A stretch of 64,000 nt of DNA from Sandaracinobacteroides hominis. GTDB lineage: Bacteria; Pseudomonadota; Alphaproteobacteria; Sphingomonadales; Sphingomonadaceae. Below, in pieces: positions 1-64,000 of this stretch. Position 1 is the first letter of the stretch, and every line of letters begins with the position of its first letter. Position numbers and translations under genes: made by a program. The stretch covers positions 62,001-126,000 of the forward strand of contig NZ_JADCUC010000002.1 in NCBI RefSeq assembly GCF_016464365.1. Direction: 5' to 3'. The notes below the pieces were generated by a model. That model was not told where the DNA came from. It worked only from the letters and a program-made list of their open reading frames with translations, and did not search any database.

Positions 1-392
1 CGGGCCGCATCGGCTATTATCCGGCGATGCTCGACGAAAACCCCGACGCCAACATCCACAAGCTGGTGACGCACGCCTATACCGCCTTCCCCAACCTCGT
101 CCTCGTCTCCAGCCAATATTACACCAGCATGATGATCCTGATGCCGACGGCGCCGGATCGCACGACTGTGCATTACGCCATGTTGACGCCCGGCCCCGCG
201 CAGACCGAAAAGGCAGAGGAAGTGTTCCAGCGGTCCTACGACCTGATCCTGAGCGTGTTCGGCGGCGAGGATTTCCGCGCCGCCGAAATCACCCAGGCGG
301 GGCTGTCGTGCGGAGTGCCGGAAGAAACCATCTATTGCGGGCTGGAGGCGAATATCATCCACTATTACGAGGCGCTGGAAGCCCTGCTTTGA
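1..392 (+). CDS. Rieske-type aromatic-ring oxygenase large subunit, C-terminal part (gene enters from left edge)
   Basis: About 129 residues are readable, in frame from base 3 to the TGA at 390-392. They resemble the end of the SRPBCC catalytic domain of ring-hydroxylating oxygenase alpha subunits. A strand-rich stretch (FPNLVLVSSQYYTSMMILM) is followed by a polar PDRTTVHYAML segment and the usual closing pattern of an acidic patch, a QAGL turn and a terminal helix (IIHYYEALEALL). The Rieske [2Fe-2S] motif and the 2-His-1-carboxylate iron ligands would lie to the left of the window, so the enzyme class rests only on this tail. The family hydroxylates aromatic or alicyclic substrates using electrons from a ferredoxin/reductase pair, neither of which is visible here. 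The stop codon overlaps the TTG start of the next acyl-CoA dehydrogenase (TTGA), so the two are probably co-translated. Confidence 0.72.
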   Translation, partial: GRIGYYPAMLDENPDANIHKLVTHAYTAFPNLVLVSSQYYTSMMILMPTAPDRTTVHYAMLTPGPAQTEKAEEVFQRSYDLILSVFGGEDFRAAEITQAGLSCGVPEETIYCGLEANIIHYYEALEALL

Positions 393-1384
393 GCGAATTG
401 GGGGACATGCTGCGCCGTCGGCTGGCGGGCGTCCAGCCCGACGCGGCATGGGCCGCGCTGGTCGAGGCGGGCGTGCCCGGTATCTGTGTGCCTGAAGCCC
501 TCGGCGGCCTTGGCCTCACCGTCGGCGACGCCGCCCCGGTGCTGGATGCGCTCGGCGAACTCGGCCTTTCCACGCCCTTCCTCGAAACCTCGATCCTCGC
601 CCCGCTGCTTACCGACGCCGGGGATCTGCTGCGCGACATTGCCAGCGGCTCCTTCGTGGCCATCGCCGGGCTCGAGCGCAGCCTGCGCGGCGGCGTCACC
701 GCCACGCCCACGGCAAACGGCTGGCGTCTCGACGGCGAAGCGAAGCTGGTGCTCGATGGCGGTTCCGCCGCCCACGTTCTTGTGGTCGCCCGCACCGAAG
801 CGGGAACACCCGCGCTGCTGCGGGTGCGCAACGGCCAGCCCGGCCTTACCGCGCGTACCTATCCAACGATAGACGACCGCGAGGCAGCCGACCTGCTGTT
901 CGTGGGGGTGGAGGCCAGTCTGCTCACAGCCGATGCCACAGATTCGCTGGAGCTGGCCGAAGACACGGCCATCGCCGGCATCGCCGTCGAAGCCGCCGCC
1001 CTGATGCGCCGTCTCGTCGAGCGCACACGCGAACATCTGGGCGAGCGCCAGCAGTTCGGCCAGCCCATCGGCAAGTTCCAGGTGCTGCAGCACCGGCTCG
1101 TCGACATGCAAATCGAATGCCGCCGCGCCGCCGCCATTGCCGCGCGAGCGGTGGAGGCGTTGCCGGGCCACTGGCGCGAACGCGGCCGCCTCGCCAGCGC
1201 CGCCAAGGTCACCATATCCGAAACCGCCCGCTTCGTCGGCCAGAACGCCGTCCAGCTGCACGGCGCCATGGGCATGACGCGGGAGCTGGACGTGGGACGC
1301 TATTTCCGCCGCCTGACGGTGATCGAAGGCCAGCTGGGCACGGCGGCGCAGCACCGGGCGCGGTTTGCGCGGCTGGCGGCTTAG
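389..1384 (+). CDS. Acyl-CoA dehydrogenase family protein, short form (331 aa)
   Basis: Flavoprotein of the acyl-CoA dehydrogenase family, which alpha,beta-desaturates acyl-CoA thioesters and passes electrons to ETF. The family signature RQQFGQPIGKFQVLQHRLVDM starts near residue 220, and HGAMGMTRE near 292 matches the conserved HGG.G.t.e block. At about 331 residues it is shorter than the usual 380-400, with an abbreviated N-terminal helical domain. That is typical of the small subunit of heteromeric FadE enzymes in steroid-type degradation. The YEGT motif that carries the catalytic Glu in many members is not recognisable near the C-terminus (IEGQLGT instead). Start: TTG at 389 overlaps the preceding TGA; ATG at 407 is the alternative. 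A longer partner-like acyl-CoA dehydrogenase lies 1.3 kb away on the other strand (2691-3890). Substrate unknown. Confidence 0.85.
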   Translation: MSELGDMLRRRLAGVQPDAAWAALVEAGVPGICVPEALGGLGLTVGDAAPVLDALGELGLSTPFLETSILAPLLTDAGDLLRDIASGSFVAIAGLERSLRGGVTATPTANGWRLDGEAKLVLDGGSAAHVLVVARTEAGTPALLRVRNGQPGLTARTYPTIDDREAADLLFVGVEASLLTADATDSLELAEDTAIAGIAVEAAALMRRLVERTREHLGERQQFGQPIGKFQVLQHRLVDMQIECRRAAAIAARAVEALPGHWRERGRLASAAKVTISETARFVGQNAVQLHGAMGMTRELDVGRYFRRLTVIEGQLGTAAQHRARFARLAA

Positions 1385-1436
1385 AGCCTGTTTGACAAGG
1401 AGCAGGACCGACCCGGACCCTTGTCAAACAGGCTCT
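1383..1436. terminator. Perfect 18-bp inverted repeat between convergent genes, candidate bidirectional terminator
   Basis: Bases 1383-1400 and 1419-1436 are exact reverse complements (AGAGCCTGTTTGACAAGG) around an 18-base loop. The left arm overlaps the TAG of the acyl-CoA dehydrogenase and the right arm ends in the TGA of the facing transporter gene, so the repeat fills the whole gap. There is no clear T-tract, so it could be a REP-like element rather than a classical intrinsic terminator. Confidence 0.6.
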
Positions 1437-2626
1437 CAGGCGGCCGCCAAAGCTCGCTTGCGGTCTGAGGCCAGCGCCAGCGACCACATCAACAGGCCGC
1501 CCAGCGCCAGACCAGCGCCGACGAAGCCGCTGGATTCGAAGCCGTAACCAGCTGCCACGGCCATGCCCGCCAGCCACGGTCCCAGCGCGTTGGCGAAGTT
1601 GAAGGCGCTGTGGTGGAGGGAGGCTGCCAGTGTCTGGGCCTCGCCGGCCACGTCCATCAGCCTGGCCTGCAGTGGCACGCCGAAGGAGCCGGTGATGCCG
1701 ATCAGGAAGATGACCGGGCCCATCGTCCAGACGCTGTGGGCCGCAAACGGGAAGAGGAACAGCATCACCGCGGCCAGCAGCAGCATGATGCCTACCGTGG
1801 GCATCAGCGCCTTGTCGGCGGCCCAGCCGGAAATGAGGGTGCCGATGGTCATGCCCAGCCCGAAGACGGCGAGCATGATCGGGATCGAGGAGGCCGGTGC
1901 CAGCGTCACTTCCAGCAGGGTGGAGGCGAGGTAGGTATAGACCGCGAACAGCCCGCCGAAGCCGATGGCGCCGATGGAAAGTGTGAGCCAGACCTGCTTG
2001 TTGCCCAGCGCGCTGAGTTCGGTGAGCGGGCTCTTGCCCTGGCCTGCCGGCTGGCTGGGGGCGAACAGGGCAATCAGTGCCGCCGTTGCCAGCGCACAGG
2101 CGGCGACGATGGCGAAGCCCCAGCGCCAGCCGAACTGCTGGCCGATGGCGTTGGCAAACGGCACGCCGATGATGGTGGCCAGCGTCAGCCCCAGCATCAC
2201 CCGCGCCATCGCCTGCGCCCGCTTTTCCGGCGGCACCAGGCTGGCGGCCATCAGCGCGGCGACGCCGAAATAGGCGCCGTGCGGAACGCCAGAGAGGAAG
2301 CGGAAGGCGAGCATCGAGCCATAGCCGGTGGCGACTGCCGACAGCGCATTGCCGGCGGCGAACAGCAGCATCAGCAGCACCAGCAGGCGGCGGCGGTCCA
2401 TCCGGGCGCCCAGCACGGCCAGCAGCGGCGCCCCCAGCACCACGCCCAGCGCATAGACGCTGATCACATGGCTGGCGCTGGCTTCTGAAACGCCTAGATC
2501 GGGCGCGAAGAAGGGCAGCAGGCTCATGGTGGCAAACTCGGTGGTGCCGATGGCAAAACCGCCGAGGCCCAGCGCCAGCAGAACCGGCCAGGCGCGGGAG
2601 GGGGACGGAGGATGTGCAGCGTTCAT
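1436..2626 (-). CDS. MFS efflux transporter, AraJ/YdhP (DHA1) type
   Basis: Twelve-helix major facilitator protein of about 396 residues. The N-terminal half follows the AraJ/YdhP pattern closely: GIGTTEF-type first helix (GFAIGTTEFATMSLLPFF), VISVYALGVVLGAPLL, the DRRRLL loop between helices 2 and 3, and SGVPHGAYFGVAALMAASLVPPEKRAQAMA. This family exports sugars or small drugs by proton antiport. Neighbouring genes are catabolic, so export of a pathway intermediate or toxic analogue is plausible but not shown. ATG at 2626 precedes NAAHPPSPSRAWP; an in-frame ATG at 2644 is equally possible, and neither has a strong ribosome binding site. The upstream gene on this strand ends at 2691, leaving a 64-bp gap. 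Confidence 0.85.
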   Translation of the reverse strand: MNAAHPPSPSRAWPVLLALGLGGFAIGTTEFATMSLLPFFAPDLGVSEASASHVISVYALGVVLGAPLLAVLGARMDRRRLLVLLMLLFAAGNALSAVATGYGSMLAFRFLSGVPHGAYFGVAALMAASLVPPEKRAQAMARVMLGLTLATIIGVPFANAIGQQFGWRWGFAIVAACALATAALIALFAPSQPAGQGKSPLTELSALGNKQVWLTLSIGAIGFGGLFAVYTYLASTLLEVTLAPASSIPIMLAVFGLGMTIGTLISGWAADKALMPTVGIMLLLAAVMLFLFPFAAHSVWTMGPVIFLIGITGSFGVPLQARLMDVAGEAQTLAASLHHSAFNFANALGPWLAGMAVAAGYGFESSGFVGAGLALGGLLMWSLALASDRKRALAAA

Positions 2627-2690
2627 CGGCGCAACATGGGTCATGCTGCAGCGCAGCACAACCCGGCCGCTGCGGTCAGCAGCCATGCAC

Positions 2691-3890
2691 CTACAGTTTC
2701 AGGTCGGCCTTGGCGATGATGCCCTTCTGGATCTCGTTGGTGCCGGCATAGATGCTGCCGGCCCGTTCGTTCAGGTAGCGCAAGGGGGCGATTGCCTGCC
2801 AGGGCTCGCCGCTGGCATGGCTGTTGATCTGGCCCGGATAGTCGAGCACCGGCCCGCCCGGCGCGGCGACGCCCGGTTGCCAGGCCCGGCCCAGCGGTCC
2901 TGCGGCTTCCAGCGCCAGTTCGGTCAGACGCTGCTGCAGTTCGGTGCCCAGGATCTTCATCATCGAGGCATCGGTGCCGACATCGCGCCCCTGCGACACG
3001 GCGGAAAGTATCTCCCCCTCGAGCGCGTCCAGCACTTCCAGCCGGATCTCGAAGTCGGTCAGCTTCTCCGCAAGCTCCGGGAGCGCCGGCGCATCGCGCT
3101 TCAGCGCTTCGAGGCGCACCTGCAGCTCCGGTGCATAGGCGCTGCCGCCGCGTTCGAACTGCAGGAGATATTTGGCGACGGTCCAGCCGTCGTCGATCTC
3201 GCCCAGCACATTGGCGACCGGCACGCGGACATCGTCGAAGAAGACCTGGTTCTGGATCCACTCGCCCGAGTTCATGACGATCGGGCGCACCTCGATGCCC
3301 GGTGTCGTCATGTCGATCAGCAGGAAGGTGATTCCCTGCTGCGGCTTCGGCCCGCGGGTGGTGCGGACGAGGCAGAACATCCAGTTGGCGACATTGGCGT
3401 GGGTGGTCCAGATCTTGGTGCCGTTGCAGATGAAGTCGTCGCCCTGCCTCTCGGCCCGCATCTGCAAGGCGGCGAGATCGGAACCGGCCTGCGGTTCGGA
3501 ATAGCCCTGGCACCAGAAATGCGCGCCGTTCAGCATTCTGGGCAGGAAGAATTCCTTCTGCTCGGGCGTGCCGAAATGCAGGATCGCCGGGCCGGCCATG
3601 GCGATGCCCATCGGCGACAGCGGTGGCGCGCCGGCCAGAACCCGTTCCCGCGCAAAGATATGCCGCTGCACCACGCTCCAGCCGGCGCCGCCATGCTCTG
3701 TCGGCCAGGCCGGCGCCGCCCAGCCTTTGGCGTGCAGGATCGCCTGCCATTTCATCGAGGCGTCGTGATCGGCATAGACGCTGGTCATGCGCTCGCCGGC
3801 GCGGCGGATGTCGTCCGTGAGGTTGGCGGCAAGGAAGTCGCGGACTTCGTCGCGGAAGGCCTCGTCTGCGGGGGAGAGCTTCAGGCTCAA
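2691..3890 (-). CDS. Acyl-CoA dehydrogenase family protein (399 aa)
   Basis: Full-length acyl-CoA dehydrogenase. It has an N-terminal helical domain, the middle-domain FAD/substrate segment FWCQGYSEPQAGSDLAAL (family pattern with the AGSD signature), WTTHAN, and a C-terminal IYAGTNEIQKGIIAK block. In short-chain enzymes the last motif is YEGT with the catalytic Glu; here Ala replaces it, so the base must sit elsewhere, as in long-chain, isovaleryl and FadE26-like enzymes, or be missing. Likely role: desaturation of a pathway acyl-CoA with ETF as acceptor. The start is a TTG at 3890 whose bases overlap the TGA of the upstream aldehyde dehydrogenase (TTGA), giving translational coupling. The open frame continues far upstream, but only as antisense-like sequence inside the previous gene. 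Confidence 0.88.
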   Translation of the reverse strand: MSLKLSPADEAFRDEVRDFLAANLTDDIRRAGERMTSVYADHDASMKWQAILHAKGWAAPAWPTEHGGAGWSVVQRHIFARERVLAGAPPLSPMGIAMAGPAILHFGTPEQKEFFLPRMLNGAHFWCQGYSEPQAGSDLAALQMRAERQGDDFICNGTKIWTTHANVANWMFCLVRTTRGPKPQQGITFLLIDMTTPGIEVRPIVMNSGEWIQNQVFFDDVRVPVANVLGEIDDGWTVAKYLLQFERGGSAYAPELQVRLEALKRDAPALPELAEKLTDFEIRLEVLDALEGEILSAVSQGRDVGTDASMMKILGTELQQRLTELALEAAGPLGRAWQPGVAAPGGPVLDYPGQINSHASGEPWQAIAPLRYLNERAGSIYAGTNEIQKGIIAKADLKL

Positions 3891-5314
3891 GCGGCATTCA
3901 CCTTCGGAATGAAGATCGATTTCGGCCGGGTGAATTCGAGCAGCCCGGCCAGCCCATTCTCCTGCCCGAAGCCGGATTGCTTGGCACCTGCCAAAGGCGT
4001 GAAGGGGGTCGATTGCAGGTTCTGGTTGATCCACACCGTGCCGGTATCCAGCCGGTGGGCGATTTCCGTGGCCTTGGCGACATCGGCAGACCAGACGGCG
4101 CCAGCGAGCCCATAGTCGCTGTCGTTGGCACGAGCGATCACGTCGTCGAGGTCGTTCCATTTCAGCAGCGGCAGCACCGGGCCGAAGGCTTCCTCCTGCA
4201 CCACGCGGCTGGCCTCGGGCGGGTTGTCGACCAGTGTCAGGGGCACGAAATAGCCGGCCTCGGGCACGGCACTGCCCTCCAGCAGGGTGAGGCCGGTGGC
4301 GCGGGCATCCTCTAGCAGGTTCAGCACGCGGCGGTATTGCGGCTCGTTCTGCACCGGGCCGTAGCGGTTGCCCTGCTGGGCGCCGTCGCCCACCGGAGTC
4401 GCCTTGGCGAGTTCGTGCAGGCGATCGCGCAAGCGGTCATAGATGTCGGCGTGGATGTACATGCGCTTGGTGGCGACGCAGACCTGGGCGGTGTTGTGGA
4501 AGGCGCCTTCGAACAGTTGCGCCGCCACGGCATCGACATCGACATCGGGAAGGATGATGGCGGCATCGTTGCCGCCCAGTTCCAGCGTGATGCGCTTCAG
4601 GTCTTTCGCGGCGGATTCCATCACCCGGCGTCCGGTCGCAGTGGAGCCGGTGAAGCTGATCTTGGCGAAACCCTTGTGTGCCGTCATCCGCGGGCCGAGG
4701 TCGTCGCCGCCGGAAATGACGTTGAAAACCCCTGCCGGGAAGCAGTCGCGGAAGAGCTCGCCGATGCGGAGCGTGGTGAGCGGGGTGAAGGGGGAGGGTT
4801 TCAGCACCAGCGTGTTGCCGGCGAGGAGGGCGGGGCCGATTTTCCACACGGCCAGCAGCACCGGGAAGTTCCAGGGCACGATGCCGCAGACGACGCCCAG
4901 CGGCACATGATGCACTTCCACGCGGCGGGTATCGCTGTCTTCGGTGACCTCCACAGGGATGTCGAGCAGGGTGGTCGCCTGCATCCACATCGAGGCGCCG
5001 AGAATTTCCGCCTTGGCGCCGGCGAGCGGACGGCCCTGCTCGGCGACGAAGAGCGAGGCGAGTTCGTCGGCGTGGGCCTTCAGGATCGCTGCGGCCTTGT
5101 TGAGCGCGGCCTTGCGCTCGGCGATGGAGGTCAGCTTCCAGCTTTCGAAGGCGCGCTTTGCGGCTGCGACTGCATGATCGAGATCCTTGGCCGTTGCAGC
5201 CGGGGCCTGTGCGAATACCTCGCCGGTGGCCGGGTTGCGGACGTCGATATGCGCCGGCGTGGAAACGCCCTTGCCGTCGATTGTCATCTGATAGCTTGCA
5301 GCCGCTGTCGCCAT
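3887..5314 (-). CDS. NAD(P)-dependent aldehyde dehydrogenase (475 aa)
   Basis: Oxidises an aldehyde to the carboxylate. Canonical features are present: WNFP near 148-151, the KPSPFTPL nucleotide-binding segment, FTGSTATGR at 221-229, catalytic Glu245 in LELGGND and nucleophile Cys279 in NTAQVCVATKR, with the C-terminal oligomerisation segment complete. Length and motifs are normal for the family. It is the first gene of a minus-strand unit that continues into the acyl-CoA dehydrogenase through a TTGA overlap. This suggests an aldehyde-to-acid step ahead of CoA-bound beta-oxidation, although no CoA ligase is visible. A palindrome (5445-5456) upstream resembles one in front of the adjacent GntR gene, making this unit a likely GntR target. 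Confidence 0.92.
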   Translation of the reverse strand: MATAAASYQMTIDGKGVSTPAHIDVRNPATGEVFAQAPAATAKDLDHAVAAAKRAFESWKLTSIAERKAALNKAAAILKAHADELASLFVAEQGRPLAGAKAEILGASMWMQATTLLDIPVEVTEDSDTRRVEVHHVPLGVVCGIVPWNFPVLLAVWKIGPALLAGNTLVLKPSPFTPLTTLRIGELFRDCFPAGVFNVISGGDDLGPRMTAHKGFAKISFTGSTATGRRVMESAAKDLKRITLELGGNDAAIILPDVDVDAVAAQLFEGAFHNTAQVCVATKRMYIHADIYDRLRDRLHELAKATPVGDGAQQGNRYGPVQNEPQYRRVLNLLEDARATGLTLLEGSAVPEAGYFVPLTLVDNPPEASRVVQEEAFGPVLPLLKWNDLDDVIARANDSDYGLAGAVWSADVAKATEIAHRLDTGTVWINQNLQSTPFTPLAGAKQSGFGQENGLAGLLEFTRPKSIFIPKVNAA

Positions 5315-5444
5315 GCCTGGTCTCCCTTGCGCGGCAGTTCGAGGCCGCTAAACTAATAACAATAGATTAAGCGGATGGACGGCGTCTGAACAGGGCGCAA
5401 TTTGGGGAGGATGCCATGGGAGATCTGCCGATCAGCGGGGGCAT

Positions 5445-5456
5445 CTGTCCGGACAA
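5445..5456. promoter_or_regulatory. Candidate GntR operator upstream of the aldehyde dehydrogenase unit
   Basis: CTGTCCGGACAA contains the perfect palindrome TGTCCGGACA. It lies between the end of the GntR gene and the start of the aldehyde dehydrogenase it precedes. A 10/12 match (TTGACCGGACAA) lies in the GntR/TetR divergent promoter at 6316-6327. HutC-type GntR proteins bind short palindromes of this kind. Confidence 0.45.
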
Positions 5457-5467
5457 TCTCGCCGCTG

Positions 5468-6211
5468 TCAGCCCTTCAGCCTGCGCATCGTCACGGCGTG
5501 TTTGTAGCGGTCTGCCGGGTGTGAATTGATGGTGAGCTGGGCGATCTTGCCGCTGGACAGCCGATAGCTGTGGCGCACTTCCAGCGCCGGGCTGCCCGGC
5601 TCTACCATCAGTTGCCGGGCGAGATTTCCGGCTGCCAGCCTGGCGCTGATTTCCTGGGTTACCTCGGCCATGGTCACCCCGAACAGATCCTCGATCAGCG
5701 GGAAGATCGGCGCCTTGTGCGTGGTGAGAAGGCGGCTGACACCGGCGAAATCCTTGTTGATGTAATGTTGGGCGTGGCCGAGCGGGATGTCGGAACCGGT
5801 GTTGAAGCCCAGCGCCTCCACGAACAGCCACTCCTCGCCGGCTTTCAGCCCGGTGCGCTGCGCCGTCGCCTTGTCCAGGGTCAGCATGCCGATATGCCCG
5901 ATGGTGAGGGAGGAGCCGCTGCCGGCGTGCAGCAGATCCTCGATCGACATGGCGCCGAAGCTGCGCATCCCCATCGTCGGCGGCGGGATGACGGTGGTGC
6001 CGGCGCCGCGCCGCGACGAGATCAGCCCGTCGTCGCGCAGGCGGCCCAGCGCGCTGCGCACTGTATAGCGGCTGACATTGAAACGGCGGCACAGATCCTC
6101 TTCGGTGGGGAGCTGCGTGCCGACCGGGAAGACGCCGCTGATGATTTCCGTCTTCAGCGAACGGGCGATGCGGAGATAGAGTGGATCGCCGGATCCGTTT
6201 TCGGGAGACAT
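5468..6211 (-). CDS. GntR-family (HutC/UTRA) transcriptional regulator
   Basis: A 247-residue DNA-binding regulator. Residues about 8-75 form the GntR winged helix: PLYLRIARSLKTEIISG, LPTEEDLCRRFNVSRYTVRSAL and LISSRRGAGTTV. The rest (about 90-240) has the UTRA ligand-binding layout, ending with a strand-rich segment around VRHSYRLSSGKIAQLTINSHP. HutC-type members are repressors released by a pathway metabolite. Start ATG at 6211 places MSPENGSGDPLY directly before the helix-turn-helix. Its gene lies upstream of, and on the same strand as, the aldehyde dehydrogenase/acyl-CoA dehydrogenase unit and is divergent from a TetR gene. Matching CCGG-centred palindromes in both control regions suggest that it regulates itself and the unit downstream. 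Confidence 0.9.
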   Translation of the reverse strand: MSPENGSGDPLYLRIARSLKTEIISGVFPVGTQLPTEEDLCRRFNVSRYTVRSALGRLRDDGLISSRRGAGTTVIPPPTMGMRSFGAMSIEDLLHAGSGSSLTIGHIGMLTLDKATAQRTGLKAGEEWLFVEALGFNTGSDIPLGHAQHYINKDFAGVSRLLTTHKAPIFPLIEDLFGVTMAEVTQEISARLAAGNLARQLMVEPGSPALEVRHSYRLSSGKIAQLTINSHPADRYKHAVTMRRLKG

Positions 6212-6248
6212 CAGCCAATCTACCTTTTGTGCGGACTGAATTTGCCAG

Positions 6249-6264
6249 CGCCGCCGCGGCGGCG
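6249..6264. repeat. 16-bp perfect GC palindrome in the GntR/TetR divergent promoter
   Basis: CGCCGCCGCGGCGGCG reads identically on both strands. It sits 38 bp upstream of the GntR start, inside the 186-bp divergent region. It may be an operator, but its low complexity means chance is a real explanation in such G+C-rich DNA. Confidence 0.3.
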
Positions 6265-6315
6265 GGCAGTCCTTTCCCTTGTTGTGGCGCATCGCCGGGG
6301 CCGAAGGCAACCGCT

Positions 6316-6327
6316 TTGACCGGACAA
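6316..6327. promoter_or_regulatory. Candidate GntR operator in the GntR/TetR divergent promoter
   Basis: TTGACCGGACAA is an imperfect palindrome (TTGnCCGGnCAA). It shares 10 of 12 bases with CTGTCCGGACAA at 5445-5456 in front of the aldehyde dehydrogenase. Its position, about 105 bp upstream of the GntR start and 70 bp upstream of the TetR start, fits autoregulation. Confidence 0.4.
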
Positions 6328-6397
6328 GTGGGCGGCCGCCGGCGCGAGGTGGCGTGAACCCGTTGACCATCTGCCGTGTCGGGCCGATGAAGGCGAC

Positions 6398-7054
6398 ATG
6401 GCAACACAGGTTTCAGCGTCGGGAAATTCAGCTTCCGGATCGCTGCGGGAGCGACGGCTGACCCGCAGGGGAGCCGACACGCGCGAGCGCATTCTGGAGG
6501 CCACCGTTACCTGCATCGTGCGCCGCGGTTTCGCGGCGATGACGGTGGAGAATGTGATGGCCGAATCCGGGATCAGCCGGGGTTCGGTGCTGCACCAGTT
6601 TCCCAACCGCATCGCGCTGGCCGAGGCGACCTTCCGGCGGACGCTGGAAACGGTGATCCGCGATGGCCGTCGGCTGGCGCTGGCGATCGACGACCCGTTC
6701 GAACGGCTGGCCGGATATAGCCAGATCGTATGGGACAGCCATTCGACGCCCGACGGCCTTGCCCTTTCGGAAATCCTGCAGGCGGCGCGTTGGGATCGCG
6801 AACTGGCGGCCGCCATCGAGCCTGTCACCCGTTTAGCGGAACAGGAAGTGGCGGTGGAACTGACCGAGCTGGCCGTACGGGCGGGCATTTCGGAGCCGGA
6901 AGCGATGATCGCCCGCGGCTGGTTGCTGGTTGCAAGTGCGCGCGGCCTGATCCTGGAGGGCGGCCTGCATGCCGACCGCCCTGTCATCCTGGCGGCGGTG
7001 GCGGAAATGCAGCGCAGCCATCGGCGCTTCTGCGAGCGGATGCGGCGCATCTAG
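6398..7054 (+). CDS. TetR/AcrR-family transcriptional regulator
   Basis: A 218-residue TetR protein. The N-terminal DNA-binding domain runs from about residue 24 to 75 (ADTRERILEATVTCIVRRGFAAMTVENVMAESGISRGSVLHQFPNRIAL; the recognition helix is around SRGSVLHQF). The remaining helices would form the ligand and dimer domain; the ligand is unknown. ATG at 6398 is the first good start. It is divergent from the GntR gene and lies 200 bp upstream of a TonB-dependent receptor on the same strand, so either neighbour may be its target. It is one of three regulators in the window (GntR, TetR, IclR) and a possible alternative to IclR as the reader of the TATCCG palindromes. Confidence 0.9.
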   Translation: MATQVSASGNSASGSLRERRLTRRGADTRERILEATVTCIVRRGFAAMTVENVMAESGISRGSVLHQFPNRIALAEATFRRTLETVIRDGRRLALAIDDPFERLAGYSQIVWDSHSTPDGLALSEILQAARWDRELAAAIEPVTRLAEQEVAVELTELAVRAGISEPEAMIARGWLLVASARGLILEGGLHADRPVILAAVAEMQRSHRRFCERMRRI

Positions 7055-7094
7055 AGCGCGGCGATACCAGGAATGGATTTGAATTAGCGCTAAA

Positions 7095-7111
7095 TCGCCG
7101 CGTGGTGGATA
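7095..7111. promoter_or_regulatory. TATCCG-N5-YGGATA palindrome, site upstream of TonB receptor 1
   Basis: TCGCCGCGTGGTGGATA matches 10 of the 12 fixed positions of the recurring palindrome and starts 160 bp before the receptor ATG. The 16 bases CCGCGTGGTGGATAGC (7098-7113) recur exactly at 44041-44056 in front of methyltransferase B. A separate palindrome TTAGCGCTAA lies just upstream at 7084-7093. Confidence 0.55.
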
Positions 7112-7254
7112 GCCATCACGTAGGCATGGGAAGCGGCATGTAACGCTATAGTTTCTGCGTCGGCGGGTCTGGCCTGCCAAGGGTAGGAAATTTTAGCGTG
7201 GAACGGTCGGCCCACAGAATGGCTGCCCCGCGCCCCATCCAAGGGGTAATAGAG

Positions 7255-9828
7255 ATGACCAAGGCGAACAGGTTTCTTCAGCGTCGCGCACTGGGCTCGG
7301 TTTCGGGTGCGGCGATCCTCTGCACGCTGATGGGCGGCCTTGCGGCGCCTGCTCTTGCCGCCGACGAGGTTGGCGCCAGCGAGGATATCGTGGTTACCGC
7401 GCGGAAGCGCGCGGAAGACATTCAGCGCGTTCCGATCGCCGTGACGGCGCTGACTGCCGCCGACCTCACGGCGCGCAACATCAGCAACTTCAACGATCTG
7501 TCGAACACCACGCCCGGCATTTCGATCACGTCCATCGCCGGCGGCACCGCGCAGAACATCTATATCCGCGGCCTTGCCCCTGCGAACACCGCCAACGACT
7601 TGAACGTCGAGGCAAACGTGGGTGTGTTCATCGACGGCATCTATCAGACCAGCCGCAACACGCTGGACATGATCTCGGTGCTGGATATCGAGCAGATCGA
7701 AATTGCCAAGGGCCCGCAGAGCGCCCTGTTCGGCCGCTCCACTTTTGCCGGCGCGGTCAGCATCAACACGGCGCAGCCGACAGACACGCTGAAGTTCTCC
7801 GGCCAGGCGACGGTCGGCAACGACAAGGATTTCCGCCTGCGCGCAGCGGTTTCGGCGCCGATCACCGATACGCTGTCGGTGCGCGTGGCTGGCGGCTGGC
7901 TCACCTATGACGGTTTCGGAAAGAATGCCGCCAACCCCGACGACAATCTGAACGGGACGGAAAAATGGGCGATCACGGGTGCCGTTCTGTGGCAACCCAC
8001 CGACGAACTGACGGTGAAGCTCGCCGGCTTCATCACCCATTCCGAATCCGACATGTCGGCTGTCAGCCTGACGCCGCTGTCCGAGTACAACTGCGGCACC
8101 ACCAACGTGGCAACCGGCCTGCCCACGCTCTATTGCGGCACGCTTCCGGCCAACCGCACCAGCGACATCACGCCGAACATGCCGAAGACGGTGGCCGAGA
8201 ACAAGCAGGCCTCGCTGGACATCAGCTGGAGCCGCGACGGCATCGCCTTCACCAGCGTCACCGGCTTCACCGCCTCGGAGAACTCGACCTTCAACGACTA
8301 TGACGGCACCTCGCAGGGGACGCTGTTCGGCATCTGCTCGCTGGGTGTCGCCTGCCTTCCGGCCGGGCCATACAACCGCCTGCAGAAGGCGAACCTGCAA
8401 TCGATCAGCCTGGAGATGGTGCGCACCTTCAGCCAGGAATTCCGGATCCAGTCGGATGGCTCGTCGCCCTTCTCGTGGATCACCGGCGCCAGCTATTTCA
8501 ACTCGCGCATTCCCCTGGCCGCCGGCGGCATCGCGGTCGACAACAGCGGCCTTGGCGTCAATGACCGGCTGGTGCAGGTGACGCAGGTTGCCACCCCGGC
8601 CCCCACGGGCTTTGGCGCCTATGAGTTCACCGGCAACCCGTTCCTTGCCAGCGATTACCTGAACAATGGCCTGTCGGGCAGCTATTCGGCGTCGTTCACG
8701 CGGAACTTCTCGATCTTCGGCGCCGTCGGCTATGATTTCGGCACGATCCGGGTGAACGCCGAAGGCCGCTATAACAGCGACCAGAAGCAGGCGCAGGTGT
8801 TCTCGGTTTCCAACCCGCTGTCGCAGCCGGGCGTGAACAAGCACATCGTTGCGGGCGAAGTGCCTGCTGCCGGCGTGTTCCCCGTGGTTGGCCCGAAGTT
8901 CCGCGACACCTTCACCCACTTCGCGCCGCGCTTCACGGTGGACTGGCAGGCGATGGATGATCTCTTCGTCTATGCCTCGGCCGCGAAGGGCTATCGTTCG
9001 GGCGGATTCAACACCGCCAACCCGGTCAGCCCCACGGGCATCCTCGCCGACGAAGTCGCCTATCAGGAAGAATCCAACTGGACCTACGAGCTGGGCTTCA
9101 AGAGCAACTTCTGGGAAAACCGGGTGATGCTGAACGCCTCGGTGTTCCATGTGGACTGGTCGAACGCGCAGGTTTCCGGCTTCACGCAGAACCCGACGGC
9201 AGTGAACCCGGTGCGGATCGTCCGCAACGCCGGCGACATCAAGGCCAATGGCTTTGAAGTTCAGGCCGAAGTCCAGCCGGTGGAGATGTTCAGCTTTGGC
9301 GGCAGCCTCGTCTATTCCGATCCGAAGTTCCAGAAAGGCGCTTATGAAGGCTCGCAGATCACGCAGTGCGTGATCGGCACCGGAGCAACCGCCACGGCCG
9401 CCCCCGGCTGCCCGCCGATCCTCCTGATCAAGAATGCCAATGGTGCGACCGTTGCGGTGCCTTCGCTGGAAGGGCTGCGGCCGCAGCGCTCGGTGAAGCT
9501 GCAGTGGAACCTGCATGCCACCGTGGATGTGCCGATCACCGACGAGTGGAAGGCCAGCGGCAGGGTTGACGTGACCCACACCGGCGAAAGCTATTCGAAC
9601 CTCATCAACACCTCGGCGATGGGCGAGCGGACGTTGACCAACCTGCGTGTCGGCTTCTCCAACGACCGCTTCGATATCTCGGCCTGGGTGAACAACCTGT
9701 TCGACGTCACCTATGTGGCGAACTCGATCAACCAGCCGCGTGCCGGCGTGCCCTTCGCCTTCTCCATCGGCGAGAATTATCTGGGCGAAACCCGCCGCTT
9801 CGGTCTGACCGCCAGCTTCAAATACTGA
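7255..9828 (+). CDS. TonB-dependent outer-membrane receptor 1
   Basis: An 857-residue receptor for energised uptake across the outer membrane. The signal peptide runs to about residue 35 (hydrophobic GAAILCTLMGGLAAPALA, then cleavage before ADE), followed by the TonB box EDIVVTARKRAED and a plug domain (VPIAVTALTAADLTARNI, YIRGLAP, GVFIDGIYQ, IEIAKGPQSALFGRSTFAGAV). A long beta-barrel ends in an aromatic-terminated strand (GLTASFKY). Such receptors in sphingomonads often take up aromatic or lipophilic compounds as well as iron chelates. No siderophore genes are nearby. Start ATG 7255 is chosen because it begins the signal peptide; AAGGGG lies upstream. It is followed by a hairpin and a Tat-exported DUF1838 gene, and preceded by a recurring palindromic site. 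Confidence 0.95.
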   Translation: MTKANRFLQRRALGSVSGAAILCTLMGGLAAPALAADEVGASEDIVVTARKRAEDIQRVPIAVTALTAADLTARNISNFNDLSNTTPGISITSIAGGTAQNIYIRGLAPANTANDLNVEANVGVFIDGIYQTSRNTLDMISVLDIEQIEIAKGPQSALFGRSTFAGAVSINTAQPTDTLKFSGQATVGNDKDFRLRAAVSAPITDTLSVRVAGGWLTYDGFGKNAANPDDNLNGTEKWAITGAVLWQPTDELTVKLAGFITHSESDMSAVSLTPLSEYNCGTTNVATGLPTLYCGTLPANRTSDITPNMPKTVAENKQASLDISWSRDGIAFTSVTGFTASENSTFNDYDGTSQGTLFGICSLGVACLPAGPYNRLQKANLQSISLEMVRTFSQEFRIQSDGSSPFSWITGASYFNSRIPLAAGGIAVDNSGLGVNDRLVQVTQVATPAPTGFGAYEFTGNPFLASDYLNNGLSGSYSASFTRNFSIFGAVGYDFGTIRVNAEGRYNSDQKQAQVFSVSNPLSQPGVNKHIVAGEVPAAGVFPVVGPKFRDTFTHFAPRFTVDWQAMDDLFVYASAAKGYRSGGFNTANPVSPTGILADEVAYQEESNWTYELGFKSNFWENRVMLNASVFHVDWSNAQVSGFTQNPTAVNPVRIVRNAGDIKANGFEVQAEVQPVEMFSFGGSLVYSDPKFQKGAYEGSQITQCVIGTGATATAAPGCPPILLIKNANGATVAVPSLEGLRPQRSVKLQWNLHATVDVPITDEWKASGRVDVTHTGESYSNLINTSAMGERTLTNLRVGFSNDRFDISAWVNNLFDVTYVANSINQPRAGVPFAFSIGENYLGETRRFGLTASFKY

Positions 9829-9850
9829 GGCCGGCGCCATGTGAAACATC

Positions 9851-9883
9851 GGGGCGCGCAGCGGACTGGCCGTTGCGCGCCCC
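9851..9883 (+). terminator. Strong GC hairpin after TonB receptor 1
   Basis: GGGGCGCGCA (9851-9860) pairs perfectly with TGCGCGCCCC (9874-9883) around a 13-base loop, 22 bp after the receptor stop. ATTTGCGTTT follows, a weak T-rich tail. It may terminate or attenuate transcription so that the receptor and the DUF1838/hydrolase genes are expressed at different levels. Confidence 0.55.
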
Positions 9884-9907
9884 ATTTGCGTTTGAGGGAA
9901 TGCAGAT

Positions 9908-10930
9908 ATGCTGTTCGATACATTCGAGAACATGGCGTCGCGTCGCGGGCTGCTGACAGGGATGGCCGGGATGGGGGCGATGATGGCGGCAGGGCCGGTC
10001 CTTGCCGCGCCGGCGAAAGGCAATATCCGTCCGCTGGACCTGAAGGATCCGCGGGACAATCTTTATGGCTTTGCAAAGCTGTGGGGGACGATCGGCCCGA
10101 AGGCGGTGAAATCCGGATATTATGGCGTGCAATATGCCATCGTCGGCAACCAGCGCGCCAAGCCGCTGTTCGGCTATGCGGGCTTTGGCAACAACCGCAA
10201 CATCCTCCTTCCCGACGGGACGGTGAAGGTGCTGGGGAAAGAGTGCGGCTATTTCACCGACCTCGCCTCGGGCGAGATCATCGACCATTGGGACAATCCG
10301 TGGACGGGCGAGCGCGTCGAGGTGTTCCCGTTCCTGAACGACCGCTGGCGCGGGCATCTGGGGCTGGAGCGCAAGGTGTTCAAGATCGGCGACAGCGAGA
10401 CGACCAACAACGACATGGGCAAGCCCGCTGCCAAGGGTGAGCCGTTCCTGCTGCCGTGGAACCGCATCGGCGACCAGTATCTGCTCGGCTGGGACTATGC
10501 GCATGAATATACCAATCCCGTCACGCCCGAGGGCTGGCCCAAGGCCTCCACGGGCAAGCGCGTCAATCCTTCCGAACATTTCGTGATCTTTACGCCGACT
10601 GCCGAGATCGACGATCGTTCCACCCATACGGCGCGTTTCCACGCCGGCTTCATGCGGCAGGCGCCGTGGTGGCCGTGGATGAAGATGGGGCAGAGCGGCG
10701 TGCCGGGCGTGCTGATGGGACGGATGCACAGCTACAAGATCACCGGCACCGAGGAGGATATCCCGAAGGCAATCCTGAAACGGGTGGAGCGCGACCGCCC
10801 GGACCTGCTGGAAGAGCCGACCGAGGGGCCGGACGAGGGTGTGCGCGGCACGCTGGAAGCCTATGCAGAGGAGGTGCCGCCGGAAACGCCCGGCTATCCG
10901 CGGCCCGGCCGGAACGGAGAGAAGCCCTGA
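9908..10930 (+). CDS. Tat-exported DUF1838 family protein, copy 1
   Basis: A 340-residue protein of uncharacterised family DUF1838. The N-terminus carries a twin-arginine signal (ASRRGLLTGMAGMGAMMAAGPVLAA), predicting folded export to the periplasm. The family core is seen as CGYFTDLASGEIIDHWDNPWTGERVEV around residues 110-140, with an NDRW block after it. Function is unknown. Position after a TonB receptor and overlapping a hydrolase gene (TGATG at 10928-10932) suggests a periplasmic or envelope step in handling the imported compound. A second, more divergent DUF1838 gene, also with a Tat signal, is at 24461-25321. No cofactor motif was recognised. Confidence 0.8.
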   Translation: MLFDTFENMASRRGLLTGMAGMGAMMAAGPVLAAPAKGNIRPLDLKDPRDNLYGFAKLWGTIGPKAVKSGYYGVQYAIVGNQRAKPLFGYAGFGNNRNILLPDGTVKVLGKECGYFTDLASGEIIDHWDNPWTGERVEVFPFLNDRWRGHLGLERKVFKIGDSETTNNDMGKPAAKGEPFLLPWNRIGDQYLLGWDYAHEYTNPVTPEGWPKASTGKRVNPSEHFVIFTPTAEIDDRSTHTARFHAGFMRQAPWWPWMKMGQSGVPGVLMGRMHSYKITGTEEDIPKAILKRVERDRPDLLEEPTEGPDEGVRGTLEAYAEEVPPETPGYPRPGRNGEKP

Positions 10931-11748
10931 TGGCGAAGCGGCAGTTCGTCGACCTGGAGCATGGACAGCTGCATCTGCGCACGGCGGGGGAAGGCCGCCC
11001 TCTGCTGCTGATCCACGGATCTCCGGGAAGCGCGCTGCAGCTGGTGCCGATGATTGCCCGGTTTGCAGCGACGCATCGGGTGATTGCACCCGATACGCCG
11101 GGCAATGGCGACAGTCCGGCGCTGCCCATGGCGGAGCCGACGATCGGCGATTTCGCCCGCGTGCAGCTGCAGCTGCTGGATGCGCTGGGGATCGACAAGG
11201 TGGATGTCTATGGCACCCACACGGGGGCGGCGACTGCCGTGGAGCTGGCGCTGCTGGCGCCGGAGCGGGTGGGCAGGTTGGTGCTGGACGGGGTCGGCCT
11301 GTTCACGCCGGAAGTCCGCGACGAGATGCTGGCACGCTATGCACATCCGTTCACGCCGGATCTGGAGGGCGCCTATCTCGCCCGCGCCTTCACCTTCTGC
11401 CGGGACATGTTCCTGTTCTTCCCCTGGTATGACCGGACGCCGCGCGGGCGGCGGCCGGGCGGGATGCCGCCGACCGCGGTGGTGCATGGGCTGCTGATGG
11501 AAGTGCTGAAGGCGGCGGAAACCTATCCCATCCCCTATCGGGCAGCGATGACCTGGCCGGGGCGCGAGCGACTGCCGTTGCTGCGGCACCCGGCGCTGGT
11601 GATGTCGGCGGCGGACGATCCGTTGCTGGAAGACAGCCGGGAGGCGCTCGGGCTGGTGGCAGGCGGCGAATGGCTGGAGCTGCCGGGATTTGGGGACGCC
11701 GACTTTGCTGCGGCCCGCTTCGAGGGGATGCAGCGCTTCCTCGGCTAG
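10930..11748 (+). CDS. Alpha/beta-hydrolase fold protein lacking the usual nucleophile and His
   Basis: A 272-residue alpha/beta hydrolase by layout: GRPLLLIHGSPGSAL (oxyanion loop HGSPG, residues 29-33), DTPGNGDSP, the nucleophile-elbow position, and the late strand PALVMSAADDPLLED carrying the acid. The elbow reads G95-T-H-T-G99, so His replaces the expected Ser, Cys or Asp. The C-terminal segment WLELPGFGDADF lacks the normal GH catalytic His. It may therefore be catalytically dead, bind ligand only, or use different chemistry. No signal peptide. It starts inside the stop codon of the DUF1838 gene (TGATG), so the two are coupled. It overlaps the end of the facing AsmA-like gene by 4 bp. 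Confidence 0.82.
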   Translation: MAKRQFVDLEHGQLHLRTAGEGRPLLLIHGSPGSALQLVPMIARFAATHRVIAPDTPGNGDSPALPMAEPTIGDFARVQLQLLDALGIDKVDVYGTHTGAATAVELALLAPERVGRLVLDGVGLFTPEVRDEMLARYAHPFTPDLEGAYLARAFTFCRDMFLFFPWYDRTPRGRRPGGMPPTAVVHGLLMEVLKAAETYPIPYRAAMTWPGRERLPLLRHPALVMSAADDPLLEDSREALGLVAGGEWLELPGFGDADFAAARFEGMQRFLG

Positions 11749-13820
11749 AAGATCCCGAGGATCTTCTTGCGCGCCTTCTCCGGCGGCTTGCCTCCGCCCA
11801 CATCGTCGCGCGGCTTGCTGCCGGCGGTGCGCTGGGCGACGGCGGATTTCGCGCCGAGCACCGGGCCGCAATCCGCCGCCTTGGCGTCGCCGATATCGAC
11901 GAAGGCGAGGAGCGCGGCCGGCGGCGCAACCACGGCGCCCAGGCCGACTGCCGCGCCGCCGCGGCCCAGCAGTTCGGGGGTGATGACCTGCAGCGAGGGT
12001 TCCGCAAACTTGCCGCCAAGCCTGACCGGAGACTGGCCGGACAGCAGGCTGAACTTCTTGGCGTCGGCGCGCACTGTCAGATTCAGGCTTTCGTCGACGA
12101 AGCTGAAGCCGCCACGCCCGAGGACGACGTTCTTCGCCGTGTCGATCAGGATCGGATCGGCGCCAGCCACGCCCTCGCGCACGGTGAAGGCGACCAGCCC
12201 GCAGTTGATCTGCACCGGCTCCTTCAGCTTCCTCTCGAACATCTTCTGGATGAAGGTTCCGAAATCCAGCTCCGCGAGCTGCACGTTGCGGGTCCAGAAG
12301 GTCCCCCTGGGGATGACCGCGGCGATGCGGCCATCCGACGTCGCCAGCGACTGATGCAGGGTGTCGCCGTCGCCCGTCAGCTGCGCGCGGGCCCAGAGCG
12401 AGCCGGAGGTGCCCGACTCCTCGACGCCGTAGCCGGTGAGGAGGCGCGCCAGCGGGGTTTGCGCCAGGCGGATGTCATAGACGGTGCGCGCCGGCTTCCG
12501 CCGCCAGTCGATGCGGATATCGGACGTCACCTTGCCACGCGCCATGGTGAAGCTGACCGGGGCCAGCGCCAGCAGACCGTCGCTGAGCTTTACGGTGGCG
12601 TCGACATCGGTGACCGGCATCTTCTCGGCGCGCAAACGGGCGATGCGATAGCGGACATCGGCGTCGAACGCCCTCAGCCCCTCGGCGCGCAGGCTGGCAT
12701 CGGGCAGCAGGCGATCCGGCGGCGCCCCGGTTTCGGCGGCGGCTGTCTCGAAACCCTTGGCTGCGACAATATTCGGATCATAGCCCATGAAGGGGGCGAC
12801 ATCGACGATATCCAGCGTCTGGGTGACGAGATCGGCGGTGACACGGCGGCGCGGCCCGCCGGTATCCAGCGTGAAGCTGCCGGTGATGTCGCTGGCGCCG
12901 AACTGGCCCTCCATGTCGTGGAAGCGGTAACGGCTGCCCTGCTTCAGCATTTCCGCCTGCAGCTGGTAGCGGCGGGTATCGGGGATGATGATGCCGAGCA
13001 CCGCAAACAGGTCGGCCGCATTGCGCCCCCTCGCGGCCACGTTCAGCGGCGCGCCCTCGATCTGCGCCAGGCTGGGGAGCGTGCCGGTGATGTCGACCTT
13101 GTCGGTTGCTGTCGCGGCGTGCAGTTCCAGCCGATTCTGGCCCATTGTCAGCGTTTCGTTCGGGCTGAGCAGCGCGCCGCTGAGGGTGAAGGGGGTGGCG
13201 CGGAACTTGCCGCCGCCGGCGAAGCGGACGGCGTCGGCTATGCGGTTGTCGGCCGCAGCGATCTCGTTGAAGCGGATGTCGGCCAGAAGCTGCAGTTGCG
13301 GGTCGCGGTAGCGCAGGCTTGTTTCGCGCACGGATGCGCTACGGATATGCGGCAGCTAGAGCGGCTTCCCCGCGCCCTTGAAGGTCCAGCTGTTGAAGCG
13401 GTGAGTGGCATCCCATTCGAGGTCGATGTCGGCGCCCCGGAGCTCCAGCCAGTGCAGGCGGGCGGAGCCGAACAGCAGAGACAGCGGGGCGATGCGGGTT
13501 TCGATGCGCTCGGCGGCCAGGAGGTGATCCTTGCTGGCCCAGTCCGGGTTGGACACGCTGAGGCGTTCGGCGAGGAACTTGATGTCGAACGGCGCGAAAT
13601 AGAGCTGGAAATCGCCGCCGACCTGCACCTCGCGTTCGGCCATGGAGGAGGCGATCTGTTCGAACGGCGGCTTCAGGAAGCGACCCTTGGTGAGGAACAG
13701 CGCCAGCCATACGGTAAAGACTGCAATAAAGAGGCCGATCAGCAGGTTGCGCAAGATGCGAAGCGCGCGATTGGGAGCGGCGATCAGCTCTTCCCGCTGG
13801 AAGGGGAATTCCGCGTTCAT
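11745..13820 (-). pseudogene. AsmA-family protein gene interrupted by an in-frame TAG
   Basis: AsmA-like proteins are anchored in the inner membrane by one N-terminal helix, with a long periplasmic beta-rich body involved in envelope lipid or outer-membrane homeostasis. Here residues 1-154 (ATG at 13820) contain the anchor (LRNLLIGLFIAVFTVWLALF) and the start of the body (WLELRGADIDLEWDATHRFNSW). They stop at TAG 13358-13356 after GKPL. The same frame continues without shift (LPHIRSASVRETSLRYRDPQ onward) to a TAG at 11745, with about 536 more residues of AsmA-like sequence ending in low-complexity Gly/Lys. The single in-frame stop is the only defect, so it is a recent nonsense mutation, an assembly error or read-through. 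A separately started C-terminal protein (GTG at 13331) would lack the anchor. Confidence 0.75.
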
Positions 13821-13864
13821 GCCGGCATAACCTTGCAGCGGGCCGATTGTGCCCTGGCCGCGCC

Positions 13865-14740
13865 TCAGCCGGCGTCGACGATTTCCAGCAGCGCCCCCTC
13901 CGGGGTGCGGGCAATGCCGCTCAGCCGTCCGCCGTAGATGGCACCTTCGCGTTGGGTGGGCGGGCTGCCCCATTGCAGATCGAGCGACGCGAAATCGGGA
14001 TGGAAGATCGTGCAGACCGCAACGCCCGGCGACAGCGCCTGCGGGTGTCGGGGGCGATCGGTGGCGGCTGCCGGATACTGGTCGAATTCCAGGAAGATCT
14101 GGCCGGCGCGGGTTGCCGTGACAATCTCGTGCAATTCGGTCGGCGGCAGGTCGAAGGACTTGTTGATCATCGAATAGGGGATGGCGGACGACTCGCCATT
14201 TTGCAGGCCGAGCGTCTGCGCGAACCAATCTGCCGTGGCGCGCATGTCGCGGCAGGCGAGCACGAGGATGAACAGGCGGTCTATGGGAGAGGCGGCTTCG
14301 GGAAGGGCCGGGTCGCCGTTGATTTCGGTGAGATAGACGGTTTCGGCGTCCGGCCCACGCACCTGCATCGGGTGGATGGTCGGCAGGCCGGGGATGCGCT
14401 TGGGCGGGCCGATGATCTGGAAGGGGGAGGCTTCCATGCGGGCAGCCGTTGCCAGCACATCCTGCACGTTGATCTCGATAGCGGCCCAGCCATAGGTGCG
14501 GATGGGGAGATAGCCGGGAACCGAGTCGCCTTCGACCAGCCGCAGGAAGACGTTGGCGCCGGAGGCCGGTTGCAGCACGGCGCAATCGCATCCGGCGCTG
14601 GCGGGTGCGCCCCATGCAGCCGCAAGCCCGGCGTCGAACGGGCCGCGCTCGATGCAGCGATAGTCCAGCCATTGTTCGAAGCGGCCGACCGCTGCGCCCA
14701 CATCGGAGACGGTCAGGGTGGCGGCGCGCAGCAGATTCAC
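13865..14740 (-). CDS. Two-domain VOC (glyoxalase/extradiol dioxygenase superfamily) protein
   Basis: A 291-residue protein with two vicinal-oxygen-chelate modules. The first (about 1-130) contains TVSDVGAAVGRFEQWLDY, GWAAIEINVQDVLATAARM and VYLTEINGDP. The second (about 140-290) begins IDRLFILVLACRDMRATADWFAQTLGL and ends EGALLEIVDAG. The fold serves isomerases, extradiol dioxygenases and glyoxalases; the metal ligands cannot be fixed from sequence alone, so the reaction is open. Start is GTG at 14740, overlapping the TGA of the upstream serine hydrolase (GTGA), which argues for coupling. It is one of three VOC genes in the window; the one at 17948-18901 also has two domains. Confidence 0.8.
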   Translation of the reverse strand: MNLLRAATLTVSDVGAAVGRFEQWLDYRCIERGPFDAGLAAAWGAPASAGCDCAVLQPASGANVFLRLVEGDSVPGYLPIRTYGWAAIEINVQDVLATAARMEASPFQIIGPPKRIPGLPTIHPMQVRGPDAETVYLTEINGDPALPEAASPIDRLFILVLACRDMRATADWFAQTLGLQNGESSAIPYSMINKSFDLPPTELHEIVTATRAGQIFLEFDQYPAAATDRPRHPQALSPGVAVCTIFHPDFASLDLQWGSPPTQREGAIYGGRLSGIARTPEGALLEIVDAG

Positions 14741-15960
14741 GGTTTCGCCTGTGGCACCGGCGGCTTCTCGCCCTTCTTCGGGATGATTCCGCCGATCACC
14801 GTGTTCGGCAGCACGCTGTTGTCCCACTCGGGCTGTTTCGGTGGGTTGTTGCCGGTGCGCAGGATCACCGTGCGCGTCTGCGGCGAGATATAGACGACCT
14901 GGTTGTGGTTGCCGTCGAACAGGAACATCTGCCCGTCGGCGAAGGGTTGGCTGTGCAGCACGCCGCCGGGGAATTTCGGGCCGCCGAAGCTGCGGCGCTC
15001 GGCATACCCCTCGCCCAGCCACAGGCCCATGCCGAAATGCGGGTTCTGCGGAGTCGGCGTGCGCATGTCCTTTACGAAGCCCTCGGGCAGCAGGCGCTTG
15101 CCGTTCCACACGCCGTCATCCAGCAACAGGATTGCCAGCTTCAGCCAGTTTTCCGCCGGCATCGTCATGCAGCAGCCGGAATGGGCAAGGCCACCTTCGC
15201 GGTTCACCCAGATCTTGCCGCCCTCCGCGCCCAGCGGCTGCAGGATCTCGGTGCCGATGAACTCGGCATAGCGGCGGCCGGTGGCGCGCTCGATGACCAG
15301 CGCCACCAGCTCTGCCGTGGCATTGTTATAGCCATATTCGGAGCCGGGCGGCTGCGTCAGCGGGTAATTGTCGACGATCTGCTGGCCGTGATCCGGGTCG
15401 ATATAGGCGCGGTTCATCGGGTGGTCGGGATCGTCGCTGAAACCCTGCGGCATCAGGCCGGAGCGCATGTCCAGCAGGTGGCGGACGAGGATCGCTTCCT
15501 TGGGCGTGCCCTTCCACTCCGGCACGAAGTCGGCGACTGGCTGGTCTGGCGACCTGATCTTGCCGAGCTGGATGGCGCGGCCGATGGCGATGGCGCTGAC
15601 GGGCTTTGACAGCGACTTCGAAACCAGCTGCGAGTGCACGTCGGAGCCTGCGGGGAACCAGGCTGCCTGCAGCTTGCCGTCGCGCCAGACCAGGAAGGCG
15701 CTGCTGTTGTTGGCAGCAGCATAGGCCTGCGCCTTTTCCAGCGCCTCGGGGCGGATGCTGCGCTCGCCGGGCTTCGCCATCGGGATCAGCTCGGGTTTGG
15801 CCGCGCCCTTCACCTCTTCCATCGGCGAATAGACGGTCATGATGCCGCCGGCCTTCATCAGCTCGGTGAAGCGCTGCTTATACTGCGCTTCCCATGCCGG
15901 GTCGCGCTGGGCAGCAGCCGGGACAGACAGGAGGAGGAGGAAGAGGAGACTAATACGCAT
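14737..15960 (-). CDS. Secreted serine hydrolase, class C beta-lactamase/esterase family
   Basis: A 407-residue member of the beta-lactamase (class C)/DD-peptidase/EstB family. It has a signal peptide (MRISLLFLLLLSVPAAA, cleaved before QRD), the SxxK active-site motif at S116-L-S-K119 in LVSKSLSKPV, and YxN at Y211-N-N213. The third motif is not obvious. Such proteins act in the periplasm as esterases, amidases or lactamases; in a catabolic setting an esterase is more likely than antibiotic resistance. ATG 15960 is preferred over 15963 because GGAAAGG then sits at normal spacing. It follows the lipocalin-like gene by 39 bp and overlaps the VOC gene, forming a minus-strand operon. Confidence 0.88.
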   Translation of the reverse strand: MRISLLFLLLLSVPAAAQRDPAWEAQYKQRFTELMKAGGIMTVYSPMEEVKGAAKPELIPMAKPGERSIRPEALEKAQAYAAANNSSAFLVWRDGKLQAAWFPAGSDVHSQLVSKSLSKPVSAIAIGRAIQLGKIRSPDQPVADFVPEWKGTPKEAILVRHLLDMRSGLMPQGFSDDPDHPMNRAYIDPDHGQQIVDNYPLTQPPGSEYGYNNATAELVALVIERATGRRYAEFIGTEILQPLGAEGGKIWVNREGGLAHSGCCMTMPAENWLKLAILLLDDGVWNGKRLLPEGFVKDMRTPTPQNPHFGMGLWLGEGYAERRSFGGPKFPGGVLHSQPFADGQMFLFDGNHNQVVYISPQTRTVILRTGNNPPKQPEWDNSVLPNTVIGGIIPKKGEKPPVPQAKP

Positions 15961-15999
15961 CATGGCCTTTCCGTGCATGTCCGCCTGTCTGCCGTGTCG

Positions 16000-16509
16000 T
16001 CAGTTCTTCGGCGCGGTGTAGTCGTCCCAGCTCTGCCAGTCGCGGGTGATGAAGCGCTCGTCGATCAGCGTGCGCTGGAAGCAGACGCCGTCCTTGAACC
16101 ACTGCCAGGTGCGGGCGCGGTTCCGGAAGGCCTCGTCGCACTGGATCATTTCATAGAGCGTCAGGCCCGGCTCGTTCTTGCGTTCCCAGAACAGGCAGGA
16201 GGAAAGCTGGTTGTCGTCGGGCTGCATCGCGGCGCACCAGCCCTTGATCAGCTCATTGTCCCACCAGATGCGGCCTTCGCGATAGTCGGCGGGGAAATCG
16301 CGGGTATCGGTGCGGCCGTCATCCCAGAAATAATAGTTGGTCTGGTGATAGCGCTGGACGCCGTTTTCCTCGACCAGCCGGCACAGAAGGCGCGAGCGGT
16401 GCTCGTCCACCAATTTGCCGGTCAAGGCGTCGTAATAGCGATACCAGCCCTCCCAGACGCCCTCGTTCCTGGCGAGTATCGGCATGGCTTCCCGCAGTGT
16501 TTTGGTCAT
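16000..16509 (-). CDS. Small lipocalin-like protein, tentatively DUF3598-type
   Basis: A 169-residue soluble protein without signal peptide. The beginning ARNEGVWEGWYRYYDALTGK, followed by DEHRSRL, YHQTNYYFWDDG and GRIWWDNELIKGW, looks like the beta-barrel strands of lipocalin-like proteins of the DUF3598 kind, rich in Trp and Tyr. The family assignment is from memory of the pattern and is not certain. Function is unknown; binding of a small lipophilic ligand is a reasonable guess. It is the first gene of the minus-strand group running into the serine hydrolase, VOC and AsmA genes, and it is divergent from an MFS importer with a TATCCG palindrome between them. Confidence 0.6.
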   Translation of the reverse strand: MTKTLREAMPILARNEGVWEGWYRYYDALTGKLVDEHRSRLLCRLVEENGVQRYHQTNYYFWDDGRTDTRDFPADYREGRIWWDNELIKGWCAAMQPDDNQLSSCLFWERKNEPGLTLYEMIQCDEAFRNRARTWQWFKDGVCFQRTLIDERFITRDWQSWDDYTAPKN

Positions 16510-16595
16510 CTTGCTCTCCGCTGGTGCCCGGGCTGGCGGGCCATTCCTGCGAAGCTAGCCCCGGGAGGGCTTTCGGCGAGGGTGGGAGCTGCCTC

Positions 16596-16612
16596 TATCC
16601 GATTGGCGGATT
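16596..16612. promoter_or_regulatory. TATCCG-N5-YGGATA palindrome, site between lipocalin-like gene and MFS transporter
   Basis: TATCCGATTGGCGGATT matches 11 of 12 fixed positions of the recurring palindrome. It is 74 bp upstream of the transporter ATG and 87 bp upstream of the divergent gene, a good place to control both. Confidence 0.65.
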
Positions 16613-16685
16613 GGCTGGCGGGCGCGGTGTCGGGCGCTGCCCTGTGGTTGCACGTTCAATCAGAGACACCTGTTTGGAGCAGCGA

Positions 16686-17951
16686 ATGGCGAATTTTGAC
16701 GCGGCGGCCGATTCGCCGCGCGGATATGGCGAGTTCCGGCATGGCTGGAAGATCGTCCTGGCCTCGATGCTCGGCATCGGGCTGGGGCTGTCGCCGATGC
16801 CCTTCTATACCATCGGCGTGCTCGCGCCCGAGCTGAAGCAGGCTTTCGGCTGGACGATGGGCGACATCATGGGCGCCATCACCATGACGACGCTAGTGAC
16901 GGTGATCGCCGGGCCGACGGTGGGGATGCTGGCCGGCCGGATCGGCGTTCGGCGCGTGGCGCTGACGTCGGTGCTGCTGTTCGGGCTGGTGTTCTGCGCA
17001 CTGTCCTTGCAGACCGGATCTCTGCCGCTGTTCTATGCGATGTTCGGCCTGCTGGCGCTGGTCGGGGCGGGGACCCTGCCCATCACCTGGACGCGCACGG
17101 TGAACGCCTGGTTCGACGAGCGGAAGGGCCTGGCGCTGGGGCTGTCGCTGATGGGCACCGGGCTGTTCGGCATTTTCGCCAAGCCCTATACCAGCTGGCT
17201 GGTGCACGAGTTCGGCTGGCGTGGTGCCTATGTGGGGCTGGGCCTGCTGCCGCTGCTGATCGCGCTGCCGGCGGGCTGGCTGCTGTTTCGGGAGCGCGCG
17301 CCAGTGGCGACCGCGACTGGCGCGGCGAAGGTGCCGGGCGGGCTGACCCTGAAGCAGACGCTTCGGGAATGGCGCTTCTGGGTGATGGCAGCCGCGATCG
17401 TGCCGGTGTCGTTCGCGCTGGGCGGGCCGGTGCCCAACATGGAGAATATCCTGACGACCGCGGGCGTTCCCGCCGAGCATCTGCTGAGCCTGACGCCGCT
17501 GATCGGGCTGTCGGCGCTGCTGGGGCGGATCGCCGGCGGCTGGCTGCTGGACCGGTTCTGGGCGCCTGCGGTGGGCTTCGTGCTGCTCAGCCTGCCGGCG
17601 GTTTCGCTGCTGGTGCTGACCAAGGGGCAGCTGGGCATGACCGAGGCGGGGATCGCGATCTTCATGATCGGCTTTGCGCTGGGCATCGAATATGACCTCG
17701 TCGCCTATCTGGTGGCGCGCTACTTCGGGCTGAAGGCCTATTCGGCGATCTATGGCATTCTCTATGTGTTCTTCGCGCTGGGGGCGGGGTTCGGGCCGTT
17801 GCTGATGGGGCGCGATTTCGACGCCACCGGCAGCTATGAGCGGGCGCTCTATCTCTCGTCTTTTGCGCTGGTTGCCAGCGCGGCGCTGCTGCTGCTGCTG
17901 GGCCGGTATCGCAAGTTCCCCGACGAAAAGGCCGAGGCGTTCGCGGCATGA
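16686..17951 (+). CDS. MFS transporter, monocarboxylate/organic-anion type
   Basis: A 421-residue twelve-helix carrier. Helices begin at WKIVLASMLGIGLGLSPMPFYTIGV. The DERKGLALGLSLMGTGLFG region and the late GGWLLDRFWAP segment fit oxalate/formate- or monocarboxylate-type MFS carriers, which commonly bring in aromatic or short-chain acids in catabolic clusters. Start ATG 16686 is preceded by GGAGCAGCGA. Its last four bases overlap the VOC gene start (ATGA), so import and the VOC protein are co-expressed. The 17-bp palindrome upstream suggests joint control with the two TonB receptors. Confidence 0.88.
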   Translation: MANFDAAADSPRGYGEFRHGWKIVLASMLGIGLGLSPMPFYTIGVLAPELKQAFGWTMGDIMGAITMTTLVTVIAGPTVGMLAGRIGVRRVALTSVLLFGLVFCALSLQTGSLPLFYAMFGLLALVGAGTLPITWTRTVNAWFDERKGLALGLSLMGTGLFGIFAKPYTSWLVHEFGWRGAYVGLGLLPLLIALPAGWLLFRERAPVATATGAAKVPGGLTLKQTLREWRFWVMAAAIVPVSFALGGPVPNMENILTTAGVPAEHLLSLTPLIGLSALLGRIAGGWLLDRFWAPAVGFVLLSLPAVSLLVLTKGQLGMTEAGIAIFMIGFALGIEYDLVAYLVARYFGLKAYSAIYGILYVFFALGAGFGPLLMGRDFDATGSYERALYLSSFALVASAALLLLLGRYRKFPDEKAEAFAA

Positions 17952-18901
17952 TCCATCCTGTCGACAACGGCTTCCAGGAAGCGCTGGCGATCGTCTCCGA
18001 TGCGAAGGCATCGGCGGAGCGGCATTGCCGGGCATTCGGCTATTCCCTGCTGTGGGAGGGGGGGTCTGACGCCGGGATGCTGGCGCAGCTGGGGTTGCCC
18101 GGCGACACCGGCCGCGAGGTGCTGATCGGCGATCCCTCTCAGGCGCGGGGGTTCATCCGCTTTCTGGAGCTGGTGGGGCGCGACGAGGGGCTGATGCGCG
18201 ATGGCGCACAGCCGTGGGATGCCGGCGGCATCTATGATGTGAATGTCCGTTCGCTGGGGCCGCTGGAGGTGATGAACCGGGCGATGCAGAAGGCCGGGCA
18301 TGTCGCCTTCGGGCCGCTGACGGCGTGGGATTTTGGTCCGCTTTCGGTGAAGGAAGTGGTGCTGCGCGATACCGACGGGCTGGCCTTTGCGCTGATGGAA
18401 CGGGTAGCGCCGCCGCTGACCGGATATGAGCATGTGGCTGGCCACGCCTCCTATGTGTTCAACTCGACGCAGCTGGTTGCCGATTTCGATGCGGCGCGGC
18501 GCTTCTATGTGGAGGGGCTGGGTTGGGGCACCGTCACCGAGACAGAGATGGTGCATGAAAATGGCGGGTTGAACTGCCTGGGCCTGCCGCTGGACGTGGC
18601 GCGGAGCACGAAGATGCGGATCGGCATCTATCAGCAGAATGGGCTGAACGAAGGCTCGGTGGAGCTGGTGTCGCTGGCGTGCGAGGGAATGGACTATTCC
18701 GCTTCCAGGCCGCCGCTGCGCGGGTGGGCCAGCTTGCGCTTTCCGGTTGGCGATCCGGCTGCGGTGCTGGCGAAGGCGGCGGCTGCCGGGTGCGAGGTCA
18801 CGGCCGTGCGGACGATGCGGATCGAGCCTTATGGAGCGGTGGAGATGGGGGCTGCGACGACGCCCTGGGGCGCGCGGCTGGAGTTTTACCGGGCCGCCTG
18901 A
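17948..18901 (+). CDS. Two-domain VOC family protein
   Basis: A 317-residue VOC protein. The second module is clearest: YEHVAGHASYVFNSTQLVADFDAARRFYVEGLGW, NCLGLPLDVARSTKMRIGIYQ and the terminal ATTPWGARLEFYRAA. The first module (about 1-150) includes IYDVNVRSLGPLEVMNRAMQKAG and VVLRDTDGLAFALMER. Possible roles are ring-opening dioxygenase, isomerase or binding protein. It is coupled to the MFS transporter by an ATGA overlap, and its 3' end overlaps the facing FAD oxidoreductase by 16 bp. Together with 13865-14740 it may represent a duplicated pathway function, but the two proteins are far apart in sequence. Confidence 0.8.
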   Translation: MIHPVDNGFQEALAIVSDAKASAERHCRAFGYSLLWEGGSDAGMLAQLGLPGDTGREVLIGDPSQARGFIRFLELVGRDEGLMRDGAQPWDAGGIYDVNVRSLGPLEVMNRAMQKAGHVAFGPLTAWDFGPLSVKEVVLRDTDGLAFALMERVAPPLTGYEHVAGHASYVFNSTQLVADFDAARRFYVEGLGWGTVTETEMVHENGGLNCLGLPLDVARSTKMRIGIYQQNGLNEGSVELVSLACEGMDYSASRPPLRGWASLRFPVGDPAAVLAKAAAAGCEVTAVRTMRIEPYGAVEMGAATTPWGARLEFYRAA

Positions 18902-20259
18902 GCCGCGTTCATCCCGGCGATGCGGCCCAGCGTGAAGGCAGTGCACAGGCCCATGGCTGGGAGGTAGCCCCAGTGCGCTGGGCCTGAGACGCTGCGGGCT
19001 GCTCCGCCGCCGGCGAAGAGGTTGGGGAAACTTCCGCCATCGGTGCGTTGCACGCGGGCGTCGCCGTCGATCTGCAGACCGCCCTGGGTGTGATAGATGG
19101 CGCCGACGACTTTCAGCGCGCGGTAAGGGGCGGTTGGCCGGGCGTCGCCTTGCCAGAGGCGGCCCAGGGGGTCGGGCTGGCCTGAAGCGAAGGCGGCGCG
19201 GGCTTCAGTAAGCGAGGCTTCGAGGGCGGTGGCGTCTACGCCGATGCGGGTGGCGAGGTCCGGCAGGGTTGCGGCCAAGCGCGGGGCGTTCAGCTCGTTC
19301 AGCATCTGCAGGTCTGGCACATAGGCCTGCCGCGCGGCGATGGTGTCGTCATAGATCACCCAGCAATGGCCGCCCGGTTGCGCGTGCACCGGGTGCACCA
19401 TGCCGGCGATGTCGGCCATCTCGTCGGTGAAGCGGTTGCCGAGCCTGTTCACGATGATGCCGCCATCGATGATGACGCCGGGCGGCACGCTGATCCCCTG
19501 CGGATCGGTGAGCATGGCATAGCCCTGATAGGCGCCCATGTCGGCGGTGGCGGCGCCGAGGCTGGCGGCTAGGCGGATGCCGTCGCCTTCGCTGCCTTCG
19601 TGGCCGTTGTTGCGGGCGTCGGCCATGTCGGGGATGTGGCGGGCGAGCATTTCGCGGTTGGCGGCGAAACCGCCGCTGGCGATGATGAGGGCGCCGCAGC
19701 CGACGCGTTCGACGGTGCCGCCGGGGCGCGTGATTTCGATGCCGGTGATGCGGTCGTCTGTGGCGAAGATGTCGGTGACGCGGGCTTCCGAGAGAATGGG
19801 GATGCCGGCGTCTGCCACGCGCTGGTGGAGGAGCTCGATGAGGTCCTGGCCGTTGTGGCCCTCCCAGCCGTGGATGCGCAGCGTGGAGTTGCCATAGGCG
19901 GCGCGGAAGCCGGTATCGAGCTGGAATGGCAGGCCGTGCGTGTCGATCAGCCAGTCCATTGCCGGCCCCGATCCGAAGGCAATGGCGCGGGCAATTTCCG
20001 GGTCGGTCTGGCCGCGGGTTTTGGCGAGAATGTCGGCGAGGAAGATCTCGCCGCTGTCCGTCACGCCGTGCGCGGCCTGCGATTTGGTGCCGGCGGCGCA
20101 TACAACGCCCATGGACATGCCCGTGGTGCCCATTGGCCGCTCGTCGCGCTCGATCAGCAGGACCTCGGCGCCGGCGTCGTGGGCGGCGAGGGCTGCGACC
20201 GCGCCGCAGGCCCCGCCGCCCATGATGACGACGGGAACGGTAAACTCGAATTCGCTCAT
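18886..20259 (-). CDS. FAD-dependent oxidoreductase, fumarate-reductase/ketosteroid-dehydrogenase flavoprotein type
   Basis: A 457-residue flavoprotein. The Rossmann FAD site VVIMGGGACGAVAALAAHDAGAEVLLIER is at residues 10-39 (GGGACG 14-19). Further FAD_binding_2 signatures are SGGFAANREML, NNGHEGSEGDG, VNRLGNRFTDE and the C-terminal FAD block LFAGGGAARSVSGPAHWGYLPAMGLCTAF. Relatives remove or add hydrogens at C-C bonds next to a carbonyl. No signal peptide or covalent-FAD motif was seen. It is the last gene of a three-gene minus operon with methyltransferase A and a small coiled-coil protein, joined by an ATGA overlap at 20256-20259. Substrate unknown. Confidence 0.88.
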   Translation of the reverse strand: MSEFEFTVPVVIMGGGACGAVAALAAHDAGAEVLLIERDERPMGTTGMSMGVVCAAGTKSQAAHGVTDSGEIFLADILAKTRGQTDPEIARAIAFGSGPAMDWLIDTHGLPFQLDTGFRAAYGNSTLRIHGWEGHNGQDLIELLHQRVADAGIPILSEARVTDIFATDDRITGIEITRPGGTVERVGCGALIIASGGFAANREMLARHIPDMADARNNGHEGSEGDGIRLAASLGAATADMGAYQGYAMLTDPQGISVPPGVIIDGGIIVNRLGNRFTDEMADIAGMVHPVHAQPGGHCWVIYDDTIAARQAYVPDLQMLNELNAPRLAATLPDLATRIGVDATALEASLTEARAAFASGQPDPLGRLWQGDARPTAPYRALKVVGAIYHTQGGLQIDGDARVQRTDGGSFPNLFAGGGAARSVSGPAHWGYLPAMGLCTAFTLGRIAGMNAAQAAR

Positions 20260-20612
20260 CCGGCGCTCAGCTCGTCGCCCACCTCTTCGGAGGCGATATC
20301 GCCTGTCAGGTTCGCGGCCTCATTTTCCTGCTGCAGGATGCGCAGGATGCGGGCGATATATTCCTGATTGGCGAGGCCGCGTTCGGCCTGTGCTGCGGCG
20401 TCCGGGTAAAAGCTGTCGATCTCGCCGTCGGCCAGCAGGCCCTTGGCCTTCAGGATTCGCTCCAGCGTGTCGGCGCGCTGGCGGGTGACGGCGAGTTCCT
20501 GCGCGATGGCCATGGTGATGGCGAGCACGCGCTCGACCTGCTGGTCGAGGAAGTAGGGGCGTTTGCCGGCCGGTTTCGCGCCGGCTTCGGCGATGGCGTC
20601 GGATATGCTCAC
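20256..20612 (-). CDS. Small coiled-coil protein paired with methyltransferase A
   Basis: A 118-residue protein, mostly helical, rich in Glu, Ala and Leu (QQVERVLAITMAIAQELAVTRQRADTLERILKAKGLL). No catalytic motif or known domain was recognised. Start is GTG at 20612, overlapping the methyltransferase stop as GTGA, and its own stop overlaps the FAD oxidoreductase start as ATGA. A protein of similar size and layout (GKRP near the N-terminus, a long amphipathic helix with QEL/NEISVL and R-L-D/T-E-R spacing) follows the other methyltransferase at 45358-45723. The repeated gene order suggests an accessory or activating subunit of the methyltransferase. Confidence 0.72.
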   Translation of the reverse strand: MSISDAIAEAGAKPAGKRPYFLDQQVERVLAITMAIAQELAVTRQRADTLERILKAKGLLADGEIDSFYPDAAAQAERGLANQEYIARILRILQQENEAANLTGDIASEEVGDELSAG

Positions 20613-21817
20613 GCAACAGCCCCGATCACATGCCAGGCGGCCTTGCGGCCATAATCCTCGGTCTCGTCGTCGGCGGCGTCGGGGAAGATTTCCTTGTCGA
20701 CGACTCCGGTGACGCCGCCGTGGATCAGCGACTCCGGAGAGAATCCTGCAGCAATCATTGCAGCATCGAGGTCCATTTCGTGCATCCGGCTCCAGAACGG
20801 CTCGTTGTTGTAGAAGGCGTCCCAGTCGCGCATCGCCTGTTCGAACAGCGGCATGTCGGGCGCATATTGCGGTTGCTCCACGTGCAGCACGATCCCGCCG
20901 GGCCGCAGCAAACGCCGGGTTTCGGCAAAGATGTTGCGCAGCGCCACTGTCGAGAGTTCGTGCAGGAACATCGTCGTCTGGATCCAGTCGAAGCTGGCAT
21001 CCGGGAACTGCGACAGGTCTTCGCCGCTGGCCTGCACGAAGCGGACATTGTGGACGTTCAACGACTTGGCGCGGGCAAGTGCATAGCGCAACATCGGCGC
21101 GCCAAGATCGACGACGGTCATCTGCGCGTCCGGGAAGGCTTCGGCCAGCGGCAGCGTGCTGTGGCCGACGGTGCCGCCGATTTCGAGGATGTCCTTCGGC
21201 TGGAAATCGGGAAGGTTGCGCTTTACCCAGCGGGCGACTGCATGGCCGCCGCCGTCGGAATAGCGGCCGAGCAACCCGCCGGTTGTGACGAAGCCGGCGT
21301 GATCATAGTTGGCGCCGTTGGTGACATCGCCGGGGAAATATTCGCGGTGGTAGCTGCCCGGCATGCAGTGATGATCGACGGCCGAGACATAGCGCGGGAT
21401 GGCGAGATCGGGGTCCAGCTTCAGCCGCTCGTCGCCATCCGTCAGCCGGGCGGCGATTTCGGCCAGTCGCTCGCGCTGGCGGATAACCGTCCAGCGGCCG
21501 GCCTGCTGGCGCTGTTCCATGGTGAGGCGGCGAAGCGCCGACCATGTCTGGAAGGCCGGATCTGCCAGCAGCGCGCGGCGGGTTTCGTGCCGATCGGCCA
21601 GCGGGCGGCCATGCCTGGCCTCGAAGGCGGGGGCGACCCGGCTGTCGAAGGCGGCCTTGACGCCGGGGACGACGCGGGCGGACAGGTGGCGGTTCATCTG
21701 CGCCAGGAAGTTGATGCGCTCGATCTCGTCGTGGCTGGTTTCCGGGAAAACGGCGTGGCGGCCGACGACGCGGAAATCCGGCGGGCCGTCATACTGGCTG
21801 GCGGGGCTGTTGCGCAC
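20609..21817 (-). CDS. SAM-dependent class I methyltransferase A
   Basis: A 402-residue protein with an N-terminal extension of about 190 residues before a standard class I fold. Motif I is ILEIGGTVGHS at 210-220, followed by MTVVDLGAP (motif II acid), FVQASGEDLSQFPDASFDWIQ and LRPGGIVLHVEQP. Upstream of the fold is an unusual invariant segment PRYVSAVDHHCMPGSYHREY, shared with methyltransferase B (44129-45361) as PRYVTAVDIHCMPGGYTTEV. Its His/Cys content could bind metal or substrate. Start is set at GTG 21817 because GAGGGAAG lies at good spacing; an ATG at 21898 exists but lacks a site and would push into the divergent promoter. First gene of the methyltransferase/coiled-coil/FAD operon. 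Confidence 0.83.
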   Translation of the reverse strand: MRNSPASQYDGPPDFRVVGRHAVFPETSHDEIERINFLAQMNRHLSARVVPGVKAAFDSRVAPAFEARHGRPLADRHETRRALLADPAFQTWSALRRLTMEQRQQAGRWTVIRQRERLAEIAARLTDGDERLKLDPDLAIPRYVSAVDHHCMPGSYHREYFPGDVTNGANYDHAGFVTTGGLLGRYSDGGGHAVARWVKRNLPDFQPKDILEIGGTVGHSTLPLAEAFPDAQMTVVDLGAPMLRYALARAKSLNVHNVRFVQASGEDLSQFPDASFDWIQTTMFLHELSTVALRNIFAETRRLLRPGGIVLHVEQPQYAPDMPLFEQAMRDWDAFYNNEPFWSRMHEMDLDAAMIAAGFSPESLIHGGVTGVVDKEIFPDAADDETEDYGRKAAWHVIGAVA

Positions 21818-21973
21818 GGTCGATCTTCCCTCGATTGGCCCGGCAGTGTGCCTGAGCGGCAGGCGCAGGGCCAGATGCGGCGCCTGGTTCACCACCATGC
21901 GGATAGACCGGGCCGCCGGTTTGCGCGCGCGCGGGCGATGGGCGAGGCTTGGGCAACCATCTGGAGACTCTGC

Positions 21974-22276
21974 ATGCGCCTTATCGCCCTGTTCAACCTG
22001 AAGCCCGGTGTCTCTGTCGCCGACTATGAGAAATGGGCGCGCGAGGTGGATCTGCCGACCGTGAACGGGCTTGGATCGGTTTCGGCATTCGAGGTGTTCC
22101 GCGCGACCGGGGTGCTGGGCTCAGACGCGCCTTCACCCTATGCCTATGTGGAAATCATCGATGTGGCCGACATGGACCAGTTCGGCGCCGACGTGGCTGG
22201 CGAGGCGATGCAGAAGATCGCCGCGCAGTTCCAGGGCATGGCCGACGTGACCTTCCTGACGACCGAGAAGCTCTGA
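21974..22276 (+). CDS. REDY-like (HapK) small dimeric protein
   Basis: A 100-residue alpha/beta protein of ferredoxin-like type: MRLIALFNLKPGVSVADYEKWAREVDLP, VSAFEVFRATG, PYAYVEIIDVADMDQFGADV and MADVTFLTTEKL. The pattern fits REDY-like HapK and related dimeric alpha+beta barrel proteins, some of which act in prodigiosin-type pathways and others as small isomerase-like or binding proteins. In this operon a role in an isomerisation or condensation step is possible but unproven. Start ATG 21974 has GGAG upstream. Its stop overlaps the SDR start (TGATG), making it the first gene of a plus-strand operon through 25321. Confidence 0.72.
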   Translation: MRLIALFNLKPGVSVADYEKWAREVDLPTVNGLGSVSAFEVFRATGVLGSDAPSPYAYVEIIDVADMDQFGADVAGEAMQKIAAQFQGMADVTFLTTEKL

Positions 22277-23094
22277 TGCGACTGGCCGGTAAGGTCGCCG
22301 TCGTCACCGGATCGGGCCGGGGCGGCGGGCTGGGCGAGGCGATTGCGCGGCGGCTGGCGGCAGAGGGCGCGACCGTCGTGATTTCGGACATCGGCGGTTC
22401 GAAGGATGCGGCGACACCGGATGACATGATCGGCGGCACGGCGGAGATGCAAGCGATTGCCGCGTCGCTGCCGAATGCCTCCACCTTCGTGTGCGATGTG
22501 CGCGACCCGGGGCAGGTGCGGGCGCTGGCAGCACATGCGGTAGCGGCGCACGGCAGCCTCGACATCTGGGTGAACAACGCCGGCATCGGCTATATCCTGA
22601 AGCCGCTGCTGGAGGTTTCGCCGGCAGACTGGCGCGCTGTGATCGACGTCAATCTGTCGGGCGCCTTTTACGGGCTGCAGGCGGCCGCCGAGATCATGAT
22701 CGCGCAAGGAACCGGCGGGCGGATCGTGAACATCGCCAGCCAGGCGGCAAAGTCCGGCTTTCCGCACGCGCAGGCCTATACGGCTTCGAAGCATGGGCTG
22801 GTGGGGCTGGCGCGCTCGGCCGCAGTGGAGCTGGGCGCGTTCGGGATCACCGTCAACAATGTCTGCCCCAACCATGTGACGACGGGTCTTGGCGCCTGGC
22901 AGAACGCGCATTTCGCCGAGCTGCAGGGCGTGAGCGTGGCGGAATATCTGCAGCGGATGGCGGCGCGGATTCCCTTGGGGCGGCCCGGTCTGCCCGAGGA
23001 TACGGCGAAGGCAGTCGCTTTCCTGTGCAGCGACGAGGCTGTCTATATCACCGGCGAGAGCATGAACGTGTCGGGCGGAGAAGAGACGCATTGA
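22276..23094 (+). CDS. Short-chain dehydrogenase/reductase (SDR)
   Basis: A 272-residue classical SDR for NAD(P)-dependent alcohol/ketone interconversion. The cofactor loop is TGSGRGGGLG (11-20), NNAG is at 100-103, and the catalytic Ser is near 155 with Y168 and K172 in YTASK. The C-terminal GEALN-type block is seen as YITGESMNVSGGE. An acidic residue after strand 2 (ISDIGG, D38) favours NAD. It starts inside the preceding stop (TGATG), and its own TGA overlaps the TTG start of the MmgE/PrpD gene. Together they suggest an oxidation followed by a dehydration or decarboxylation of the same intermediate. Confidence 0.93.
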   Translation: MRLAGKVAVVTGSGRGGGLGEAIARRLAAEGATVVISDIGGSKDAATPDDMIGGTAEMQAIAASLPNASTFVCDVRDPGQVRALAAHAVAAHGSLDIWVNNAGIGYILKPLLEVSPADWRAVIDVNLSGAFYGLQAAAEIMIAQGTGGRIVNIASQAAKSGFPHAQAYTASKHGLVGLARSAAVELGAFGITVNNVCPNHVTTGLGAWQNAHFAELQGVSVAEYLQRMAARIPLGRPGLPEDTAKAVAFLCSDEAVYITGESMNVSGGEETH

Positions 23095-24449
23095 GCGGAG
23101 GCGTTCCACCGGGATTGATCGATCCGGCCGAAGCGCTGATCGACCACGCGCTGGCGGTGGAATGGACGGCGCTGCCCGCGGCGGTTCAGCGGGCGACGCT
23201 GGATTTCCTGCACGATTCGCTGTGCGTGGGTGTTGCCGGCAGTCGGGCGGCGCATTCGGCGGCCGTGCTGGAAATGGTGCAGGGATGGGGCGAAGGCGGG
23301 GCGGCGGGCGCGCTGGGGATGCCGGGGGTGCGGCTGCCGGCGGCGAGCGCGGCGTTTGTAAACGGCTATTTCATCCACAATCAGGAATATGACTGCGTCC
23401 ACGAACCCGCCGTGCTGCATCCGATGGCGACACTGCTGGCGGCGTTGCTGGCGGAGACTTCGCGCGGGCCGGTTTCGGGGGCGGATTTCCTGTCGGCCAT
23501 CGCGGCGGGGGCGGATGTATCGATTGGGCTTGGTGTAGGTGCCGGGCCGCTCAGCTTCTTCCGCCCGGCGACGGCCGGGATATTTGGCTGTGTCGCCGGG
23601 ATTGCGCGGCTGCGGCGGCTCCGCCGCGCGACGGCGCTGGATGCCTTTGGCCATGCTCTGTCCTTCGCCAGCGGGACGATGCAGGCGCATGTGGAGGGGA
23701 AGCCGGCGCTTCCGGTGCAGGTAGCGAATGCGGCCCGCGGCGGGCTGGTTGCGGCAGATATGGCGCTGGCCGGGATGGCGGGGGTGGCAAAGCCGATTGG
23801 CGGCGATTTCGGATATTATGCGGTGCTGGAACGCGCAGGCGAGCTGAAGCCGATGGCGCACCGGATTGCCGAGGTGAGCTGGAAGCCGTTTCCCACCGGG
23901 CGGGCAGCGCACGGGGGCATCGTCGCGATTCGGCGGCTGATGGCCGATGGATTGACCGCCGACAGCTTCGAGCGGCTGGACTATCATGCGCCGCCCCTGA
24001 TCGCGCGGCTGGTAGGGCGCCCGGCCGTATCGGGAATGGCGCCGGGATATGCGCGGCTCTGCCTGCCCTGGTTGGCGGCGGTGGTGCTGACGCGCGGCAC
24101 GGTTTCGCTGGGCGATTTCACACCCGAACGGCTGGCGGACGCGGAACTTGTGGCACTGGCGCAGCGGGTGCGGGTGGTGGCCGACGATAACGGTGATCCG
24201 GCGGCGTTCGTGCCGGCGACGGCGATTGCGACGTTGCGCGATGGACGGGAGATTCGGGCGGAGGTGGCGGCGCAGTTCGGCTCGCCGGAATGGCCGCTCA
24301 GCCGCGACGAGCATCTGGCGAAGGCGCTGGGGTGCCTGGAGTTTGCAGGGCTTGGCGCTTCGCATGCGGCGCTGGCCGCAGCCGTCGAGACATTGGCCTG
24401 TGCGCCGGACGCGCTGGCGCTGCTGGAATCCACCGGCGTGCTTGGGTGA
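23091..24449 (+). CDS. MmgE/PrpD family protein
   Basis: A 452-residue protein of the MmgE/PrpD family (2-methylcitrate dehydratase, cis-aconitate decarboxylase, iminodisuccinate epimerase). Diagnostic stretches are DFLHDSLCVGVAGSRAAHS, AAFVNGYFIHNQEYDCVHEPAVLHP (family pattern N..h..D.ddt......HP), the alanine-rich helical middle and FPTGRAAHGGIVAI (family K.yP.C...h). Likely reaction: dehydration, decarboxylation or epimerisation of a polycarboxylate; which one cannot be told. Start is TTG at 23091 in a TTGA overlap with the SDR stop. Codon composition looks like its neighbours. Followed after 11 bp by the second DUF1838 gene. Confidence 0.85.
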   Translation: MSGGVPPGLIDPAEALIDHALAVEWTALPAAVQRATLDFLHDSLCVGVAGSRAAHSAAVLEMVQGWGEGGAAGALGMPGVRLPAASAAFVNGYFIHNQEYDCVHEPAVLHPMATLLAALLAETSRGPVSGADFLSAIAAGADVSIGLGVGAGPLSFFRPATAGIFGCVAGIARLRRLRRATALDAFGHALSFASGTMQAHVEGKPALPVQVANAARGGLVAADMALAGMAGVAKPIGGDFGYYAVLERAGELKPMAHRIAEVSWKPFPTGRAAHGGIVAIRRLMADGLTADSFERLDYHAPPLIARLVGRPAVSGMAPGYARLCLPWLAAVVLTRGTVSLGDFTPERLADAELVALAQRVRVVADDNGDPAAFVPATAIATLRDGREIRAEVAAQFGSPEWPLSRDEHLAKALGCLEFAGLGASHAALAAAVETLACAPDALALLESTGVLG

Positions 24450-24460
24450 GGGAGACGAAA

Positions 24461-25321
24461 ATGGGGTTCGAGTTGAAACGGCGCGATGCGCTTCTGGCGG
24501 CTGCCGGGGTAGGTGCTGTGGCGCTGGCGCGTGCGGATATGGCCGATGCGAAGGCCGTCGCCGGGCCGGCGACGATGGAGCAGCAGCTGCGCGCCTATAT
24601 CCTGATGCGCGGGGCGCTGGACGATCGGGTTGTGACCGGCTGGGCGCATGCGCGCTATTTCGGGATGGTCGATGCCGAGGCGACTCCGCTGTTCGATGTC
24701 TATTCCGCGACCTTCACCCGCTATCGGCCTGCCGCGGCGGGCGGCTTCGAGGCGGTGGGGGCGGAATTCGCCTTCTTTACCGATTCCGAGGGCAAGGTGC
24801 TGGACACGTTCCGCAACCCCTACACCGGCGAGAGGGTGACGATCCCGGTGGGCGGGCTGCCGCCCTCCAAGCTGATCATCCAGCCGAACCTGAAGTTCAA
24901 GCTGGGCCGCGATGTGCCGGGGCTGGAGTTCGACCATCATATCGAGCCGGCGGTGGTGCGTGGCAACGACATCTGGTTCAACGAAGTGACACATGTGGTG
25001 CAGCCGGCGCCTCCGGGTGGCAAGGCCTTCCGCTATAACGAGGTGCTGACGATGCACGCGCCGCTGGACGCGGTGATGAAGCGCGGCGCGCTGGCCGTGC
25101 AGAGCGAAGTGAGCTTCACCATCGCCTGCAGCTGGCGGCCCTGGCTGAAGCTGGGCGACAAGCCGGGGCATATGATGTGCGTGGGGATTGGCCGGATGAA
25201 CGGATCGCCCGACTCGCTGCCGCCGGAATGGGTGGCCGGCATGAAAGCGAAGCGGCCGAAGGAGCTGGCCGATCCGAAGGCGGTGCTGGCGCCGGTGTGG
25301 GATGCGAGGCCCGCATCTTGA
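24461..25321 (+). CDS. Tat-exported DUF1838 family protein, copy 2
   Basis: A 286-residue DUF1838 protein with a twin-arginine signal at the start (ELKRRDALLAAAGVGAVALARADMADA). The conserved core reads EFAFFTDSEGKVLDTFRNPYTGERVTI, matching CGYFTDLASGEIIDHWDNPWTGERVEV of copy 1 at 9908-10930. Overall similarity is otherwise low, so the copies probably diverged in ligand. Family function is unknown. ATG 24461 has GGAG at good spacing. It ends the REDY-like/SDR/PrpD operon. A periplasmic protein encoded in an operon of cytoplasmic enzymes is worth noting. Confidence 0.8.
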   Translation: MGFELKRRDALLAAAGVGAVALARADMADAKAVAGPATMEQQLRAYILMRGALDDRVVTGWAHARYFGMVDAEATPLFDVYSATFTRYRPAAAGGFEAVGAEFAFFTDSEGKVLDTFRNPYTGERVTIPVGGLPPSKLIIQPNLKFKLGRDVPGLEFDHHIEPAVVRGNDIWFNEVTHVVQPAPPGGKAFRYNEVLTMHAPLDAVMKRGALAVQSEVSFTIACSWRPWLKLGDKPGHMMCVGIGRMNGSPDSLPPEWVAGMKAKRPKELADPKAVLAPVWDARPAS

Positions 25322-25352
25322 CCGCGACTGCCTTAGGTGATGGAACGGCAAC

Positions 25353-26003
25353 GTGCCAAACCCTGAAAAACCGACATCGGAAGCCAAGGCCCAGGCGGCC
25401 GAGGCTGCCGCCATCCGCCGCCGCTGGATCACGCTGGGCGAAGTGCTTGCCGTGGTCGCGGTCGTCATCTCGGCGCTGACGCTGTGGAACAATTGGAGCG
25501 AGCGCAGCGACAGCGAAGCGATGAAGGCGGCAGATGCACACAAGCAATCGCGGCGTGCGGTGACGATGGTGCTGGTTTCGAGCAGTGTTGGCGGGAGTGA
25601 ACTGGCGCTGACGCCGGCGTCATCCGAACAATCGGTGCAGAGCCAGACGATCCTGTTTCCTTCGGCGCTGGAGGTCGATCCTGCCGAAACGACGGGCGAG
25701 CCGCGCATTGAGGCCGGCTGGTTTCAGAGCGAGCTGAAAAAGGCCCGCAATGCCGCCGGGCTGCCGGACAACAGCCGGGGCGACGAGCGGCTTCCGGTTG
25801 TGATCACCACGCGGTTTCTGGTGGATGGCGAAACGCACGAGGATGTCGCGCTGTACGACATCGGCTACAGCGTTTCGGGCCGGCTGCTGACCGGGCATGA
25901 CGTGACGCTGCGCGGTGTATCGCTGGTGTCGCGCGTGAAGGCCGGCGACGCGCAGGCGAAGCTGGATGCGCGCTGGAAGCGGCTCTTTCCGGAAAAGCCC
26001 TGA
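25353..26003 (+). CDS. Hypothetical protein with one N-terminal membrane helix
   Basis: A 216-residue protein of unknown function. A charged, Ala-rich N-terminus (to about 25) precedes one transmembrane helix (LGEVLAVVAVVISALTLW, about 28-45), then NNWSERSDSEAMKAADAHKQS and a globular beta-rich domain of about 140 residues ending RWKRLFPEKP. The topology suggests a periplasmic domain held at the inner membrane. Start is GTG at 25353, 31 bp after DUF1838 copy 2, so it may be co-transcribed. It converges on the aldehyde dehydrogenase at 26010, leaving a 6-bp gap. No catabolic role is evident; it may be a housekeeping gene bordering the cluster. Confidence 0.65.
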   Translation: MPNPEKPTSEAKAQAAEAAAIRRRWITLGEVLAVVAVVISALTLWNNWSERSDSEAMKAADAHKQSRRAVTMVLVSSSVGGSELALTPASSEQSVQSQTILFPSALEVDPAETTGEPRIEAGWFQSELKKARNAAGLPDNSRGDERLPVVITTRFLVDGETHEDVALYDIGYSVSGRLLTGHDVTLRGVSLVSRVKAGDAQAKLDARWKRLFPEKP

Positions 26004-26009
26004 CCGGCC

Positions 26010-27515
26010 TTAGACAACCGCGCAGATCGTCTTCCACTCCAGATAATTGTCCATTGCCTGCTTGCCGCTGTCGCGGCCCCAGCCGGATTGGCGGATGCCG
26101 CCGATGGGGAGCGCGGCGTCGTACATGGCGTGGCAGTTGATCCATACGGTGCCGGCCTTGAGCGCAGCGGACATGCGGTGCGCGGTGGAGAGGCTTTCCG
26201 TCCAGACGCCGGCGGCGAGGCCATAATCGCTGTCGTTGGCGGCAGCGAGCACGTCCTCTGGTTCGTCGAAGGCTTGCGCCACGACGACGGGGCCGAACAC
26301 TTCCTCGCGGACGATGGTCATGTCGGGGCGGGCGTTGGTGATGACGGTGGGCGAGAGGAAGGTGCTGGCCTCTCCGTGGAGGTCGCCTCCCGTCAGCACG
26401 GTGGCGCCTTCCGCCCTGGCGCCGGCCACGAAGGAGGCGACGCGGGCGGCCTGCTTCGCCGAGACGAGCGGCCCCATCTGCGTGCTGGGATCGAGGCCGT
26501 GGCCGAGCTTCATGGATTTCGCGTAGGCGGCGACGCCCTCGACCACCTGATCGTGGATCGAGCGGTGCACATAGAGGCGCGAGCCGGCGATGCAGACCTG
26601 CCCGGCATTGAGGAAGATGGCGTTGGCGACGCCGGGAATGGCCAGGCTGAGGTCGGCGTCGGGGAAGACGATGCTGGGGGATTTGCCGCCCAGTTCCAGC
26701 GTCACCCGCTTGAAGTTGGTCTTGGCCGCATCCAGCACTGCGCGCCCGGTGGCGGTGGAGCCGGTGAAGGCGATCTTGTCGACCTTCGGGTGGGCAGCGA
26801 GTTGCGCGCCAGTCTGCGCGCCGGGGCCGGTGACGACGTTGAGGACTCCGGCGGGAAGCCCGGCCTGCAGCATCAGTTCAGCGAGCCGCAGCGCCGAGAG
26901 CGAGGTGTCTTCGGCGGGCTTCAGCACCACGGTGCAGCCGGCGGCGATCGCGGGCGCGAGCTTCATCGCGGTGAGCACCAGCGGCGAGTTCCACGGCACG
27001 ATGGCGGCGACAACGCCGACCGCCTCGCGCACGGTCCAGCTGCGCATCTGCTTGCCCTGCGGCTGGTAGGCGATGCTGCTTTCCAGCGTGTTGCCCTCGA
27101 TCACCATCGCCTGGCCCGCGAAGAAACGGAACTGGTTTACAGCACCGGGGATTTCCGCCCAGCGCCCGATGAAGAGCGGCTTGCCCTGATCCAGCGTTTC
27201 GAGTTCGGCCAGCTCGTCGATGTTCGCTTCGATGAGGTCGGCGATGCGCCAGAGGATGCGGGCGCGTTCGACCGGGAAGGTTGCAGCCCAGCCCGGCTGG
27301 GCGCGGGCGGCGGCTTCCACGGCGGCGTCGATGTCGGCGGGCGAGGCTATGGCGATCTGGCCGATCTCGCTGCCGGTTGCCGGATCGACGGTGGCCATCG
27401 TCTGCCCGCCTTCCGCCTGTTGCCAGCTGTCGCCGATCAGCAGGCCGGTGCCCGATCCCCGACGTTCCAGAAAGGCGCGGGTGGCGGCGCTGAGCGGGGC
27501 GGGGCTGGCTGGCAT
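26010..27515 (-). CDS. NAD(P)-dependent aldehyde dehydrogenase (501 aa)
   Basis: Complete aldehyde dehydrogenase: AIVPWNSPL near 171-179, LKPAEDTSLSALR, FTGSTATGR at 250-258, catalytic Glu274 in LELGGKSP, nucleophile Cys308 in FLNAGQVCIAGSR, and the closing GGIRQSGWGRDSGKQAMDNYLEWKTI. It resembles betaine/phenylacetaldehyde-type enzymes. It is a stand-alone gene divergent from the hydantoinase operon, with an upstream gap of 184 bp. GGAGA lies upstream of ATG 27515. It is closer in motif detail to the aldehyde dehydrogenase at 34732-36228 than to that at 3887-5314, suggesting the first two are paralogues serving related aldehydes. Confidence 0.92.
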   Translation of the reverse strand: MPASPAPLSAATRAFLERRGSGTGLLIGDSWQQAEGGQTMATVDPATGSEIGQIAIASPADIDAAVEAAARAQPGWAATFPVERARILWRIADLIEANIDELAELETLDQGKPLFIGRWAEIPGAVNQFRFFAGQAMVIEGNTLESSIAYQPQGKQMRSWTVREAVGVVAAIVPWNSPLVLTAMKLAPAIAAGCTVVLKPAEDTSLSALRLAELMLQAGLPAGVLNVVTGPGAQTGAQLAAHPKVDKIAFTGSTATGRAVLDAAKTNFKRVTLELGGKSPSIVFPDADLSLAIPGVANAIFLNAGQVCIAGSRLYVHRSIHDQVVEGVAAYAKSMKLGHGLDPSTQMGPLVSAKQAARVASFVAGARAEGATVLTGGDLHGEASTFLSPTVITNARPDMTIVREEVFGPVVVAQAFDEPEDVLAAANDSDYGLAAGVWTESLSTAHRMSAALKAGTVWINCHAMYDAALPIGGIRQSGWGRDSGKQAMDNYLEWKTICAVV

Positions 27516-27699
27516 CTGATCAGGTCTCCTTTGGCGCGACGTTCCACTTTGCGGGGGCCGACGGCCATACGTGGCCTGCCAAAGCTCGCACAGCGGATAA
27601 GTGGCGCTTTGCGCAGGCCCCCCTATCCTGGCTGCGATAACGGAGGTTGCATGTGCGGGGCGGTTTGCGAGGCGCCCGGGATATAGGATCGGGAGTATC

Positions 27700-29751
27700 A
27701 TGGCATATCGTTTGGGCGTGGATGTCGGCGGCACCTTCACCGATCTGTTGCTGTTCGATCTTGGGAGCGGCGGGTTCTGGCGGCACAAGACGCCTTCGAC
27801 CCCGCACGACAGTTCGGAGGGCATTCTGAACGGGGTGAACGCGATTTGCGCGCATGCCGGCGTGACGCCCGCCCAGATCGATTTCTTCCTGCATGGAACG
27901 ACGGTTGCCACCAATGCCGTGCTGGAGGGCAAGGGCGCGCGTGTCGGCCTGATCGTGACCGAGGGCTATCGGCAGGTGATGCAGATCGCCCGCAGCTTTG
28001 TGCCGGGTGGGCTGGCGGGCTGGATCGTCTGGCCGAAGCCGACTCCGCTGGCGGCGCTGGAGGACACGTTCGAGATTCCGGGGCGCATGGACGCGCAGGG
28101 CAATGAGGTTCGTGCCACCGACGATGCCGCGATCCGCGCGGTGCTGGAGAAGCTGAAGGCCCAGGGTGTCGAGGCGCTGACCGTTTCGCTGATGAACGCC
28201 TATCTGAACGGCGCGCACGAGAAGCGGGTGGCGGAACTGGCCGCCGAGGTGATGCCGGGCGTGCCATTGTCGCTGAGCCACGTCGTGCTGCCCGAAATGC
28301 AGGAGTATGAGCGGACGCTGACGACGGTCGCCAACGCTTCGGTGCGGCCGATCGTCGGCAATTATGTGCGCAACCTGCGCGAGAAGCTGCGCGGGGCGGG
28401 GATGGCGGGTTCGCTGTCGCTGCTGCGGTCTGACGGCGGGCTGATGTCTTCTGAGAAGTCGGAAGAGCATCCGGTTTCTCTGCTGATGTCCGGCCCGGCG
28501 GGCGGCGTTACCGGCGCGCTCTGGGTGGCGAAGGCGGCTGGACTGAAGAATATCCTGACGCTGGATGTCGGCGGTACGTCGACCGATGTGGCGCTGATCG
28601 AGAATCTCGAGCCGCGCCGCGTGCGGACGACGGAAGTGGGGCACTTGTCGGTGCGCGCCTCTTCGCTGGACGTGAAGACGGTGGGCGCCGGCGGCGGCTC
28701 CATCGCCTATGTGCCGGAACTGACCAAGGCGCTGCGCGTCGGCCCGCAATCGGCCGGCGCGGTGCCGGGGCCGGTCGCCTATGGCAAGGGCGGCACGCTG
28801 CCGACCGTCACCGACGCCAATGTGGTGCTGGGTTATCTGCCGGAAGCGCTGCTGGGCGGTACGTTCAAGCTGGACCGCGACGGCGCGAAGGCTGCCGTGC
28901 AGACCATTGCCGACGCGCTGGGTATCGGCCTGATGGAAGCGGCGCGCGGCATCATCGACATCGTCAACGAGAATATGTTCGGCGCGCTGCGGATGATCTC
29001 GGTGCAGCAGGGCTATGACCCGCGCCACTTCGCGCTGATGGGCTTTGGCGGCGCCGGGCCGCTGCACGTGAATGCCGTCGCCCGGCTGATGGGCAGCTGG
29101 CCCGCGGTTTCGCCGGTGTCGCCTGGCGTGCTCTGTGCGCTGGGCGATGCCACCACACGGATGCGCACGGAAACAGCGCGCAGCTTCTCGCGCCGCTTCG
29201 ACGAGACCGGCGAGGCCGAAGTTCTGGCCATCCTCGAGGAAATGGCGGCGCAGACCCGCGCCGAGTTGGCGGCGGAGGGCATATCCGATGCCGACATCAC
29301 CAGCCAGTTCGAGCTGGACGTGCGCTATGAGGGGCAAGCCTTCGAAGTGCCGCTGTCCATCGACGCCGAGCTCTTGAAGCGTGACGGCCTTGCCGGCGTG
29401 CTGGCCCGCTTCGACGAGGAACATGCGCGCCTCTTCACCTTCAACATGGATAGCGCCCACGAGCTGGTGAACCTGCGCGCGGTGGCGCTGGGGCCGTTGC
29501 TGGAACTGGAAGCGCCCAAGCTGCCGGTGGGGAATGGCGACCCGATCGAGGCGAAGCTGCGCGACCACCGGCTCTGGTCGAACGGGGCGATGCAGCCGGC
29601 GGTGATCTATGATCGTGCAAAGCTGAAGGCAGGCGACGTCATCCCCGGCCCGGCCATCGTCATCGAGATGGACTCGACGACCCTGATCGAAGCCGATTGC
29701 GCCGGCACCGTCGATGCGCACGGCAACATCCTCATCAACCCCAAGTCGTAA
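27700..29751 (+). CDS. Hydantoinase A / acetone carboxylase beta-type subunit
   Basis: A 683-residue member of the HyuA/oxoprolinase-A family, an ATP-dependent enzyme of the ASKHA fold. The N-terminal phosphate loop is VDVGGTFTDLLLFD, the long motif DFFLHGTTVATNAVLEGKGARVGLIVTEGY follows, and the second nucleotide motif is LTLDVGGTSTDVALIE. ALMGFGGAGPLHVNAVARLMG is also typical. With HyuB it hydrolyses cyclic ureides, lactams or 5-oxoproline, or carboxylates ketones. GGGAG precedes ATG 27700. It is the first gene of a plus operon with HyuB, an isocitrate-lyase-family protein and an alcohol dehydrogenase. No gamma subunit of acetone or acetophenone carboxylase is present, which favours the hydantoinase reading. 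Confidence 0.88.
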   Translation: MAYRLGVDVGGTFTDLLLFDLGSGGFWRHKTPSTPHDSSEGILNGVNAICAHAGVTPAQIDFFLHGTTVATNAVLEGKGARVGLIVTEGYRQVMQIARSFVPGGLAGWIVWPKPTPLAALEDTFEIPGRMDAQGNEVRATDDAAIRAVLEKLKAQGVEALTVSLMNAYLNGAHEKRVAELAAEVMPGVPLSLSHVVLPEMQEYERTLTTVANASVRPIVGNYVRNLREKLRGAGMAGSLSLLRSDGGLMSSEKSEEHPVSLLMSGPAGGVTGALWVAKAAGLKNILTLDVGGTSTDVALIENLEPRRVRTTEVGHLSVRASSLDVKTVGAGGGSIAYVPELTKALRVGPQSAGAVPGPVAYGKGGTLPTVTDANVVLGYLPEALLGGTFKLDRDGAKAAVQTIADALGIGLMEAARGIIDIVNENMFGALRMISVQQGYDPRHFALMGFGGAGPLHVNAVARLMGSWPAVSPVSPGVLCALGDATTRMRTETARSFSRRFDETGEAEVLAILEEMAAQTRAELAAEGISDADITSQFELDVRYEGQAFEVPLSIDAELLKRDGLAGVLARFDEEHARLFTFNMDSAHELVNLRAVALGPLLELEAPKLPVGNGDPIEAKLRDHRLWSNGAMQPAVIYDRAKLKAGDVIPGPAIVIEMDSTTLIEADCAGTVDAHGNILINPKS

Positions 29752-29761
29752 GGGCAAAACG

Positions 29762-31633
29762 ATGCCAGCAACTATCGTTCAGGCGAACAGCACGCCCTTC
29801 AAGACCGTCCCCATCGATCCCGTCACGCTGGAAGTGATCGAGAACGCGCTTCGCAACGCCCGCATCGAAATGGATGCGACGCTGGTGCGCACGGCCATGT
29901 CTCCGGGCATCCGCGAGCAGGGCGACGCCTTCCCGCTGATCGCCGACCACAAGGGGCGGATGATCGTGGGCCAGTTCGGCTCCTATATCGGTCCGTTCCT
30001 GGAGGGCTTCGATGGCACCGTCGAGGAAGGCGACATGATCTTCCTCTCCGATCCCTATTCGGTGGGCGGCGCCATCAGCCACTCCAACGACTGGCTGGTG
30101 CTGCTGCCGGTGTTCAAGGACGGGCGGCTGATTGCCTATACCTCGATGTTCGGCCACCAGAGCGACATCGGCGGCATGGTGCCCGGATCGATGCCGATCG
30201 ATGCCACCAGCATCTTCCAGGAGGGGGTTCGCATCCCGCCTGTGAAGATCTGGAAGCAGGGCGTCTATAACGAGGATCTGGTGAAGCTGGTGATGCACCA
30301 GTCGCGCACGCCGGCCTGGTGCAAGGCCGACCTGAACGCACTGATCGCCTCGTGCCGGGTGGCGGCGAACCGCGTGGTGGAAATGGCGGCACGCTTTGGC
30401 GACGATGTGTTTGCCTCTGCAACCGACCTGCTGCTGGAACGCAATTATCGCGCCATGAAACAGCTGATCGAGACTTCCATCGGCGAGGATAAGGTCAGCT
30501 TCGAGGACTATATCTGCGACGATGGCGTCGGATACGGCCCCTACAAGATCAAGTGCACGATGTGGCGCGAGGACGGCCGGGTGATCCTGGACTTCGACGG
30601 AACCGATCCGCAATCGGCCGCGTCGATCAACTTTTTCCTCAACGAAAACATGATGAAGATGTTCTTCGGCATCTACATGATCATGGTGTTCGATCCGCAG
30701 ATCCTGTTCAACGACGGATACTATCCGCTGATCGAGGTGCGCATCCCGAAGGGCTCGCTGCTGAAGCCGAACTTCCCGGCGGCGCTGTCGGGGCGGACGC
30801 ATGCGCTGGGGCGGCTGTTCGATATCCTGGGCGGGCTGCTCGGCCAGAAGACGCCGGAGTTCCTGAACGCTGCCGGGTTCAGTTCTTCGCCGCACCTCTT
30901 CTATGCCGGGACCGACAAGAACGGGAAATGGTTCCAGCTGTTCCAGATCGGCTTCGGCGGCATTCCGGGGCGTCCGATGGGCGACGGGCCGGACGGGCAC
31001 TCGCTGTGGCCGGGCTTTACCAATGTGCCGAACGAGTTCCTGGAGCGCTACTTCCCGCTGCGCATCGAGCGCTATGAGACGGTGGCGGATTCCGGCGGCG
31101 CCGGCCTGCATCGCGGCGGCAATGGCATCAACATGGTCTATCGCTTCCTGGAGCCGGGGGTGATCGCCATCCATGACGACCGCTGGTTCGTGCCGCCATG
31201 GGGCGTGAACGGCGGGGAGCCGGGCGTGCGGGCGCGCAAGCTGCTGGTGAAGGAAGATGGCACCGAAATTGTGCTGGGCAACAAGCTGGAGAATTATGCT
31301 GTCGAGGCCGGCGACCAGCTGCACTTCGTCACCTGGGGCGGCGGCGGCTGGGGCGACCCGCTGGAACGCGATCCGGCGCTGCTGGCGAAGGAGCTGACAC
31401 AGGGGCTGGTGACGGTTGAAGGCGCGCGCCGCTATGGCGTGGTGCTGGTGGACGGCGCCGTCGATGCGGCCGCGACAGAGAAGCTGCGGGCGGAAATGCG
31501 CGCCGCCCGTGGGCCGATCCAGACCTTCGCGTTTGGGGACATCGAGACGCTGCGCGCCAACTGCGAGGCGGAAACGGGCCTGCCGGCTCCGACGCAGCCG
31601 GTGTGGCAGAAGTTTGCGGAAGCTGCTGAGTAA
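29762..31633 (+). CDS. Hydantoinase B / oxoprolinase-B family subunit
   Basis: A 623-residue partner of HyuA. Typical segments are IDPVTLEVIENALRNARIEMDATLVRTAMSPGIREQGDAFP, GDMIFLSDPYSVGGAISHSNDWLV, FGHQSDIGGMVPGSMP, and the Gly-rich C-terminal block SGGAGLHRGGNGINMVYRF and VTWGGGGWGDPLERD. These match the HyuB/AcxA family, whose catalytic metal site probably uses the conserved His and Asp residues in the first half. Start ATG 29762 lies 10 bp after the HyuA stop, as expected for a stoichiometric complex. Substrate class is probably a cyclic amide or ureide, which fits the PuuE-like hydrolases elsewhere in the window. Confidence 0.88.
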   Translation: MPATIVQANSTPFKTVPIDPVTLEVIENALRNARIEMDATLVRTAMSPGIREQGDAFPLIADHKGRMIVGQFGSYIGPFLEGFDGTVEEGDMIFLSDPYSVGGAISHSNDWLVLLPVFKDGRLIAYTSMFGHQSDIGGMVPGSMPIDATSIFQEGVRIPPVKIWKQGVYNEDLVKLVMHQSRTPAWCKADLNALIASCRVAANRVVEMAARFGDDVFASATDLLLERNYRAMKQLIETSIGEDKVSFEDYICDDGVGYGPYKIKCTMWREDGRVILDFDGTDPQSAASINFFLNENMMKMFFGIYMIMVFDPQILFNDGYYPLIEVRIPKGSLLKPNFPAALSGRTHALGRLFDILGGLLGQKTPEFLNAAGFSSSPHLFYAGTDKNGKWFQLFQIGFGGIPGRPMGDGPDGHSLWPGFTNVPNEFLERYFPLRIERYETVADSGGAGLHRGGNGINMVYRFLEPGVIAIHDDRWFVPPWGVNGGEPGVRARKLLVKEDGTEIVLGNKLENYAVEAGDQLHFVTWGGGGWGDPLERDPALLAKELTQGLVTVEGARRYGVVLVDGAVDAAATEKLRAEMRAARGPIQTFAFGDIETLRANCEAETGLPAPTQPVWQKFAEAAE

Positions 31634-31646
31634 GGATTTGAACTAA

Positions 31647-32504
31647 ATGGCCAGTCCCGTGCTCCGTCAGAAGCTGTCTGACGGGAAGTTCTTCGTCGTG
31701 CCTGGAATCCAGGACATGATTGCCGCCGTAGTTGCCGACCGCGTGGGGTTCGATGTCGTCTATGGCACCGGATATTGGCTGACCGCCTCGGCCTATGGCC
31801 TGCCCGATGCCGGCATTGCCAGCTATACCGAGATGGTGGACCGGATGCGGACGCTGGCGCGGACCAGCAAGGCGGCCGTCATCGCCGACGCCGACACCGG
31901 CTATGGCGGGCTGCTGAACGTGCATCATACCGTGAAGGGCTATGAAGCAGCTGGCGTTGCCGCGGTGCAGATGGAAGATCAGGAGTTCCCGAAGAAGTGC
32001 GGGCATACACCGGGCAAGCGGCTGATTCCGCCGGCCGACATGGCGGAGAAGCTGCGGGTGGCGGTGGATGCGCGGACCGATCCCAATCTGGTGATCATCG
32101 CCCGCACAGATGCGATGCAGTCCGAGGGGCTGGACGGCGTGCTCAGACGGCTGGAGGCTTATGCGAAGGCCGGCGCCGACGTGCTCTTTCCCGAGGCGCT
32201 GACCAGCGAGGAGGACATGCGCCGCTGCTGCGAGACGTTCGATCTGCCGGTGATGGCGAACATGTCGAATGGCGGCTACAGCCCGGTTCCGAATGCGGGC
32301 GTGCTGGCCGAGATCGGCTATGCCTTTGCCATCTATCCTTCTCTCACCAGCCTCGTCGCGGTGGGGGCGATGGAACAGGCGCTGTTGAACCTGAAGGAAA
32401 AGGGGATCGGCCAGCCGGATGGGCTCTTCAGCTTCAACGAGTTCTGCTCGATGATCGGCTTTGAGGATGTATGGGCGTTCGAGAAGAAGTGGGCGCGGGA
32501 CTGA
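31647..32504 (+). CDS. Isocitrate lyase / PEP mutase superfamily carbon-carbon lyase
   Basis: A 285-residue lyase of the PEP mutase/isocitrate lyase superfamily. The Mg site is ADADTGYGG at 80-88, the active-site loop signature QEFPKKCGHTPGKRL carries the catalytic Cys118 in KKCGH (116-120), and LVIIARTDA is conserved. KKCGH with the short length fits 2-methylisocitrate lyase or 2,3-dimethylmalate lyase better than isocitrate lyase itself, which is much longer. The reaction would be retro-aldol cleavage of a 2-hydroxy-dicarboxylate to pyruvate or glyoxylate plus a second acid. It lies 13 bp after HyuB, which suggests that it cleaves a product released by the hydantoinase. Confidence 0.85.
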   Translation: MASPVLRQKLSDGKFFVVPGIQDMIAAVVADRVGFDVVYGTGYWLTASAYGLPDAGIASYTEMVDRMRTLARTSKAAVIADADTGYGGLLNVHHTVKGYEAAGVAAVQMEDQEFPKKCGHTPGKRLIPPADMAEKLRVAVDARTDPNLVIIARTDAMQSEGLDGVLRRLEAYAKAGADVLFPEALTSEEDMRRCCETFDLPVMANMSNGGYSPVPNAGVLAEIGYAFAIYPSLTSLVAVGAMEQALLNLKEKGIGQPDGLFSFNEFCSMIGFEDVWAFEKKWARD

Positions 32505-32517
32505 CGGAGGATCTGCG

Positions 32518-33624
32518 ATGAAGATCGAAGCGGCGATACTGGGGCAGTGCGGCGGGCATCATCGGCCCTATGCGTCGGGTGCGCCGCTGGATGTGCGGCA
32601 GGTGGACCTGGCGGCGCCACAGCGGGGCGAGATTCTGGTCCGCATCGATGCCGCCGGGATCTGCCACTCCGACCTTTCCGTCATCAACGGCGACCGGCCG
32701 CGGCCGATGCCGATGGCGCTGGGGCACGAGGCGAGCGCTACGGTGGAGGCGCTGGGGCCGGAGGTGTCCGACCTGGAAGTGGGTGACCGGGTGGTGCTGG
32801 TGTTCCTGCCGTCGTGCGGGACGTGCGTGAACTGCATGAGCGGCGAGGGCTATCTGTGCGCCAATGGCGCGGCCGCCAACGGCAAGGGCGAGCTGCTGGG
32901 CGGCGGCTTCCGCCTGAGCGACGACGGCGAGCCGGTGCATCACCATCTGGGCGTCTCCGCCTTTGCGACGCATGCGGTGATCGATCGCCGCTCTGCGGTG
33001 AAGGTGGACCGGGACATTCCGCCCGAGATCGCGGCGCTGTTCGGTTGTGCGGTGCTGACGGGCGTTGGTGCGGTGCTGAACACGGCGGCGCTGCGGGCCG
33101 GGGAGTCGGTGCTGGTCTATGGGCTGGGCGGCGTTGGGCTGGCGGCGCTGCTGGGCGCCGTCGCCGGTGGCGCGCAGCCGGTGTATGCGATCGACCCGTC
33201 TCCGGAGAAGCGGGCGCTGGCGCTGGAGCTGGGGGCGGCGCTGGCCGTGCACCCGGATGAAGCGGCGAGCCTGCCGAAGGCCGACCTCGTGGTGGAAACA
33301 GTGGGCAAGGCAGTGGTGCTGGCGGCTGCCTATGCGGCGGCGCGGCGGGGTGGGCGAATTGTCACAGTCGGGCTGCCCAATCCGGCCGAAATGCTGTCGA
33401 TTCCGGCGGTGTCGCTGGTGGCGGACGCCAAGACGCTGATGGGCAGCTACATGGGCTCTTCGGTGCCTGCGCGGGATATTCCGCGCTATCTGGGGCTGTG
33501 GAAGGCCGGAAGAATGCCGGTGGAACGGCTTTTGACCTCGGTGAACCCGCTTTCCGCGATCAATGCCTGCATGGACGAGCTGGCGGAAGGGAAGGCGATT
33601 CGGCAGGTCCTGCTGCCCGGCTGA
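32518..33624 (+). CDS. Zinc-dependent alcohol dehydrogenase (MDR)
   Basis: A 368-residue medium-chain dehydrogenase. The catalytic zinc ligands are Cys49-His50 (GICHSD) and His70-Glu71 (GHEASATVE). The structural zinc lobe has Cys100, Cys103, Cys106 and Cys114. The NAD site GLGGVGLAALLGAVAGG follows. This is the class III/formaldehyde-dehydrogenase-like or aryl-alcohol type, oxidising an alcohol to an aldehyde that one of three aldehyde dehydrogenases could take on. A strong GGAGG precedes ATG 32518, 13 bp after the lyase stop. Last gene of the hydantoinase operon; a hairpin follows the stop. Confidence 0.92.
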   Translation: MKIEAAILGQCGGHHRPYASGAPLDVRQVDLAAPQRGEILVRIDAAGICHSDLSVINGDRPRPMPMALGHEASATVEALGPEVSDLEVGDRVVLVFLPSCGTCVNCMSGEGYLCANGAAANGKGELLGGGFRLSDDGEPVHHHLGVSAFATHAVIDRRSAVKVDRDIPPEIAALFGCAVLTGVGAVLNTAALRAGESVLVYGLGGVGLAALLGAVAGGAQPVYAIDPSPEKRALALELGAALAVHPDEAASLPKADLVVETVGKAVVLAAAYAAARRGGRIVTVGLPNPAEMLSIPAVSLVADAKTLMGSYMGSSVPARDIPRYLGLWKAGRMPVERLLTSVNPLSAINACMDELAEGKAIRQVLLPG

Positions 33625-33649
33625 GGCATTTCATACCCCCTGCCGGTCA

Positions 33650-33674
33650 CCGGCTGGCAGTGACCGCCAGCCGG
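33650..33674 (+). terminator. Hairpin after the alcohol dehydrogenase gene
   Basis: CCGGCTGGC (33650-33658) pairs perfectly with GCCAGCCGG (33666-33674) around a 7-base loop, 25 bp past the stop codon. An AATTAATAT stretch follows but no T-run. It probably ends the hydantoinase operon before the IclR promoter. Confidence 0.5.
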
Positions 33675-33680
33675 AATTAA

Positions 33681-33697
33681 TATCCGACAGGCGGACA
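33681..33697. promoter_or_regulatory. TATCCG-N5-YGGATA palindrome, site upstream of IclR gene
   Basis: TATCCGACAGGCGGACA matches 11 of 12 fixed positions. It begins 94 bp upstream of the IclR start, where an autoregulated IclR gene would carry its operator. This makes IclR the leading candidate for the regulator of all the sites in this window. Confidence 0.65.
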
Positions 33698-33774
33698 AAG
33701 CTTGCGGAAGGCGCAAGGGATACGCAATCAATGAGTCACATTCCCGTCATCGATACGACGCGAGGGAGAGACTC

Positions 33775-34560
33775 ATGGAGAAGGGCGTTCCGATTCGTTC
33801 AATCACCCGCTCGATTGCGGCGCTGAAGGCGATCAACCGCCACGGCTCGCTGTCGATGATGGAGATTTCGAGGGCCTCCGAAGTGCCCTATCCGACGGCC
33901 TGCCGCATCGTGCAGACGCTGCTGTATGAGGGCCTGATCGAGATGGAGCCGAGCCGCAAGCGCTATCGCCCGACGGCGATGGTGCAGACGCTGGCGCACG
34001 GCTTCCAGAACGACGACGAGCTGGTGACGGTGGCGCGGCCGCACATCGTCGATTTCACCAGGCGGGCTGGCTGGCCGGTTTCGGTCGCGGTGCGGGTGGG
34101 ACGCAACATGATGCTGCGGGACAGCACCCATGCGAACACCTCGCTGACGTTCGAGCATTATTACCCGGGTTTCACGCTGCCGATCCTGGAGAGCGCCTCC
34201 GGCAAGGTTTCGATGGCCTACGCGCCGGATGACGAGCGTGGCATGATCCTGCAGTGGATGCGGGTCAGCCAGGAAATCGACCTTGCCTATCTGGCGACGG
34301 CCGAAGCCAGCCTGGACGTCGAGCGGATCCGCTCGCAGGGGTATGCGGTGCAGGGGCGCAACCACTTCAACCTGACGCCGGGCAAGACCACGTCGATCGC
34401 CGTGCCGATCTTCAAGAACGGCGTCTATCAGGCGGCGATGACGATGGTATTCTTCGTTTCGGCGATGAAGCTGGACCATGCGCTGGCGACCTATCTGGAC
34501 GACCTGAAGGCGACGGCGGCAGCGATCAGCGAGGAGCTGGGAGACCGCGCTCTTCAGTAG
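33775..34560 (+). CDS. IclR-family transcriptional regulator
   Basis: A 261-residue regulator. The N-terminal winged helix spans residues about 7-70 (SITRSIAALKAINRHGSLSMMEISRASEVPYPTACRIVQTLLYEGLIEME). The effector domain follows, with HIVDFTRRAGWPVSVAVRVGRNMMLRDSTH and GKTTSIAVPIFKNGVYQAAMTMVFF. IclR proteins of catabolic clusters (MhpR, PcaR, PobR relatives) usually activate or repress operons for aromatic and organic acids through palindromic sites. A TATCCG palindrome lies immediately upstream, and matching sites precede at least eight other transcription units in the window, so this may be the cluster regulator. ATG at 33775 is supported by GGGAGAG just upstream. Confidence 0.92.
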   Translation: MEKGVPIRSITRSIAALKAINRHGSLSMMEISRASEVPYPTACRIVQTLLYEGLIEMEPSRKRYRPTAMVQTLAHGFQNDDELVTVARPHIVDFTRRAGWPVSVAVRVGRNMMLRDSTHANTSLTFEHYYPGFTLPILESASGKVSMAYAPDDERGMILQWMRVSQEIDLAYLATAEASLDVERIRSQGYAVQGRNHFNLTPGKTTSIAVPIFKNGVYQAAMTMVFFVSAMKLDHALATYLDDLKATAAAISEELGDRALQ

Positions 34561-34570
34561 GCTGAAGCGG

Positions 34571-34730
34571 CCGACGCTTTTGGCGAAGCCAAAACGCGCG
34601 AGTCCGCGCAAGCCCGGCCGGCGGGGTGGCGACTGCCACCGAACCCGTCCGACGAGCGGGCTATGCCCGCAACCTTCCTTCTTTCTTCCTTGCTGGCGCA
34701 AGCGGACTCGGCGGCCTGGCCGCCGGCCGC
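34571..34730. repeat. Structured intergenic repeat, copy A (between convergent genes)
   Basis: About 160 bp fill the gap between the IclR and aldehyde dehydrogenase stops. In order: hairpin TTTTGGC-GAA-GCCAAAA (34578-34594), conserved block AGCCCGGCCGGCGGGG, hairpin GGTGGC-GACT-GCCACC (34625-34640), conserved GAACCCGTCCGACGAGCGGG (34641-34660), a pyrimidine tract around CTTCCTTCTTTCTTCC, and a terminal CGGCGG/CCGCCG hairpin (34709-34725). Copy B at 48245-48431 has the same order with compensatory changes in the stems. Confidence 0.7.
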
Positions 34731-34731
34731 G

Positions 34732-36228
34732 CTACAGTTTTGCCGTAACTGCCTTGGTCTCCAGCCAGGCGTCCAACCCCTCACGGCCAAATTCCCGCCC
34801 CCAGCCGGATTGCCTGGTGCCGCCGAAGGGGATGTTGGTGCCGACGGCGCCGTGGCAGTTGATGGAGACATGGCCGGAGTGGATGCGCCGGACGAGGCGG
34901 TGGGCGGTGGACAAATCCCGCGTCCAGACGCTGCCGGAAAGGCCGTAGATGCTGTCGTTGGCGCGCGTTGCGATGGCGTCGAGATCGTCGGTTTCGAAGC
35001 GTTCGATGGCCATGACCGGGCCGAAGATTTCCTCGCGCTGGATTCGCATGTTCGGGCGGGTGTCGGTGAAGATCGTGGGCTGCAGGAAGTGGCCCGGGCG
35101 ATCCGGGGACTGGCCGCCGGTTACCAGCGTTGCCCCTTCGGCCAGCGCAGATTCGATGTGGCTCTTCACGCGGGCAAGCTGGGTGGCCGAGATCAGCGGG
35201 CCTTGCTGGGTTGCCGGGTTCAGGCCGTGGCCCAGCACCATCGCTTCGCTGAACGCCTTCAGCCCCTCGACCAGCTGGTCGTGGATGGCGGCGTGGGCAA
35301 AGATGCGGGTGCCGGCCATGCAGTTCTGGCCCTGCAGGAAATAGGTGGCCATGGCGACGCCGGGAATGGCTTCGGCCAGATCCGCGTCGGGCATGACGAC
35401 GACGGGGGATTTGCCGCCGAGCTCGAGGCTGACCTTCTTCAGGTTGCCGAGCGCTGCCTCGACGATGCGGCGGCCGGTGGCGGTGGAGCCGGTGAAGGCG
35501 ACCTTGTCGATGCCGGGATGGGCGGCAATTGCAGCGCCGGCGTCGGCGCCGAAGCCGTTGACGACGTTGACGACACCCGGCGGCAGGCCGGCATCGAGCA
35601 GGACCTGCCCCAGCGCCAGCGCCGTCAGCGGCGTTTCCTCGGACGGTTTCACCACCAGCGTGCAACCGGCCGCCAGCGCCGGGGCCAGCTTCAGGATCGC
35701 CATCGCGAGCGGCGAGTTCCAGGGGATGATCATGCCGCCGACGCCGACGGGTTCGCGCAGCGTGTAGGTGAGGGCTTCGCCCAGTGCCGCCAGGTGGCGG
35801 GGCGGCGGGGTGGTGGTGCCCTCGATCCGCATCACGGCGCCGGCATAATAGTCGGTCATCTCCACGCAGTTGGCGACCGTCAGTTCGGAGATGAAGCGCG
35901 GCATGCCGTTGTCGACAATGTCGAGCTCGGTGAAGAGGGCGGCGCGCTGGTCCAGCAGTTCCGCCACGCGGAAGAGAAGGCGGGTGCGCTCCGCGGCGGT
36001 CAGGCGGCCCCATGGGCCTTCGAAGGCGCGGCGGGCGGCCTTCACCGCAGCGTCGACTTCGGCAGCTCCGCCGATGGCGAAGGTTGCGAGCGGCAGGCCG
36101 GTGGCCGGATCGCTGGTGACATGGCTGCCGGAGCCTTCGACCCACTGGCCGTCGATCAGCAGCCGGTGCGATTGGGCGAGGAAGGCGGCGATTTCGGGGG
36201 CGATCGGGTTACCGTCGAAGGGGGTCAT
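34732..36228 (-). CDS. NAD(P)-dependent aldehyde dehydrogenase (498 aa)
   Basis: Complete aldehyde dehydrogenase: MIIPWNSPLAMAI near 166-178, VKPSEETPLTAL, FTGSTATGRR, catalytic Glu269 in SLELGGKSP, nucleophile Cys303 in FLQGQNCMAGTR, and C-terminal FGGTRQSGWGREFGREGLDAWLETK. The unusual Asn-Cys context (QNC rather than QVC) may tune specificity. It is the last gene of the minus operon with an Asp/Glu-racemase-like protein, a PuuE-like hydrolase and an FAD monooxygenase; its ATG overlaps the monooxygenase stop (ATGA). Expected role: oxidation of an aldehyde made by the monooxygenase branch. Third aldehyde dehydrogenase of the window. Confidence 0.92.
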   Translation of the reverse strand: MTPFDGNPIAPEIAAFLAQSHRLLIDGQWVEGSGSHVTSDPATGLPLATFAIGGAAEVDAAVKAARRAFEGPWGRLTAAERTRLLFRVAELLDQRAALFTELDIVDNGMPRFISELTVANCVEMTDYYAGAVMRIEGTTTPPPRHLAALGEALTYTLREPVGVGGMIIPWNSPLAMAILKLAPALAAGCTLVVKPSEETPLTALALGQVLLDAGLPPGVVNVVNGFGADAGAAIAAHPGIDKVAFTGSTATGRRIVEAALGNLKKVSLELGGKSPVVVMPDADLAEAIPGVAMATYFLQGQNCMAGTRIFAHAAIHDQLVEGLKAFSEAMVLGHGLNPATQQGPLISATQLARVKSHIESALAEGATLVTGGQSPDRPGHFLQPTIFTDTRPNMRIQREEIFGPVMAIERFETDDLDAIATRANDSIYGLSGSVWTRDLSTAHRLVRRIHSGHVSINCHGAVGTNIPFGGTRQSGWGREFGREGLDAWLETKAVTAKL

Positions 36229-37367
36229 ACGCGCACGGTCCGGCAGTCATAGTCGAAGAGGCCGAGGGATTCCTCGTTGCGCAGCGCACCCAGGCCGAAC
36301 ATGTCGGTCTCCTGCCCCTGCATGCGGTCGGCGTTGGCGTTGGATTCGGCCTGGATGAAGGTGGCACGCGCGTGCCGGGCGGCGACAAAGCGATCGAGCC
36401 CTTCGGCGATGCCGGGCGAGGCTTCCAGCGCCCGGGCCAGCACCACGGCATCCTCGATCGCGCAGGCGGCGCCATGGCCGAGGAAGGGGGTCATGGCGTG
36501 GGCGGCGTCGCCGATGAGAGCGACATTGCCGTTCTGCACCCAGGTCGGCAGCGGCGTACGGGCGTTGATCGCCCATTTGAACAGCGGCCCCTGGGCGGCG
36601 GCGAAGATCATCGCCTGCACCTCGTCGCACCAGCCGTCATAGGCGGCGATCAGCTCCTTCGGGTCGGAGCGGATGGTCCAGCCGTCGTCGGTCCAGCCCG
36701 GCTGGCGGGCGAAGAAGACGAGGTTCAGAAGCTCCTTGTTGCGCACGGGATAGCGGGTGACCATCTTGCCCGGCCCGATGTGGACGCCGGGGAAGTTCGC
36801 CAGCTCGGCGAGTTCCGGACTGATGGGCACCAGCGCGCGCCAGGCGACATGGCCGGTGAAATGCGCGGGCAGCGGCTCGAAGCGCTGGCGGATGACGGAC
36901 TTGACGCCGTCGGAGCCGATGACGGCGTCGGCGCTGAACCGGCGGCCGTCAGCCGTGTGGACGGTAGTGCCCTCGACGCGGGTGGCGGCGGCGTTGGTGA
37001 CCAGCTCCACGCCTGCCTCGCGCGCGGCCTCCACGAGGATGGCGTGCAGGTCTGCCCGGTGGACATAGACATAGGGCGCTCCATAGCGGCCGCGCTGGTC
37101 GGCGCGATCCATGGTGACGAGCGTGCAGCCGTCTTTCCAGTGCTGGATGCGCTGGCGGAACGGCTCCACCCCGGCGCTGGCGACTTCCTCCATCACGCCG
37201 ATGAAATCGAGGCCCTTCATGGCGTTGGGCGACAGCGTCACTCCGGCGCCGATTTCGCCGAACTGCGGCGCCGCCTCCAGCAGGGTGGTGCGGAAGCCGC
37301 TCTGCGCAAGAGCGGTGGCGGCGGTGACGCCGGCGATGCCGCCGCCGACGACAAGGATGTGGCTCAT
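36225..37367 (-). CDS. FAD-dependent monooxygenase, salicylate/6-hydroxynicotinate hydroxylase type
   Basis: A 380-residue group A flavin monooxygenase. The Rossmann motif is ILVVGGGIAGVTAATALAQSG (GGGIAG 8-13), the Asp-Gly segment is VIGSDGVKSVIR, and the FAD ribityl motif is VALIGDAAHAMTPFLGHGAACAIEDA. Length and motifs fit salicylate hydroxylase, 6-hydroxynicotinate 3-monooxygenase and relatives, which hydroxylate a ring carbon with NADH and O2, often with decarboxylation. It sits between a PuuE-like hydrolase (ATGA overlap at its start) and an aldehyde dehydrogenase (ATGA overlap at its end), so all are co-translated. Substrate undetermined; an N-heterocycle is a reasonable guess from the amide hydrolases around it. 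Confidence 0.9.
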   Translation of the reverse strand: MSHILVVGGGIAGVTAATALAQSGFRTTLLEAAPQFGEIGAGVTLSPNAMKGLDFIGVMEEVASAGVEPFRQRIQHWKDGCTLVTMDRADQRGRYGAPYVYVHRADLHAILVEAAREAGVELVTNAAATRVEGTTVHTADGRRFSADAVIGSDGVKSVIRQRFEPLPAHFTGHVAWRALVPISPELAELANFPGVHIGPGKMVTRYPVRNKELLNLVFFARQPGWTDDGWTIRSDPKELIAAYDGWCDEVQAMIFAAAQGPLFKWAINARTPLPTWVQNGNVALIGDAAHAMTPFLGHGAACAIEDAVVLARALEASPGIAEGLDRFVAARHARATFIQAESNANADRMQGQETDMFGLGALRNEESLGLFDYDCRTVRV

Positions 37368-38278
37368 TTCAGCTGCCCCGGAATGTGGCTTTCGTGGTTC
37401 TGCAGATACCAGTCGGCGATTTCCTCACGTGTGGCCCACCAGACGCCGGGCAGCGACTGGGCGTGCTGGATGAACTCGCGAAGGGCGCGTATGCGGTGGG
37501 CGCGGCCGGACACATGCGGATGCAGGCCGACATTCATGATGCGACCGGAGGTGGCGCCCTCTGCATAGAGCACGTCCAGCTCCTCGATCAGCGCGTCGCG
37601 GAACTGGTCGGTGGTGAAGTTCTTCCGGGTGATGAAGGTGAAATCGTTGATTTCGTTGGAATAGGGCACAGAGACGATGGGGCCGTTCGGCGTCCGCAGC
37701 AGATAGGGCTGATCGTCGTTCATGATGTCGCAATAGAAGGTGCAGCCTTCGCCTGCGAGGATGTCGGCCGTCTGCAGCGTGCCGCGCAGGCTGGACGAGA
37801 GCCAGCCCCTGGATTTGCGGCCGGTGTATTTTTCGAACTGCTCCAGTGTGCGCAGGACGATCTCGCGCTCCTTTGCCGGGTCCCTGGCGAAATCCGTCAG
37901 CAGCTCGCCCTGTTCCCAATTGTGGGTGAGCAGTTCCCAGCCGCGATCGAGGCAGGCGTCGGTCATCGCCTTGCGTCGTTCGAAGGTGACGGCATTGGTG
38001 GTGCAGCTGGCCTTGGCGCCCAGGCTGTCGAACAGCTCGAACAGGCGCCAGATGCCGACCCGCTGGCCATATTCGCGCCAGCTGTAGTTGGGGAAATCGG
38101 GGGTATTGCCCGGGAGGATATCGGGCAGGATCGCCGGGCCGCCCGCGTAATAGGGTTTGTCGGTGTCCTTCGTCAGATCCCAGGTTTCCAGGTTGAAGGT
38201 GAGGATGAGCGCCACGCGCGCGCCATTGGGCCAGCGGAGCGGCTGGCGCTGCGGCATCGGGACATAATCATATTCCAT
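37364..38278 (-). CDS. Polysaccharide-deacetylase-fold hydrolase, PuuE/cyclic imide hydrolase-like, copy 1
   Basis: A 304-residue protein of the NodB-fold family. It starts with RWPNGARVALILTFNLETWDLTKD, where chitin deacetylases have TFDDG, so the classical Asp-Asp metal pair is absent. That is characteristic of PuuE allantoinase and cyclic-imide-hydrolase-like members. Other marks are YGQRVGIWRLFELFDSLGAKASCTTNAVTFERR and GWELLTHNWEQGE, which replaces the H-S/T-W-x-H motif, and the late VGLHPHVSGRAHRIRALREFI block with candidate metal His. Probable reaction: opening of a cyclic amide, imide or ureide. No signal peptide, so cytoplasmic. GAGGAAA precedes ATG 38278. Homologues are at 48674-49591 and 49588-50472. 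Confidence 0.85.
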   Translation of the reverse strand: MEYDYVPMPQRQPLRWPNGARVALILTFNLETWDLTKDTDKPYYAGGPAILPDILPGNTPDFPNYSWREYGQRVGIWRLFELFDSLGAKASCTTNAVTFERRKAMTDACLDRGWELLTHNWEQGELLTDFARDPAKEREIVLRTLEQFEKYTGRKSRGWLSSSLRGTLQTADILAGEGCTFYCDIMNDDQPYLLRTPNGPIVSVPYSNEINDFTFITRKNFTTDQFRDALIEELDVLYAEGATSGRIMNVGLHPHVSGRAHRIRALREFIQHAQSLPGVWWATREEIADWYLQNHESHIPGQLK

Positions 38279-38291
38279 CGCGGATATTTCC

Positions 38292-39050
38292 TCAGAAGCG
38301 GGACAGGAGCGCGCCGAAGCCGTCCTTCTGGTCGTTGATGCCCATGCTGCGAAGCGCATGCCAATAGGTCGCCGTGTTGATGGCGATGACGGGCTTCTCA
38401 AGCCAGAACTCGGCGGCGGCGGCAACCTCCGCGAAGGCGAGGTTGGTGCCGGCCTGGATGATCGCGTCGACGCCTTCGGAAACGGCGATGGCGGTGCGCT
38501 TCAGCTTTTGCTTGTCCTCGTGGGCGATCTTCATCGGCGAGGGGGATTTGAGGCCGAGGATGTGGACGACTTCATAGCCCTGGTCCTCGAAGAAGCGCCT
38601 CACATTGGCGTCGCCGACGGGGGCGTAGGGGGTGAGGATGCCGATCTTCCGGATGGGGCCGGTTTCCGTTTCATAGGCCTTGATGGCGGCGTCGACGGCG
38701 GTGGAGCCCATGATCACGGGGACGCCTCCGGTGCGCTCCAGCATCTTCCTGTGCAGACGGTCCGCGCCCTCGGCACCGTCCCAGAAGGTTTCCGCCGACA
38801 TGCCCATGATGACACAACCCGGCTCCATCGACATGGAGACGTCGACGGCATCGAAGGTGGCGGCGCGGATGTTTTCCAGCATCACCAGGAAGCTGTCGTC
38901 GTCCGTCACCTTGGTATCGGGGATGGCGATGCGGGAGAAATGGTTGGTGACGCCGCGCGGGCGCATGTCGGCATATTCCGGCTCGACGCTGGTGTTGGTG
39001 GATGGTGCAACGACCGCAAACTTCATCCGATAGCCCAGAGAATCACCCAT
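38292..39050 (-). CDS. Asp/Glu racemase superfamily protein, maleate isomerase/arylmalonate decarboxylase-like
   Basis: A 252-residue protein of the two-Cys racemase superfamily. It contains KFAVVAPSTNTSVEPEYADMRPRGVTNHFSRI near the start, SMSMEPGCVIMGMSAETFWDG, which holds the position of the first catalytic Cys, and KIGILTPYAPVGDANVRRFFEDQGYEVV. The position of the second Cys reads IIQAGTNLAF, so only one of the two may be present, as in arylmalonate decarboxylases. Relatives isomerise maleate to fumarate (NicE-type) or decarboxylate malonates. Start ATG 39050 has GGAGG at good spacing. First gene of a minus operon and divergent from TonB receptor 2, with a shared palindrome between them. 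Confidence 0.82.
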   Translation of the reverse strand: MGDSLGYRMKFAVVAPSTNTSVEPEYADMRPRGVTNHFSRIAIPDTKVTDDDSFLVMLENIRAATFDAVDVSMSMEPGCVIMGMSAETFWDGAEGADRLHRKMLERTGGVPVIMGSTAVDAAIKAYETETGPIRKIGILTPYAPVGDANVRRFFEDQGYEVVHILGLKSPSPMKIAHEDKQKLKRTAIAVSEGVDAIIQAGTNLAFAEVAAAAEFWLEKPVIAINTATYWHALRSMGINDQKDGFGALLSRF

Positions 39051-39119
39051 GCACGCCTCCATCTGTTGCCGTCGCTCGAACCATGTGTCGGTCTTGGGAA
39101 ACATGGGATCGGCGGCAAG

Positions 39120-39136
39120 TATCCGGTTGGTGGAGA
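39120..39136. promoter_or_regulatory. TATCCG-N5-YGGATA palindrome, site between racemase-like operon and TonB receptor 2
   Basis: TATCCGGTTGGTGGAGA matches 11 of 12 fixed positions. It is 70 bp from the minus-strand start (39050) and 142 bp from the receptor start (39278), so one bound protein could control uptake and breakdown together. Confidence 0.65.
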
Positions 39137-39277
39137 GGTTGCGGGAATCGTGCAGCGTGCCGCTCGCGCAGGCGTAGCCATTGCCGTGCAGCCGGCGGAA
39201 CAGCCGGCGCAGAGCGACTCAGGACGGCCCGAATTCAACGCACGAAGATGCAACCGGCAAGGACAAGGGGTACGCAT

Positions 39278-41404
39278 ATGGCAAACAGACTGCATTCCAG
39301 ATGGCTGCTGGCAGCCGGCATCGCCGCGCTGGCGGCGCCTGTTGCGGCGCAGGAAGCGGAGGCCACCGGGCTCGACGATATCGTTGTCACCGCCCAGCGG
39401 CGCGACCAGAAGCTGCAGGATGTGCCGCTGAGCATCACCGCGGTCGGCACCGAGACGATCCAGCGGATGCAGGTGAACAACGCAACCGACCTCAATCGCA
39501 TCGTGCCGAACGTGAAGTTCGATCCGGTGTCCGGCGGTTCCACCGGCCTGAAGCCCTATATCCGCGGCGGCGGGGTGGCGGACGGCGGCATGGTGCTGTC
39601 GGAATCCGAAGTCGGCATCTATGTCGACGGCATCTATCGGGCGCGGCTGTCGGCGGCATATATCGATACGCTGGAGCTGGAACGGATCGAGGTGGTGCGC
39701 GGGCCGCAGGGCGTGCTCTATGGGCGGAACTCGTCTGCCGGTGCAGTGAACTTCATCACCCGCGAGCCGACCGAGGAATTCACTGCGACCGCCGAGGCCG
39801 GGTTCGGCACCTGGAACGAGCGGCGCATTCGCGGTTTCGTCTCGGGCGCGATCAGCGCGGACGGCAAGTGGCGGGCGTCGATGAACGGGCTGGTCAGGGC
39901 ACGCGACGGCGGGCGGCAGTATAATGTGACGCTCGACAAGGCGGTCGGCAGCGACGAGACGCAGGGCGTGCAGGGCGATCTCGCCTATGTGGGCGATGCC
40001 GTTTCCGGCCGCTTGTCGTTGTTCTACACGCATGTGAGCGGCGACGGGCAGTGGGCGGTGAACACCCATCCCGATGGCGATGATTTCACCCCGAACACCG
40101 GCTCCTATCGCCGGGTGGCCTCGCCGGTCGAAAGCTACACCCATGTGAAGCAATATGGCGCGACGCTCAGGCTCTCGGCCGACATGCCGGGCGGGCAGCT
40201 GACCTCGCTCACCGGCTATTCCAAGCTGGACGACAAGTGGCGGCAGGATTTTTCGGGCGGGGTCGATGGCGCCGTGCTGGGGATGCCGGGCACGATGCTC
40301 GCCCTGTTCGATCGCACCAGCGCCACCGACCAGTGGCAGTTCAGCCAGGAACTGCAGGCGGGCGGCGCGCTGCTGCCGGGGCTGGACTATGTCGCCGGCG
40401 TCTATTTCTTCACCGAGACGGGCGATCAGGATGTCTTCACAAGCATCTTCTTCGCCCCGACCGACACCGAGTTTCGCGCGAAGACCGACAGTTTTGCCGG
40501 TTTCGGCCAGCTGAGCTGGCAGCTGGCCGAGCGGCTGACACTGATCGCCGGCGGGCGCTACTCGATCGAGGACAAGAAGCTGCGCGGCTCGATCAACGGG
40601 CAGGATTTCAACCTGTCCAACAGCTGGTCGCGTTTCACGCCGAAGCTGGGGGTGGACTTCAGGGTCGATCCTTCGGTGCTGCTCTACCTGAGCTACAGCC
40701 AGGGCTTCCGCTCGGGCGGCTATAACGGGCTGGGCGGCAACTACGGGCAGATCACGGCTGCCTTCCTGCCGCAATATACCACCGCCTATGAGGGCGGGGT
40801 GAAGGCGGATCTGCTGGACAACAGGCTCCGATTCAATCTCGCTGCCTTCTACAACAAGCTGGAGAACCGCCAGCAGAGCATCGTCGTCGCCTCGGGCCCG
40901 GATATCGGCACCATCACGGTGGAAAACTATGATGCCGAGCTGAAGGGGATCGAGCTGGAGGCGACGATGAAGGTCACCGAAGGGCTGACCATCTGGGCCA
41001 ACGGCGCGTTGAACGAGGGCAAATACACCGGCTGCTCGGCGGCGGCTGCGGTTTCCTGCACCATCATCGACAACCAGCTGCCGGTGTTCCCCGACTGGAC
41101 CTTTGCCGTCGGCTTCGACTGGGCGGTGGACGTGGGGCCGGGCACCTTCCGGCTGGGGTCGGATTTCAACGCCCGCGACAGCTATTATTCGACGGCTGAC
41201 AATGTGCAGATCGGCTGGGTGGATTCGCAGAAGTTCCTGAACGGCTATGTCGGCTATGAGCTGGGCCACTGGACCTTTCAGCTGACCGGCAAGAACATCC
41301 TGGACGAGAGCGGCTGGAACACCGGTTTCGGCTTCTCGGTGGTGCAGCCGCGCTTTGCCATCGATCCGCGCACCGTGCTGGGAACGGTTCGTTTCACATT
41401 CTAG
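39278..41404 (+). CDS. TonB-dependent outer-membrane receptor 2
   Basis: A 708-residue TonB-dependent receptor. The signal peptide LLAAGIAALAAPVAAQ is followed by TonB box DDIVVTAQRRDQK and plug segments VPLSITAVGTETIQRM, YIRGGGVADGG, VGIYVDGIYRARL and IEVVRGPQGVLYGRNSSAGAVNFITR. The barrel ends at VRFTF with the expected terminal Phe. It is shorter than receptor 1 and not obviously its duplicate. AAGGGG precedes ATG 39278. It is followed after 9 bp by DUF1330 and VOC genes, so all three form one unit divergent from the racemase-like/PuuE-like operon. Likely imports the substrate of that operon across the outer membrane. Confidence 0.95.
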   Translation: MANRLHSRWLLAAGIAALAAPVAAQEAEATGLDDIVVTAQRRDQKLQDVPLSITAVGTETIQRMQVNNATDLNRIVPNVKFDPVSGGSTGLKPYIRGGGVADGGMVLSESEVGIYVDGIYRARLSAAYIDTLELERIEVVRGPQGVLYGRNSSAGAVNFITREPTEEFTATAEAGFGTWNERRIRGFVSGAISADGKWRASMNGLVRARDGGRQYNVTLDKAVGSDETQGVQGDLAYVGDAVSGRLSLFYTHVSGDGQWAVNTHPDGDDFTPNTGSYRRVASPVESYTHVKQYGATLRLSADMPGGQLTSLTGYSKLDDKWRQDFSGGVDGAVLGMPGTMLALFDRTSATDQWQFSQELQAGGALLPGLDYVAGVYFFTETGDQDVFTSIFFAPTDTEFRAKTDSFAGFGQLSWQLAERLTLIAGGRYSIEDKKLRGSINGQDFNLSNSWSRFTPKLGVDFRVDPSVLLYLSYSQGFRSGGYNGLGGNYGQITAAFLPQYTTAYEGGVKADLLDNRLRFNLAAFYNKLENRQQSIVVASGPDIGTITVENYDAELKGIELEATMKVTEGLTIWANGALNEGKYTGCSAAAAVSCTIIDNQLPVFPDWTFAVGFDWAVDVGPGTFRLGSDFNARDSYYSTADNVQIGWVDSQKFLNGYVGYELGHWTFQLTGKNILDESGWNTGFGFSVVQPRFAIDPRTVLGTVRFTF

Positions 41405-41413
41405 GAGAAGAAC

Positions 41414-41707
41414 ATGGCCGCCTATCTTGTCGCCACCGTCCGCATCACCGATCCGGAGAAGTTCGCGCTCTATGCCAAGGCGATTGCCGGCGTCTGCGAG
41501 CAGCATGGCGGCAGCTATCTGGCGCGCGGCAAGGTGACCGAGGTGCTGGAAGGCGATGTGCACCCGGACGAGCGGGTGGTGGTGATCCGTTTCGACAGCG
41601 CCGAGGCGGCGAAGGGCTATATCAACTCGGCTGAATATCAGGCCGGCAAGGCGCATCGGCAGGGAGGTGCAGAGCTGGAAATGCGGCTGATCGTCGATCC
41701 GGCCTGA
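41414..41707 (+). CDS. DUF1330 family protein
   Basis: A 97-residue dimeric alpha/beta protein: AAYLVATVRITDPEKFALYAKAI, HGGSYLARGKVTEVLEGD and VIRFDSAEAAKGYINSAEYQ match DUF1330. The fold is the dimeric alpha/beta barrel; biochemical function is not established, though members often sit in catabolic operons beside oxidoreductases. It overlaps the following VOC gene by one base (TGATG). AGGAGAAGAAC precedes the ATG, a strong ribosome binding site. Confidence 0.88.
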   Translation: MAAYLVATVRITDPEKFALYAKAIAGVCEQHGGSYLARGKVTEVLEGDVHPDERVVVIRFDSAEAAKGYINSAEYQAGKAHRQGGAELEMRLIVDPA

Positions 41708-42204
41708 TGGCTGACAGGCCCGTTTCCGCCCTGATCCGGGGGACGATCTTCGTTCGCGACCTGGATCGGGCGGCGCGGTTCTACGCGGCGCTGGGGTTTG
41801 ACGAGGTCTATTATGAGGGGGTGCTGACGGATGCGTCGGCCTCTACCATCCTCGGCTTTGCCGGATATGGGCCGCTGGCGGTGCGGATCGTGAAAAGCGG
41901 CGGCCCGAACTACGGGATGATCGGGCTGTTCCGCATTGACCCGGCACTGTCGCCCGATGTGGTGCCGATGGCGTCAGGCCCGGCGCGGATCGGCGAGGTG
42001 GCGCTGGTTTTCTATGTGCGGTCGATGGCTGAAACGCTGGCGGCGCTGCGCGCGGCGGGCGCAAGCTGGTCCCCCGAGCCGGAGCTGTTCGTGATGCCGC
42101 ACCGGGCGCAGCAGGAGGTGTGCCTGCGCGACCCGGACGGGGTGTTGCTAAATCTGGTGGAGACGGATCCCGCCGAGCAGGAGCTGACCGGGCGCGAGGC
42201 TTAG
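41707..42204 (+). CDS. Single-domain VOC family protein
   Basis: A 165-residue VOC protein: IRGTIFVRDLDRAARFYAALGFDEVYYEG, ARIGEVALVFYVRSMAETLAALRAAGA and QQEVCLRDPDGVLLNLVE. This is the glyoxalase/bleomycin-resistance/dioxygenase fold, and a His- or Glu-based metal site cannot be fixed from sequence alone. Translationally coupled to DUF1330 and downstream of TonB receptor 2. The last four bases overlap the end of the facing RidA gene. Third VOC gene of the window and the only single-domain one. Confidence 0.85.
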   Translation: MADRPVSALIRGTIFVRDLDRAARFYAALGFDEVYYEGVLTDASASTILGFAGYGPLAVRIVKSGGPNYGMIGLFRIDPALSPDVVPMASGPARIGEVALVFYVRSMAETLAALRAAGASWSPEPELFVMPHRAQQEVCLRDPDGVLLNLVETDPAEQELTGREA

Positions 42205-42554
42205 GCCTGCTTCTTCGCCGCGACGATGATGATCTCCACCTTATATTCCGGTGCTGCCAGTTTTGCTTCTCCGGTGGCGCGGGCAGGCGGGGCGGTTTCG
42301 GAAACCCACGCGTCCCACACCGTGTTCATGCCGGCAAAATCGGCGATATCGGCCAGCCAGATCGTCGCCATCAGGATATGGTGTTTGTCGCTGCCGCAGC
42401 GCTCCAGCAGTTCGTCGATTTCTGCCAGCACAGCCTTGGTCTGCACGACGATATCTTCACCGGGCGCGCCGATCTGGCCCGCCAGATAGATGGTCTGGCC
42501 GTGGATCACGGCTTCGCTCATGCGCTTGCCGGGATCGATCCGGGTGATATGCAT
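42201..42554 (-). CDS. RidA-family (YjgF/YER057c/UK114) imine deaminase-like protein
   Basis: A 117-residue protein: GKRMSEAVIHGQTIYLAGQIGAPGEDIVVQTKAVLAEIDELLERCGSDKHHILMATIWLADIADFAGMNTVWDAWV, with a C-terminal strand KVEIIIVAA. RidA proteins are trimers that hydrolyse reactive imines and enamines from PLP or flavin enzymes; many catabolic RidA homologues act on pathway enamine or aminoacrylate intermediates. The usual Arg in the C-terminal catalytic motif (R....V) is not present: the strand reads LAAPEYKVEIIIV, so the enzyme may be of an Rid subgroup without deaminase activity. GGAGCGAAC precedes ATG 42554. It follows the GPH transporter gene on the same strand by 51 bp. Confidence 0.85.
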   Translation of the reverse strand: MHITRIDPGKRMSEAVIHGQTIYLAGQIGAPGEDIVVQTKAVLAEIDELLERCGSDKHHILMATIWLADIADFAGMNTVWDAWVSETAPPARATGEAKLAAPEYKVEIIIVAAKKQA

Positions 42555-42605
42555 GTTCGCTCCTTGGTTCGATCTGGCGACAAGTGCCATACCCAACAGG
42601 TCGCT

Positions 42606-43958
42606 TCAATCGCGCGAGCGGAACTTCAGCAGGATCAGGCAGGCGATGGTGCTGAGCACGGCAGGGCTGATGCCGAAGGCGACCATGACGCCGGTCATCG
42701 CCTGATCGGTCTGCGGCAGGCCCTGCACGGCCTTCATGGAATCGAAGCCGAACAGCGAGAGGACGATGCCCACCAGCAGCGTGCCGCCGAGTGCAAAGGC
42801 GATCTTGTCCACCGCAATCCAGGTCGCGGAATAGAGGCCGGCGTTGCGTTCGTCCTCTGCGGCGAAATCGGAGACCATCGAGAAGCCCAGCATCGACCAG
42901 CCGGACTGGCCGACGGCAGCAATGAAGGAGATGATGAAAGCAGTTGCGATGCCCCAGCCGGCGGCGAAGGCCCAGACGGCATAGCAGCTGCCATAGAGGG
43001 CTGCCGCGATCAGGAAGCCGGTCACCTTGTCGACGCGCTTTGCCACCTGCACCCACAGCGGCTGGGCTATCACGATGCCGAGACAGGCGGCGCCGACGAT
43101 GCCGCCGATCAGCTGCAGCGCATCGGTGCGGCCCATGTTGTAGGTGAGGAAGTAGAGCATCGAGGCAAGCGCCATGCCGCTGCCGGTGAGCAGCAGCAGG
43201 TTGGCGGAGATGAGAGTCGCGAAGCGCGGCTGGGTGAGGACGGCAATCGCCTGGCGGAAACTCATCCGCTCCAGCCGTTCAGCCAGTGCCGTTGGTTGCG
43301 GCGTGGATTTCACCCGGCCCGTGGCGATGAAGGTGACCAGCAGAGCTGCCGGGCAGACGATGGCGAGCACGATGGACATCTTTTCGAACGCAGCCTGATC
43401 GCCGCCGAATGCGCCGACCAGATAGGGAGCGATCATGCCGGAGAAGGTGATGCCGATGGCGGTGAAGACCAGCCGCCAGGCCATGATGACGTTCCGTTCC
43501 TCGGGCGAGGAGGTATATTCGCTGGCCATGGCGAGATAGGGCACCGAGAAGGCCGCGAACACGCCCATATACAGCGCGAAGACGGCAGACACATAGGCGA
43601 CCTTCAGCGTGGTGGAGCCCGCCGGCACATGGAACAGCAGCACCATGGCGATGGGCGCGCCGACGACGCCGACCAGCAGCCACCAGCGGCGGGGAATCTT
43701 GTGGCGCCAACGGTCCGAGTAGATGCCCACCAGAATATCGGCGGTCGCGCCCCACACCAGCTTGGGTATGAAGATCGCCGCGCCTGCCAGCGCCGGGGCG
43801 ATGCCCAGCACGTTGGTCATGAAGAAGAGCAGCAGCAGCGAGGGCAGTTCGCGGAAGATCTGCCCGGCGATCTGGCCGAAACCATAGCCGATCTGCACCC
43901 CCAGGCCGGCGCGGGGGGCAGGGGCTTCGGCGGCAGTCAGGGTGGCGGCTTCTGCCAT
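42606..43958 (-). CDS. GPH (glycoside-pentoside-hexuronide) family cation symporter-like transporter
   Basis: A 450-residue MFS_2-type carrier: GYGFGQIAGQIFRELPSLLLLFFMTNVLGI, LVWGATADILVGIYSDRW (the GPH D-P/S-DR loop), SVPYLAMASEYTSSPEERNVIMAWR, and VSDFAAEDERNAGLYSATWIAVDKIAFALGG late in the protein. Family members take up sugars or glycosides with Na+ or H+, but many sphingomonad homologues lie in clusters for other compounds. It probably forms a unit with the RidA gene and is divergent from methyltransferase B, with a TATCCG palindrome between them. Confidence 0.88.
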   Translation of the reverse strand: MAEAATLTAAEAPAPRAGLGVQIGYGFGQIAGQIFRELPSLLLLFFMTNVLGIAPALAGAAIFIPKLVWGATADILVGIYSDRWRHKIPRRWWLLVGVVGAPIAMVLLFHVPAGSTTLKVAYVSAVFALYMGVFAAFSVPYLAMASEYTSSPEERNVIMAWRLVFTAIGITFSGMIAPYLVGAFGGDQAAFEKMSIVLAIVCPAALLVTFIATGRVKSTPQPTALAERLERMSFRQAIAVLTQPRFATLISANLLLLTGSGMALASMLYFLTYNMGRTDALQLIGGIVGAACLGIVIAQPLWVQVAKRVDKVTGFLIAAALYGSCYAVWAFAAGWGIATAFIISFIAAVGQSGWSMLGFSMVSDFAAEDERNAGLYSATWIAVDKIAFALGGTLLVGIVLSLFGFDSMKAVQGLPQTDQAMTGVMVAFGISPAVLSTIACLILLKFRSRD

Positions 43959-44037
43959 GGTGCGAACCTTCGGCGATTTGATTTGGGTAAACGACTAGGG
44001 TCCCTGGGTAGCCGCATGGCCATCGCCCGGCTCTTAT

Positions 44038-44054
44038 TGTCCGCGTGGTGGATA
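44038..44054. promoter_or_regulatory. TATCCG-N5-YGGATA palindrome, site between GPH transporter and methyltransferase B
   Basis: TGTCCGCGTGGTGGATA matches 11 of 12 fixed positions, 75 bp upstream of the methyltransferase ATG and 80 bp from the transporter start. Bases 44041-44056 are identical to 7098-7113 in front of TonB receptor 1. Confidence 0.65.
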
Positions 44055-44128
44055 GCGCAACCTTGGGGTGCTTGCATCGGCGAGGCCTGGCGAACAAGTA
44101 TGGCGGACATGGAGATGGAGTCCCGGTG

Positions 44129-45361
44129 ATGCTCAACACGTTCCAGCAGGCCCAGCATCCGGCGCTTCCGCGCGCCACCCATGACGAGGCAGCGCGCGAA
44201 GAATTCACCAAGAGCTTCAAGCAGTTCATCCAGCAGGGGCTGCTGCCGGGGCTGACGCCAGTCTATCGCACCCGGGTTTCCGCGAAGTTCGAGAAGGAAC
44301 ATGGCCGGGCGCCGGCCGATCGCCGCGACATCCGCTCGGGCATGGTCGAGGACCTCTATTTCCAGCACTATGCGGCAGCAAACCGCATCGCCCAGGAGCT
44401 GCTGTGGGAGTCGGTGAACGTCTCCATCGAGCGGCAGCTGCCGGAACTGACCGAGACGGCGGCGACGCTTTCGAAGGGCGCCAAGGCCCGGCTGGACATT
44501 CCGGAGGACTTCGTGCCGCCGCGCTATGTCACGGCGGTGGACATCCACTGCATGCCCGGCGGCTACACCACCGAAGTGCAGCCGGCCGATATCGCCGCGG
44601 GCGCGCTCTATGATCGCGGCGTCTATCTCTATTCCATGGGCTATATGGGGCCGCTGAACGACGACATGGGGCGTTCGGTCTGCAACTATATCAAGCGGAA
44701 GATGCCGGAATTCAAGCCGCGCCGCATCCTGGACATGGGCTGCACCGTCGGCCACTCGACGCTGCCGTTCAAGGAGCTGTTTCCCGACGCCGAGGTATGG
44801 GGGATCGACGTCGGGGCGCCCGTGGTGCGCTATGCCCATGCGCGGGCTGCCGGGCTGGGCCTGGATGTGAACTTCGCGCAGATGAATGCGGAAAAGACGC
44901 GCTTTCCGGATGGCTATTTCGACCTCGTCGTCAGCCATATCCTGCTGCACGAAACCAGCGGCAAGGCGATGCCGAAGGTGTTTCAGGAATGCCATCGGCT
45001 GCTGAGCCCCGGCGGGTTGATGATCCACGCCGACCTGCCGCCGTTCGACCTGATGGACCCCTTCACCCAGTTCATTCTCGACAACGAGACCTGGTACAAC
45101 AACGAACCCTTCTGGGGCGCCATGCGCGAGATGGACCAGTTCGCGCTGGCGGAAAAGGCCGGCTTCAACCGCGCCGACACGAAGTTCGACACGGCGCCGA
45201 TGGCGGTGATGGAGTTCGCCGGCACCCAATCCGAAGGCTATAGCGCGGAAGCGGCGAGCGCCGTTGCCGAACGCGAGTTCACGGCGGGCGAATATGCCCC
45301 CGGCGGAGGCTGGGAAGTGCTGATCTCGCAGAAACCCCTTTCGCAGGCAAAGGCAGCATGA
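44129..45361 (+). CDS. SAM-dependent class I methyltransferase B
   Basis: A 410-residue protein homologous along its length to methyltransferase A (20609-21817). The helical N-terminal 190 residues carry the shared segment PRYVTAVDIHCMPGGYTTEV; motif I is ILDMGCTVGHSTLP at 200-213, with IDVGAPVVRYAHARAAG and RLLSPGGLMIHADLPP after it. ETWYNNEPFWGAMREMD corresponds to AFYNNEPFWSRMHEMD in copy A, which may form the substrate pocket. Function: methyl transfer to an unknown small molecule. ATG 44129 has GGAG upstream. Coupled by ATGA to a small coiled-coil gene, the same arrangement as copy A. Confidence 0.85.
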   Translation: MLNTFQQAQHPALPRATHDEAAREEFTKSFKQFIQQGLLPGLTPVYRTRVSAKFEKEHGRAPADRRDIRSGMVEDLYFQHYAAANRIAQELLWESVNVSIERQLPELTETAATLSKGAKARLDIPEDFVPPRYVTAVDIHCMPGGYTTEVQPADIAAGALYDRGVYLYSMGYMGPLNDDMGRSVCNYIKRKMPEFKPRRILDMGCTVGHSTLPFKELFPDAEVWGIDVGAPVVRYAHARAAGLGLDVNFAQMNAEKTRFPDGYFDLVVSHILLHETSGKAMPKVFQECHRLLSPGGLMIHADLPPFDLMDPFTQFILDNETWYNNEPFWGAMREMDQFALAEKAGFNRADTKFDTAPMAVMEFAGTQSEGYSAEAASAVAEREFTAGEYAPGGGWEVLISQKPLSQAKAA

Positions 45362-45723
45362 GCTTCACGACGACCGAACGACCGCATGTGGTGAAGGACG
45401 CGCGCGGCAAGCGCCCGAGCTTTTATGAAGCGCCCGGCATGGACCAGGCGATGTCGATGATCATGGTGCTCGCGAACGAGATTTCCGTGCTGCACGACCG
45501 GCTGGATTCGACCGAGCGCGCTGCCAGGGAGCAGGGGCTGGATCTGGCCGCCGGGATCGAGGCACTGGTGCTGGACCAGCAGGCGCTTGAAGCGCGCGAG
45601 GCCTGGCGGCAGGATTTCCTGGAGCGGCTGTTCTACCTGATGCGCAAGGACGCAAGCGAAGCGGCACAGGCGGATTCGGCTGCGAAATATGCCTCCACCA
45701 TCGCGGAAATCGCAGAGGGCTAG
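45358..45723 (+). CDS. Small coiled-coil protein paired with methyltransferase B
   Basis: A 121-residue helical protein: GKRPSFYEAPGMDQAMSMIMVLANEISVLHDRLDSTERAAREQG, then an Ala/Glu/Leu-rich helix and a third helix. No known domain was recognised. It shares with 20256-20612 the N-terminal GKRP(S/Y)F, the position of a long amphipathic helix (VLANEISVLHDRLDSTER versus AIAQELAVTRQRADTLER) and the partner gene, but overall identity is low. It starts in the methyltransferase stop codon (ATGA). Likely a subunit or chaperone of the methyltransferase; inference from context only. Its stop overlaps a decayed gene remnant on the other strand. Confidence 0.7.
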   Translation: MSFTTTERPHVVKDARGKRPSFYEAPGMDQAMSMIMVLANEISVLHDRLDSTERAAREQGLDLAAGIEALVLDQQALEAREAWRQDFLERLFYLMRKDASEAAQADSAAKYASTIAEIAEG

Positions 45724-45868
45724 AGGATGCGAGCCTCGCGGAGGTAGCTGAAATCGCCTTCGCCCGGCCAGTTCCTGCCATCGGGGAAGCGGAGTTCGAT
45801 TCCGGTGAGGTCGGCCGGGTCTTGAGCTCGATCCGGACATGGCCGCAGAGGCAGGCAAGGTTGATCAT
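45720..45868 (-). pseudogene. Remnant of a short Cys-motif protein (possibly GFA family), frameshifted
   Basis: An ATG at 45868 begins MINLACLCGHVRIELKTRP, which looks like the start of a glutathione-dependent formaldehyde-activating (GFA) type protein, where a CxCG motif opens the zinc site. The frame then drifts, but shifting one base gives DLTGIELRFPDGRNWPGEGD and FSYLREARIL ending in a TAG at 45720, which reads like a natural C-terminus. At under 50 codons in total, it appears to be two ends of a gene joined after loss of the middle. The family assignment is tentative. Confidence 0.45.
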
Positions 45869-45891
45869 GCCGGCCTGCTACCAGATGGCCG

Positions 45892-46785
45892 CTACTTTCG
45901 GGAGAGGCGGAAGGGGCCTGCGTCGCTGAGGCTGTTTTGCAGCGACTTGCCCGCTGCCTTGTCGCCCGACCCATAGGATTTCAGGAACAGGGTGGAGAGG
46001 CGGCCTGCCTCGGCCAGTTCCTTCAGCTGCGGCGGGCCGGGGACGTCCGGGCGGCAGATCGCGCCGCCGAAATAATGGTCCACGCCGTCGATGACGAGGG
46101 CGTAGCGGCTGTTGCCCGGCGCTGCCTCTTCGAAGGCGGCGAGGTGGGTGCCCCAGCCTTCGGGGTCGACCGGCGCGCCGGGTGGGCCGGGTGGAACGTC
46201 CTTGGTGCCGGTCTGGATGAAGGCGGGGGTGGCGAGCGTGGCGAAGCCTTCGCGCGCGATCAGGCCGGGCATCGGGCCGGGCGGCGAAAAGGCGACGACG
46301 GCCTTGGCCTTGGCATCGCGGAGCGGCGGGGAGAAGCCTTCGGGCGGCGTGGAGGAAGCGCCGCCAAGCGTCAATGCGACGAGGCCGCCATAGCTGTGGC
46401 CGGCGGCGAGATAGGGCTTGCCGACATGGGCGGAAAGCGTGCGCATGTCCTGCAGTCGTGCACCCCAGCTGGCCATTGGCGGATATTTGGCGGCGTCGGG
46501 ATGTTCGCGCGAATCGATGTGCAGCGGCGCGAAGATATCGAAGCCCGCTGCGATCCAGGGGGCATAGAGATCGGTGTAGAAGCGCGGCGCGGAAAAGGCC
46601 CCGTGCGAGAAGAGGATGGTACCGCGAGAGCGACCCTGCGCGGGCCAGTGGCTGATCTGGGACGGGCGGCCGGTCGCGGTCTTCAGGGTCAGCGCCAGCG
46701 GCTCGGCTATCGCCGCGGCCCGCAGGGGAAGGGCGGTGGCGGCGAGCGCGCCAAGAAGCGCGCGGCGATCTAGCTGAAACGACAT
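45892..46785 (-). CDS. Tat-exported alpha/beta hydrolase (PAF-acetylhydrolase/dienelactone hydrolase-like)
   Basis: A 297-residue hydrolase. A twin-arginine signal (LDRRALLGALAATALPLRAAA) predicts periplasmic location. The fold is shown by GTILFSHGAFSAPRFYTDLYAPWIAAGFDIFAPLH, nucleophile Ser131 in AAGHSYGGLVAL, and DGVDHYFGG near residue 240 providing the catalytic His. This is an esterase or lactonase of platelet-activating-factor acetylhydrolase or dienelactone hydrolase type. ATG 46785 is the only sensible start. It is divergent from the FAD monooxygenase at 46988 with a palindromic site between. Third exported enzyme with a Tat-type signal after the two DUF1838 proteins. Confidence 0.88.
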   Translation of the reverse strand: MSFQLDRRALLGALAATALPLRAAAIAEPLALTLKTATGRPSQISHWPAQGRSRGTILFSHGAFSAPRFYTDLYAPWIAAGFDIFAPLHIDSREHPDAAKYPPMASWGARLQDMRTLSAHVGKPYLAAGHSYGGLVALTLGGASSTPPEGFSPPLRDAKAKAVVAFSPPGPMPGLIAREGFATLATPAFIQTGTKDVPPGPPGAPVDPEGWGTHLAAFEEAAPGNSRYALVIDGVDHYFGGAICRPDVPGPPQLKELAEAGRLSTLFLKSYGSGDKAAGKSLQNSLSDAGPFRLSRK

Positions 46786-46834
46786 CGGCCGAGCCTAGGC
46801 CCGATATGCCTGCCTGCGCCATCCCCGCGCTGCT

Positions 46835-46851
46835 TCTCCGACAGACGGAGG
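46835..46851. promoter_or_regulatory. TATCCG-N5-YGGATA palindrome, site between Tat hydrolase and FAD monooxygenase
   Basis: TCTCCGACAGACGGAGG matches 9 of 12 fixed positions. Its core TCCGACAGACGGA differs by one base from TCCGACAGGCGGA upstream of IclR. It lies 50 bp from the hydrolase start and 137 bp from the monooxygenase start. Confidence 0.5.
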
Positions 46852-46987
46852 AAACCGCCTGAAGTTCAGATTTCCGGCGCTGGCGACCGGCCGATTTTCC
46901 CCGCGTGACGGAGAGTATGGAGGCTTGCCCAAACAGGAGCGGACGGCGGGGGCTAGGTTCGAACCCACAGTTGGCGAAGGTTCCGCG

Positions 46988-48232
46988 ATGGAAATCGCGG
47001 CGCCTCGACCGAAGACCGAGGGGCTGAACTTGATGAAGCGCGTACAGGTGCTTGTTGTCGGAGCGGGACCGGTGGGCACCACGGCTGCCTATCGCCTGGC
47101 GAAGGCAGGCATCGATGTGATGGTGGTGGAGGCCCTTGCCGGTTGCCCGGAGGACATGCGCGCATCGACGATGCACCCCCCGACGCTCGACATGATGGCC
47201 GAGCTGGGCGTGCTGGAAGACCTAGAGGTACAGGGGCTGCGCGCGCCCGTCTATCAGTATCGCAACCGCCGCAGCGGCGAGGTGATCGAATTCGACATGG
47301 CCGAGCTTTCGGACATTTCGCGCCACCCGTATCGGCTGCAGTGCGAGCAGTTCAAGCTGTCGCGGCTGCTGGTCCGGAAGCTGGAGGCGCTGCAGCCCGG
47401 CAGCGTCCGATTCCTGCACCGGCTGGTGGGCTTCGAGCAGGACGCCGACGGGATCACCGCACAGGTCGAGACACCCTTTGCCATCGAGACCATTCGTGCG
47501 GACTATGTGATCGGCGCAGACGGCGCCAACAGCAGCGTGCGCAAGTGGACGGGCACCGAGTTCGAGGGCTTCACCTATCCCGAGCGCTTCCTGACGCTCT
47601 CCACCGCCTATCCGATCGAGAAGCATTTCGACCGGCTGGTATCGGTGAACTATGTCGCCGATGTCGAGGAATGGTGCGTGTTGCTGCGGGTTCCGGCCTT
47701 TTGGCGGATCCTGGTGCCAACGCACAGCGACGTGACCGACGAGGAACTGTTGTCCGACGCCTACAAGGACTCCGTGCTGGATCGGCTGACGCACAACGGG
47801 CCGGCAGTCGCGACCTCGCACCGGACCTTGTATCGCGTGCACCAGCGTGTGGCGAAGAGCTTCCGCAGCGGCCGGGCGCTGCTGGCGGGGGACGCGGCGC
47901 ACCTGAACAATCCGCTGGGTGGCTTCGGCATGAACTCCGGCATCCACGATGTGTGGAACCTGACGGAGAAGTTGCGGGAAATCCTGAAAGACGGCGGCGA
48001 CGGGGACGCCCTGCTGGACCGTTACGACCGGCAGCGGCGGCAGATCGCCCACAGTTTCGTGCAGACGCAGACCATCGAGAACAAGCGGATGATGGAAAGC
48101 GGCAATGGCGAACAGCGCAGCGAAATGGAAATCCAGCTGGAAAGCGTGGTGAAGGACGACGCGCGGCGGCGGGCCTATCTGCTGCGGCAATCGATGTATC
48201 AGAGCCTGGCCGAGGAAGCCGGTATCGGCTGA
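46988..48232 (+). CDS. FAD-dependent aromatic-ring monooxygenase
   Basis: A 414-residue group A flavin monooxygenase: VQVLVVGAGPVGTTAAYRLAKAGIDVMVVEA, a DMRASTMHPPTLDMMAELGV segment as in PheA/MhpA/UbiH-type enzymes, the VIGADGANSSVRK Asp-Gly motif, and ALLAGDAAHLNNPLGGFGMNSGIHDVWNL as the ribityl-binding block. It lacks the C-terminal thioredoxin-like domain of phenol hydroxylase, so it is closer to MhpA- or 4-hydroxybenzoate-hydroxylase-length enzymes. ATG 46988 (GAAGG upstream) is chosen; ATG 47033 directly before KRVQVLVVGAG is possible. It is a single gene ending at structured repeat copy B. Probably hydroxylates a ring carbon of a pathway compound. Confidence 0.9.
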   Translation: MEIAAPRPKTEGLNLMKRVQVLVVGAGPVGTTAAYRLAKAGIDVMVVEALAGCPEDMRASTMHPPTLDMMAELGVLEDLEVQGLRAPVYQYRNRRSGEVIEFDMAELSDISRHPYRLQCEQFKLSRLLVRKLEALQPGSVRFLHRLVGFEQDADGITAQVETPFAIETIRADYVIGADGANSSVRKWTGTEFEGFTYPERFLTLSTAYPIEKHFDRLVSVNYVADVEEWCVLLRVPAFWRILVPTHSDVTDEELLSDAYKDSVLDRLTHNGPAVATSHRTLYRVHQRVAKSFRSGRALLAGDAAHLNNPLGGFGMNSGIHDVWNLTEKLREILKDGGDGDALLDRYDRQRRQIAHSFVQTQTIENKRMMESGNGEQRSEMEIQLESVVKDDARRRAYLLRQSMYQSLAEEAGIG

Positions 48233-48244
48233 GGCCGAAGGCGG

Positions 48245-48431
48245 CTGCGATTAGCGCAAAGCGCTAACTCGCAGACTCGCCGCAAGGCCCGGCCGGCGGG
48301 GCGTGGATGACCATCCACGAACCCGTCCGACGAGCGGGCGTTCCGCCGGAGGCGGACAAGCAAGACCTCCGCAATCTTCCTTCATTCTTCAACTACCCAA
48401 GCACACTCGGCGGCTGTGCCGCCGGCCGTGC
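48245..48431. repeat. Structured intergenic repeat, copy B (between convergent genes)
   Basis: Same layout as copy A (34571-34730): hairpin TTAGCGC-AAA-GCGCTAA (48251-48267), block GGCCCGGCCGGCGGGG, hairpin CGTGGAT-GACC-ATCCACG (48302-48319), ACCCGTCCGACGAGCGGGC, a pyrimidine tract around CTTCCTTCATTCTTC, and a terminal CGGCGGC/GCCGCCG hairpin (48408-48424). Stem bases differ from copy A but pairing is kept, while linkers are nearly identical. It fills the gap between an FAD monooxygenase and the minus-strand operon end. Confidence 0.7.
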
Positions 48432-48677
48432 CTAGTTTAGAAACTGTCGCAGGGCTGAGGCCATCTGCAGGACGCCGACATCGAAAATGTCGCGATCCAG
48501 CTCCGGCACCGCCGGATCACGCTGGGCGACGACATAGGTCCACATCAGGCCGATGTGGGCCAGGATGGCCTCGCCGTCTTCGGTGGGCGTAGGGATATCC
48601 GGCGCCTTCTGCAGGCGCTGAGCCAGTTCCGCCGGCCCGAACACCGGGATGCCGGTGTAGACGACGCGGGCGATCAT
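48432..48677 (-). CDS. Hypothetical 81-residue protein at the end of the PuuE-like operon
   Basis: A short soluble protein (MIARVVYTGIPVFGPAELAQ, then a Pro-rich PDIPTPTEDGEAI and a helical C-terminus ending RQFLN). No family was recognised. It is supported as a gene by the ATGA overlap of its start with the stop of the PuuE-like gene (48674-48677) and by its position as the last gene before structured repeat copy B. Composition matches its neighbours. It could be a small subunit or regulator of the hydrolases. Confidence 0.55.
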   Translation of the reverse strand: MIARVVYTGIPVFGPAELAQRLQKAPDIPTPTEDGEAILAHIGLMWTYVVAQRDPAVPELDRDIFDVGVLQMASALRQFLN

Positions 48678-49591
48678 TCGCTTTCCTCGAAACTGTCGCA
48701 GATGGCGCCGCCCGAAAGAAAGACCGTGGACGGGCGGGCCGTCAGGTCTGCCAGCAATTGTTCGAAGGCGTCGATCCGATAGGGGAGGCCCATGATATAG
48801 GGCGTGAGGTGGAGCGGGAGCATCCGGCCGCCGCCTTCGCGCATGGATTCCGCTGCCAGCCAGTCGTGCGCGTCGAGCATCTGCCGGGCGTAGCTGTCGA
48901 CCGATTGTTGTTGCACCGTGAGGATCTGCCGGTCTGACAGTTCGTGGTTCAGCGGGATGTTGAGAACGCCGTTGGTGAAGCGGTAGGGCAGCTCGTCGTT
49001 CACCCAGTCGCAGCCATAGCGAACTCCCGCTTCGCGGAGCAGGTTGGGCGTGTTCCAGCTTTGCGAGCGGGCGATGGAGTGCCAGCCCTGCGGGCGGGTG
49101 CCTGAGACGGCCTCCAGCGTATCGAGCGATTGCCGGATGAGGGCGCGTTCGTCGGCTTCGGGCAGCGTGCTGGCGATGGTGCCGTTCATGTCGGTGGAGT
49201 GGGCGATGATCTCGTGGCCGGCGGCGACGATGTCGGCGATGATCTGAGGGTAGCGCTCCGCGATGGCGCTGTTGGTGGCGATGGAGGCTTTCACCCTGGC
49301 CTTCGCGAACGCATCCAGCAGGCGATAGAAGCCGACCCGGGTGCCATATTCGCGCGCCGTATAGTGGCGGTAGTCCGGATAGGCCGTCTGCATATGGCCG
49401 GGGGCGCGGAAGGGCGTGTCGGATGGGGTGATCGGGAACCATTCCAGACTGACGACCAGCCAGACGGCGACCTTTGCCTCTCCGGGCCAGCCGATGGGCT
49501 TGCGGTCCTTCAGCGGCGACCATGGGTAGAGATCGTGATCGTAGCCGTGGCGGCGCCTGGGATATTCGAGATAGGCGGGATCTAGGCTCAT
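48674..49591 (-). CDS. Polysaccharide-deacetylase-fold hydrolase, PuuE/cyclic imide hydrolase-like, copy 2
   Basis: A 305-residue NodB-fold protein: GWPGEAKVAVWLVVSLEWFPITPSD at the site of the classical metal-binding strand (SLEW replaces TFDD), YGTRVGFYRLLDAFAKARVKASIATNSAIAERYP, GHEIIAHSTDMNGTI with a candidate metal His, and MLPLHLTPYIMGLPYRIDAFEQLL late in the protein. Resembles PuuE-type allantoinase and cyclic imide hydrolase, opening ring C-N bonds. No signal peptide. It overlaps copy 3 upstream (ATGA at 49588-49591) and the 81-residue gene downstream. Tandem placement with copy 3 suggests either a heteromeric enzyme or two successive hydrolyses. Confidence 0.85.
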   Translation of the reverse strand: MSLDPAYLEYPRRRHGYDHDLYPWSPLKDRKPIGWPGEAKVAVWLVVSLEWFPITPSDTPFRAPGHMQTAYPDYRHYTAREYGTRVGFYRLLDAFAKARVKASIATNSAIAERYPQIIADIVAAGHEIIAHSTDMNGTIASTLPEADERALIRQSLDTLEAVSGTRPQGWHSIARSQSWNTPNLLREAGVRYGCDWVNDELPYRFTNGVLNIPLNHELSDRQILTVQQQSVDSYARQMLDAHDWLAAESMREGGGRMLPLHLTPYIMGLPYRIDAFEQLLADLTARPSTVFLSGGAICDSFEESE

Positions 49592-50472
49592 GCTTGCGGC
49601 CCCAGAATATGGTCTGCGATGTCGCCGCTGCGGGTGATCCAGGCGCGGCCGTCGGCGGCGATATGCTTCAGCACCTCGTCGAAGGGGCCGATGCGGTGCG
49701 GCTGGCCGATGAGGTAGCTGTGCAGCGGGATGCACATGACGGTGCCGCCCATCGTTTCCGCTTCGGCGGCGAGGCGCTGATATTGGCGGATCAGCGTTTC
49801 GGCATAGTCGCGCGGGCTCATATTGTAGATGAAGAAGCCGTAATGGTCGTTCACCTCCAGGCTGTAGGGCATGGAGATGAGGCGCCCTGAGCGCGTGCGA
49901 ACCGGGCGCGGCTGGTCGTCGTGGTAGAGATCGCAGGTGTAGCTGAGGCCATATTCCGCGATCAGGTCCAGCGTGCGGGGCGTGTGGGTGAGGGCGGGGG
50001 CAAGCCAGCCCTTGATTGTCTGCCCGGTCGCGTCGCGGACGGTGCGGATGGAGTCTTCGATGATGGCGCGCTCCTGCGCCTCGTCCATGCCGTAGCTGTA
50101 GCGGGTGTTGTAGATGCCGTGGCTGAAGAACTCCCAGCCGCGGGCGTTGGCGTCGGCGACCACTTCGGGGTGGTGCTGGCAGAGCGCGACCGAAAGCGAG
50201 ACGGAGCCGGGGAAGCCGTGGCGGGTCATCGCGTCGGCCATGCGCCAGTGGCTGACGCGGTTGGCGTGATCGCGGTGGCTATAGCCGACGACGTCGGGGT
50301 GCGGCTTTGCCCAGCTCTTGCGGTGGGGGTTTTGCGGCGGGTCGATCTCGTAATATTCGAGGTTTGGGGAGACCCAGACGGCGACCTTCTTGTCGCCCGG
50401 CCAGACGAGGGGCGGGCGGTCGCGCCAGCGTTCGAAGTCGTAGAGGCCGGGGTCAGCTGCGCCCTCGTTCAC
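49588..50472 (-). CDS. Polysaccharide-deacetylase-fold hydrolase, PuuE/cyclic imide hydrolase-like, copy 3
   Basis: A 294-residue NodB-fold protein, the same size as known cyclic imide hydrolases of this family. Key segments are VWPGDKKVAVWVSPNLEYYEIDPP (NLEYY at the metal strand), GYSHRDHANRVSHWRMADAMTRHGFPGSVSLSVALCQHHP, GWEFFSHGIYNTRYSYGMDEAQERAII (SHG and paired helix) and MCIPLHSYLIGQPHRIGPFDEVL. Predicted cytoplasmic. Start is GTG at 50472, overlapping the stop of the isochorismatase gene (GTGA). The pairing imide hydrolase plus isochorismatase-type amidase would give ring opening followed by release of ammonia from the half-amide; this is inference from family chemistry. Confidence 0.85.
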   Translation of the reverse strand: MNEGAADPGLYDFERWRDRPPLVWPGDKKVAVWVSPNLEYYEIDPPQNPHRKSWAKPHPDVVGYSHRDHANRVSHWRMADAMTRHGFPGSVSLSVALCQHHPEVVADANARGWEFFSHGIYNTRYSYGMDEAQERAIIEDSIRTVRDATGQTIKGWLAPALTHTPRTLDLIAEYGLSYTCDLYHDDQPRPVRTRSGRLISMPYSLEVNDHYGFFIYNMSPRDYAETLIRQYQRLAAEAETMGGTVMCIPLHSYLIGQPHRIGPFDEVLKHIAADGRAWITRSGDIADHILGPQA

Positions 50473-51149
50473 GCCTGCGCCTCCAGCCAGTCGATGACCG
50501 TCTGCACCGGCTCCACATCGGCATATTTCAGCTGCAGGTCGGTGAGATTGGCATAGTGGTAGCTGGCGTGCTTGTCGGCCGTGGTCTCGATCGGGACTAT
50601 CGTGCGATAGCCGCGGCTGAGGCTGTCCACCGCGGTGGCGCGGACGCAGCCAGAAGTGCTGCCGCCGGTGACGACGACGGTGTCGACGCCGTGCCAGACG
50701 AGGAGGCTTTGCAAGGGCGTTTCGAAGAAGGCCGACGGCATGCGCTTGGTATAGACGGCGTCGTTCGGGTCTATGCGGCAGCGCTCGTCGAACTGGTGGC
50801 GGCGGCTGCCTTCCTTGATGTTCTGCAGCGAATCCGCCGTGTTGGTGCGGGTGCCCCAGACGCCGGCGTCGGAGGCGTCGGCCATATAGGCGACGTGCGT
50901 CCAGATGACGGGCATGCCCCTGGCGCGGGCGAGATCGGAGATTCTGTTGGCATACTCGATCTGCCGGGGATCGGTTTCGTAGGCGGTCTTGAACTCGTCG
51001 ATCCGGGTGTAGGCGTTCTGGAAATCGACGTTGACGACGGCGAGCTTGCGGCCGAACCCGAATTTGGTGCGGGCCGGGTTTGCCATCACCTCCTCGAAGA
51101 TCTGCTTCGCGGTGCGGTCATCCTCGACCATGCGCGTGCCGACGATCAT
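50469..51149 (-). CDS. Isochorismatase-family amidohydrolase, copy 1
   Basis: A 226-residue cysteine hydrolase of the isochorismatase/N-carbamoylsarcosine amidase/maleamate amidase family. The triad is visible: Asp42 (AVVNVDFQNAYT), Lys135 (VYTKRMPSAF) and Cys168 (VVTGGSTSGCVRATAVDSLSRG). The long insert around GVWGTRTNTADSLQNIKEGSRRHQF is typical of N-carbamoylsarcosine-like members. Reaction: hydrolysis of an amide or carbamoyl group with release of ammonia. Coupled by ATGA to the HMG-CoA-lyase-like gene upstream and by GTGA to PuuE-like copy 3 downstream. A second family member is at 55303-55926. Confidence 0.9.
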   Translation of the reverse strand: MIVGTRMVEDDRTAKQIFEEVMANPARTKFGFGRKLAVVNVDFQNAYTRIDEFKTAYETDPRQIEYANRISDLARARGMPVIWTHVAYMADASDAGVWGTRTNTADSLQNIKEGSRRHQFDERCRIDPNDAVYTKRMPSAFFETPLQSLLVWHGVDTVVVTGGSTSGCVRATAVDSLSRGYRTIVPIETTADKHASYHYANLTDLQLKYADVEPVQTVIDWLEAQA

Positions 51150-52078
51150 TGTGCAGTCCTCCAGCCGAGCGGCAGGCCGGCATCCGGGGTGAAGCCGTAG
51201 AGCGGCTCTGTGGGGAGATTTTCGCGCAGGATCTGGCGAACGGCGAGCAGCTTGCCGATGTCTATGCCGGTGGAATAGCCCATCGATTCCAGCATGAAGA
51301 CCAGGTCTTCGGTGACGATATTGCCGGAGGCGCCCGGCGCGAAGGGGCAGCCGCCCAGCCCGCCGAGGGAGGCGTCGAGCGTGGTGAGGCCGCATTCCAG
51401 CGCCATCAGCGCGTTGGCGAGGCCGAGGCCGCGGGTGTTGTGCAGGTGGATGCCGGTGAGGGCTTTCTCACCGACCACGCCGCGCACGAGCTGGATCAGA
51501 TGCTTCACCGCGCGCGGGTCGGCATAGCCGGTGGTGTCGGAGAGGCCGACTTCGTCGCAGCCGGCTGCCATGAGCGCTTCGGCGAGGCGGGCGATCTGGG
51601 CGTCGGGGATGGCGCCTTCTAGCGTGCAGCCGAAGACGGTGGAGAGCGAGCCTTCGAAATGCGGGCGTGTCTCCTCGGGCTCAGCCTTCACCAGGTCGGC
51701 GATCTGCTTTGCTTCTGCCAGCACCTGTTCATGGGTGCGGCGAAGGTTGGCGAGGCTGTGGGTCTCGCTGACGGAGAGGGGCAGGGTGAGCTTGTGCGCG
51801 CCGGCGGCGATGGCCGCCTCAGCACCCTTTGCGTTGGGGACGAGGACGGCGACGATCAGGCCGGGGATGGTGCGGGCGTGGGCAACGATTTCGGCGGTGT
51901 CTGCCAGTTGCGGCAGCAGCTTTGCGGGGACGAAGCTGCCTACCTCGATCTCGCGCACGCCGGCGGCGGCCTCGGCATCTATCCACGCCTTTTTGGCGGC
52001 GGTGGAGAGGATGGGCTTGATGCTTTGCAGGCCGTCGCGCGGGCCTACTTCGCTGACGAGGATGTCTTGGCTGGCCAT
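51146..52078 (-). CDS. Hydroxymethylglutaryl-CoA lyase-like (HMGL/citramalyl-CoA-type) lyase
   Basis: A 310-residue TIM-barrel lyase of the HMGL-like family. The metal/acid strand is SEVGPRDGLQ (9-18), GLSDTTGYADP, metal ligands HLHNTRG at 211-217, and the active-site loop DASLGGLGGCPFAPGASGN with Cys244. This is the full HMG-CoA lyase signature. Likely reaction: retro-aldol cleavage of a 3-hydroxyacyl-CoA such as HMG-CoA or a related branched acyl-CoA to acetyl-CoA plus a keto acid. It heads a five-gene minus operon (lyase, isochorismatase, two PuuE-like, 81-aa protein) and is divergent from a family III CoA transferase that could supply its CoA ester. Confidence 0.9.
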   Translation of the reverse strand: MASQDILVSEVGPRDGLQSIKPILSTAAKKAWIDAEAAAGVREIEVGSFVPAKLLPQLADTAEIVAHARTIPGLIVAVLVPNAKGAEAAIAAGAHKLTLPLSVSETHSLANLRRTHEQVLAEAKQIADLVKAEPEETRPHFEGSLSTVFGCTLEGAIPDAQIARLAEALMAAGCDEVGLSDTTGYADPRAVKHLIQLVRGVVGEKALTGIHLHNTRGLGLANALMALECGLTTLDASLGGLGGCPFAPGASGNIVTEDLVFMLESMGYSTGIDIGKLLAVRQILRENLPTEPLYGFTPDAGLPLGWRTAQ

Positions 52079-52082
52079 GATT

Positions 52083-52099
52083 CGTCCGGTCTTCGGTTA
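52083..52099. promoter_or_regulatory. TATCCG-N5-YGGATA palindrome, site between lyase operon and CoA transferase operon
   Basis: CGTCCGGTCTTCGGTTA matches 9 of 12 fixed positions, within the 92-bp divergent promoter of the HMG-CoA-lyase-like and CoA-transferase operons. It abuts the lyase start, so binding would probably block that promoter. One of the weaker members. Confidence 0.4.
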
Positions 52100-52170
52100 T
52101 TCCGCGGGGCTGGCTGGGAAAGTGCAGCAAATGCGGCGAGGTTCCGCCATCTTATCGGAGAACTGACCGG

Positions 52171-53349
52171 ATGTCGGATAGCAAGCTGCCGCTGGCGGGC
52201 CTGAAGGTGGTGGAACTGACCCATATGGTGATGGGGCCATCGACCGGGCTGATCCTGGCGGACATGGGGGCGGATGTGGTGCGGATCGAGCCGCCGGGCG
52301 GCGACCGCACGCGGCGGCTGCTGGGCTCGGGCGCGGGCTATTTCCCGATGTATAACCGCAACAAGCAGAGCATCTGCCTTGATCTCAAGAAGCCGGCCGG
52401 ACTGGCGGCGGCGAAGCGGCTGGCAGTGGCGGCGGACATCGTGGTGGAGAATTTCCGCCCCGGCACGCTGGAGAAGATGGGGCTGGGCTATGCGGCGCTG
52501 TCTGCGGAGAATCCGCGGCTGATCTATTGTTCGGCGAAGGGGTTTCTTTCCGGCCCCTATGAGGAGCGGGCGGCGCTGGACGAGGTGGCGCAGATGATGG
52601 GCGGGCTTGCCTATATGACCGGGCCTCCGGGTCGGCCCCTGCGCGCCGGCGCGAGCGTGATCGATGTGACCGGCGGGATGTTCGGCGTGGTGGGCGTGCT
52701 GGGGCTGCTGGAGCGGCGGCACCGGACTGGATTGGGCGGCGAGGTGAAGGCTTCGCTGTATGAGACGACGACGTTTTTGGTGGGCCAGCACATGGCGCAG
52801 ATGGCGGTGACCGGGAAGCCGGCGGCGCCGATGCCGGCGCGGATTTCGGCCTGGGCGATCTATGATGTGTTTAACGCGGCGGACGGCCAGCTGTTCGTGG
52901 GGGTGGTGTCCGATGCGCAGTGGCGGGCATTCTGTGCAGGCTTCGGGCTGGAGGCCCTGGGGGCGGATGCCGCGCTTGCCGAGAACAACCAGCGGGTGCA
53001 GGCGCGCGAGCGGATATTGCCCGAGGTGCGAGCGCTGTTTGCCGGGATGACGCTGGCCGAGGCACTGGCGAAGTGCGAGGTGGTGGGTTTGCCCTTTGCA
53101 CCGATTGCGCGGCCCGAGCAGTTGTTTGACGATCCGCATCTGAATGCGGCCGGCGGCCTGGTGGACATGACTCTGCCGGGCGGCGGCGCGGCGCGGTTGC
53201 CGGCCTTGCCGATCGAGGTGGATGGCGAGCGGATGGGCTTGCGGCATGATCTGAAGGCGCCCGGGCAGGATACGGCGGAGATACTGGCCGCGGCTGGGTT
53301 TGTGCCGCATGAGGTGGAGGCCATGCTGGCCAGCGGGGCGGCGGCCTGA
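52171..53349 (+). CDS. Family III (CaiB/BaiF) CoA transferase
   Basis: A 392-residue CoA transferase: GLKVVELTHMVMGPSTGLILADMGADVVRIEPPGGD, YNRNKQSICLDLKKPAG, DIVVENFRPGTLEKMGLGY, catalytic Asp137 in ERAALDEVAQMMGGLAY, and a normal C-terminal domain (VGLPFAPIARPEQLFDDPHLNA). It moves CoA between carboxylic acids, for example from succinyl-CoA to citramalate, itaconate or malate. It starts the plus operon CoA transferase, LeuC-like, LeuD-like (TGATG and ATGA overlaps) and is divergent from the HMG-CoA-lyase-like operon. Together these could activate a hydroxy-diacid and feed it to the lyase. Confidence 0.92.
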   Translation: MSDSKLPLAGLKVVELTHMVMGPSTGLILADMGADVVRIEPPGGDRTRRLLGSGAGYFPMYNRNKQSICLDLKKPAGLAAAKRLAVAADIVVENFRPGTLEKMGLGYAALSAENPRLIYCSAKGFLSGPYEERAALDEVAQMMGGLAYMTGPPGRPLRAGASVIDVTGGMFGVVGVLGLLERRHRTGLGGEVKASLYETTTFLVGQHMAQMAVTGKPAAPMPARISAWAIYDVFNAADGQLFVGVVSDAQWRAFCAGFGLEALGADAALAENNQRVQARERILPEVRALFAGMTLAEALAKCEVVGLPFAPIARPEQLFDDPHLNAAGGLVDMTLPGGGAARLPALPIEVDGERMGLRHDLKAPGQDTAEILAAAGFVPHEVEAMLASGAAA

Positions 53350-54719
53350 TGGCGCGCACCTTGTTCGAGAAGCTTTGGGAGGCGCATTGTGTTGCGCCGC
53401 TGGCGGATGGCGGGCTGATCCTGATCGACCGGATTTTGCTGCACGAGCGGACGGGCGGGGTGGCGCTGAAGAGCCTTGCCGATGCCGGGCGCGTGGTGGC
53501 CGATCCGGCGCATGTGTTTGCGACGATGGACCATGTGGTGGACACATTGCCGGGGCGGACCGACCGGACGATCATGGCGACGGGCACCGATTTCATCCGG
53601 ACGACGCGGGCCGAGGCGCAGGCGGCGGGCATCCGGCTGTTTGATATCGGGGATCCGGGGCAGGGGATCGTACATGTGATTTCGCCCGAGCAGGCGATTG
53701 TCTTGCCAGGGGTGACGCTGGTTTGCCCAGACAGCCATACTTGCTCGCAAGGGGCGCTGGGGGCGCTCGCGTGGGGGATCGGCTCGACCGAGGCGGAGCA
53801 TGCGCTGGCGACGCGGACGCTGCGGGTGGCGAAGCCGAAGACGATGCGGGTGACGGTGACCGGACGGCTGGCTGCCGGGGTGACGGCTAAGGACCTGGCG
53901 CTGTTTATCCTGGCGCGGCACGGATCGGGCGGGGCCAAGGGGCATGTGGTGGAATATGCCGGAGAGGCGGTCGAGGCGCTGGAGATCGAGGCGCGGCTGA
54001 CGCTGTGCAACATGGCGACGGAGTTCTCGGCGTTTACGGCGATCATCGCGCCGGACGCAAAGACCCTTGCCTATCTGGAGGGACGGAATTTCGCGCCGAA
54101 GGGGGCGGATTGGGATGCAGCGGCGGCATACTGGCGAACATTGAAAAGCGATCCGGACGCGCTGTTCGATCGGGAGATTCTGATCGACGCAGCTGAGGTG
54201 TCGCCGATGCTGAGCTGGGGGACGAGCCCGCAGGATTCGGTGGCGGTGGATGGCGTTGTGCCGGCTGCGGCGGAGGCTCGGGCTTTGGAGTATATGGGGC
54301 TCGCCCCCGGGGAGACGTTGGTGGGGTTGCCCATCGATGCCGCCTTTATCGGCAGCTGCACCAACAGCCGCATTTCCGATTTGCGGCGCGCGGCGGCATT
54401 GTTGAGGGGGCGCAAGGTGGCGGCGGGCGTGCGGGCGATCTGCGTGCCGGGATCGACGGCAGTGAAGGCGGCAGCCGAAGCCGAGGGGCTGGACCGTGTA
54501 TTTCTCGACGCCGGATTCGAATGGCGGGAATCGGGCTGCTCGATGTGCTTTTTTGCCGGCGGCGAGAGCTTTGGGCGGCGGGAGCGGGTGGTGACCTCTA
54601 CCAATCGCAACTTCGAAAGCCGGCAGGGGCCGGAAACGCGCTCGCACCTGGCCAGCCCGGAGACGGTGGCCGCGAGCGCCATTGCGGGGTGCATCGCCGA
54701 CCCACGGAGCATCGCATGA
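53349..54719 (+). CDS. LeuC-like aconitase-family hydratase large subunit, divergent copy
   Basis: A 456-residue large subunit of the isopropylmalate isomerase/homoaconitase family. [4Fe-4S] ligands are Cys337 (IGSCTNSR), Cys397 and Cys400 (SGCSMC), with STNRNFESRQG after them. Positions that are nearly invariant in true LeuC differ: HTCSQGALG for [24 protein letters not shown] for the IEAGAR..LVAPD loop, and SMCFFAGGE for SMC-AMN. This suggests a different diacid substrate (citraconate, dimethylmaleate or similar) rather than leucine synthesis. It is coupled to the CoA transferase (TGATG) and to its small subunit (ATGA). Confidence 0.87.
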   Translation: MARTLFEKLWEAHCVAPLADGGLILIDRILLHERTGGVALKSLADAGRVVADPAHVFATMDHVVDTLPGRTDRTIMATGTDFIRTTRAEAQAAGIRLFDIGDPGQGIVHVISPEQAIVLPGVTLVCPDSHTCSQGALGALAWGIGSTEAEHALATRTLRVAKPKTMRVTVTGRLAAGVTAKDLALFILARHGSGGAKGHVVEYAGEAVEALEIEARLTLCNMATEFSAFTAIIAPDAKTLAYLEGRNFAPKGADWDAAAAYWRTLKSDPDALFDREILIDAAEVSPMLSWGTSPQDSVAVDGVVPAAAEARALEYMGLAPGETLVGLPIDAAFIGSCTNSRISDLRRAAALLRGRKVAAGVRAICVPGSTAVKAAAEAEGLDRVFLDAGFEWRESGCSMCFFAGGESFGRRERVVTSTNRNFESRQGPETRSHLASPETVAASAIAGCIADPRSIA

Positions 54720-55315
54720 AGCCCTTCACGACGCTGACGTCGGTGGCCGCGCCCCTGCTGCGCGACAATGTCGATACCGACGCCATCATCCCCTCGCGCG
54801 AGATCAAGTCAGTCTCCAAGGCCGGGCTTGCCGACGGGCTGTTCGCCGGATGGCGCTATACCGAGATCGGCGGGCGCGAGCCGGACCCGGCCTTTGTGCT
54901 GAACCAGCCGGCCTGCGCAGGCGCCGAAATACTGCTCTCAGGCGAGAATTTCGGCTGCGGCTCCAGCCGGGAACATGCCGCCTGGGCGCTGGCGGAATAT
55001 GGCATCCGGGCGATTGTCGCGCCGAGCTTCAACCCGATCTTCCGGGGGAATTGCGTGCGGAACGGAATTGTTCCGGTGGCGTTGCCCGCCGAGGTTGTGG
55101 CCGGGCTGGTCGGCGGGCCGGTGACTGTCGATCTGGAAGCGTGCCGGGTGATTGGGGCGGATGGGGCGAGCCACGGGTTCACGCTGCCCGAGGAAGCGCG
55201 CGAGATGCTGCTCCACGGCTTGGATGCCGTTGACCTCACCCTGCGTCACCGCGAGCAGATCGCAGCCTTTGTCGCTGCGGATCGGCGCAAGCGCGGTTGG
55301 GCCTATCTCGACTGA
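54716..55315 (+). CDS. LeuD-like aconitase-family hydratase small subunit, divergent copy
   Basis: A 199-residue swivel-domain subunit: FTTLTSVAAPLLRDNVDTDAIIPSREI, ILLSGENFGCGSSREHAAWALAEYGIRAIVAPSFNPIFRGNCVRNGIVPV. GENFGCGSSREHA is the family signature that binds the substrate carboxylates. The segment after DTDAI(I)PSR reads EIKSVSKAGLADGLF, where LeuD of the leucine pathway has a longer F(L/K)... segment, in line with altered substrate. It starts in the large-subunit stop codon (ATGA). Its 3' end overlaps the facing isochorismatase gene by 13 bp. Confidence 0.87.
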   Translation: MKPFTTLTSVAAPLLRDNVDTDAIIPSREIKSVSKAGLADGLFAGWRYTEIGGREPDPAFVLNQPACAGAEILLSGENFGCGSSREHAAWALAEYGIRAIVAPSFNPIFRGNCVRNGIVPVALPAEVVAGLVGGPVTVDLEACRVIGADGASHGFTLPEEAREMLLHGLDAVDLTLRHREQIAAFVAADRRKRGWAYLD

Positions 55316-55926
55316 AGGAAGGCGACCGCTTCGGCTTCGCTGACCACGTCGGCGTATTTGGCGTTCATGTCGAAGAGGTTGGCTTCGTGGGGGGCTGGGT
55401 GGCGGTCTCCGCAGGCGTCGGCGATGACGGTGGTGCGGAAGCCGTGGGACATGGAGTCGACGCAGGAGGCGCGGACGCAGCCGCTGGTGGTGAGGCCGGT
55501 GAGCAGGACGTTGTCGACGCCCATCGCCGTCAGCGTGGAGGCGAGCGAGGTGCCGAAGAAGGCACTGGGATATTGTTTGGAGACGATGATTTCGTCGTCG
55601 TGGGGGGCGAGGCCGGGGCCCCAGGCCCCCATCGGGCTGCCTTTCAGGAAGTTCTTGAGGGGGGCGGCCTTTTCGAAGAAGCGGCCGCCGTCGAGGGCCT
55701 GCGGGTGGTAGACGACGTTGGTGAGGATGACCGGGATGTTGGCGGCGCGGGCGGCGGCGCGGACGCGGAGTGCCGAGGCCATGGCGTCTTCGACGCCGGC
55801 GTAGAGGTCGCAGGCGGGGTCGAAATAGCCCATGCAGAAATCGATGAGGAGGAGCGCCGGGCGTTTTCCGAAGCCCACCCGGGTGTTGTAGGCGCGGGCG
55901 TAGTTGGCGGCGAGATCGTCACTCAC
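55303..55926 (-). CDS. Isochorismatase-family amidohydrolase, copy 2
   Basis: A 207-residue cysteine hydrolase. Triad: Asp29 (ALLLIDFCMGYFD), Lys117 (IIVSKQYPSAFFGT) and Cys150 (LLTGLTTSGCVRASCVDSMSHGFRT). It resembles N-carbamoylsarcosine amidase/maleamate amidase-like members and copy 1 at 50469-51149 (shared SGCVRA..VDS.S.G.RT). Predicted to hydrolyse an amide or carbamate with ammonia release. Start is GTG at 55926 in a GTGA overlap with the LeuD-like stop, making it the last gene of the cytochrome c/hydrolase/LeuC/LeuD operon. Its 3' end overlaps the opposing LeuD-like gene by 13 bp. Confidence 0.9.
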   Translation of the reverse strand: MSDDLAANYARAYNTRVGFGKRPALLLIDFCMGYFDPACDLYAGVEDAMASALRVRAAARAANIPVILTNVVYHPQALDGGRFFEKAAPLKNFLKGSPMGAWGPGLAPHDDEIIVSKQYPSAFFGTSLASTLTAMGVDNVLLTGLTTSGCVRASCVDSMSHGFRTTVIADACGDRHPAPHEANLFDMNAKYADVVSEAEAVAFLQSR

Positions 55927-56549
55927 TGGGCGGGTTCGCTTTCGTAGAGCCATGGCTGGGTCTGGCGTTGGGCGGTTTCGAAGGCGGTGATCGCATCGCC
56001 CTGCGTGGCCAGCAGCATCGCGGTTTCGTCCCAGCCGTTCAACAGCGCCTGTTTGCGCTCGGGGTCGATTTCGAAATCGAGGCTGAGGCCGCCGGCGAGG
56101 ATGGTTTGGGCGGGGAGGTCGATGTGGAAGGCGATTCCGGCGGCTGCGGCGGCGCCGAGCGCTGCGACCTTGTCGGCGGGAAGCGTGATGGGGAGGACGC
56201 CGTTGCGGAAGCAGTTGCCGTGGAAGATCTCGCTGTAGCTTTGGGCGATGATGCACCGGATGCCGATGTCGGCCATCGACCAGACGGCATGTTCGCGGCT
56301 GGAGCCGCTGCCGAAATTGGCGCCGGTGACGAGGATGGGGGCGCCGCGGACCTGTGGGCGGTTCAGCGGGAAATCGGGGATTTCCGTGCCGTCGGGCAGG
56401 AAGCGGCGGTCGTGGAAGGCGTAGGTGCCCAGCCCCTCGCGCGCGGTAATGAGGAGGAAGCGGGCCGGGAAGATGATGTCTGTATCGACATTGTCTTCGG
56501 GGAGAAACGCCGCCGGACCGGACAGGGTGGTGAAGGGTTTAAGGCTCAT
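55923..56549 (-). CDS. leuD: Isopropylmalate dehydratase-type small subunit
   Basis: A 208-residue swivel-domain subunit: [95 protein letters not shown]. Length and motifs fit LeuD, and GSGSSREHA is standard. It is coupled by ATGA to its large subunit upstream (56546-56549) and by GTGA to the isochorismatase downstream. No leuA or leuB is nearby, so despite the canonical look it may serve hydration or isomerisation of a methyl-branched diacid in the catabolic pathway. Confidence 0.88.
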
Positions 56550-57964
56550 GCGAGTGTCCGGACGTCTATGCTTGTCAGATCCCTGACGTCTGTGAGGTGG
56601 CCGGCGATTCCGGCGGCGGCGGCCATCACCGGCGACATCAGGTGGGTGCGGGCGCCCGGGCCTTGCCTACCCTCGAAATTGCGGTTGGAGGTGCTGGCGC
56701 TGCGTTCGCCCGGCCGCATGCGATCATCGTTCATGCCGACGCACATCGAGCAGCCGGCGAAGCGCCATTCGAAGCCGGCCTCGGTGAAGATGCGGTCGAG
56801 GCCCTCGCTTTCGGCCTGTGCCCTGGTGGCGGCGGAGCCGGGGACGACGATGGCCTTCACGCCCGCCGCTACGTGGCGGTTGCGGACGATTTCGGCGGCG
56901 GCGCGCAGGTCCTCGATGCGGCTGTTGGTGCAGCTGCCGATGAAGACGTGGGTGATGGCGATGTCGGTGAGCTTCTGGCCCGGCGTCAGGCCCATGTAGC
57001 GGATCGCCTTTTCCGCGGAGGCGCGACGGGCTTCGTCGGGGATCAGGGCGGGATCCGGGACGCGGCCGGTGATGGGGGCGACTTCGTCCGGGGTGGTGCC
57101 CCAGCTGACCTGCGGTTCGATGTCGGCGAGGTCGATGTCGACCTCGCGGTCAAAGACGGCGCCTTCGTCGGTGGGGAGGGTGCGCCACCAGGCCCTGGCG
57201 GCTTCCCATTGGGCGCCCTTCGGCGCGAGGCGGCGGCCTTCGACGAAGGCGAAGCTGGTGTCGTCCGGGGCGACGAGACCGATGCGGCTGCCGGCCTCGA
57301 TCGTCATTTTGCAGAGCGTCATGCGGCCGGCCATCGACAGCGCGCGGATGGCGGGGCCGCTGTATTCGACGGCATAGCCGACCGCGCCCAGCGCCCCGAT
57401 TCTGGCGATGAAGGCGAGCGCAATGTCCTTCGCGGAGACATGCGGGCCGAGGCTGCCGGTGACGTTCACCCGCATCCGCTTTGCCTTCTTCTGCTTCAGG
57501 CACTGGGCGGCCATCACCGTGCTCGATTCGGTGGAGCCGATGCCAAAGGCGAGCGCGCCGAAGGCCCCGTGGGTGGTGGTGTGACTGTCGCCGCAGACGA
57601 TGGTGATTCCCGGCAGCGTCAGCCCCTGTTCCGGGCCGATGACATGGACGATGCCCTGCCCTTCCCCCTGCAGCGCGAGATAGGGGACGTTGAAATCGGC
57701 GGCGTTCCGTTCGAGTTCGGCGACCTGCGAGCGGGCGAGCGGATCGTCGATGCTGCTGCGCTGGCGGGTGGGGACGGCATGGTCCGCCACGGCGAGATGC
57801 GTTTCCGGTCGGCGCAGGCGGCGATGTGCGGCCCGCATCGCTGCGAAGGCCTGCGGGCTGGAGACTTCGTGGACGAGCTGGCGGTCGATGTAGATCAGGG
57901 CCTCGCCGTTGCCGAGGTCGGCGACACAGTGGCTCTCCCAAAGCTTGTCGTAGAGTGTCTTCAT
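56546..57964 (-). CDS. leuC: Isopropylmalate dehydratase-type large subunit
   Basis: A 472-residue LeuC-family protein close to canonical length. It has [39 protein letters not shown], and the Fe-S ligands Cys345 (GSCTNSR), Cys405 and Cys408 ([12 protein letters not shown]), followed by [19 protein letters not shown]. One departure is [16 protein letters not shown] where LeuC has STEVEHVLATQ. Catalyses stereospecific isomerisation or hydration of isopropylmalate-like acids. It lies between an exported alpha/beta hydrolase (ATGA overlap) and LeuD, with no leucine pathway genes around, so a catabolic paralogue is likely. Confidence 0.88.
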
Positions 57965-58923
57965 GGCTTCGGCAGGTTCGGCACGCCGGATTCGATATAG
58001 GCGGCCATGATGTCGGCGAAGCGGTCCGGCACTTCCAGCGGTGGGTAGTGGCCGACGTCGGGCAGGATCACGCGGGAGACTTCGGATTTCGTCAGATACT
58101 GCTGCAGCCGGTCTGCCGCGGGCACCGGCAGCAGCTGGTCGCTGCCACCCCAGATGAGCAGCGCGGGCGTTGTCATGGCCGCGAAGGTGGCGGTCGATTC
58201 CTTGCCGTCCCTGATCTGGGCGGTGAGGGCGATGAGGTTCTTGTTGGGTTCGCGGCGGTTGTAGTCGGCATATTCCTGCCGCTTGGCCGGGCTGATTCGG
58301 GCGGGATCGCCGGAGAAATAGCTGAGGAACTGGTTCCAGTAATCGAGGTCGGTGACCTTGTTCGCCTTGGCGCGCGCCTGCGCGTCGAGGAAGGCCTGCG
58401 GCTGCTTCAGGTGTGTCGTGACGACCGGATCGGAGGGCATGTTGGACAGGATCGCGCGCTCGACCAGATCGGGGCGCCCGGAGGCAAGGAAGGCGATCAG
58501 CGTGCCGCCGCTGGAGACGCCGACGCCGGCTTTGAGTTTCGTCACGCCGAGTTGCTTCAGCAGGCCCTCGGCGATGTCAGTGGGCTTCAGCGTGGCGGCT
58601 GCTTCGTCGGAGATGTTGCCCGAGAGGCCTTGCCCGGCGACGTCGTAGCGGATGATGCGGTAGCGGTCCTTCAGCTTTGCCACCACGCCGTCCCAGGTGC
58701 GCAGGCTGCTTTGCGAGCCGTGCACCATCAGCAGGACCGGGCCCTTGCCTTCATCCTTGTAGTGGATTTCCACTCCGCCGATGTTCGCGAACTTGCTGTC
58801 CTTGTCGGCAAATTTTGCGCGCAGCTGCTCTACCGTGAGGTAGGGCGAGGGTTGCGCCGCCTGCGCGACGGCAGGCGCGGCAACAGACAGGGTGGCAACG
58901 GCCAGCAGGGTGGAAAGGCGCAT
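57961..58923 (-). CDS. Exported alpha/beta hydrolase
   Basis: A 320-residue alpha/beta hydrolase with a Sec signal peptide ([21 protein letters not shown]). The oxyanion region is [18 protein letters not shown], the nucleophile is Ser137 in [16 protein letters not shown] (G-x-S-x-G), the acid is near [10 protein letters not shown], and the catalytic His is in [10 protein letters not shown]. The triad is therefore complete, unlike the hydrolase at 10930-11748. Periplasmic ester, lactone or carbon-carbon bond hydrolysis is expected. Start ATG 58923 overlaps the cytochrome c stop by one base (TGATG); a GTG at 58926 is possible. Second gene of the operon. Confidence 0.9.
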
Positions 58924-59318
58924 CACCTCTTCTTCTTGAGGGTGTTGAGATAGGCGATCACGTCGGCGCGCTTCTTCGGGTCAGGCATGCCGGCGAATAC
59001 CATCTTGGTGCCGGGGATGACCGCGGACGGGCGCTTCAGCCAGGCGTCCATCGTGGTGGCGTCCCAGGTGATGTTGGCCTTTTGCATGGCGGGCGAGAAG
59101 ACGAAGCCGGGGACTTCGCCGGTCTTCGAGCCCATGATGCCCGAGAGATTCGGGCCGACGAGGTTTTTTCCGCCAGGCTCGGTGGTGTGGCAGGCCTTGC
59201 ACTGGATGAAGAGCTTTTGGCCGACGGCGGGATCGCCGGCCGGCACCGCCTGTGCATGCGCGGCACCCGAAAGGGCGGCGGCAGCCAGAACCAGCAGTTT
59301 CAGTCCATTCCGTTGCAT
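58923..59318 (-). CDS. Periplasmic class I cytochrome c
   Basis: A 131-residue monohaem cytochrome: signal peptide (LLVLAAAALSGAAHAQA), haem site C40-K-A-C-H44, GPNLSGIMG after it, and axial Met106 in PGTKMVFAGM. This matches cytochrome c2/c550-type proteins of alphaproteobacteria. It accepts electrons from periplasmic dehydrogenases or the bc1 complex. It is the first gene of an operon with a hydrolase and LeuCD, an unusual partner set. Across the promoter is a Tat-type flavin amine oxidase and, 1.8 kb away, an FAD-linked oxidase, either of which might donate electrons to it. GAGGGAAA precedes ATG 59318. Confidence 0.93.
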   Translation of the reverse strand: MQRNGLKLLVLAAAALSGAAHAQAVPAGDPAVGQKLFIQCKACHTTEPGGKNLVGPNLSGIMGSKTGEVPGFVFSPAMQKANITWDATTMDAWLKRPSAVIPGTKMVFAGMPDPKKRADVIAYLNTLKKKR

Positions 59319-59404
59319 GTTCGTTTCCCTCAACCTGTTTTGCGGGCGGGCCTTGCCGCCGATATTGTCCGTTTCGCAACCGCGCGGATGCGGTTGCCGA
59401 TAGC

Positions 59405-59421
59405 TATCCGACTGGTGGGTA
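59405..59421. promoter_or_regulatory. TATCCG-N5-YGGATA palindrome, site between cytochrome c operon and amine oxidase
   Basis: TATCCGACTGGTGGGTA matches 11 of 12 fixed positions. It lies 86 bp from the cytochrome c start and 71 bp from the amine oxidase start. The preceding GATAGCTATC (59399-59408) is a second overlapping palindrome. Confidence 0.62.
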
Positions 59422-59492
59422 TCGACCAAGCCGGTGCGGCATATTTGGCGGATTCGGGTTTGTGTGAGCTGAATGACGATGGAGCGGTAAAG

Positions 59493-60920
59493 ATGGACAT
59501 GACGCGGCGCACCTTCACCCTGGCGGCGGCGGCCACTGCCGCCGCCGTGGCAGCCCCGCTGGCAGCGAAGACCGCGAAGATGGACGATGTGCTGGTGCTG
59601 GGCGCCGGTATCTCGGGCCTGAACTCGGCGCGGCAACTGGAAGCGCAGGGGTTGAAGGTGACCGTGCTGGAAGGGCGGCAGCGTGTCGGCGGGCGGATCT
59701 ATACGCTGTTCGATGTCGAGGGGTACCCGGAGATGGGCTTCAACTCGATGGGCGAGGGCTATGGCCGCGGCCTCGATGCGGCCAGCTGGGCCGGGGTGGA
59801 AATGGTCGATGTCGCGCAGCGCTTCTATACGGGCAAGCCGCAGGCGCTGTGGCTGAACGGCAAGCATATGACGCGCGAGGAATGGGCGGCCTTCCCCGGC
59901 AACCCGTTCCCGGCCGAGCTGAAGACGGTGATGCCGTGGGAGCTGTTGAACGCCCTGGTGGCGAAGCATAACCGCCTGACCGACTGGCTGGCCTGGCTGG
60001 ATCCGGCGAACGCCAAGCTGGACATCTCTGTGCACGAATTCCTGAAGACGCAGGGGTTGAGCGATGCCGCCATCCAGCTCGCCTGCGATACCTCGCCCTA
60101 TTACGGCACCAACAGCTATGACGCCTCGGCGCTGATGCTGGAGTTCAACCAGGGCTTCATCGCCACGCAGATCGCTGCCGGCAAGAAGGTGCTGGCCGTG
60201 AAGGGCGGCAATATGAACCTGCCGATCGCCATGGCGAAAAAGCTGAAAGGGCCGGTGCTGCTGGGGAAGGAAGTCGTCGCCATCGACAACCAGCCCGACG
60301 CGGTGGACGTGCGCTGCGCCGATGGCAGCGTCTATCGCGCAAAGCAGCTGATCTGCTCGCTGCCCTTCTCGGCGTTGCGCCATGTGCACATCACGCCCGC
60401 GCTCACCGGCAAGCAGGCGCAAGCCGTTGCCACGCTGCCGTATCAGCCGATCACCATCGCCATGCTGCAGGCGAGCGAACCCTTCTGGGAAACCGACGGC
60501 CTTTCGCCCAACATGTGGACCGACGGCTTCAGCGGCTGGGTCGCCCCGCAACGCTTCGGCGCCAACCCCGCCGATGTCACCGGGCTCATGGTGCAAGGGC
60601 GCGGGAACCTGTCGAAGCAATGGGACCGGCTGGGCAAGGACGCCGCCATGCAGCGCGTGATCGCCACTATCGAAGCCATGCGCCCGTCGGCCAGGGGGAA
60701 GCTGAAAGCCGTGTCCTATCACAGCTGGTCGGGCGAATATTTCAACGGCGGCGACATCGCCTATTACAGCCCCGGACAGATCGCCGCCTTCGTGGCGGAC
60801 ATGGGCGCGGCGGCGGGGCGGATCCACTTCTGCGGTGAGCATCTGGCGACCGGAGCGCGGGGGCTTGAGGGCGCGCTGGAGACTTCGGAGCGGGCGGTTC
60901 TGGAGATTTTGTCGGCCTGA
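59493..60920 (+). CDS. Flavin-containing amine oxidase with Tat signal
   Basis: A 475-residue flavoprotein of the monoamine oxidase/phytoene desaturase fold. The twin-arginine signal is MTRRTFTLAAAATAAAVAAPLAA. The FAD motif DDVLVLGAGISGLNSARQLEAQGLKVTVLEG (GxGxxG 37-42) is followed by RVGGRIYTL, the typical second motif. The C-terminal FAD segment is IHFCGEHLATGARGLEGALETSERAV. It oxidises an amine, or a C-C or C-N bond, with O2 or a cytochrome as acceptor, probably in the periplasm. GGAG lies eight bases before ATG 59493. Its position opposite the cytochrome c gene across a shared palindrome suggests joint regulation and possibly electron transfer to that cytochrome. Confidence 0.9.
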   Translation: MDMTRRTFTLAAAATAAAVAAPLAAKTAKMDDVLVLGAGISGLNSARQLEAQGLKVTVLEGRQRVGGRIYTLFDVEGYPEMGFNSMGEGYGRGLDAASWAGVEMVDVAQRFYTGKPQALWLNGKHMTREEWAAFPGNPFPAELKTVMPWELLNALVAKHNRLTDWLAWLDPANAKLDISVHEFLKTQGLSDAAIQLACDTSPYYGTNSYDASALMLEFNQGFIATQIAAGKKVLAVKGGNMNLPIAMAKKLKGPVLLGKEVVAIDNQPDAVDVRCADGSVYRAKQLICSLPFSALRHVHITPALTGKQAQAVATLPYQPITIAMLQASEPFWETDGLSPNMWTDGFSGWVAPQRFGANPADVTGLMVQGRGNLSKQWDRLGKDAAMQRVIATIEAMRPSARGKLKAVSYHSWSGEYFNGGDIAYYSPGQIAAFVADMGAAAGRIHFCGEHLATGARGLEGALETSERAVLEILSA

Positions 60921-60932
60921 ACGGGTACTCGA

Positions 60933-61143
60933 AGGGGCTCTGCCCCTTCACCCCGGCAGGGAAATGATTTCCCTGCACCCTCGTTGTGGGAAGCTGACCT
61001 CCAGGCTTTGCGCGTGCGGGGTTGGGTTGATTGCGCCGCAGGCGCAATCCATTCCGTGGCCCGCTCTATGCGGTCAGAAGCCGAGAAAAACCAACGGGGT
61101 GAAGGGGTCAAAACCCCTTCCGGGGTGCAGGGGCAGAGCCCCT
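60933..61143. repeat. Mosaic inverted repeat with nested hairpins between convergent genes
   Basis: The outer arms 60933-60956 and 61120-61143 are reverse complements at 23 of 24 positions, 163 bp apart, built on GGGGCTCTGCCCC and CACCCCGG. Inside are three further hairpins: GCAGGGAAAT-G-ATTTCCCTGC (60956-60976), ATTGCGCC-GCA-GGCGCAAT (61030-61048) and GAAGGGGT-CAAA-ACCCCTTC (61101-61120). It fills the 231-bp gap between the amine oxidase and FAD oxidase stops. No transposase or target duplication was seen. This looks like a REP/BIME-type or MITE-like element. Confidence 0.75.
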
Positions 61144-61151
61144 GCGAAACC

Positions 61152-62717
61152 TTAAAGTCCAAGTACTCCCGGGTTCATCAGCCCCTTCGGGTCCAGCGCA
61201 GCCTTGATCCCCCTAAGCAGTGTGGCCGCTTCGGGGTCGAGGCGCTGCTGGTAGGGGTAGGCTCGGCCCAGCTGGAAGTGGGAGGCGCCATATTCCTGCA
61301 TCAGCGCGACGGCTTCCTGTTTGAAGCGGTCCGTGAAGGCGCGGGCGGTTGGGTTTTCGGTGTAGGCGGGGAGGGCGGAGAGGTGGGCTTCGCCCAGTGT
61401 CTCGCGGTGGTAGGCGGTGCGGTCATCGGGCCAGTAGAGGGCGATTTCGTAGAGGAAGCCTGAGGGGCCGACCGGGCTGAACATGGTGCCGACCGTCAGC
61501 CCGTGCTGCTGCATTTCCGTCTGCCTCTTGGCGAGGAGAGCTTCCCACGCGTCGTGGAAGGGGACGACCCGGGTCTGGTTGAAGACGCCGTGGATCGGCA
61601 CCCAGCGTTCGCCGGTGGGGCCGAGGATGTTGGCGAGCGGGGCAAACGGCATGGCGCGGACGAAGCTGGGGACGCTGTTGGCGATTTCCCGGCCGTATGG
61701 GTCGACGAGCGCGCGCAGCCGCGTGGCGCGGCCTTCGGCTTCGGCGGGGGTAATGCCCTCGACGATGAAGTGCGCCATGTAGGCGCCGGCGCGCATGGGG
61801 TCTTCGCCGGCGAGCGCCATTTTCAGCAGCTGCTTCAGGCCGGCGACGGGATTGGGGGCCTTGCGGAAGACTTGGGCCGCGATCTTAAGCCTCGCGCCTG
61901 CGCCTTCCTGCCGCGCGATCTGGCCTTGCGACAGGGCGAGATCCAGGCCGAAGTGGCTGTCTTCCAGCCGTTCCTTCTGGATGATGGCGATGGCGGCGTG
62001 GCAGTTGGCGAAGCTGTCGAAGGCGAAGCTGACGGTGACGGCGGCTTCGCGGGCGGCGAGCAGCGGCAGGCGGATGCTGGTCTTGAAGCCGAGAGCGCCG
62101 CAATCCCCGGTGAAGAGGCCGGTGAGATCGGGGCCGTAGTTTCGGGTGGCGGTGCCGATGCCGGTGGTAAGGAGGTCGCCCGAGGCCAGCACGATATCCA
62201 TCGAGAGGACGGATTGGGCGGAGGTGCCGTGGGCGGCGGTGCCGTGGCTGACCGTATTCTGGCTGATGCTGCCGCCGACGGTGGCGGCGATGCCGGAAAA
62301 GGGACCCCAGAAGGGTGTGCGGAGGTTGCGGGCGTCGAGGGCGGCTTTGAGGGCGGCCCAGGTGGTGCCGGCGCCGACGGTGACGACGGCATTGGCTTCG
62401 TCGATGTCGATGCTGCTGAGCGCGGTGAGGTCGAAGAGGATGTGGCCGCCTTGCGGGTAGAGATAGCAGTCGGTGTAGGAGGCGCCGCCGCCGCGCGGGA
62501 CCATGGCGACGCCGGCCTGGGCGCAAAGGCGGACGGCCTGTTGCAGGGCGTCGACGCTGGCGGGGCGGACGATGGCGGCGGGATGGCCGCCGGTGCGGTA
62601 GACGTCGTTCGCCATGTAGTCGAGGCTGGCGGTGTCGGTGCGGACGGCTGCGTCGCCGAGCGCCGCGCGCAGGGTTGCGGCGATGTGGGGCTGGGAGGCA
62701 AGCGGCTGGGCAGTCAT
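61152..62717 (-). CDS. FAD-linked oxidoreductase (VAO/PCMH family)
   Basis: A 521-residue FAD-dependent oxidase. The N-terminal FAD_binding_4 domain contains AAIVRPASVDALQQAVRLCAQAGVAMVPRGGGASYTDCYLYPQGG, VVTVGAGTTWAALKAAL, and ATVGGSISQNTVSHGTAAHGTSAQSVLSMDIVLASGDLL. The C-terminal substrate/cap domain ends LLRGIKAALDPKGLMNPGVLGL, the closing motif of this family. Members oxidise hydroxy-acids, phenols or p-cresol-type compounds. A covalent flavin His or Tyr cannot be assigned from sequence alone. No signal peptide is evident. GGAGACC lies upstream of ATG 62717. It is a single gene divergent from the NdvB-like gene, with a palindromic site between. Confidence 0.85.
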   Translation of the reverse strand: MTAQPLASQPHIAATLRAALGDAAVRTDTASLDYMANDVYRTGGHPAAIVRPASVDALQQAVRLCAQAGVAMVPRGGGASYTDCYLYPQGGHILFDLTALSSIDIDEANAVVTVGAGTTWAALKAALDARNLRTPFWGPFSGIAATVGGSISQNTVSHGTAAHGTSAQSVLSMDIVLASGDLLTTGIGTATRNYGPDLTGLFTGDCGALGFKTSIRLPLLAAREAAVTVSFAFDSFANCHAAIAIIQKERLEDSHFGLDLALSQGQIARQEGAGARLKIAAQVFRKAPNPVAGLKQLLKMALAGEDPMRAGAYMAHFIVEGITPAEAEGRATRLRALVDPYGREIANSVPSFVRAMPFAPLANILGPTGERWVPIHGVFNQTRVVPFHDAWEALLAKRQTEMQQHGLTVGTMFSPVGPSGFLYEIALYWPDDRTAYHRETLGEAHLSALPAYTENPTARAFTDRFKQEAVALMQEYGASHFQLGRAYPYQQRLDPEAATLLRGIKAALDPKGLMNPGVLGL

Positions 62718-62790
62718 TTCAAATGGTCTCCGGGCGTAAGGCGGCAATTGTGCTGCATGGCGTGGCCGTTGGGCCGCTGTCGCCGCCATT

Positions 62791-62807
62791 TCGCCGTCTG
62801 ACGGATA
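62791..62807. promoter_or_regulatory. TATCCG-N5-YGGATA palindrome, site upstream of FAD-linked oxidase
   Basis: TCGCCGTCTGACGGATA matches 10 of 12 fixed positions, 74 bp upstream of the FAD oxidase start and 139 bp from the NdvB-like start. Read on the other strand its core CCGTCAGACGG resembles the site at 46835-46851. Confidence 0.55.
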
Positions 62808-62945
62808 GGTTTGCCTGACGTCATAGGGCTTTTGCGGCGGGTGGGAATGCGCATCCTGCCGGCGTGTCGGGCGGGTTGCGGCATTTGCGCTCATTTTACG
62901 GCGCGGGGCTGGCGGGGGCGGGCCTGTCGGGTCTAGCGTCCACGG

Positions 62946-64000
62946 GTGGCTGGGCGCGAGACACTGCTAGAATCCTCCGGCCTTGGTGAAAAGCTCTCCA
63001 AGGTCCGCCTGACTGCGCCCGTCTGGGCCGATCCGCGTCCCGTGCGGTCGGAGCTTTTCGGCCTGGAGCGGCTGGAGGCGCATGGCATTTCGCTGGCGAA
63101 GGCGCAGCGGATCAAGCCGGGGGTGCTGCGATCGAAGCAGCTGCTGAACCGGCTGGACGACAATGCGCTGGCGCTGGCGCGCACCTATCGCGAGACGGCG
63201 AAGGCCCTGGAGCTGGACCGGCCCATTGCGCCGGCGGCCGAGTGGCTGATCGACAATTACCACATCGTCGAAAAGCAGATCCGCAAGATCCGCGATGACC
63301 TGCCGCCGGATTTCTATCGCCAGCTGCCGAAGCTGGCGGATGGGCCGCTGGCGACTCTGCCGCGGGTGTTCGGCATCGCCTGGGCTTATGTGGCGCACAG
63401 CGACAGCCTGTTCGAGGAGGAGCGGTTTCGCCGTTTCGTCGCAGCCTATCAGAAGGTGAATGCGCTGACGATCGGCGAGCTGTGGGCGCTGGCGATCTCG
63501 CTGGAGCTGGTGCTGGTGGAGAATCTGCGCCGGCTGGCCGACCTTTCCATCGGCGACGAGCAGCAGCGGGCGCGGGCCGATGCCTTTGCCGACGCGCTGT
63601 TTGCGGCAGAGAGCGATTCAGCGGCGCTGGCCAGCCTGGCCGAGCTGGAGCAGGGGCCGCAGTCGCCGGCCTTTGTCAGCCAGCTGGCGCTGAGGCTGCG
63701 CGACGTGGACAGCCGCAGCGAAATGGCGCGGCGCTGGCTGGAGGCGCAGGCCGCCGGCCGGGGCGAGAGCATCGCTTCGTTCGATACGCTGGCGCAGGCC
63801 GAGCATATCGCCGCCACCTCGTCGATCCGCAATGTGATCATGGCGATGCGGGCGATTGCCGAGGCCGACTGGGGGGAGATGGTCGAGCAGCTGAGCCTGG
63901 CCGACCGGGTGCTGCGGCAGGGCAGCAATTTCGCCCAGATGGATTTCCCGTCGCGCAATCTTTACCGCAATGCGCTGGAGGAGCTTTCGCGCGGATCGGC
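62946..64000 (+). CDS. NdvB-like cyclic beta-glucan synthase/GH94-family protein, N-terminal part (runs off right edge)
   Basis: About 351 codons are open to the window end with no stop. The N-terminus has LTAPVWADPRPVRSELFGLERLEAHGISLAKAQRI, then AAEWLIDNYHIVEKQIRKIRDDLPPDFYRQLPKLADGPLATLPRVFGIAWAYVAHSDSLFEEERFRRFV. That is the conserved start of NdvB/ChvB and related very large glycosyltransferase-84/GH94 proteins. Those synthesise periplasmic cyclic glucans or process beta-glucans. The first in-frame start after a TAG (62934-62936) is GTG 62946; no strong ribosome binding site is seen, so the start is uncertain. A helical segment follows (ALAISLELVLVENLRRLADLSIGDEQQRARADA). Probably outside the catabolic cluster proper. 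Confidence 0.82.
   Translation, partial: MAGRETLLESSGLGEKLSKVRLTAPVWADPRPVRSELFGLERLEAHGISLAKAQRIKPGVLRSKQLLNRLDDNALALARTYRETAKALELDRPIAPAAEWLIDNYHIVEKQIRKIRDDLPPDFYRQLPKLADGPLATLPRVFGIAWAYVAHSDSLFEEERFRRFVAAYQKVNALTIGELWALAISLELVLVENLRRLADLSIGDEQQRARADAFADALFAAESDSAALASLAELEQGPQSPAFVSQLALRLRDVDSRSEMARRWLEAQAAGRGESIASFDTLAQAEHIAATSSIRNVIMAMRAIAEADWGEMVEQLSLADRVLRQGSNFAQMDFPSRNLYRNALEELSRGS

Follow-up and report, generated by a model that had tools for sequence, protein, structure and literature searches.

The 64-kb window, that is, the whole stretch of DNA analysed here, carries a catabolic cluster organized in many transcription units, an IclR-family regulator, and eleven copies of a 17-bp palindrome whose refined consensus is TATCCGNCWGNCGGATA (Table 1). 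The operons marked by this predicted operator include genes for uptake and for flavoenzymes, together with genes of the imidase-like, amidase, LeuCD-like and CoA-lyase-like types. The arylmalonate-decarboxylase/EutA-like gene heads a minus-strand gene run extending down to 34732, and 28 of the 41 loci from relatives also group the aldehyde dehydrogenase, the first FAD monooxygenase and the PuuE-like hydrolase of that region; the cytochrome c gene heads the minus-strand run that contains the second LeuCD-like hydratase. In the refined gene list the starts of MFS2, TBDR2, CytC, AldDH1 and AldDH2 were set by eye, and the start guess for methyltransferase A (21817) is based on two relatives. The window's LeuC-like proteins score 680 and 526 bits, and neither LeuCD-like pair can be taken for the genome's best leuC, as both are outscored by the top leuC, on contig C19 (764 bits). 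Methyltransferase B, which has a 121-aa partner, shows a methyltransferase domain and offers no further clue.

Table 1. Predicted operators and cluster genes in the window
Feature	Position	Strand	Context or basis
Operator 1	7095..7111	.	~107 bp upstream of TonB-dependent receptor 1 start guess; gap not divergent
Operator 2	16596..16612	.	between conserved 169-aa protein (-) and MFS transporter (+, start by eye)
Operator 3, weak	21889..21905	.	~71 bp before methyltransferase A start guess
HyuAB (hydantoinase A/B pair)	27601..31633	+	nearest named family caprolactamase, below equivalog cut-offs
Methylisocitrate-lyase-like C-C lyase, KKCGH motif	31647..32504	+	family models; no operator of its own in window
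Operator 4	33681..33697	.	77 bp before IclR gene; conserved in relatives
IclR-family regulator, proposed operator reader	33775..34560	+	Pfam HTH_IclR, IclR_C
Aldehyde dehydrogenase, FAD monooxygenase 1, PuuE-allantoinase-like (imidase-like) hydrolase	34732..38425	-	family models
PuuE-like hydrolase	37364..38425	-	imidase-like
Arylmalonate decarboxylase/EutA-like gene (maleate-isomerase-like)	38292..39104	-	family models
Operator 5	39120..39136	.	between arylmalonate-decarboxylase/EutA-like gene (-) and TonB-dependent receptor 2 (+)
Operator 6	44038..44054	.	between GPH-type transporter (-, 79 bp) and methyltransferase B (+, 74 bp)
Operator 7	46835..46851	.	49 bp before alpha/beta hydrolase (-)
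Operator 8	46898..46914	.	~118 bp before FAD monooxygenase 2 (+) start guess; 63 bp from operator 7
Two PuuE-like hydrolases, isochorismatase-like amidase, HMG-CoA-lyase-like gene	48674..52078	-	family models
Operator 9	52164..52180	.	85 bp before HMG-CoA-lyase-like gene (-)
Class III CoA-transferase, LeuCD-like hydratase 1	52171..55315	+	best CoA-transferase model succinate-glutarate type, below cut-off
Isochorismatase-like amidase, LeuCD-like hydratase 2, alpha/beta hydrolase	55303..58926	-	family models
Isochorismatase-like amidase	55303..56256	-	within the 55303..58926 run
Operator 10	59405..59421	.	between cytochrome c (-) and amine-oxidase-family flavoenzyme (+, 77 bp)
Amine-oxidase-family flavoenzyme	59499..60920	+	start from homology
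GlcD/VAO-type FAD oxidase	61152..62717	-	start from homology
Operator 11	62791..62807	.	73 bp before GlcD/VAO-type FAD oxidase (-)

An earlier note had read nine copies of the palindrome as the mark of a cluster-wide regulon. Its mismatch tally against the literal pattern is exact (one mismatch at 16596, 33681, 39120, 44038 and 59405, two at 7095 and 62791, three at 46835 and 52083), and eight of the nine sites are kept; 52083, with three mismatches, was rejected, as the refined matrix prefers 52164 in the same gap. This matrix also adds two overlooked sites, 46898 and, ranked next, the weak 21889. The seven divergent gaps described there stand, provided that 52164 takes the place of 52083. 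The claim that all sites are intergenic holds for 10 of the 11, coding DNA making up 91% of the window by the gene list of this analysis; the exception, 52164, runs across the start listed for the CoA-transferase gene. "Cluster-wide" goes a little too far: many units are marked, but none of the 11 sites precedes the HyuAB-lyase-ADH operon (27601-33624). At up to three mismatches the literal pattern gives 84 matches in the window against 52.8 expected, a number that none of 100 shuffles reached; the pattern is weak at this level, and thus a lone site matching 9 of 12 positions is no evidence by itself.

The protein encoded at 33775-34560 exceeds the Pfam cut-offs for HTH_IclR and IclR_C (32.1 and 45 bits against 22 and 24), and eight distinct sequences with solved structures, TtgV being one of them, are related to it at E <= 0.001, the best at 5.6e-10. 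With orthologues separated from paralogues at 69% identity, a cut chosen at the clear gap from 69 to 57%, it is found at or above this level in 13 of 396 genomes of the order, its own included, and in every one of these the operator lies 56-109 bp upstream of the gene. The exact consensus occurs in 6 of the 13 genomes versus 3 of the 383 others (Fisher p 2.7e-8); the cluster's own genome holds no exact copy. Regulator and operator are present together in Sphingomonas, Novosphingobium, a Sandarakinorhabdus MAG, Niveispirillum and an Azospirillum-labelled genome. A site of at least 15 bits lies within 150 bp upstream in 33 of 35 IclR loci, counting 32 of 34 plus locus L016, which was excluded from the 34-locus matrix analysis and scored separately; in L016 a similar site also precedes the counterpart of the 169-aa gene next to operator 2, and another precedes that of the FAD monooxygenase 2 gene marked by operator 8. 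Across 41 relatives' loci the operator precedes members of several of the cluster's gene families, and 116 of 120 operators fall outside homology-found genes, which make up 73% of that DNA (a site being inside a gene when its centre lay more than 60 bp from the match ends, and close relatives all being kept).

A matrix built from the IclR-upstream sites of other genomes yields five window matches of at least 14 bits, compared with a mean of 0.11 for permuted matrices, but this comparison is not fully independent since those sites were chosen using the window's matrix, from which the relatives' site searches and the 13-genome check were likewise derived. The same matrix scores the weak window sites low (6.0 for 46898, 9.3 for 21889 and 9.4 for 52164), and 2 of its 10 window matches of at least 10 bits fall inside genes (53630 and 12458). 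From these sequence comparisons, it is very probable that IclR and the operator co-occur across genomes and that the operator precedes several cluster gene families. The earlier choice of IclR as the best candidate reader is supported by this co-occurrence in all 13 genomes, by the placement before cluster genes in relatives, and by the IclR-type core and spacing of the palindrome; the view that the scattered operons form one regulon, with IclR as its predicted reader, finds support in the comparison of relatives. TATCCGNCWGNCGGATA is accordingly written here as the predicted operator of IclR, which would precede iclR as well as some fourteen other genes heading transcription units of the cluster.

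The geometry of the promoters bears on how the regulator may act. In 10 of 67 promoter arms a -10-like TAG stands at a distance of exactly 37 bp, a count that none of 2000 shuffles reached; the shuffles preserved base content rather than dinucleotides, the arms had been thinned from 72, and all 14 window arms were taken, whatever their distance to the start. Operators 1 and 7 both have the TAG at offset 37. Read from the spacing alone, this suggests activation: IclR would bind ~58 bp upstream of the transcription start and, we consider likely, activate once a pathway compound is bound. The alternative is a repressor released by such a compound, like PheR, an IclR-type regulator of Sphingobium reported to repress a catabolic operon in a sphingomonad (PMC13273656). 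Among the iclR promoters, 15 of 39 rows show a TTG box, a possible -35 box, at 5 bp from the operator, which would allow repression there. Elsewhere, however, the operator tends to keep its 37-bp distance upstream of the TAG and a comparison of 80 arms shows no conserved TTG box within 40 bp, so that the operator should not cover the core promoter, and repression as the general mode seems rather doubtful.

The earlier note's second choice of reader was the TetR regulator at 6398-7054, and operator 1 does lie just downstream of tetR and before a TonB-dependent receptor gene. Only 7 of 396 genomes, however, have a homologue of this TetR (E <= 1e-25). Two of the 13 IclR-operator genomes are among them, one with the homologue on another contig, which leaves 11 with IclR and operator and no TetR homologue; moreover, none of the 11 sites precedes tetR itself, and TetR as the reader is very improbable. 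A GntR/UTRA regulator (5468-6370) is located at the same cluster end, but the gene lists of 35 loci and of 6 loci contain no match to it, and it hardly comes into question as the reader.

On the scale of the whole 3.53 Mb genome, the literal pattern with at most one mismatch occurs at 13 places, 5 of them inside the window (binomial p 2.2e-6), and the refined pattern with at most two mismatches, among the matches listed (the first 50 of 115 places), at 10, with 4 in the window (p 2.1e-5). The genome totals are below the backwards-pattern control for the literal pattern (19 rows vs 26) and modestly above it for the refined one (115 vs 86 per strand); the local concentration alone therefore stands out. 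A genome search with the sequence model R1 gave two places, with E 0.6 and 2.1, 150 of 2099 candidates being scored. A chance origin, by which GC-rich DNA would yield such near-matches anyway, in keeping with these totals and with the many matches expected at three mismatches, was rejected and is scarcely credible, being contradicted by the placement before IclR in relatives, the co-occurrence with IclR, the promoter position outside genes and the fixed -10 spacing.

The gene families, mostly below equivalog cut-offs, give about an even chance that the cluster serves the catabolism of a substituted cyclic imide. The substrate would enter through TonB-dependent receptors and be oxidised by the flavoenzymes to the imide, which the PuuE-like and isochorismatase-like hydrolases would open to a diacid; the LeuCD-like enzymes would hydrate the diacid, and the methylisocitrate-lyase-like enzyme, or the CoA-transferase together with the HMG-CoA-lyase-like enzyme, would split the product into central metabolites. 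In a more speculative tetrapyrrole reading, of rather low likelihood, the regulon may control the degradation of oligopyrroles derived from chlorophyll, heme or bilins, and IclR would sense a compound of that pathway. Formylpyrrole units would then be oxidised to alkylated maleimides, e.g., hematinic acid, whose opening would give dialkylmaleates; these would be hydrated and split, for example into pyruvate and glutarate; the imidase-like, amidase, LeuCD-like, methylisocitrate-lyase-like and succinate-glutarate CoA-transferase-like genes would fit this route. Classical heme degradation is not supported, as heme oxygenase PF01126 has no match in the cluster's own genome, the same search being positive in 3 of 14 control genomes.

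Nicotine or nicotinate degradation, an idea prompted by the maleate-isomerase-like (AMDase/EutA), isochorismatase-like and amine-oxidase genes, was rejected, as it leaves three imidase-like hydrolases and the methylisocitrate-lyase-like enzyme unexplained. Nicotinate fermentation has a dimethylmaleate hydratase and 2,3-dimethylmalate lyase branch. The cluster resembles this branch in having a LeuCD-like hydratase followed by an isocitrate-lyase-superfamily lyase, and the 18 structure matches of the methylisocitrate-lyase-like protein include a 2,3-dimethylmalate lyase; the cluster differs in lying in sphingomonads and in having imidase-like, amidase and CoA-lyase genes as well. Riboflavin degradation, reconstituted with a P450, a xanthine oxidase and a Rieske dioxygenase as reported in PMC12746152, was set aside, as no P450 or Rieske family appeared among the window ORFs scanned.

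The eleven operators thus join many transcription units of one catabolic cluster and mark its member operons, and the regulon probably switches the pathway on as a unit. The operator and IclR offer a ready reporter for the inducing compound, and the inducer would in turn reveal what the cluster degrades. Among the matches listed, literature titles and the starts of abstracts gave no description of the pathway or the regulator.

The NCBIfam model nearest to this IclR is PRK09834, which we take to be MhpR, yet its score of 153.5 bits is below the equivalog cut-off of 299 and the accompanying genes are different. The operator is closest to IclR group 1, with the consensus GKTYCRYW3-4RYGRAMC (Suvorova and Gelfand 2021, PMC8222616), and, within the subgroups described there, to TGTYCRYW3RYGRACA. 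It shares the odd 17-bp palindromic frame and the core TYCR...YGRA, but lacks the outer G/C, has mostly A as the second outer base (TAT...ATA), and has C-W-G in place of three A/T at its centre. Tandem copies 18-22 nt apart, as described for group 1, recur here chiefly in relatives: 19 partners at 20-21 nt centre spacing were found versus ~0.8 expected, nearly all of them in relatives, the one in the window being a weak copy (5.5 bits) 20 nt upstream of operator 4. The main text of that study mentions neither Novosphingobium nor Niveispirillum. PheR of Sphingobium sp. SHPJ-2, as described in PMC13273656, is likewise of the IclR type, regulates a catabolic cluster in a sphingomonad and affects TonB-dependent receptor genes; it is, however, reported to act as a repressor, its site having a GCAACG core and its 44-bp footprint spanning -21 to +23, whereas the operator described here is a different palindrome and lies upstream. 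PbaR of Sphingobium wenxiniae, described as an IclR-type activator of a sphingomonad catabolic cluster, is alike in these respects but is reported with another operator sequence and a single dioxygenase cluster.

The earlier note had proposed a palindromic operator, TATCCG-N5-YGGATA, in nine promoter gaps, and a pattern search of the window reproduced its mismatch counts for every site. At up to three mismatches, 84 matches were found vs 52.8 expected, and hence the two sites matching at 9 of 12 positions are, taken singly, no evidence. An iterated palindromic matrix converges on ten sites, listed below with the next-ranked site; eight of the original nine are retained, and 52083 is displaced by 52164 in the same gap. 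Together the sites give the consensus TATCCGNCWGNCGGATA, whose central base is A or T. Ten of the 11 sites are intergenic in the window, whose coding fraction is 0.91, in a tally for which five gene starts were assigned by eye. Operator-to-start distances form a cluster at 73–86 bp (lipocalin-like 86, IclR 77, GPH-type transporter 79, methyltransferase B 74, HMG-CoA-lyase-like 85 with a start based on one relative, amine-oxidase-family flavoenzyme 77, FAD oxidase FADox4 73), the remainder being 107 (TonB-dependent receptor TBDR1), 49 (alpha/beta hydrolase ABhyd1), 118 (monooxygenase FADmono2) and 15 bp (arylmalonate decarboxylase/EutA-like AMDase). None of the 11 sites in the window lies upstream of the HyuAB-lyase-ADH operon; some relatives carry a site upstream of HyuA (loci L024 and L030) or of the lyase gene (L016, G203 and G314).

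Positions of operator sites and genes in the window
Feature	Position	Remark
Operator site	7095	
Operator site	16596	
Operator site	33681	
Operator site	39120	
Operator site	44038	
Operator site	46835	
Operator site	46898	
Operator site	52164	
Operator site	59405	
Operator site	62791	
Next-ranked site	21889	directly beneath the ten
Relatives' matrix match	12458	inside gene
Relatives' matrix match	53630	inside gene
GntR/UTRA and TetR genes	5468-7054	back to back, 27 bp between, cluster edge
DUF1838 gene	9908-10930	
DUF1838 gene	24290-25321	
169-aa protein	16000-16509	
Methyltransferase, then small protein	20256-21898	
Methyltransferase, then small protein	44129-45723	
HyuAB-lyase-ADH operon	27601-33624	

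Chance agreement was assessed with a matrix of 20 distinct 17-mers that precede IclR genes elsewhere (32 of 34 loci of other genomes), which gave 5, 7 and 10 window matches at 14, 12 and 10 bits, vs means of 0.11, 0.25 and 0.65 (maxima 1, 2 and 5) for 200 permuted matrices, a test only partly independent since the relatives' sites were chosen with the window's own matrix. Eight of its ten matches are operator sites. The 20-kb flanks on each side of the window (L014, L015) hold no site at 8 bits. Throughout the 3.53-Mb genome, 5 of 13 places within one mismatch of TATCCG-N5-YGGATA fall inside these 64 kb (binomial p 2.2e-6), as do 4 of 10 within two mismatches of the refined pattern (p 2.1e-5). 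Genome-wide totals are under the backwards-pattern control for the former and modestly over it for the latter, so that local concentration alone is conspicuous. Among the 150 of 2099 candidates scored, a sequence-model genome search gave two places, both within the window, with weak E-values.

The regulon is genuine, and its reader is very likely IclR. A protein search found IclR at 35 loci in Sphingomonas, Novosphingobium, a Sandarakinorhabdus MAG (nearest, 90% identity), Niveispirillum and others, and a site of at least 15 bits lies within 150 bp upstream in 33 of them, the exceptions being L027 (best 14.1 bits) and L043 (11.3 bits). A match to IclR at E <= 1e-70 occurs in 29 of the 396 genomes from the order. 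Thirteen of these, our own included, are at 69–100% identity, and all 13 conserve the operator 56–109 bp upstream; the other 16 (47–57%) have a site of at least 15 bits within 200 bp in five cases and a diverged or absent one in 11. The exact consensus, absent from our own genome, occurs in nine of the 396, six of them from the 13 and three from the remaining 383 (Fisher p 2.7e-8), and in all six a site adjoins IclR. The earlier note's first choice of reader is supported by the 13 orthologues and this co-occurrence; its second, TetR, is not supported, with a homologue (E <= 1e-25) in 7 of 396 genomes and in 2 of the 13. Paralogues of IclR at 47–57% identity (L066-L081) have diverged upstream sites in some cases, such as TGTTCG-N5-CGAATA at L079 and L080, and operator and regulator may be changing together. 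Loci L044-L050, from Niveispirillum, an Azospirillum-labelled genome and strain AAP38, combine IclR at 72–75% identity with the same operator; as these fall outside the sphingomonads, transfer of the cluster is suggested.

Placement in promoters rather than coding DNA is borne out in 41 relatives' loci (35 loci of public genomes and six stretches of 40 kb, close relatives all retained), where 116 of 120 sites of at least 15 bits lie outside homology-identified genes covering 73% of the DNA scanned. By the gene within 450 bp downstream, sites were assigned to IclR (44), AmineOx (23), ABhyd2 (19), MT_B (8), PuuE-like (8), FADmono2 (7) and 20 other families, 15 of these with one or two each.

The mode of regulation was approached through 67 promoter arms other than those of iclR, dereplicated from a set of 72 to which the window contributed 14. 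At an offset of exactly 37 bp relative to the operator, TA occurs in 13 arms vs a mean of 1.5 per offset and TAG in 10 vs 0.67, counts reached in none of 2000 shuffles. Taken as a -10 element, this would place the operator centre near -58, a position where IclR-family activators can sit. No conserved TTG position exists within 40 bp of the operator in 80 arms; iclR promoters carry TTG 5 bp from it in 15 of 39 rows. These features favor a regulator that would activate the operons, with autorepression of iclR possible.

The cluster encodes two TonB-dependent receptors, two MFS transporters and one GPH-type transporter, FAD monooxygenases, a GlcD/VAO-type oxidase, aldehyde dehydrogenases, an amine-oxidase-family flavoenzyme adjoining a cytochrome c gene, three PuuE-allantoinase-like hydrolases, two isochorismatase-like amidases, a caprolactamase-like HyuAB pair, two LeuCD-like hydratases (a higher-scoring LeuC is on another contig), a methylisocitrate-lyase-like protein with a KKCGH motif, an HMG-CoA-lyase-like protein and a class III CoA-transferase, whose best NCBIfam model, succinate-glutarate CoA-transferase, scores well below cut-off (236 vs 750 bits). 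Each of two methyltransferases is followed by a small conserved protein (118–121 aa), the 121-aa one without a Pfam match even at E 0.1; the pair recurs in 10 of 41 relatives' loci. AldDH3, FADmono1 and a PuuE-like gene are grouped together in 28 of 41, an arrangement not seen in the Niveispirillum group. For the 169-aa protein, which matches no Pfam family, an alignment of six sequences from the Sandarakinorhabdus MAG and loci of the Niveispirillum group shows 65–75% identity. Several IclR clusters also contain DUF1838 relatives.

The pathway under the regulon is a more interesting question than the regulon itself. We infer that the cluster breaks down a substituted cyclic imide, which would be opened, hydrated and cleaved. 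Of two 40-kb stretches, G203 has LeuCD-2 and the lyase, and G200 instead LeuCD-1, the CoA-transferase and the HMG-CoA-lyase-like protein; with one module each, these look like alternative routes splitting the same kind of hydroxy-diacid. Hematinic acid, which is reported from senescent leaves and lake sediments (PMC7318184), would by our reasoning yield pyruvate and glutarate; the lack of heme oxygenase (PF01126) in our own genome counts against it. Among the literature matches listed, none describes the pathway.

This type of IclR regulon is already known, and the present one is a new instance. Suvorova and Gelfand (PMC8222616) give group 1 IclR operators as GKTYCRYW3-4RYGRAMC, with tandem sites 18–22 nt apart. 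Among 115 dereplicated sites, window sites included and pairs with both members strong counted twice, partners of at least 4 bits lie at 20 nt in 11 cases and at 21 nt in 8 (about 0.19 expected per signed offset), the next commonest offset being 52 nt (6 cases); within the window, the IclR site alone has such a partner, a weak one (5.5 bits). Compared with those group 1 operators, the 17-bp frame and core are alike, and the nearest subgroup is TGT-11-ACA; the centre of the operator here is C-W-G.
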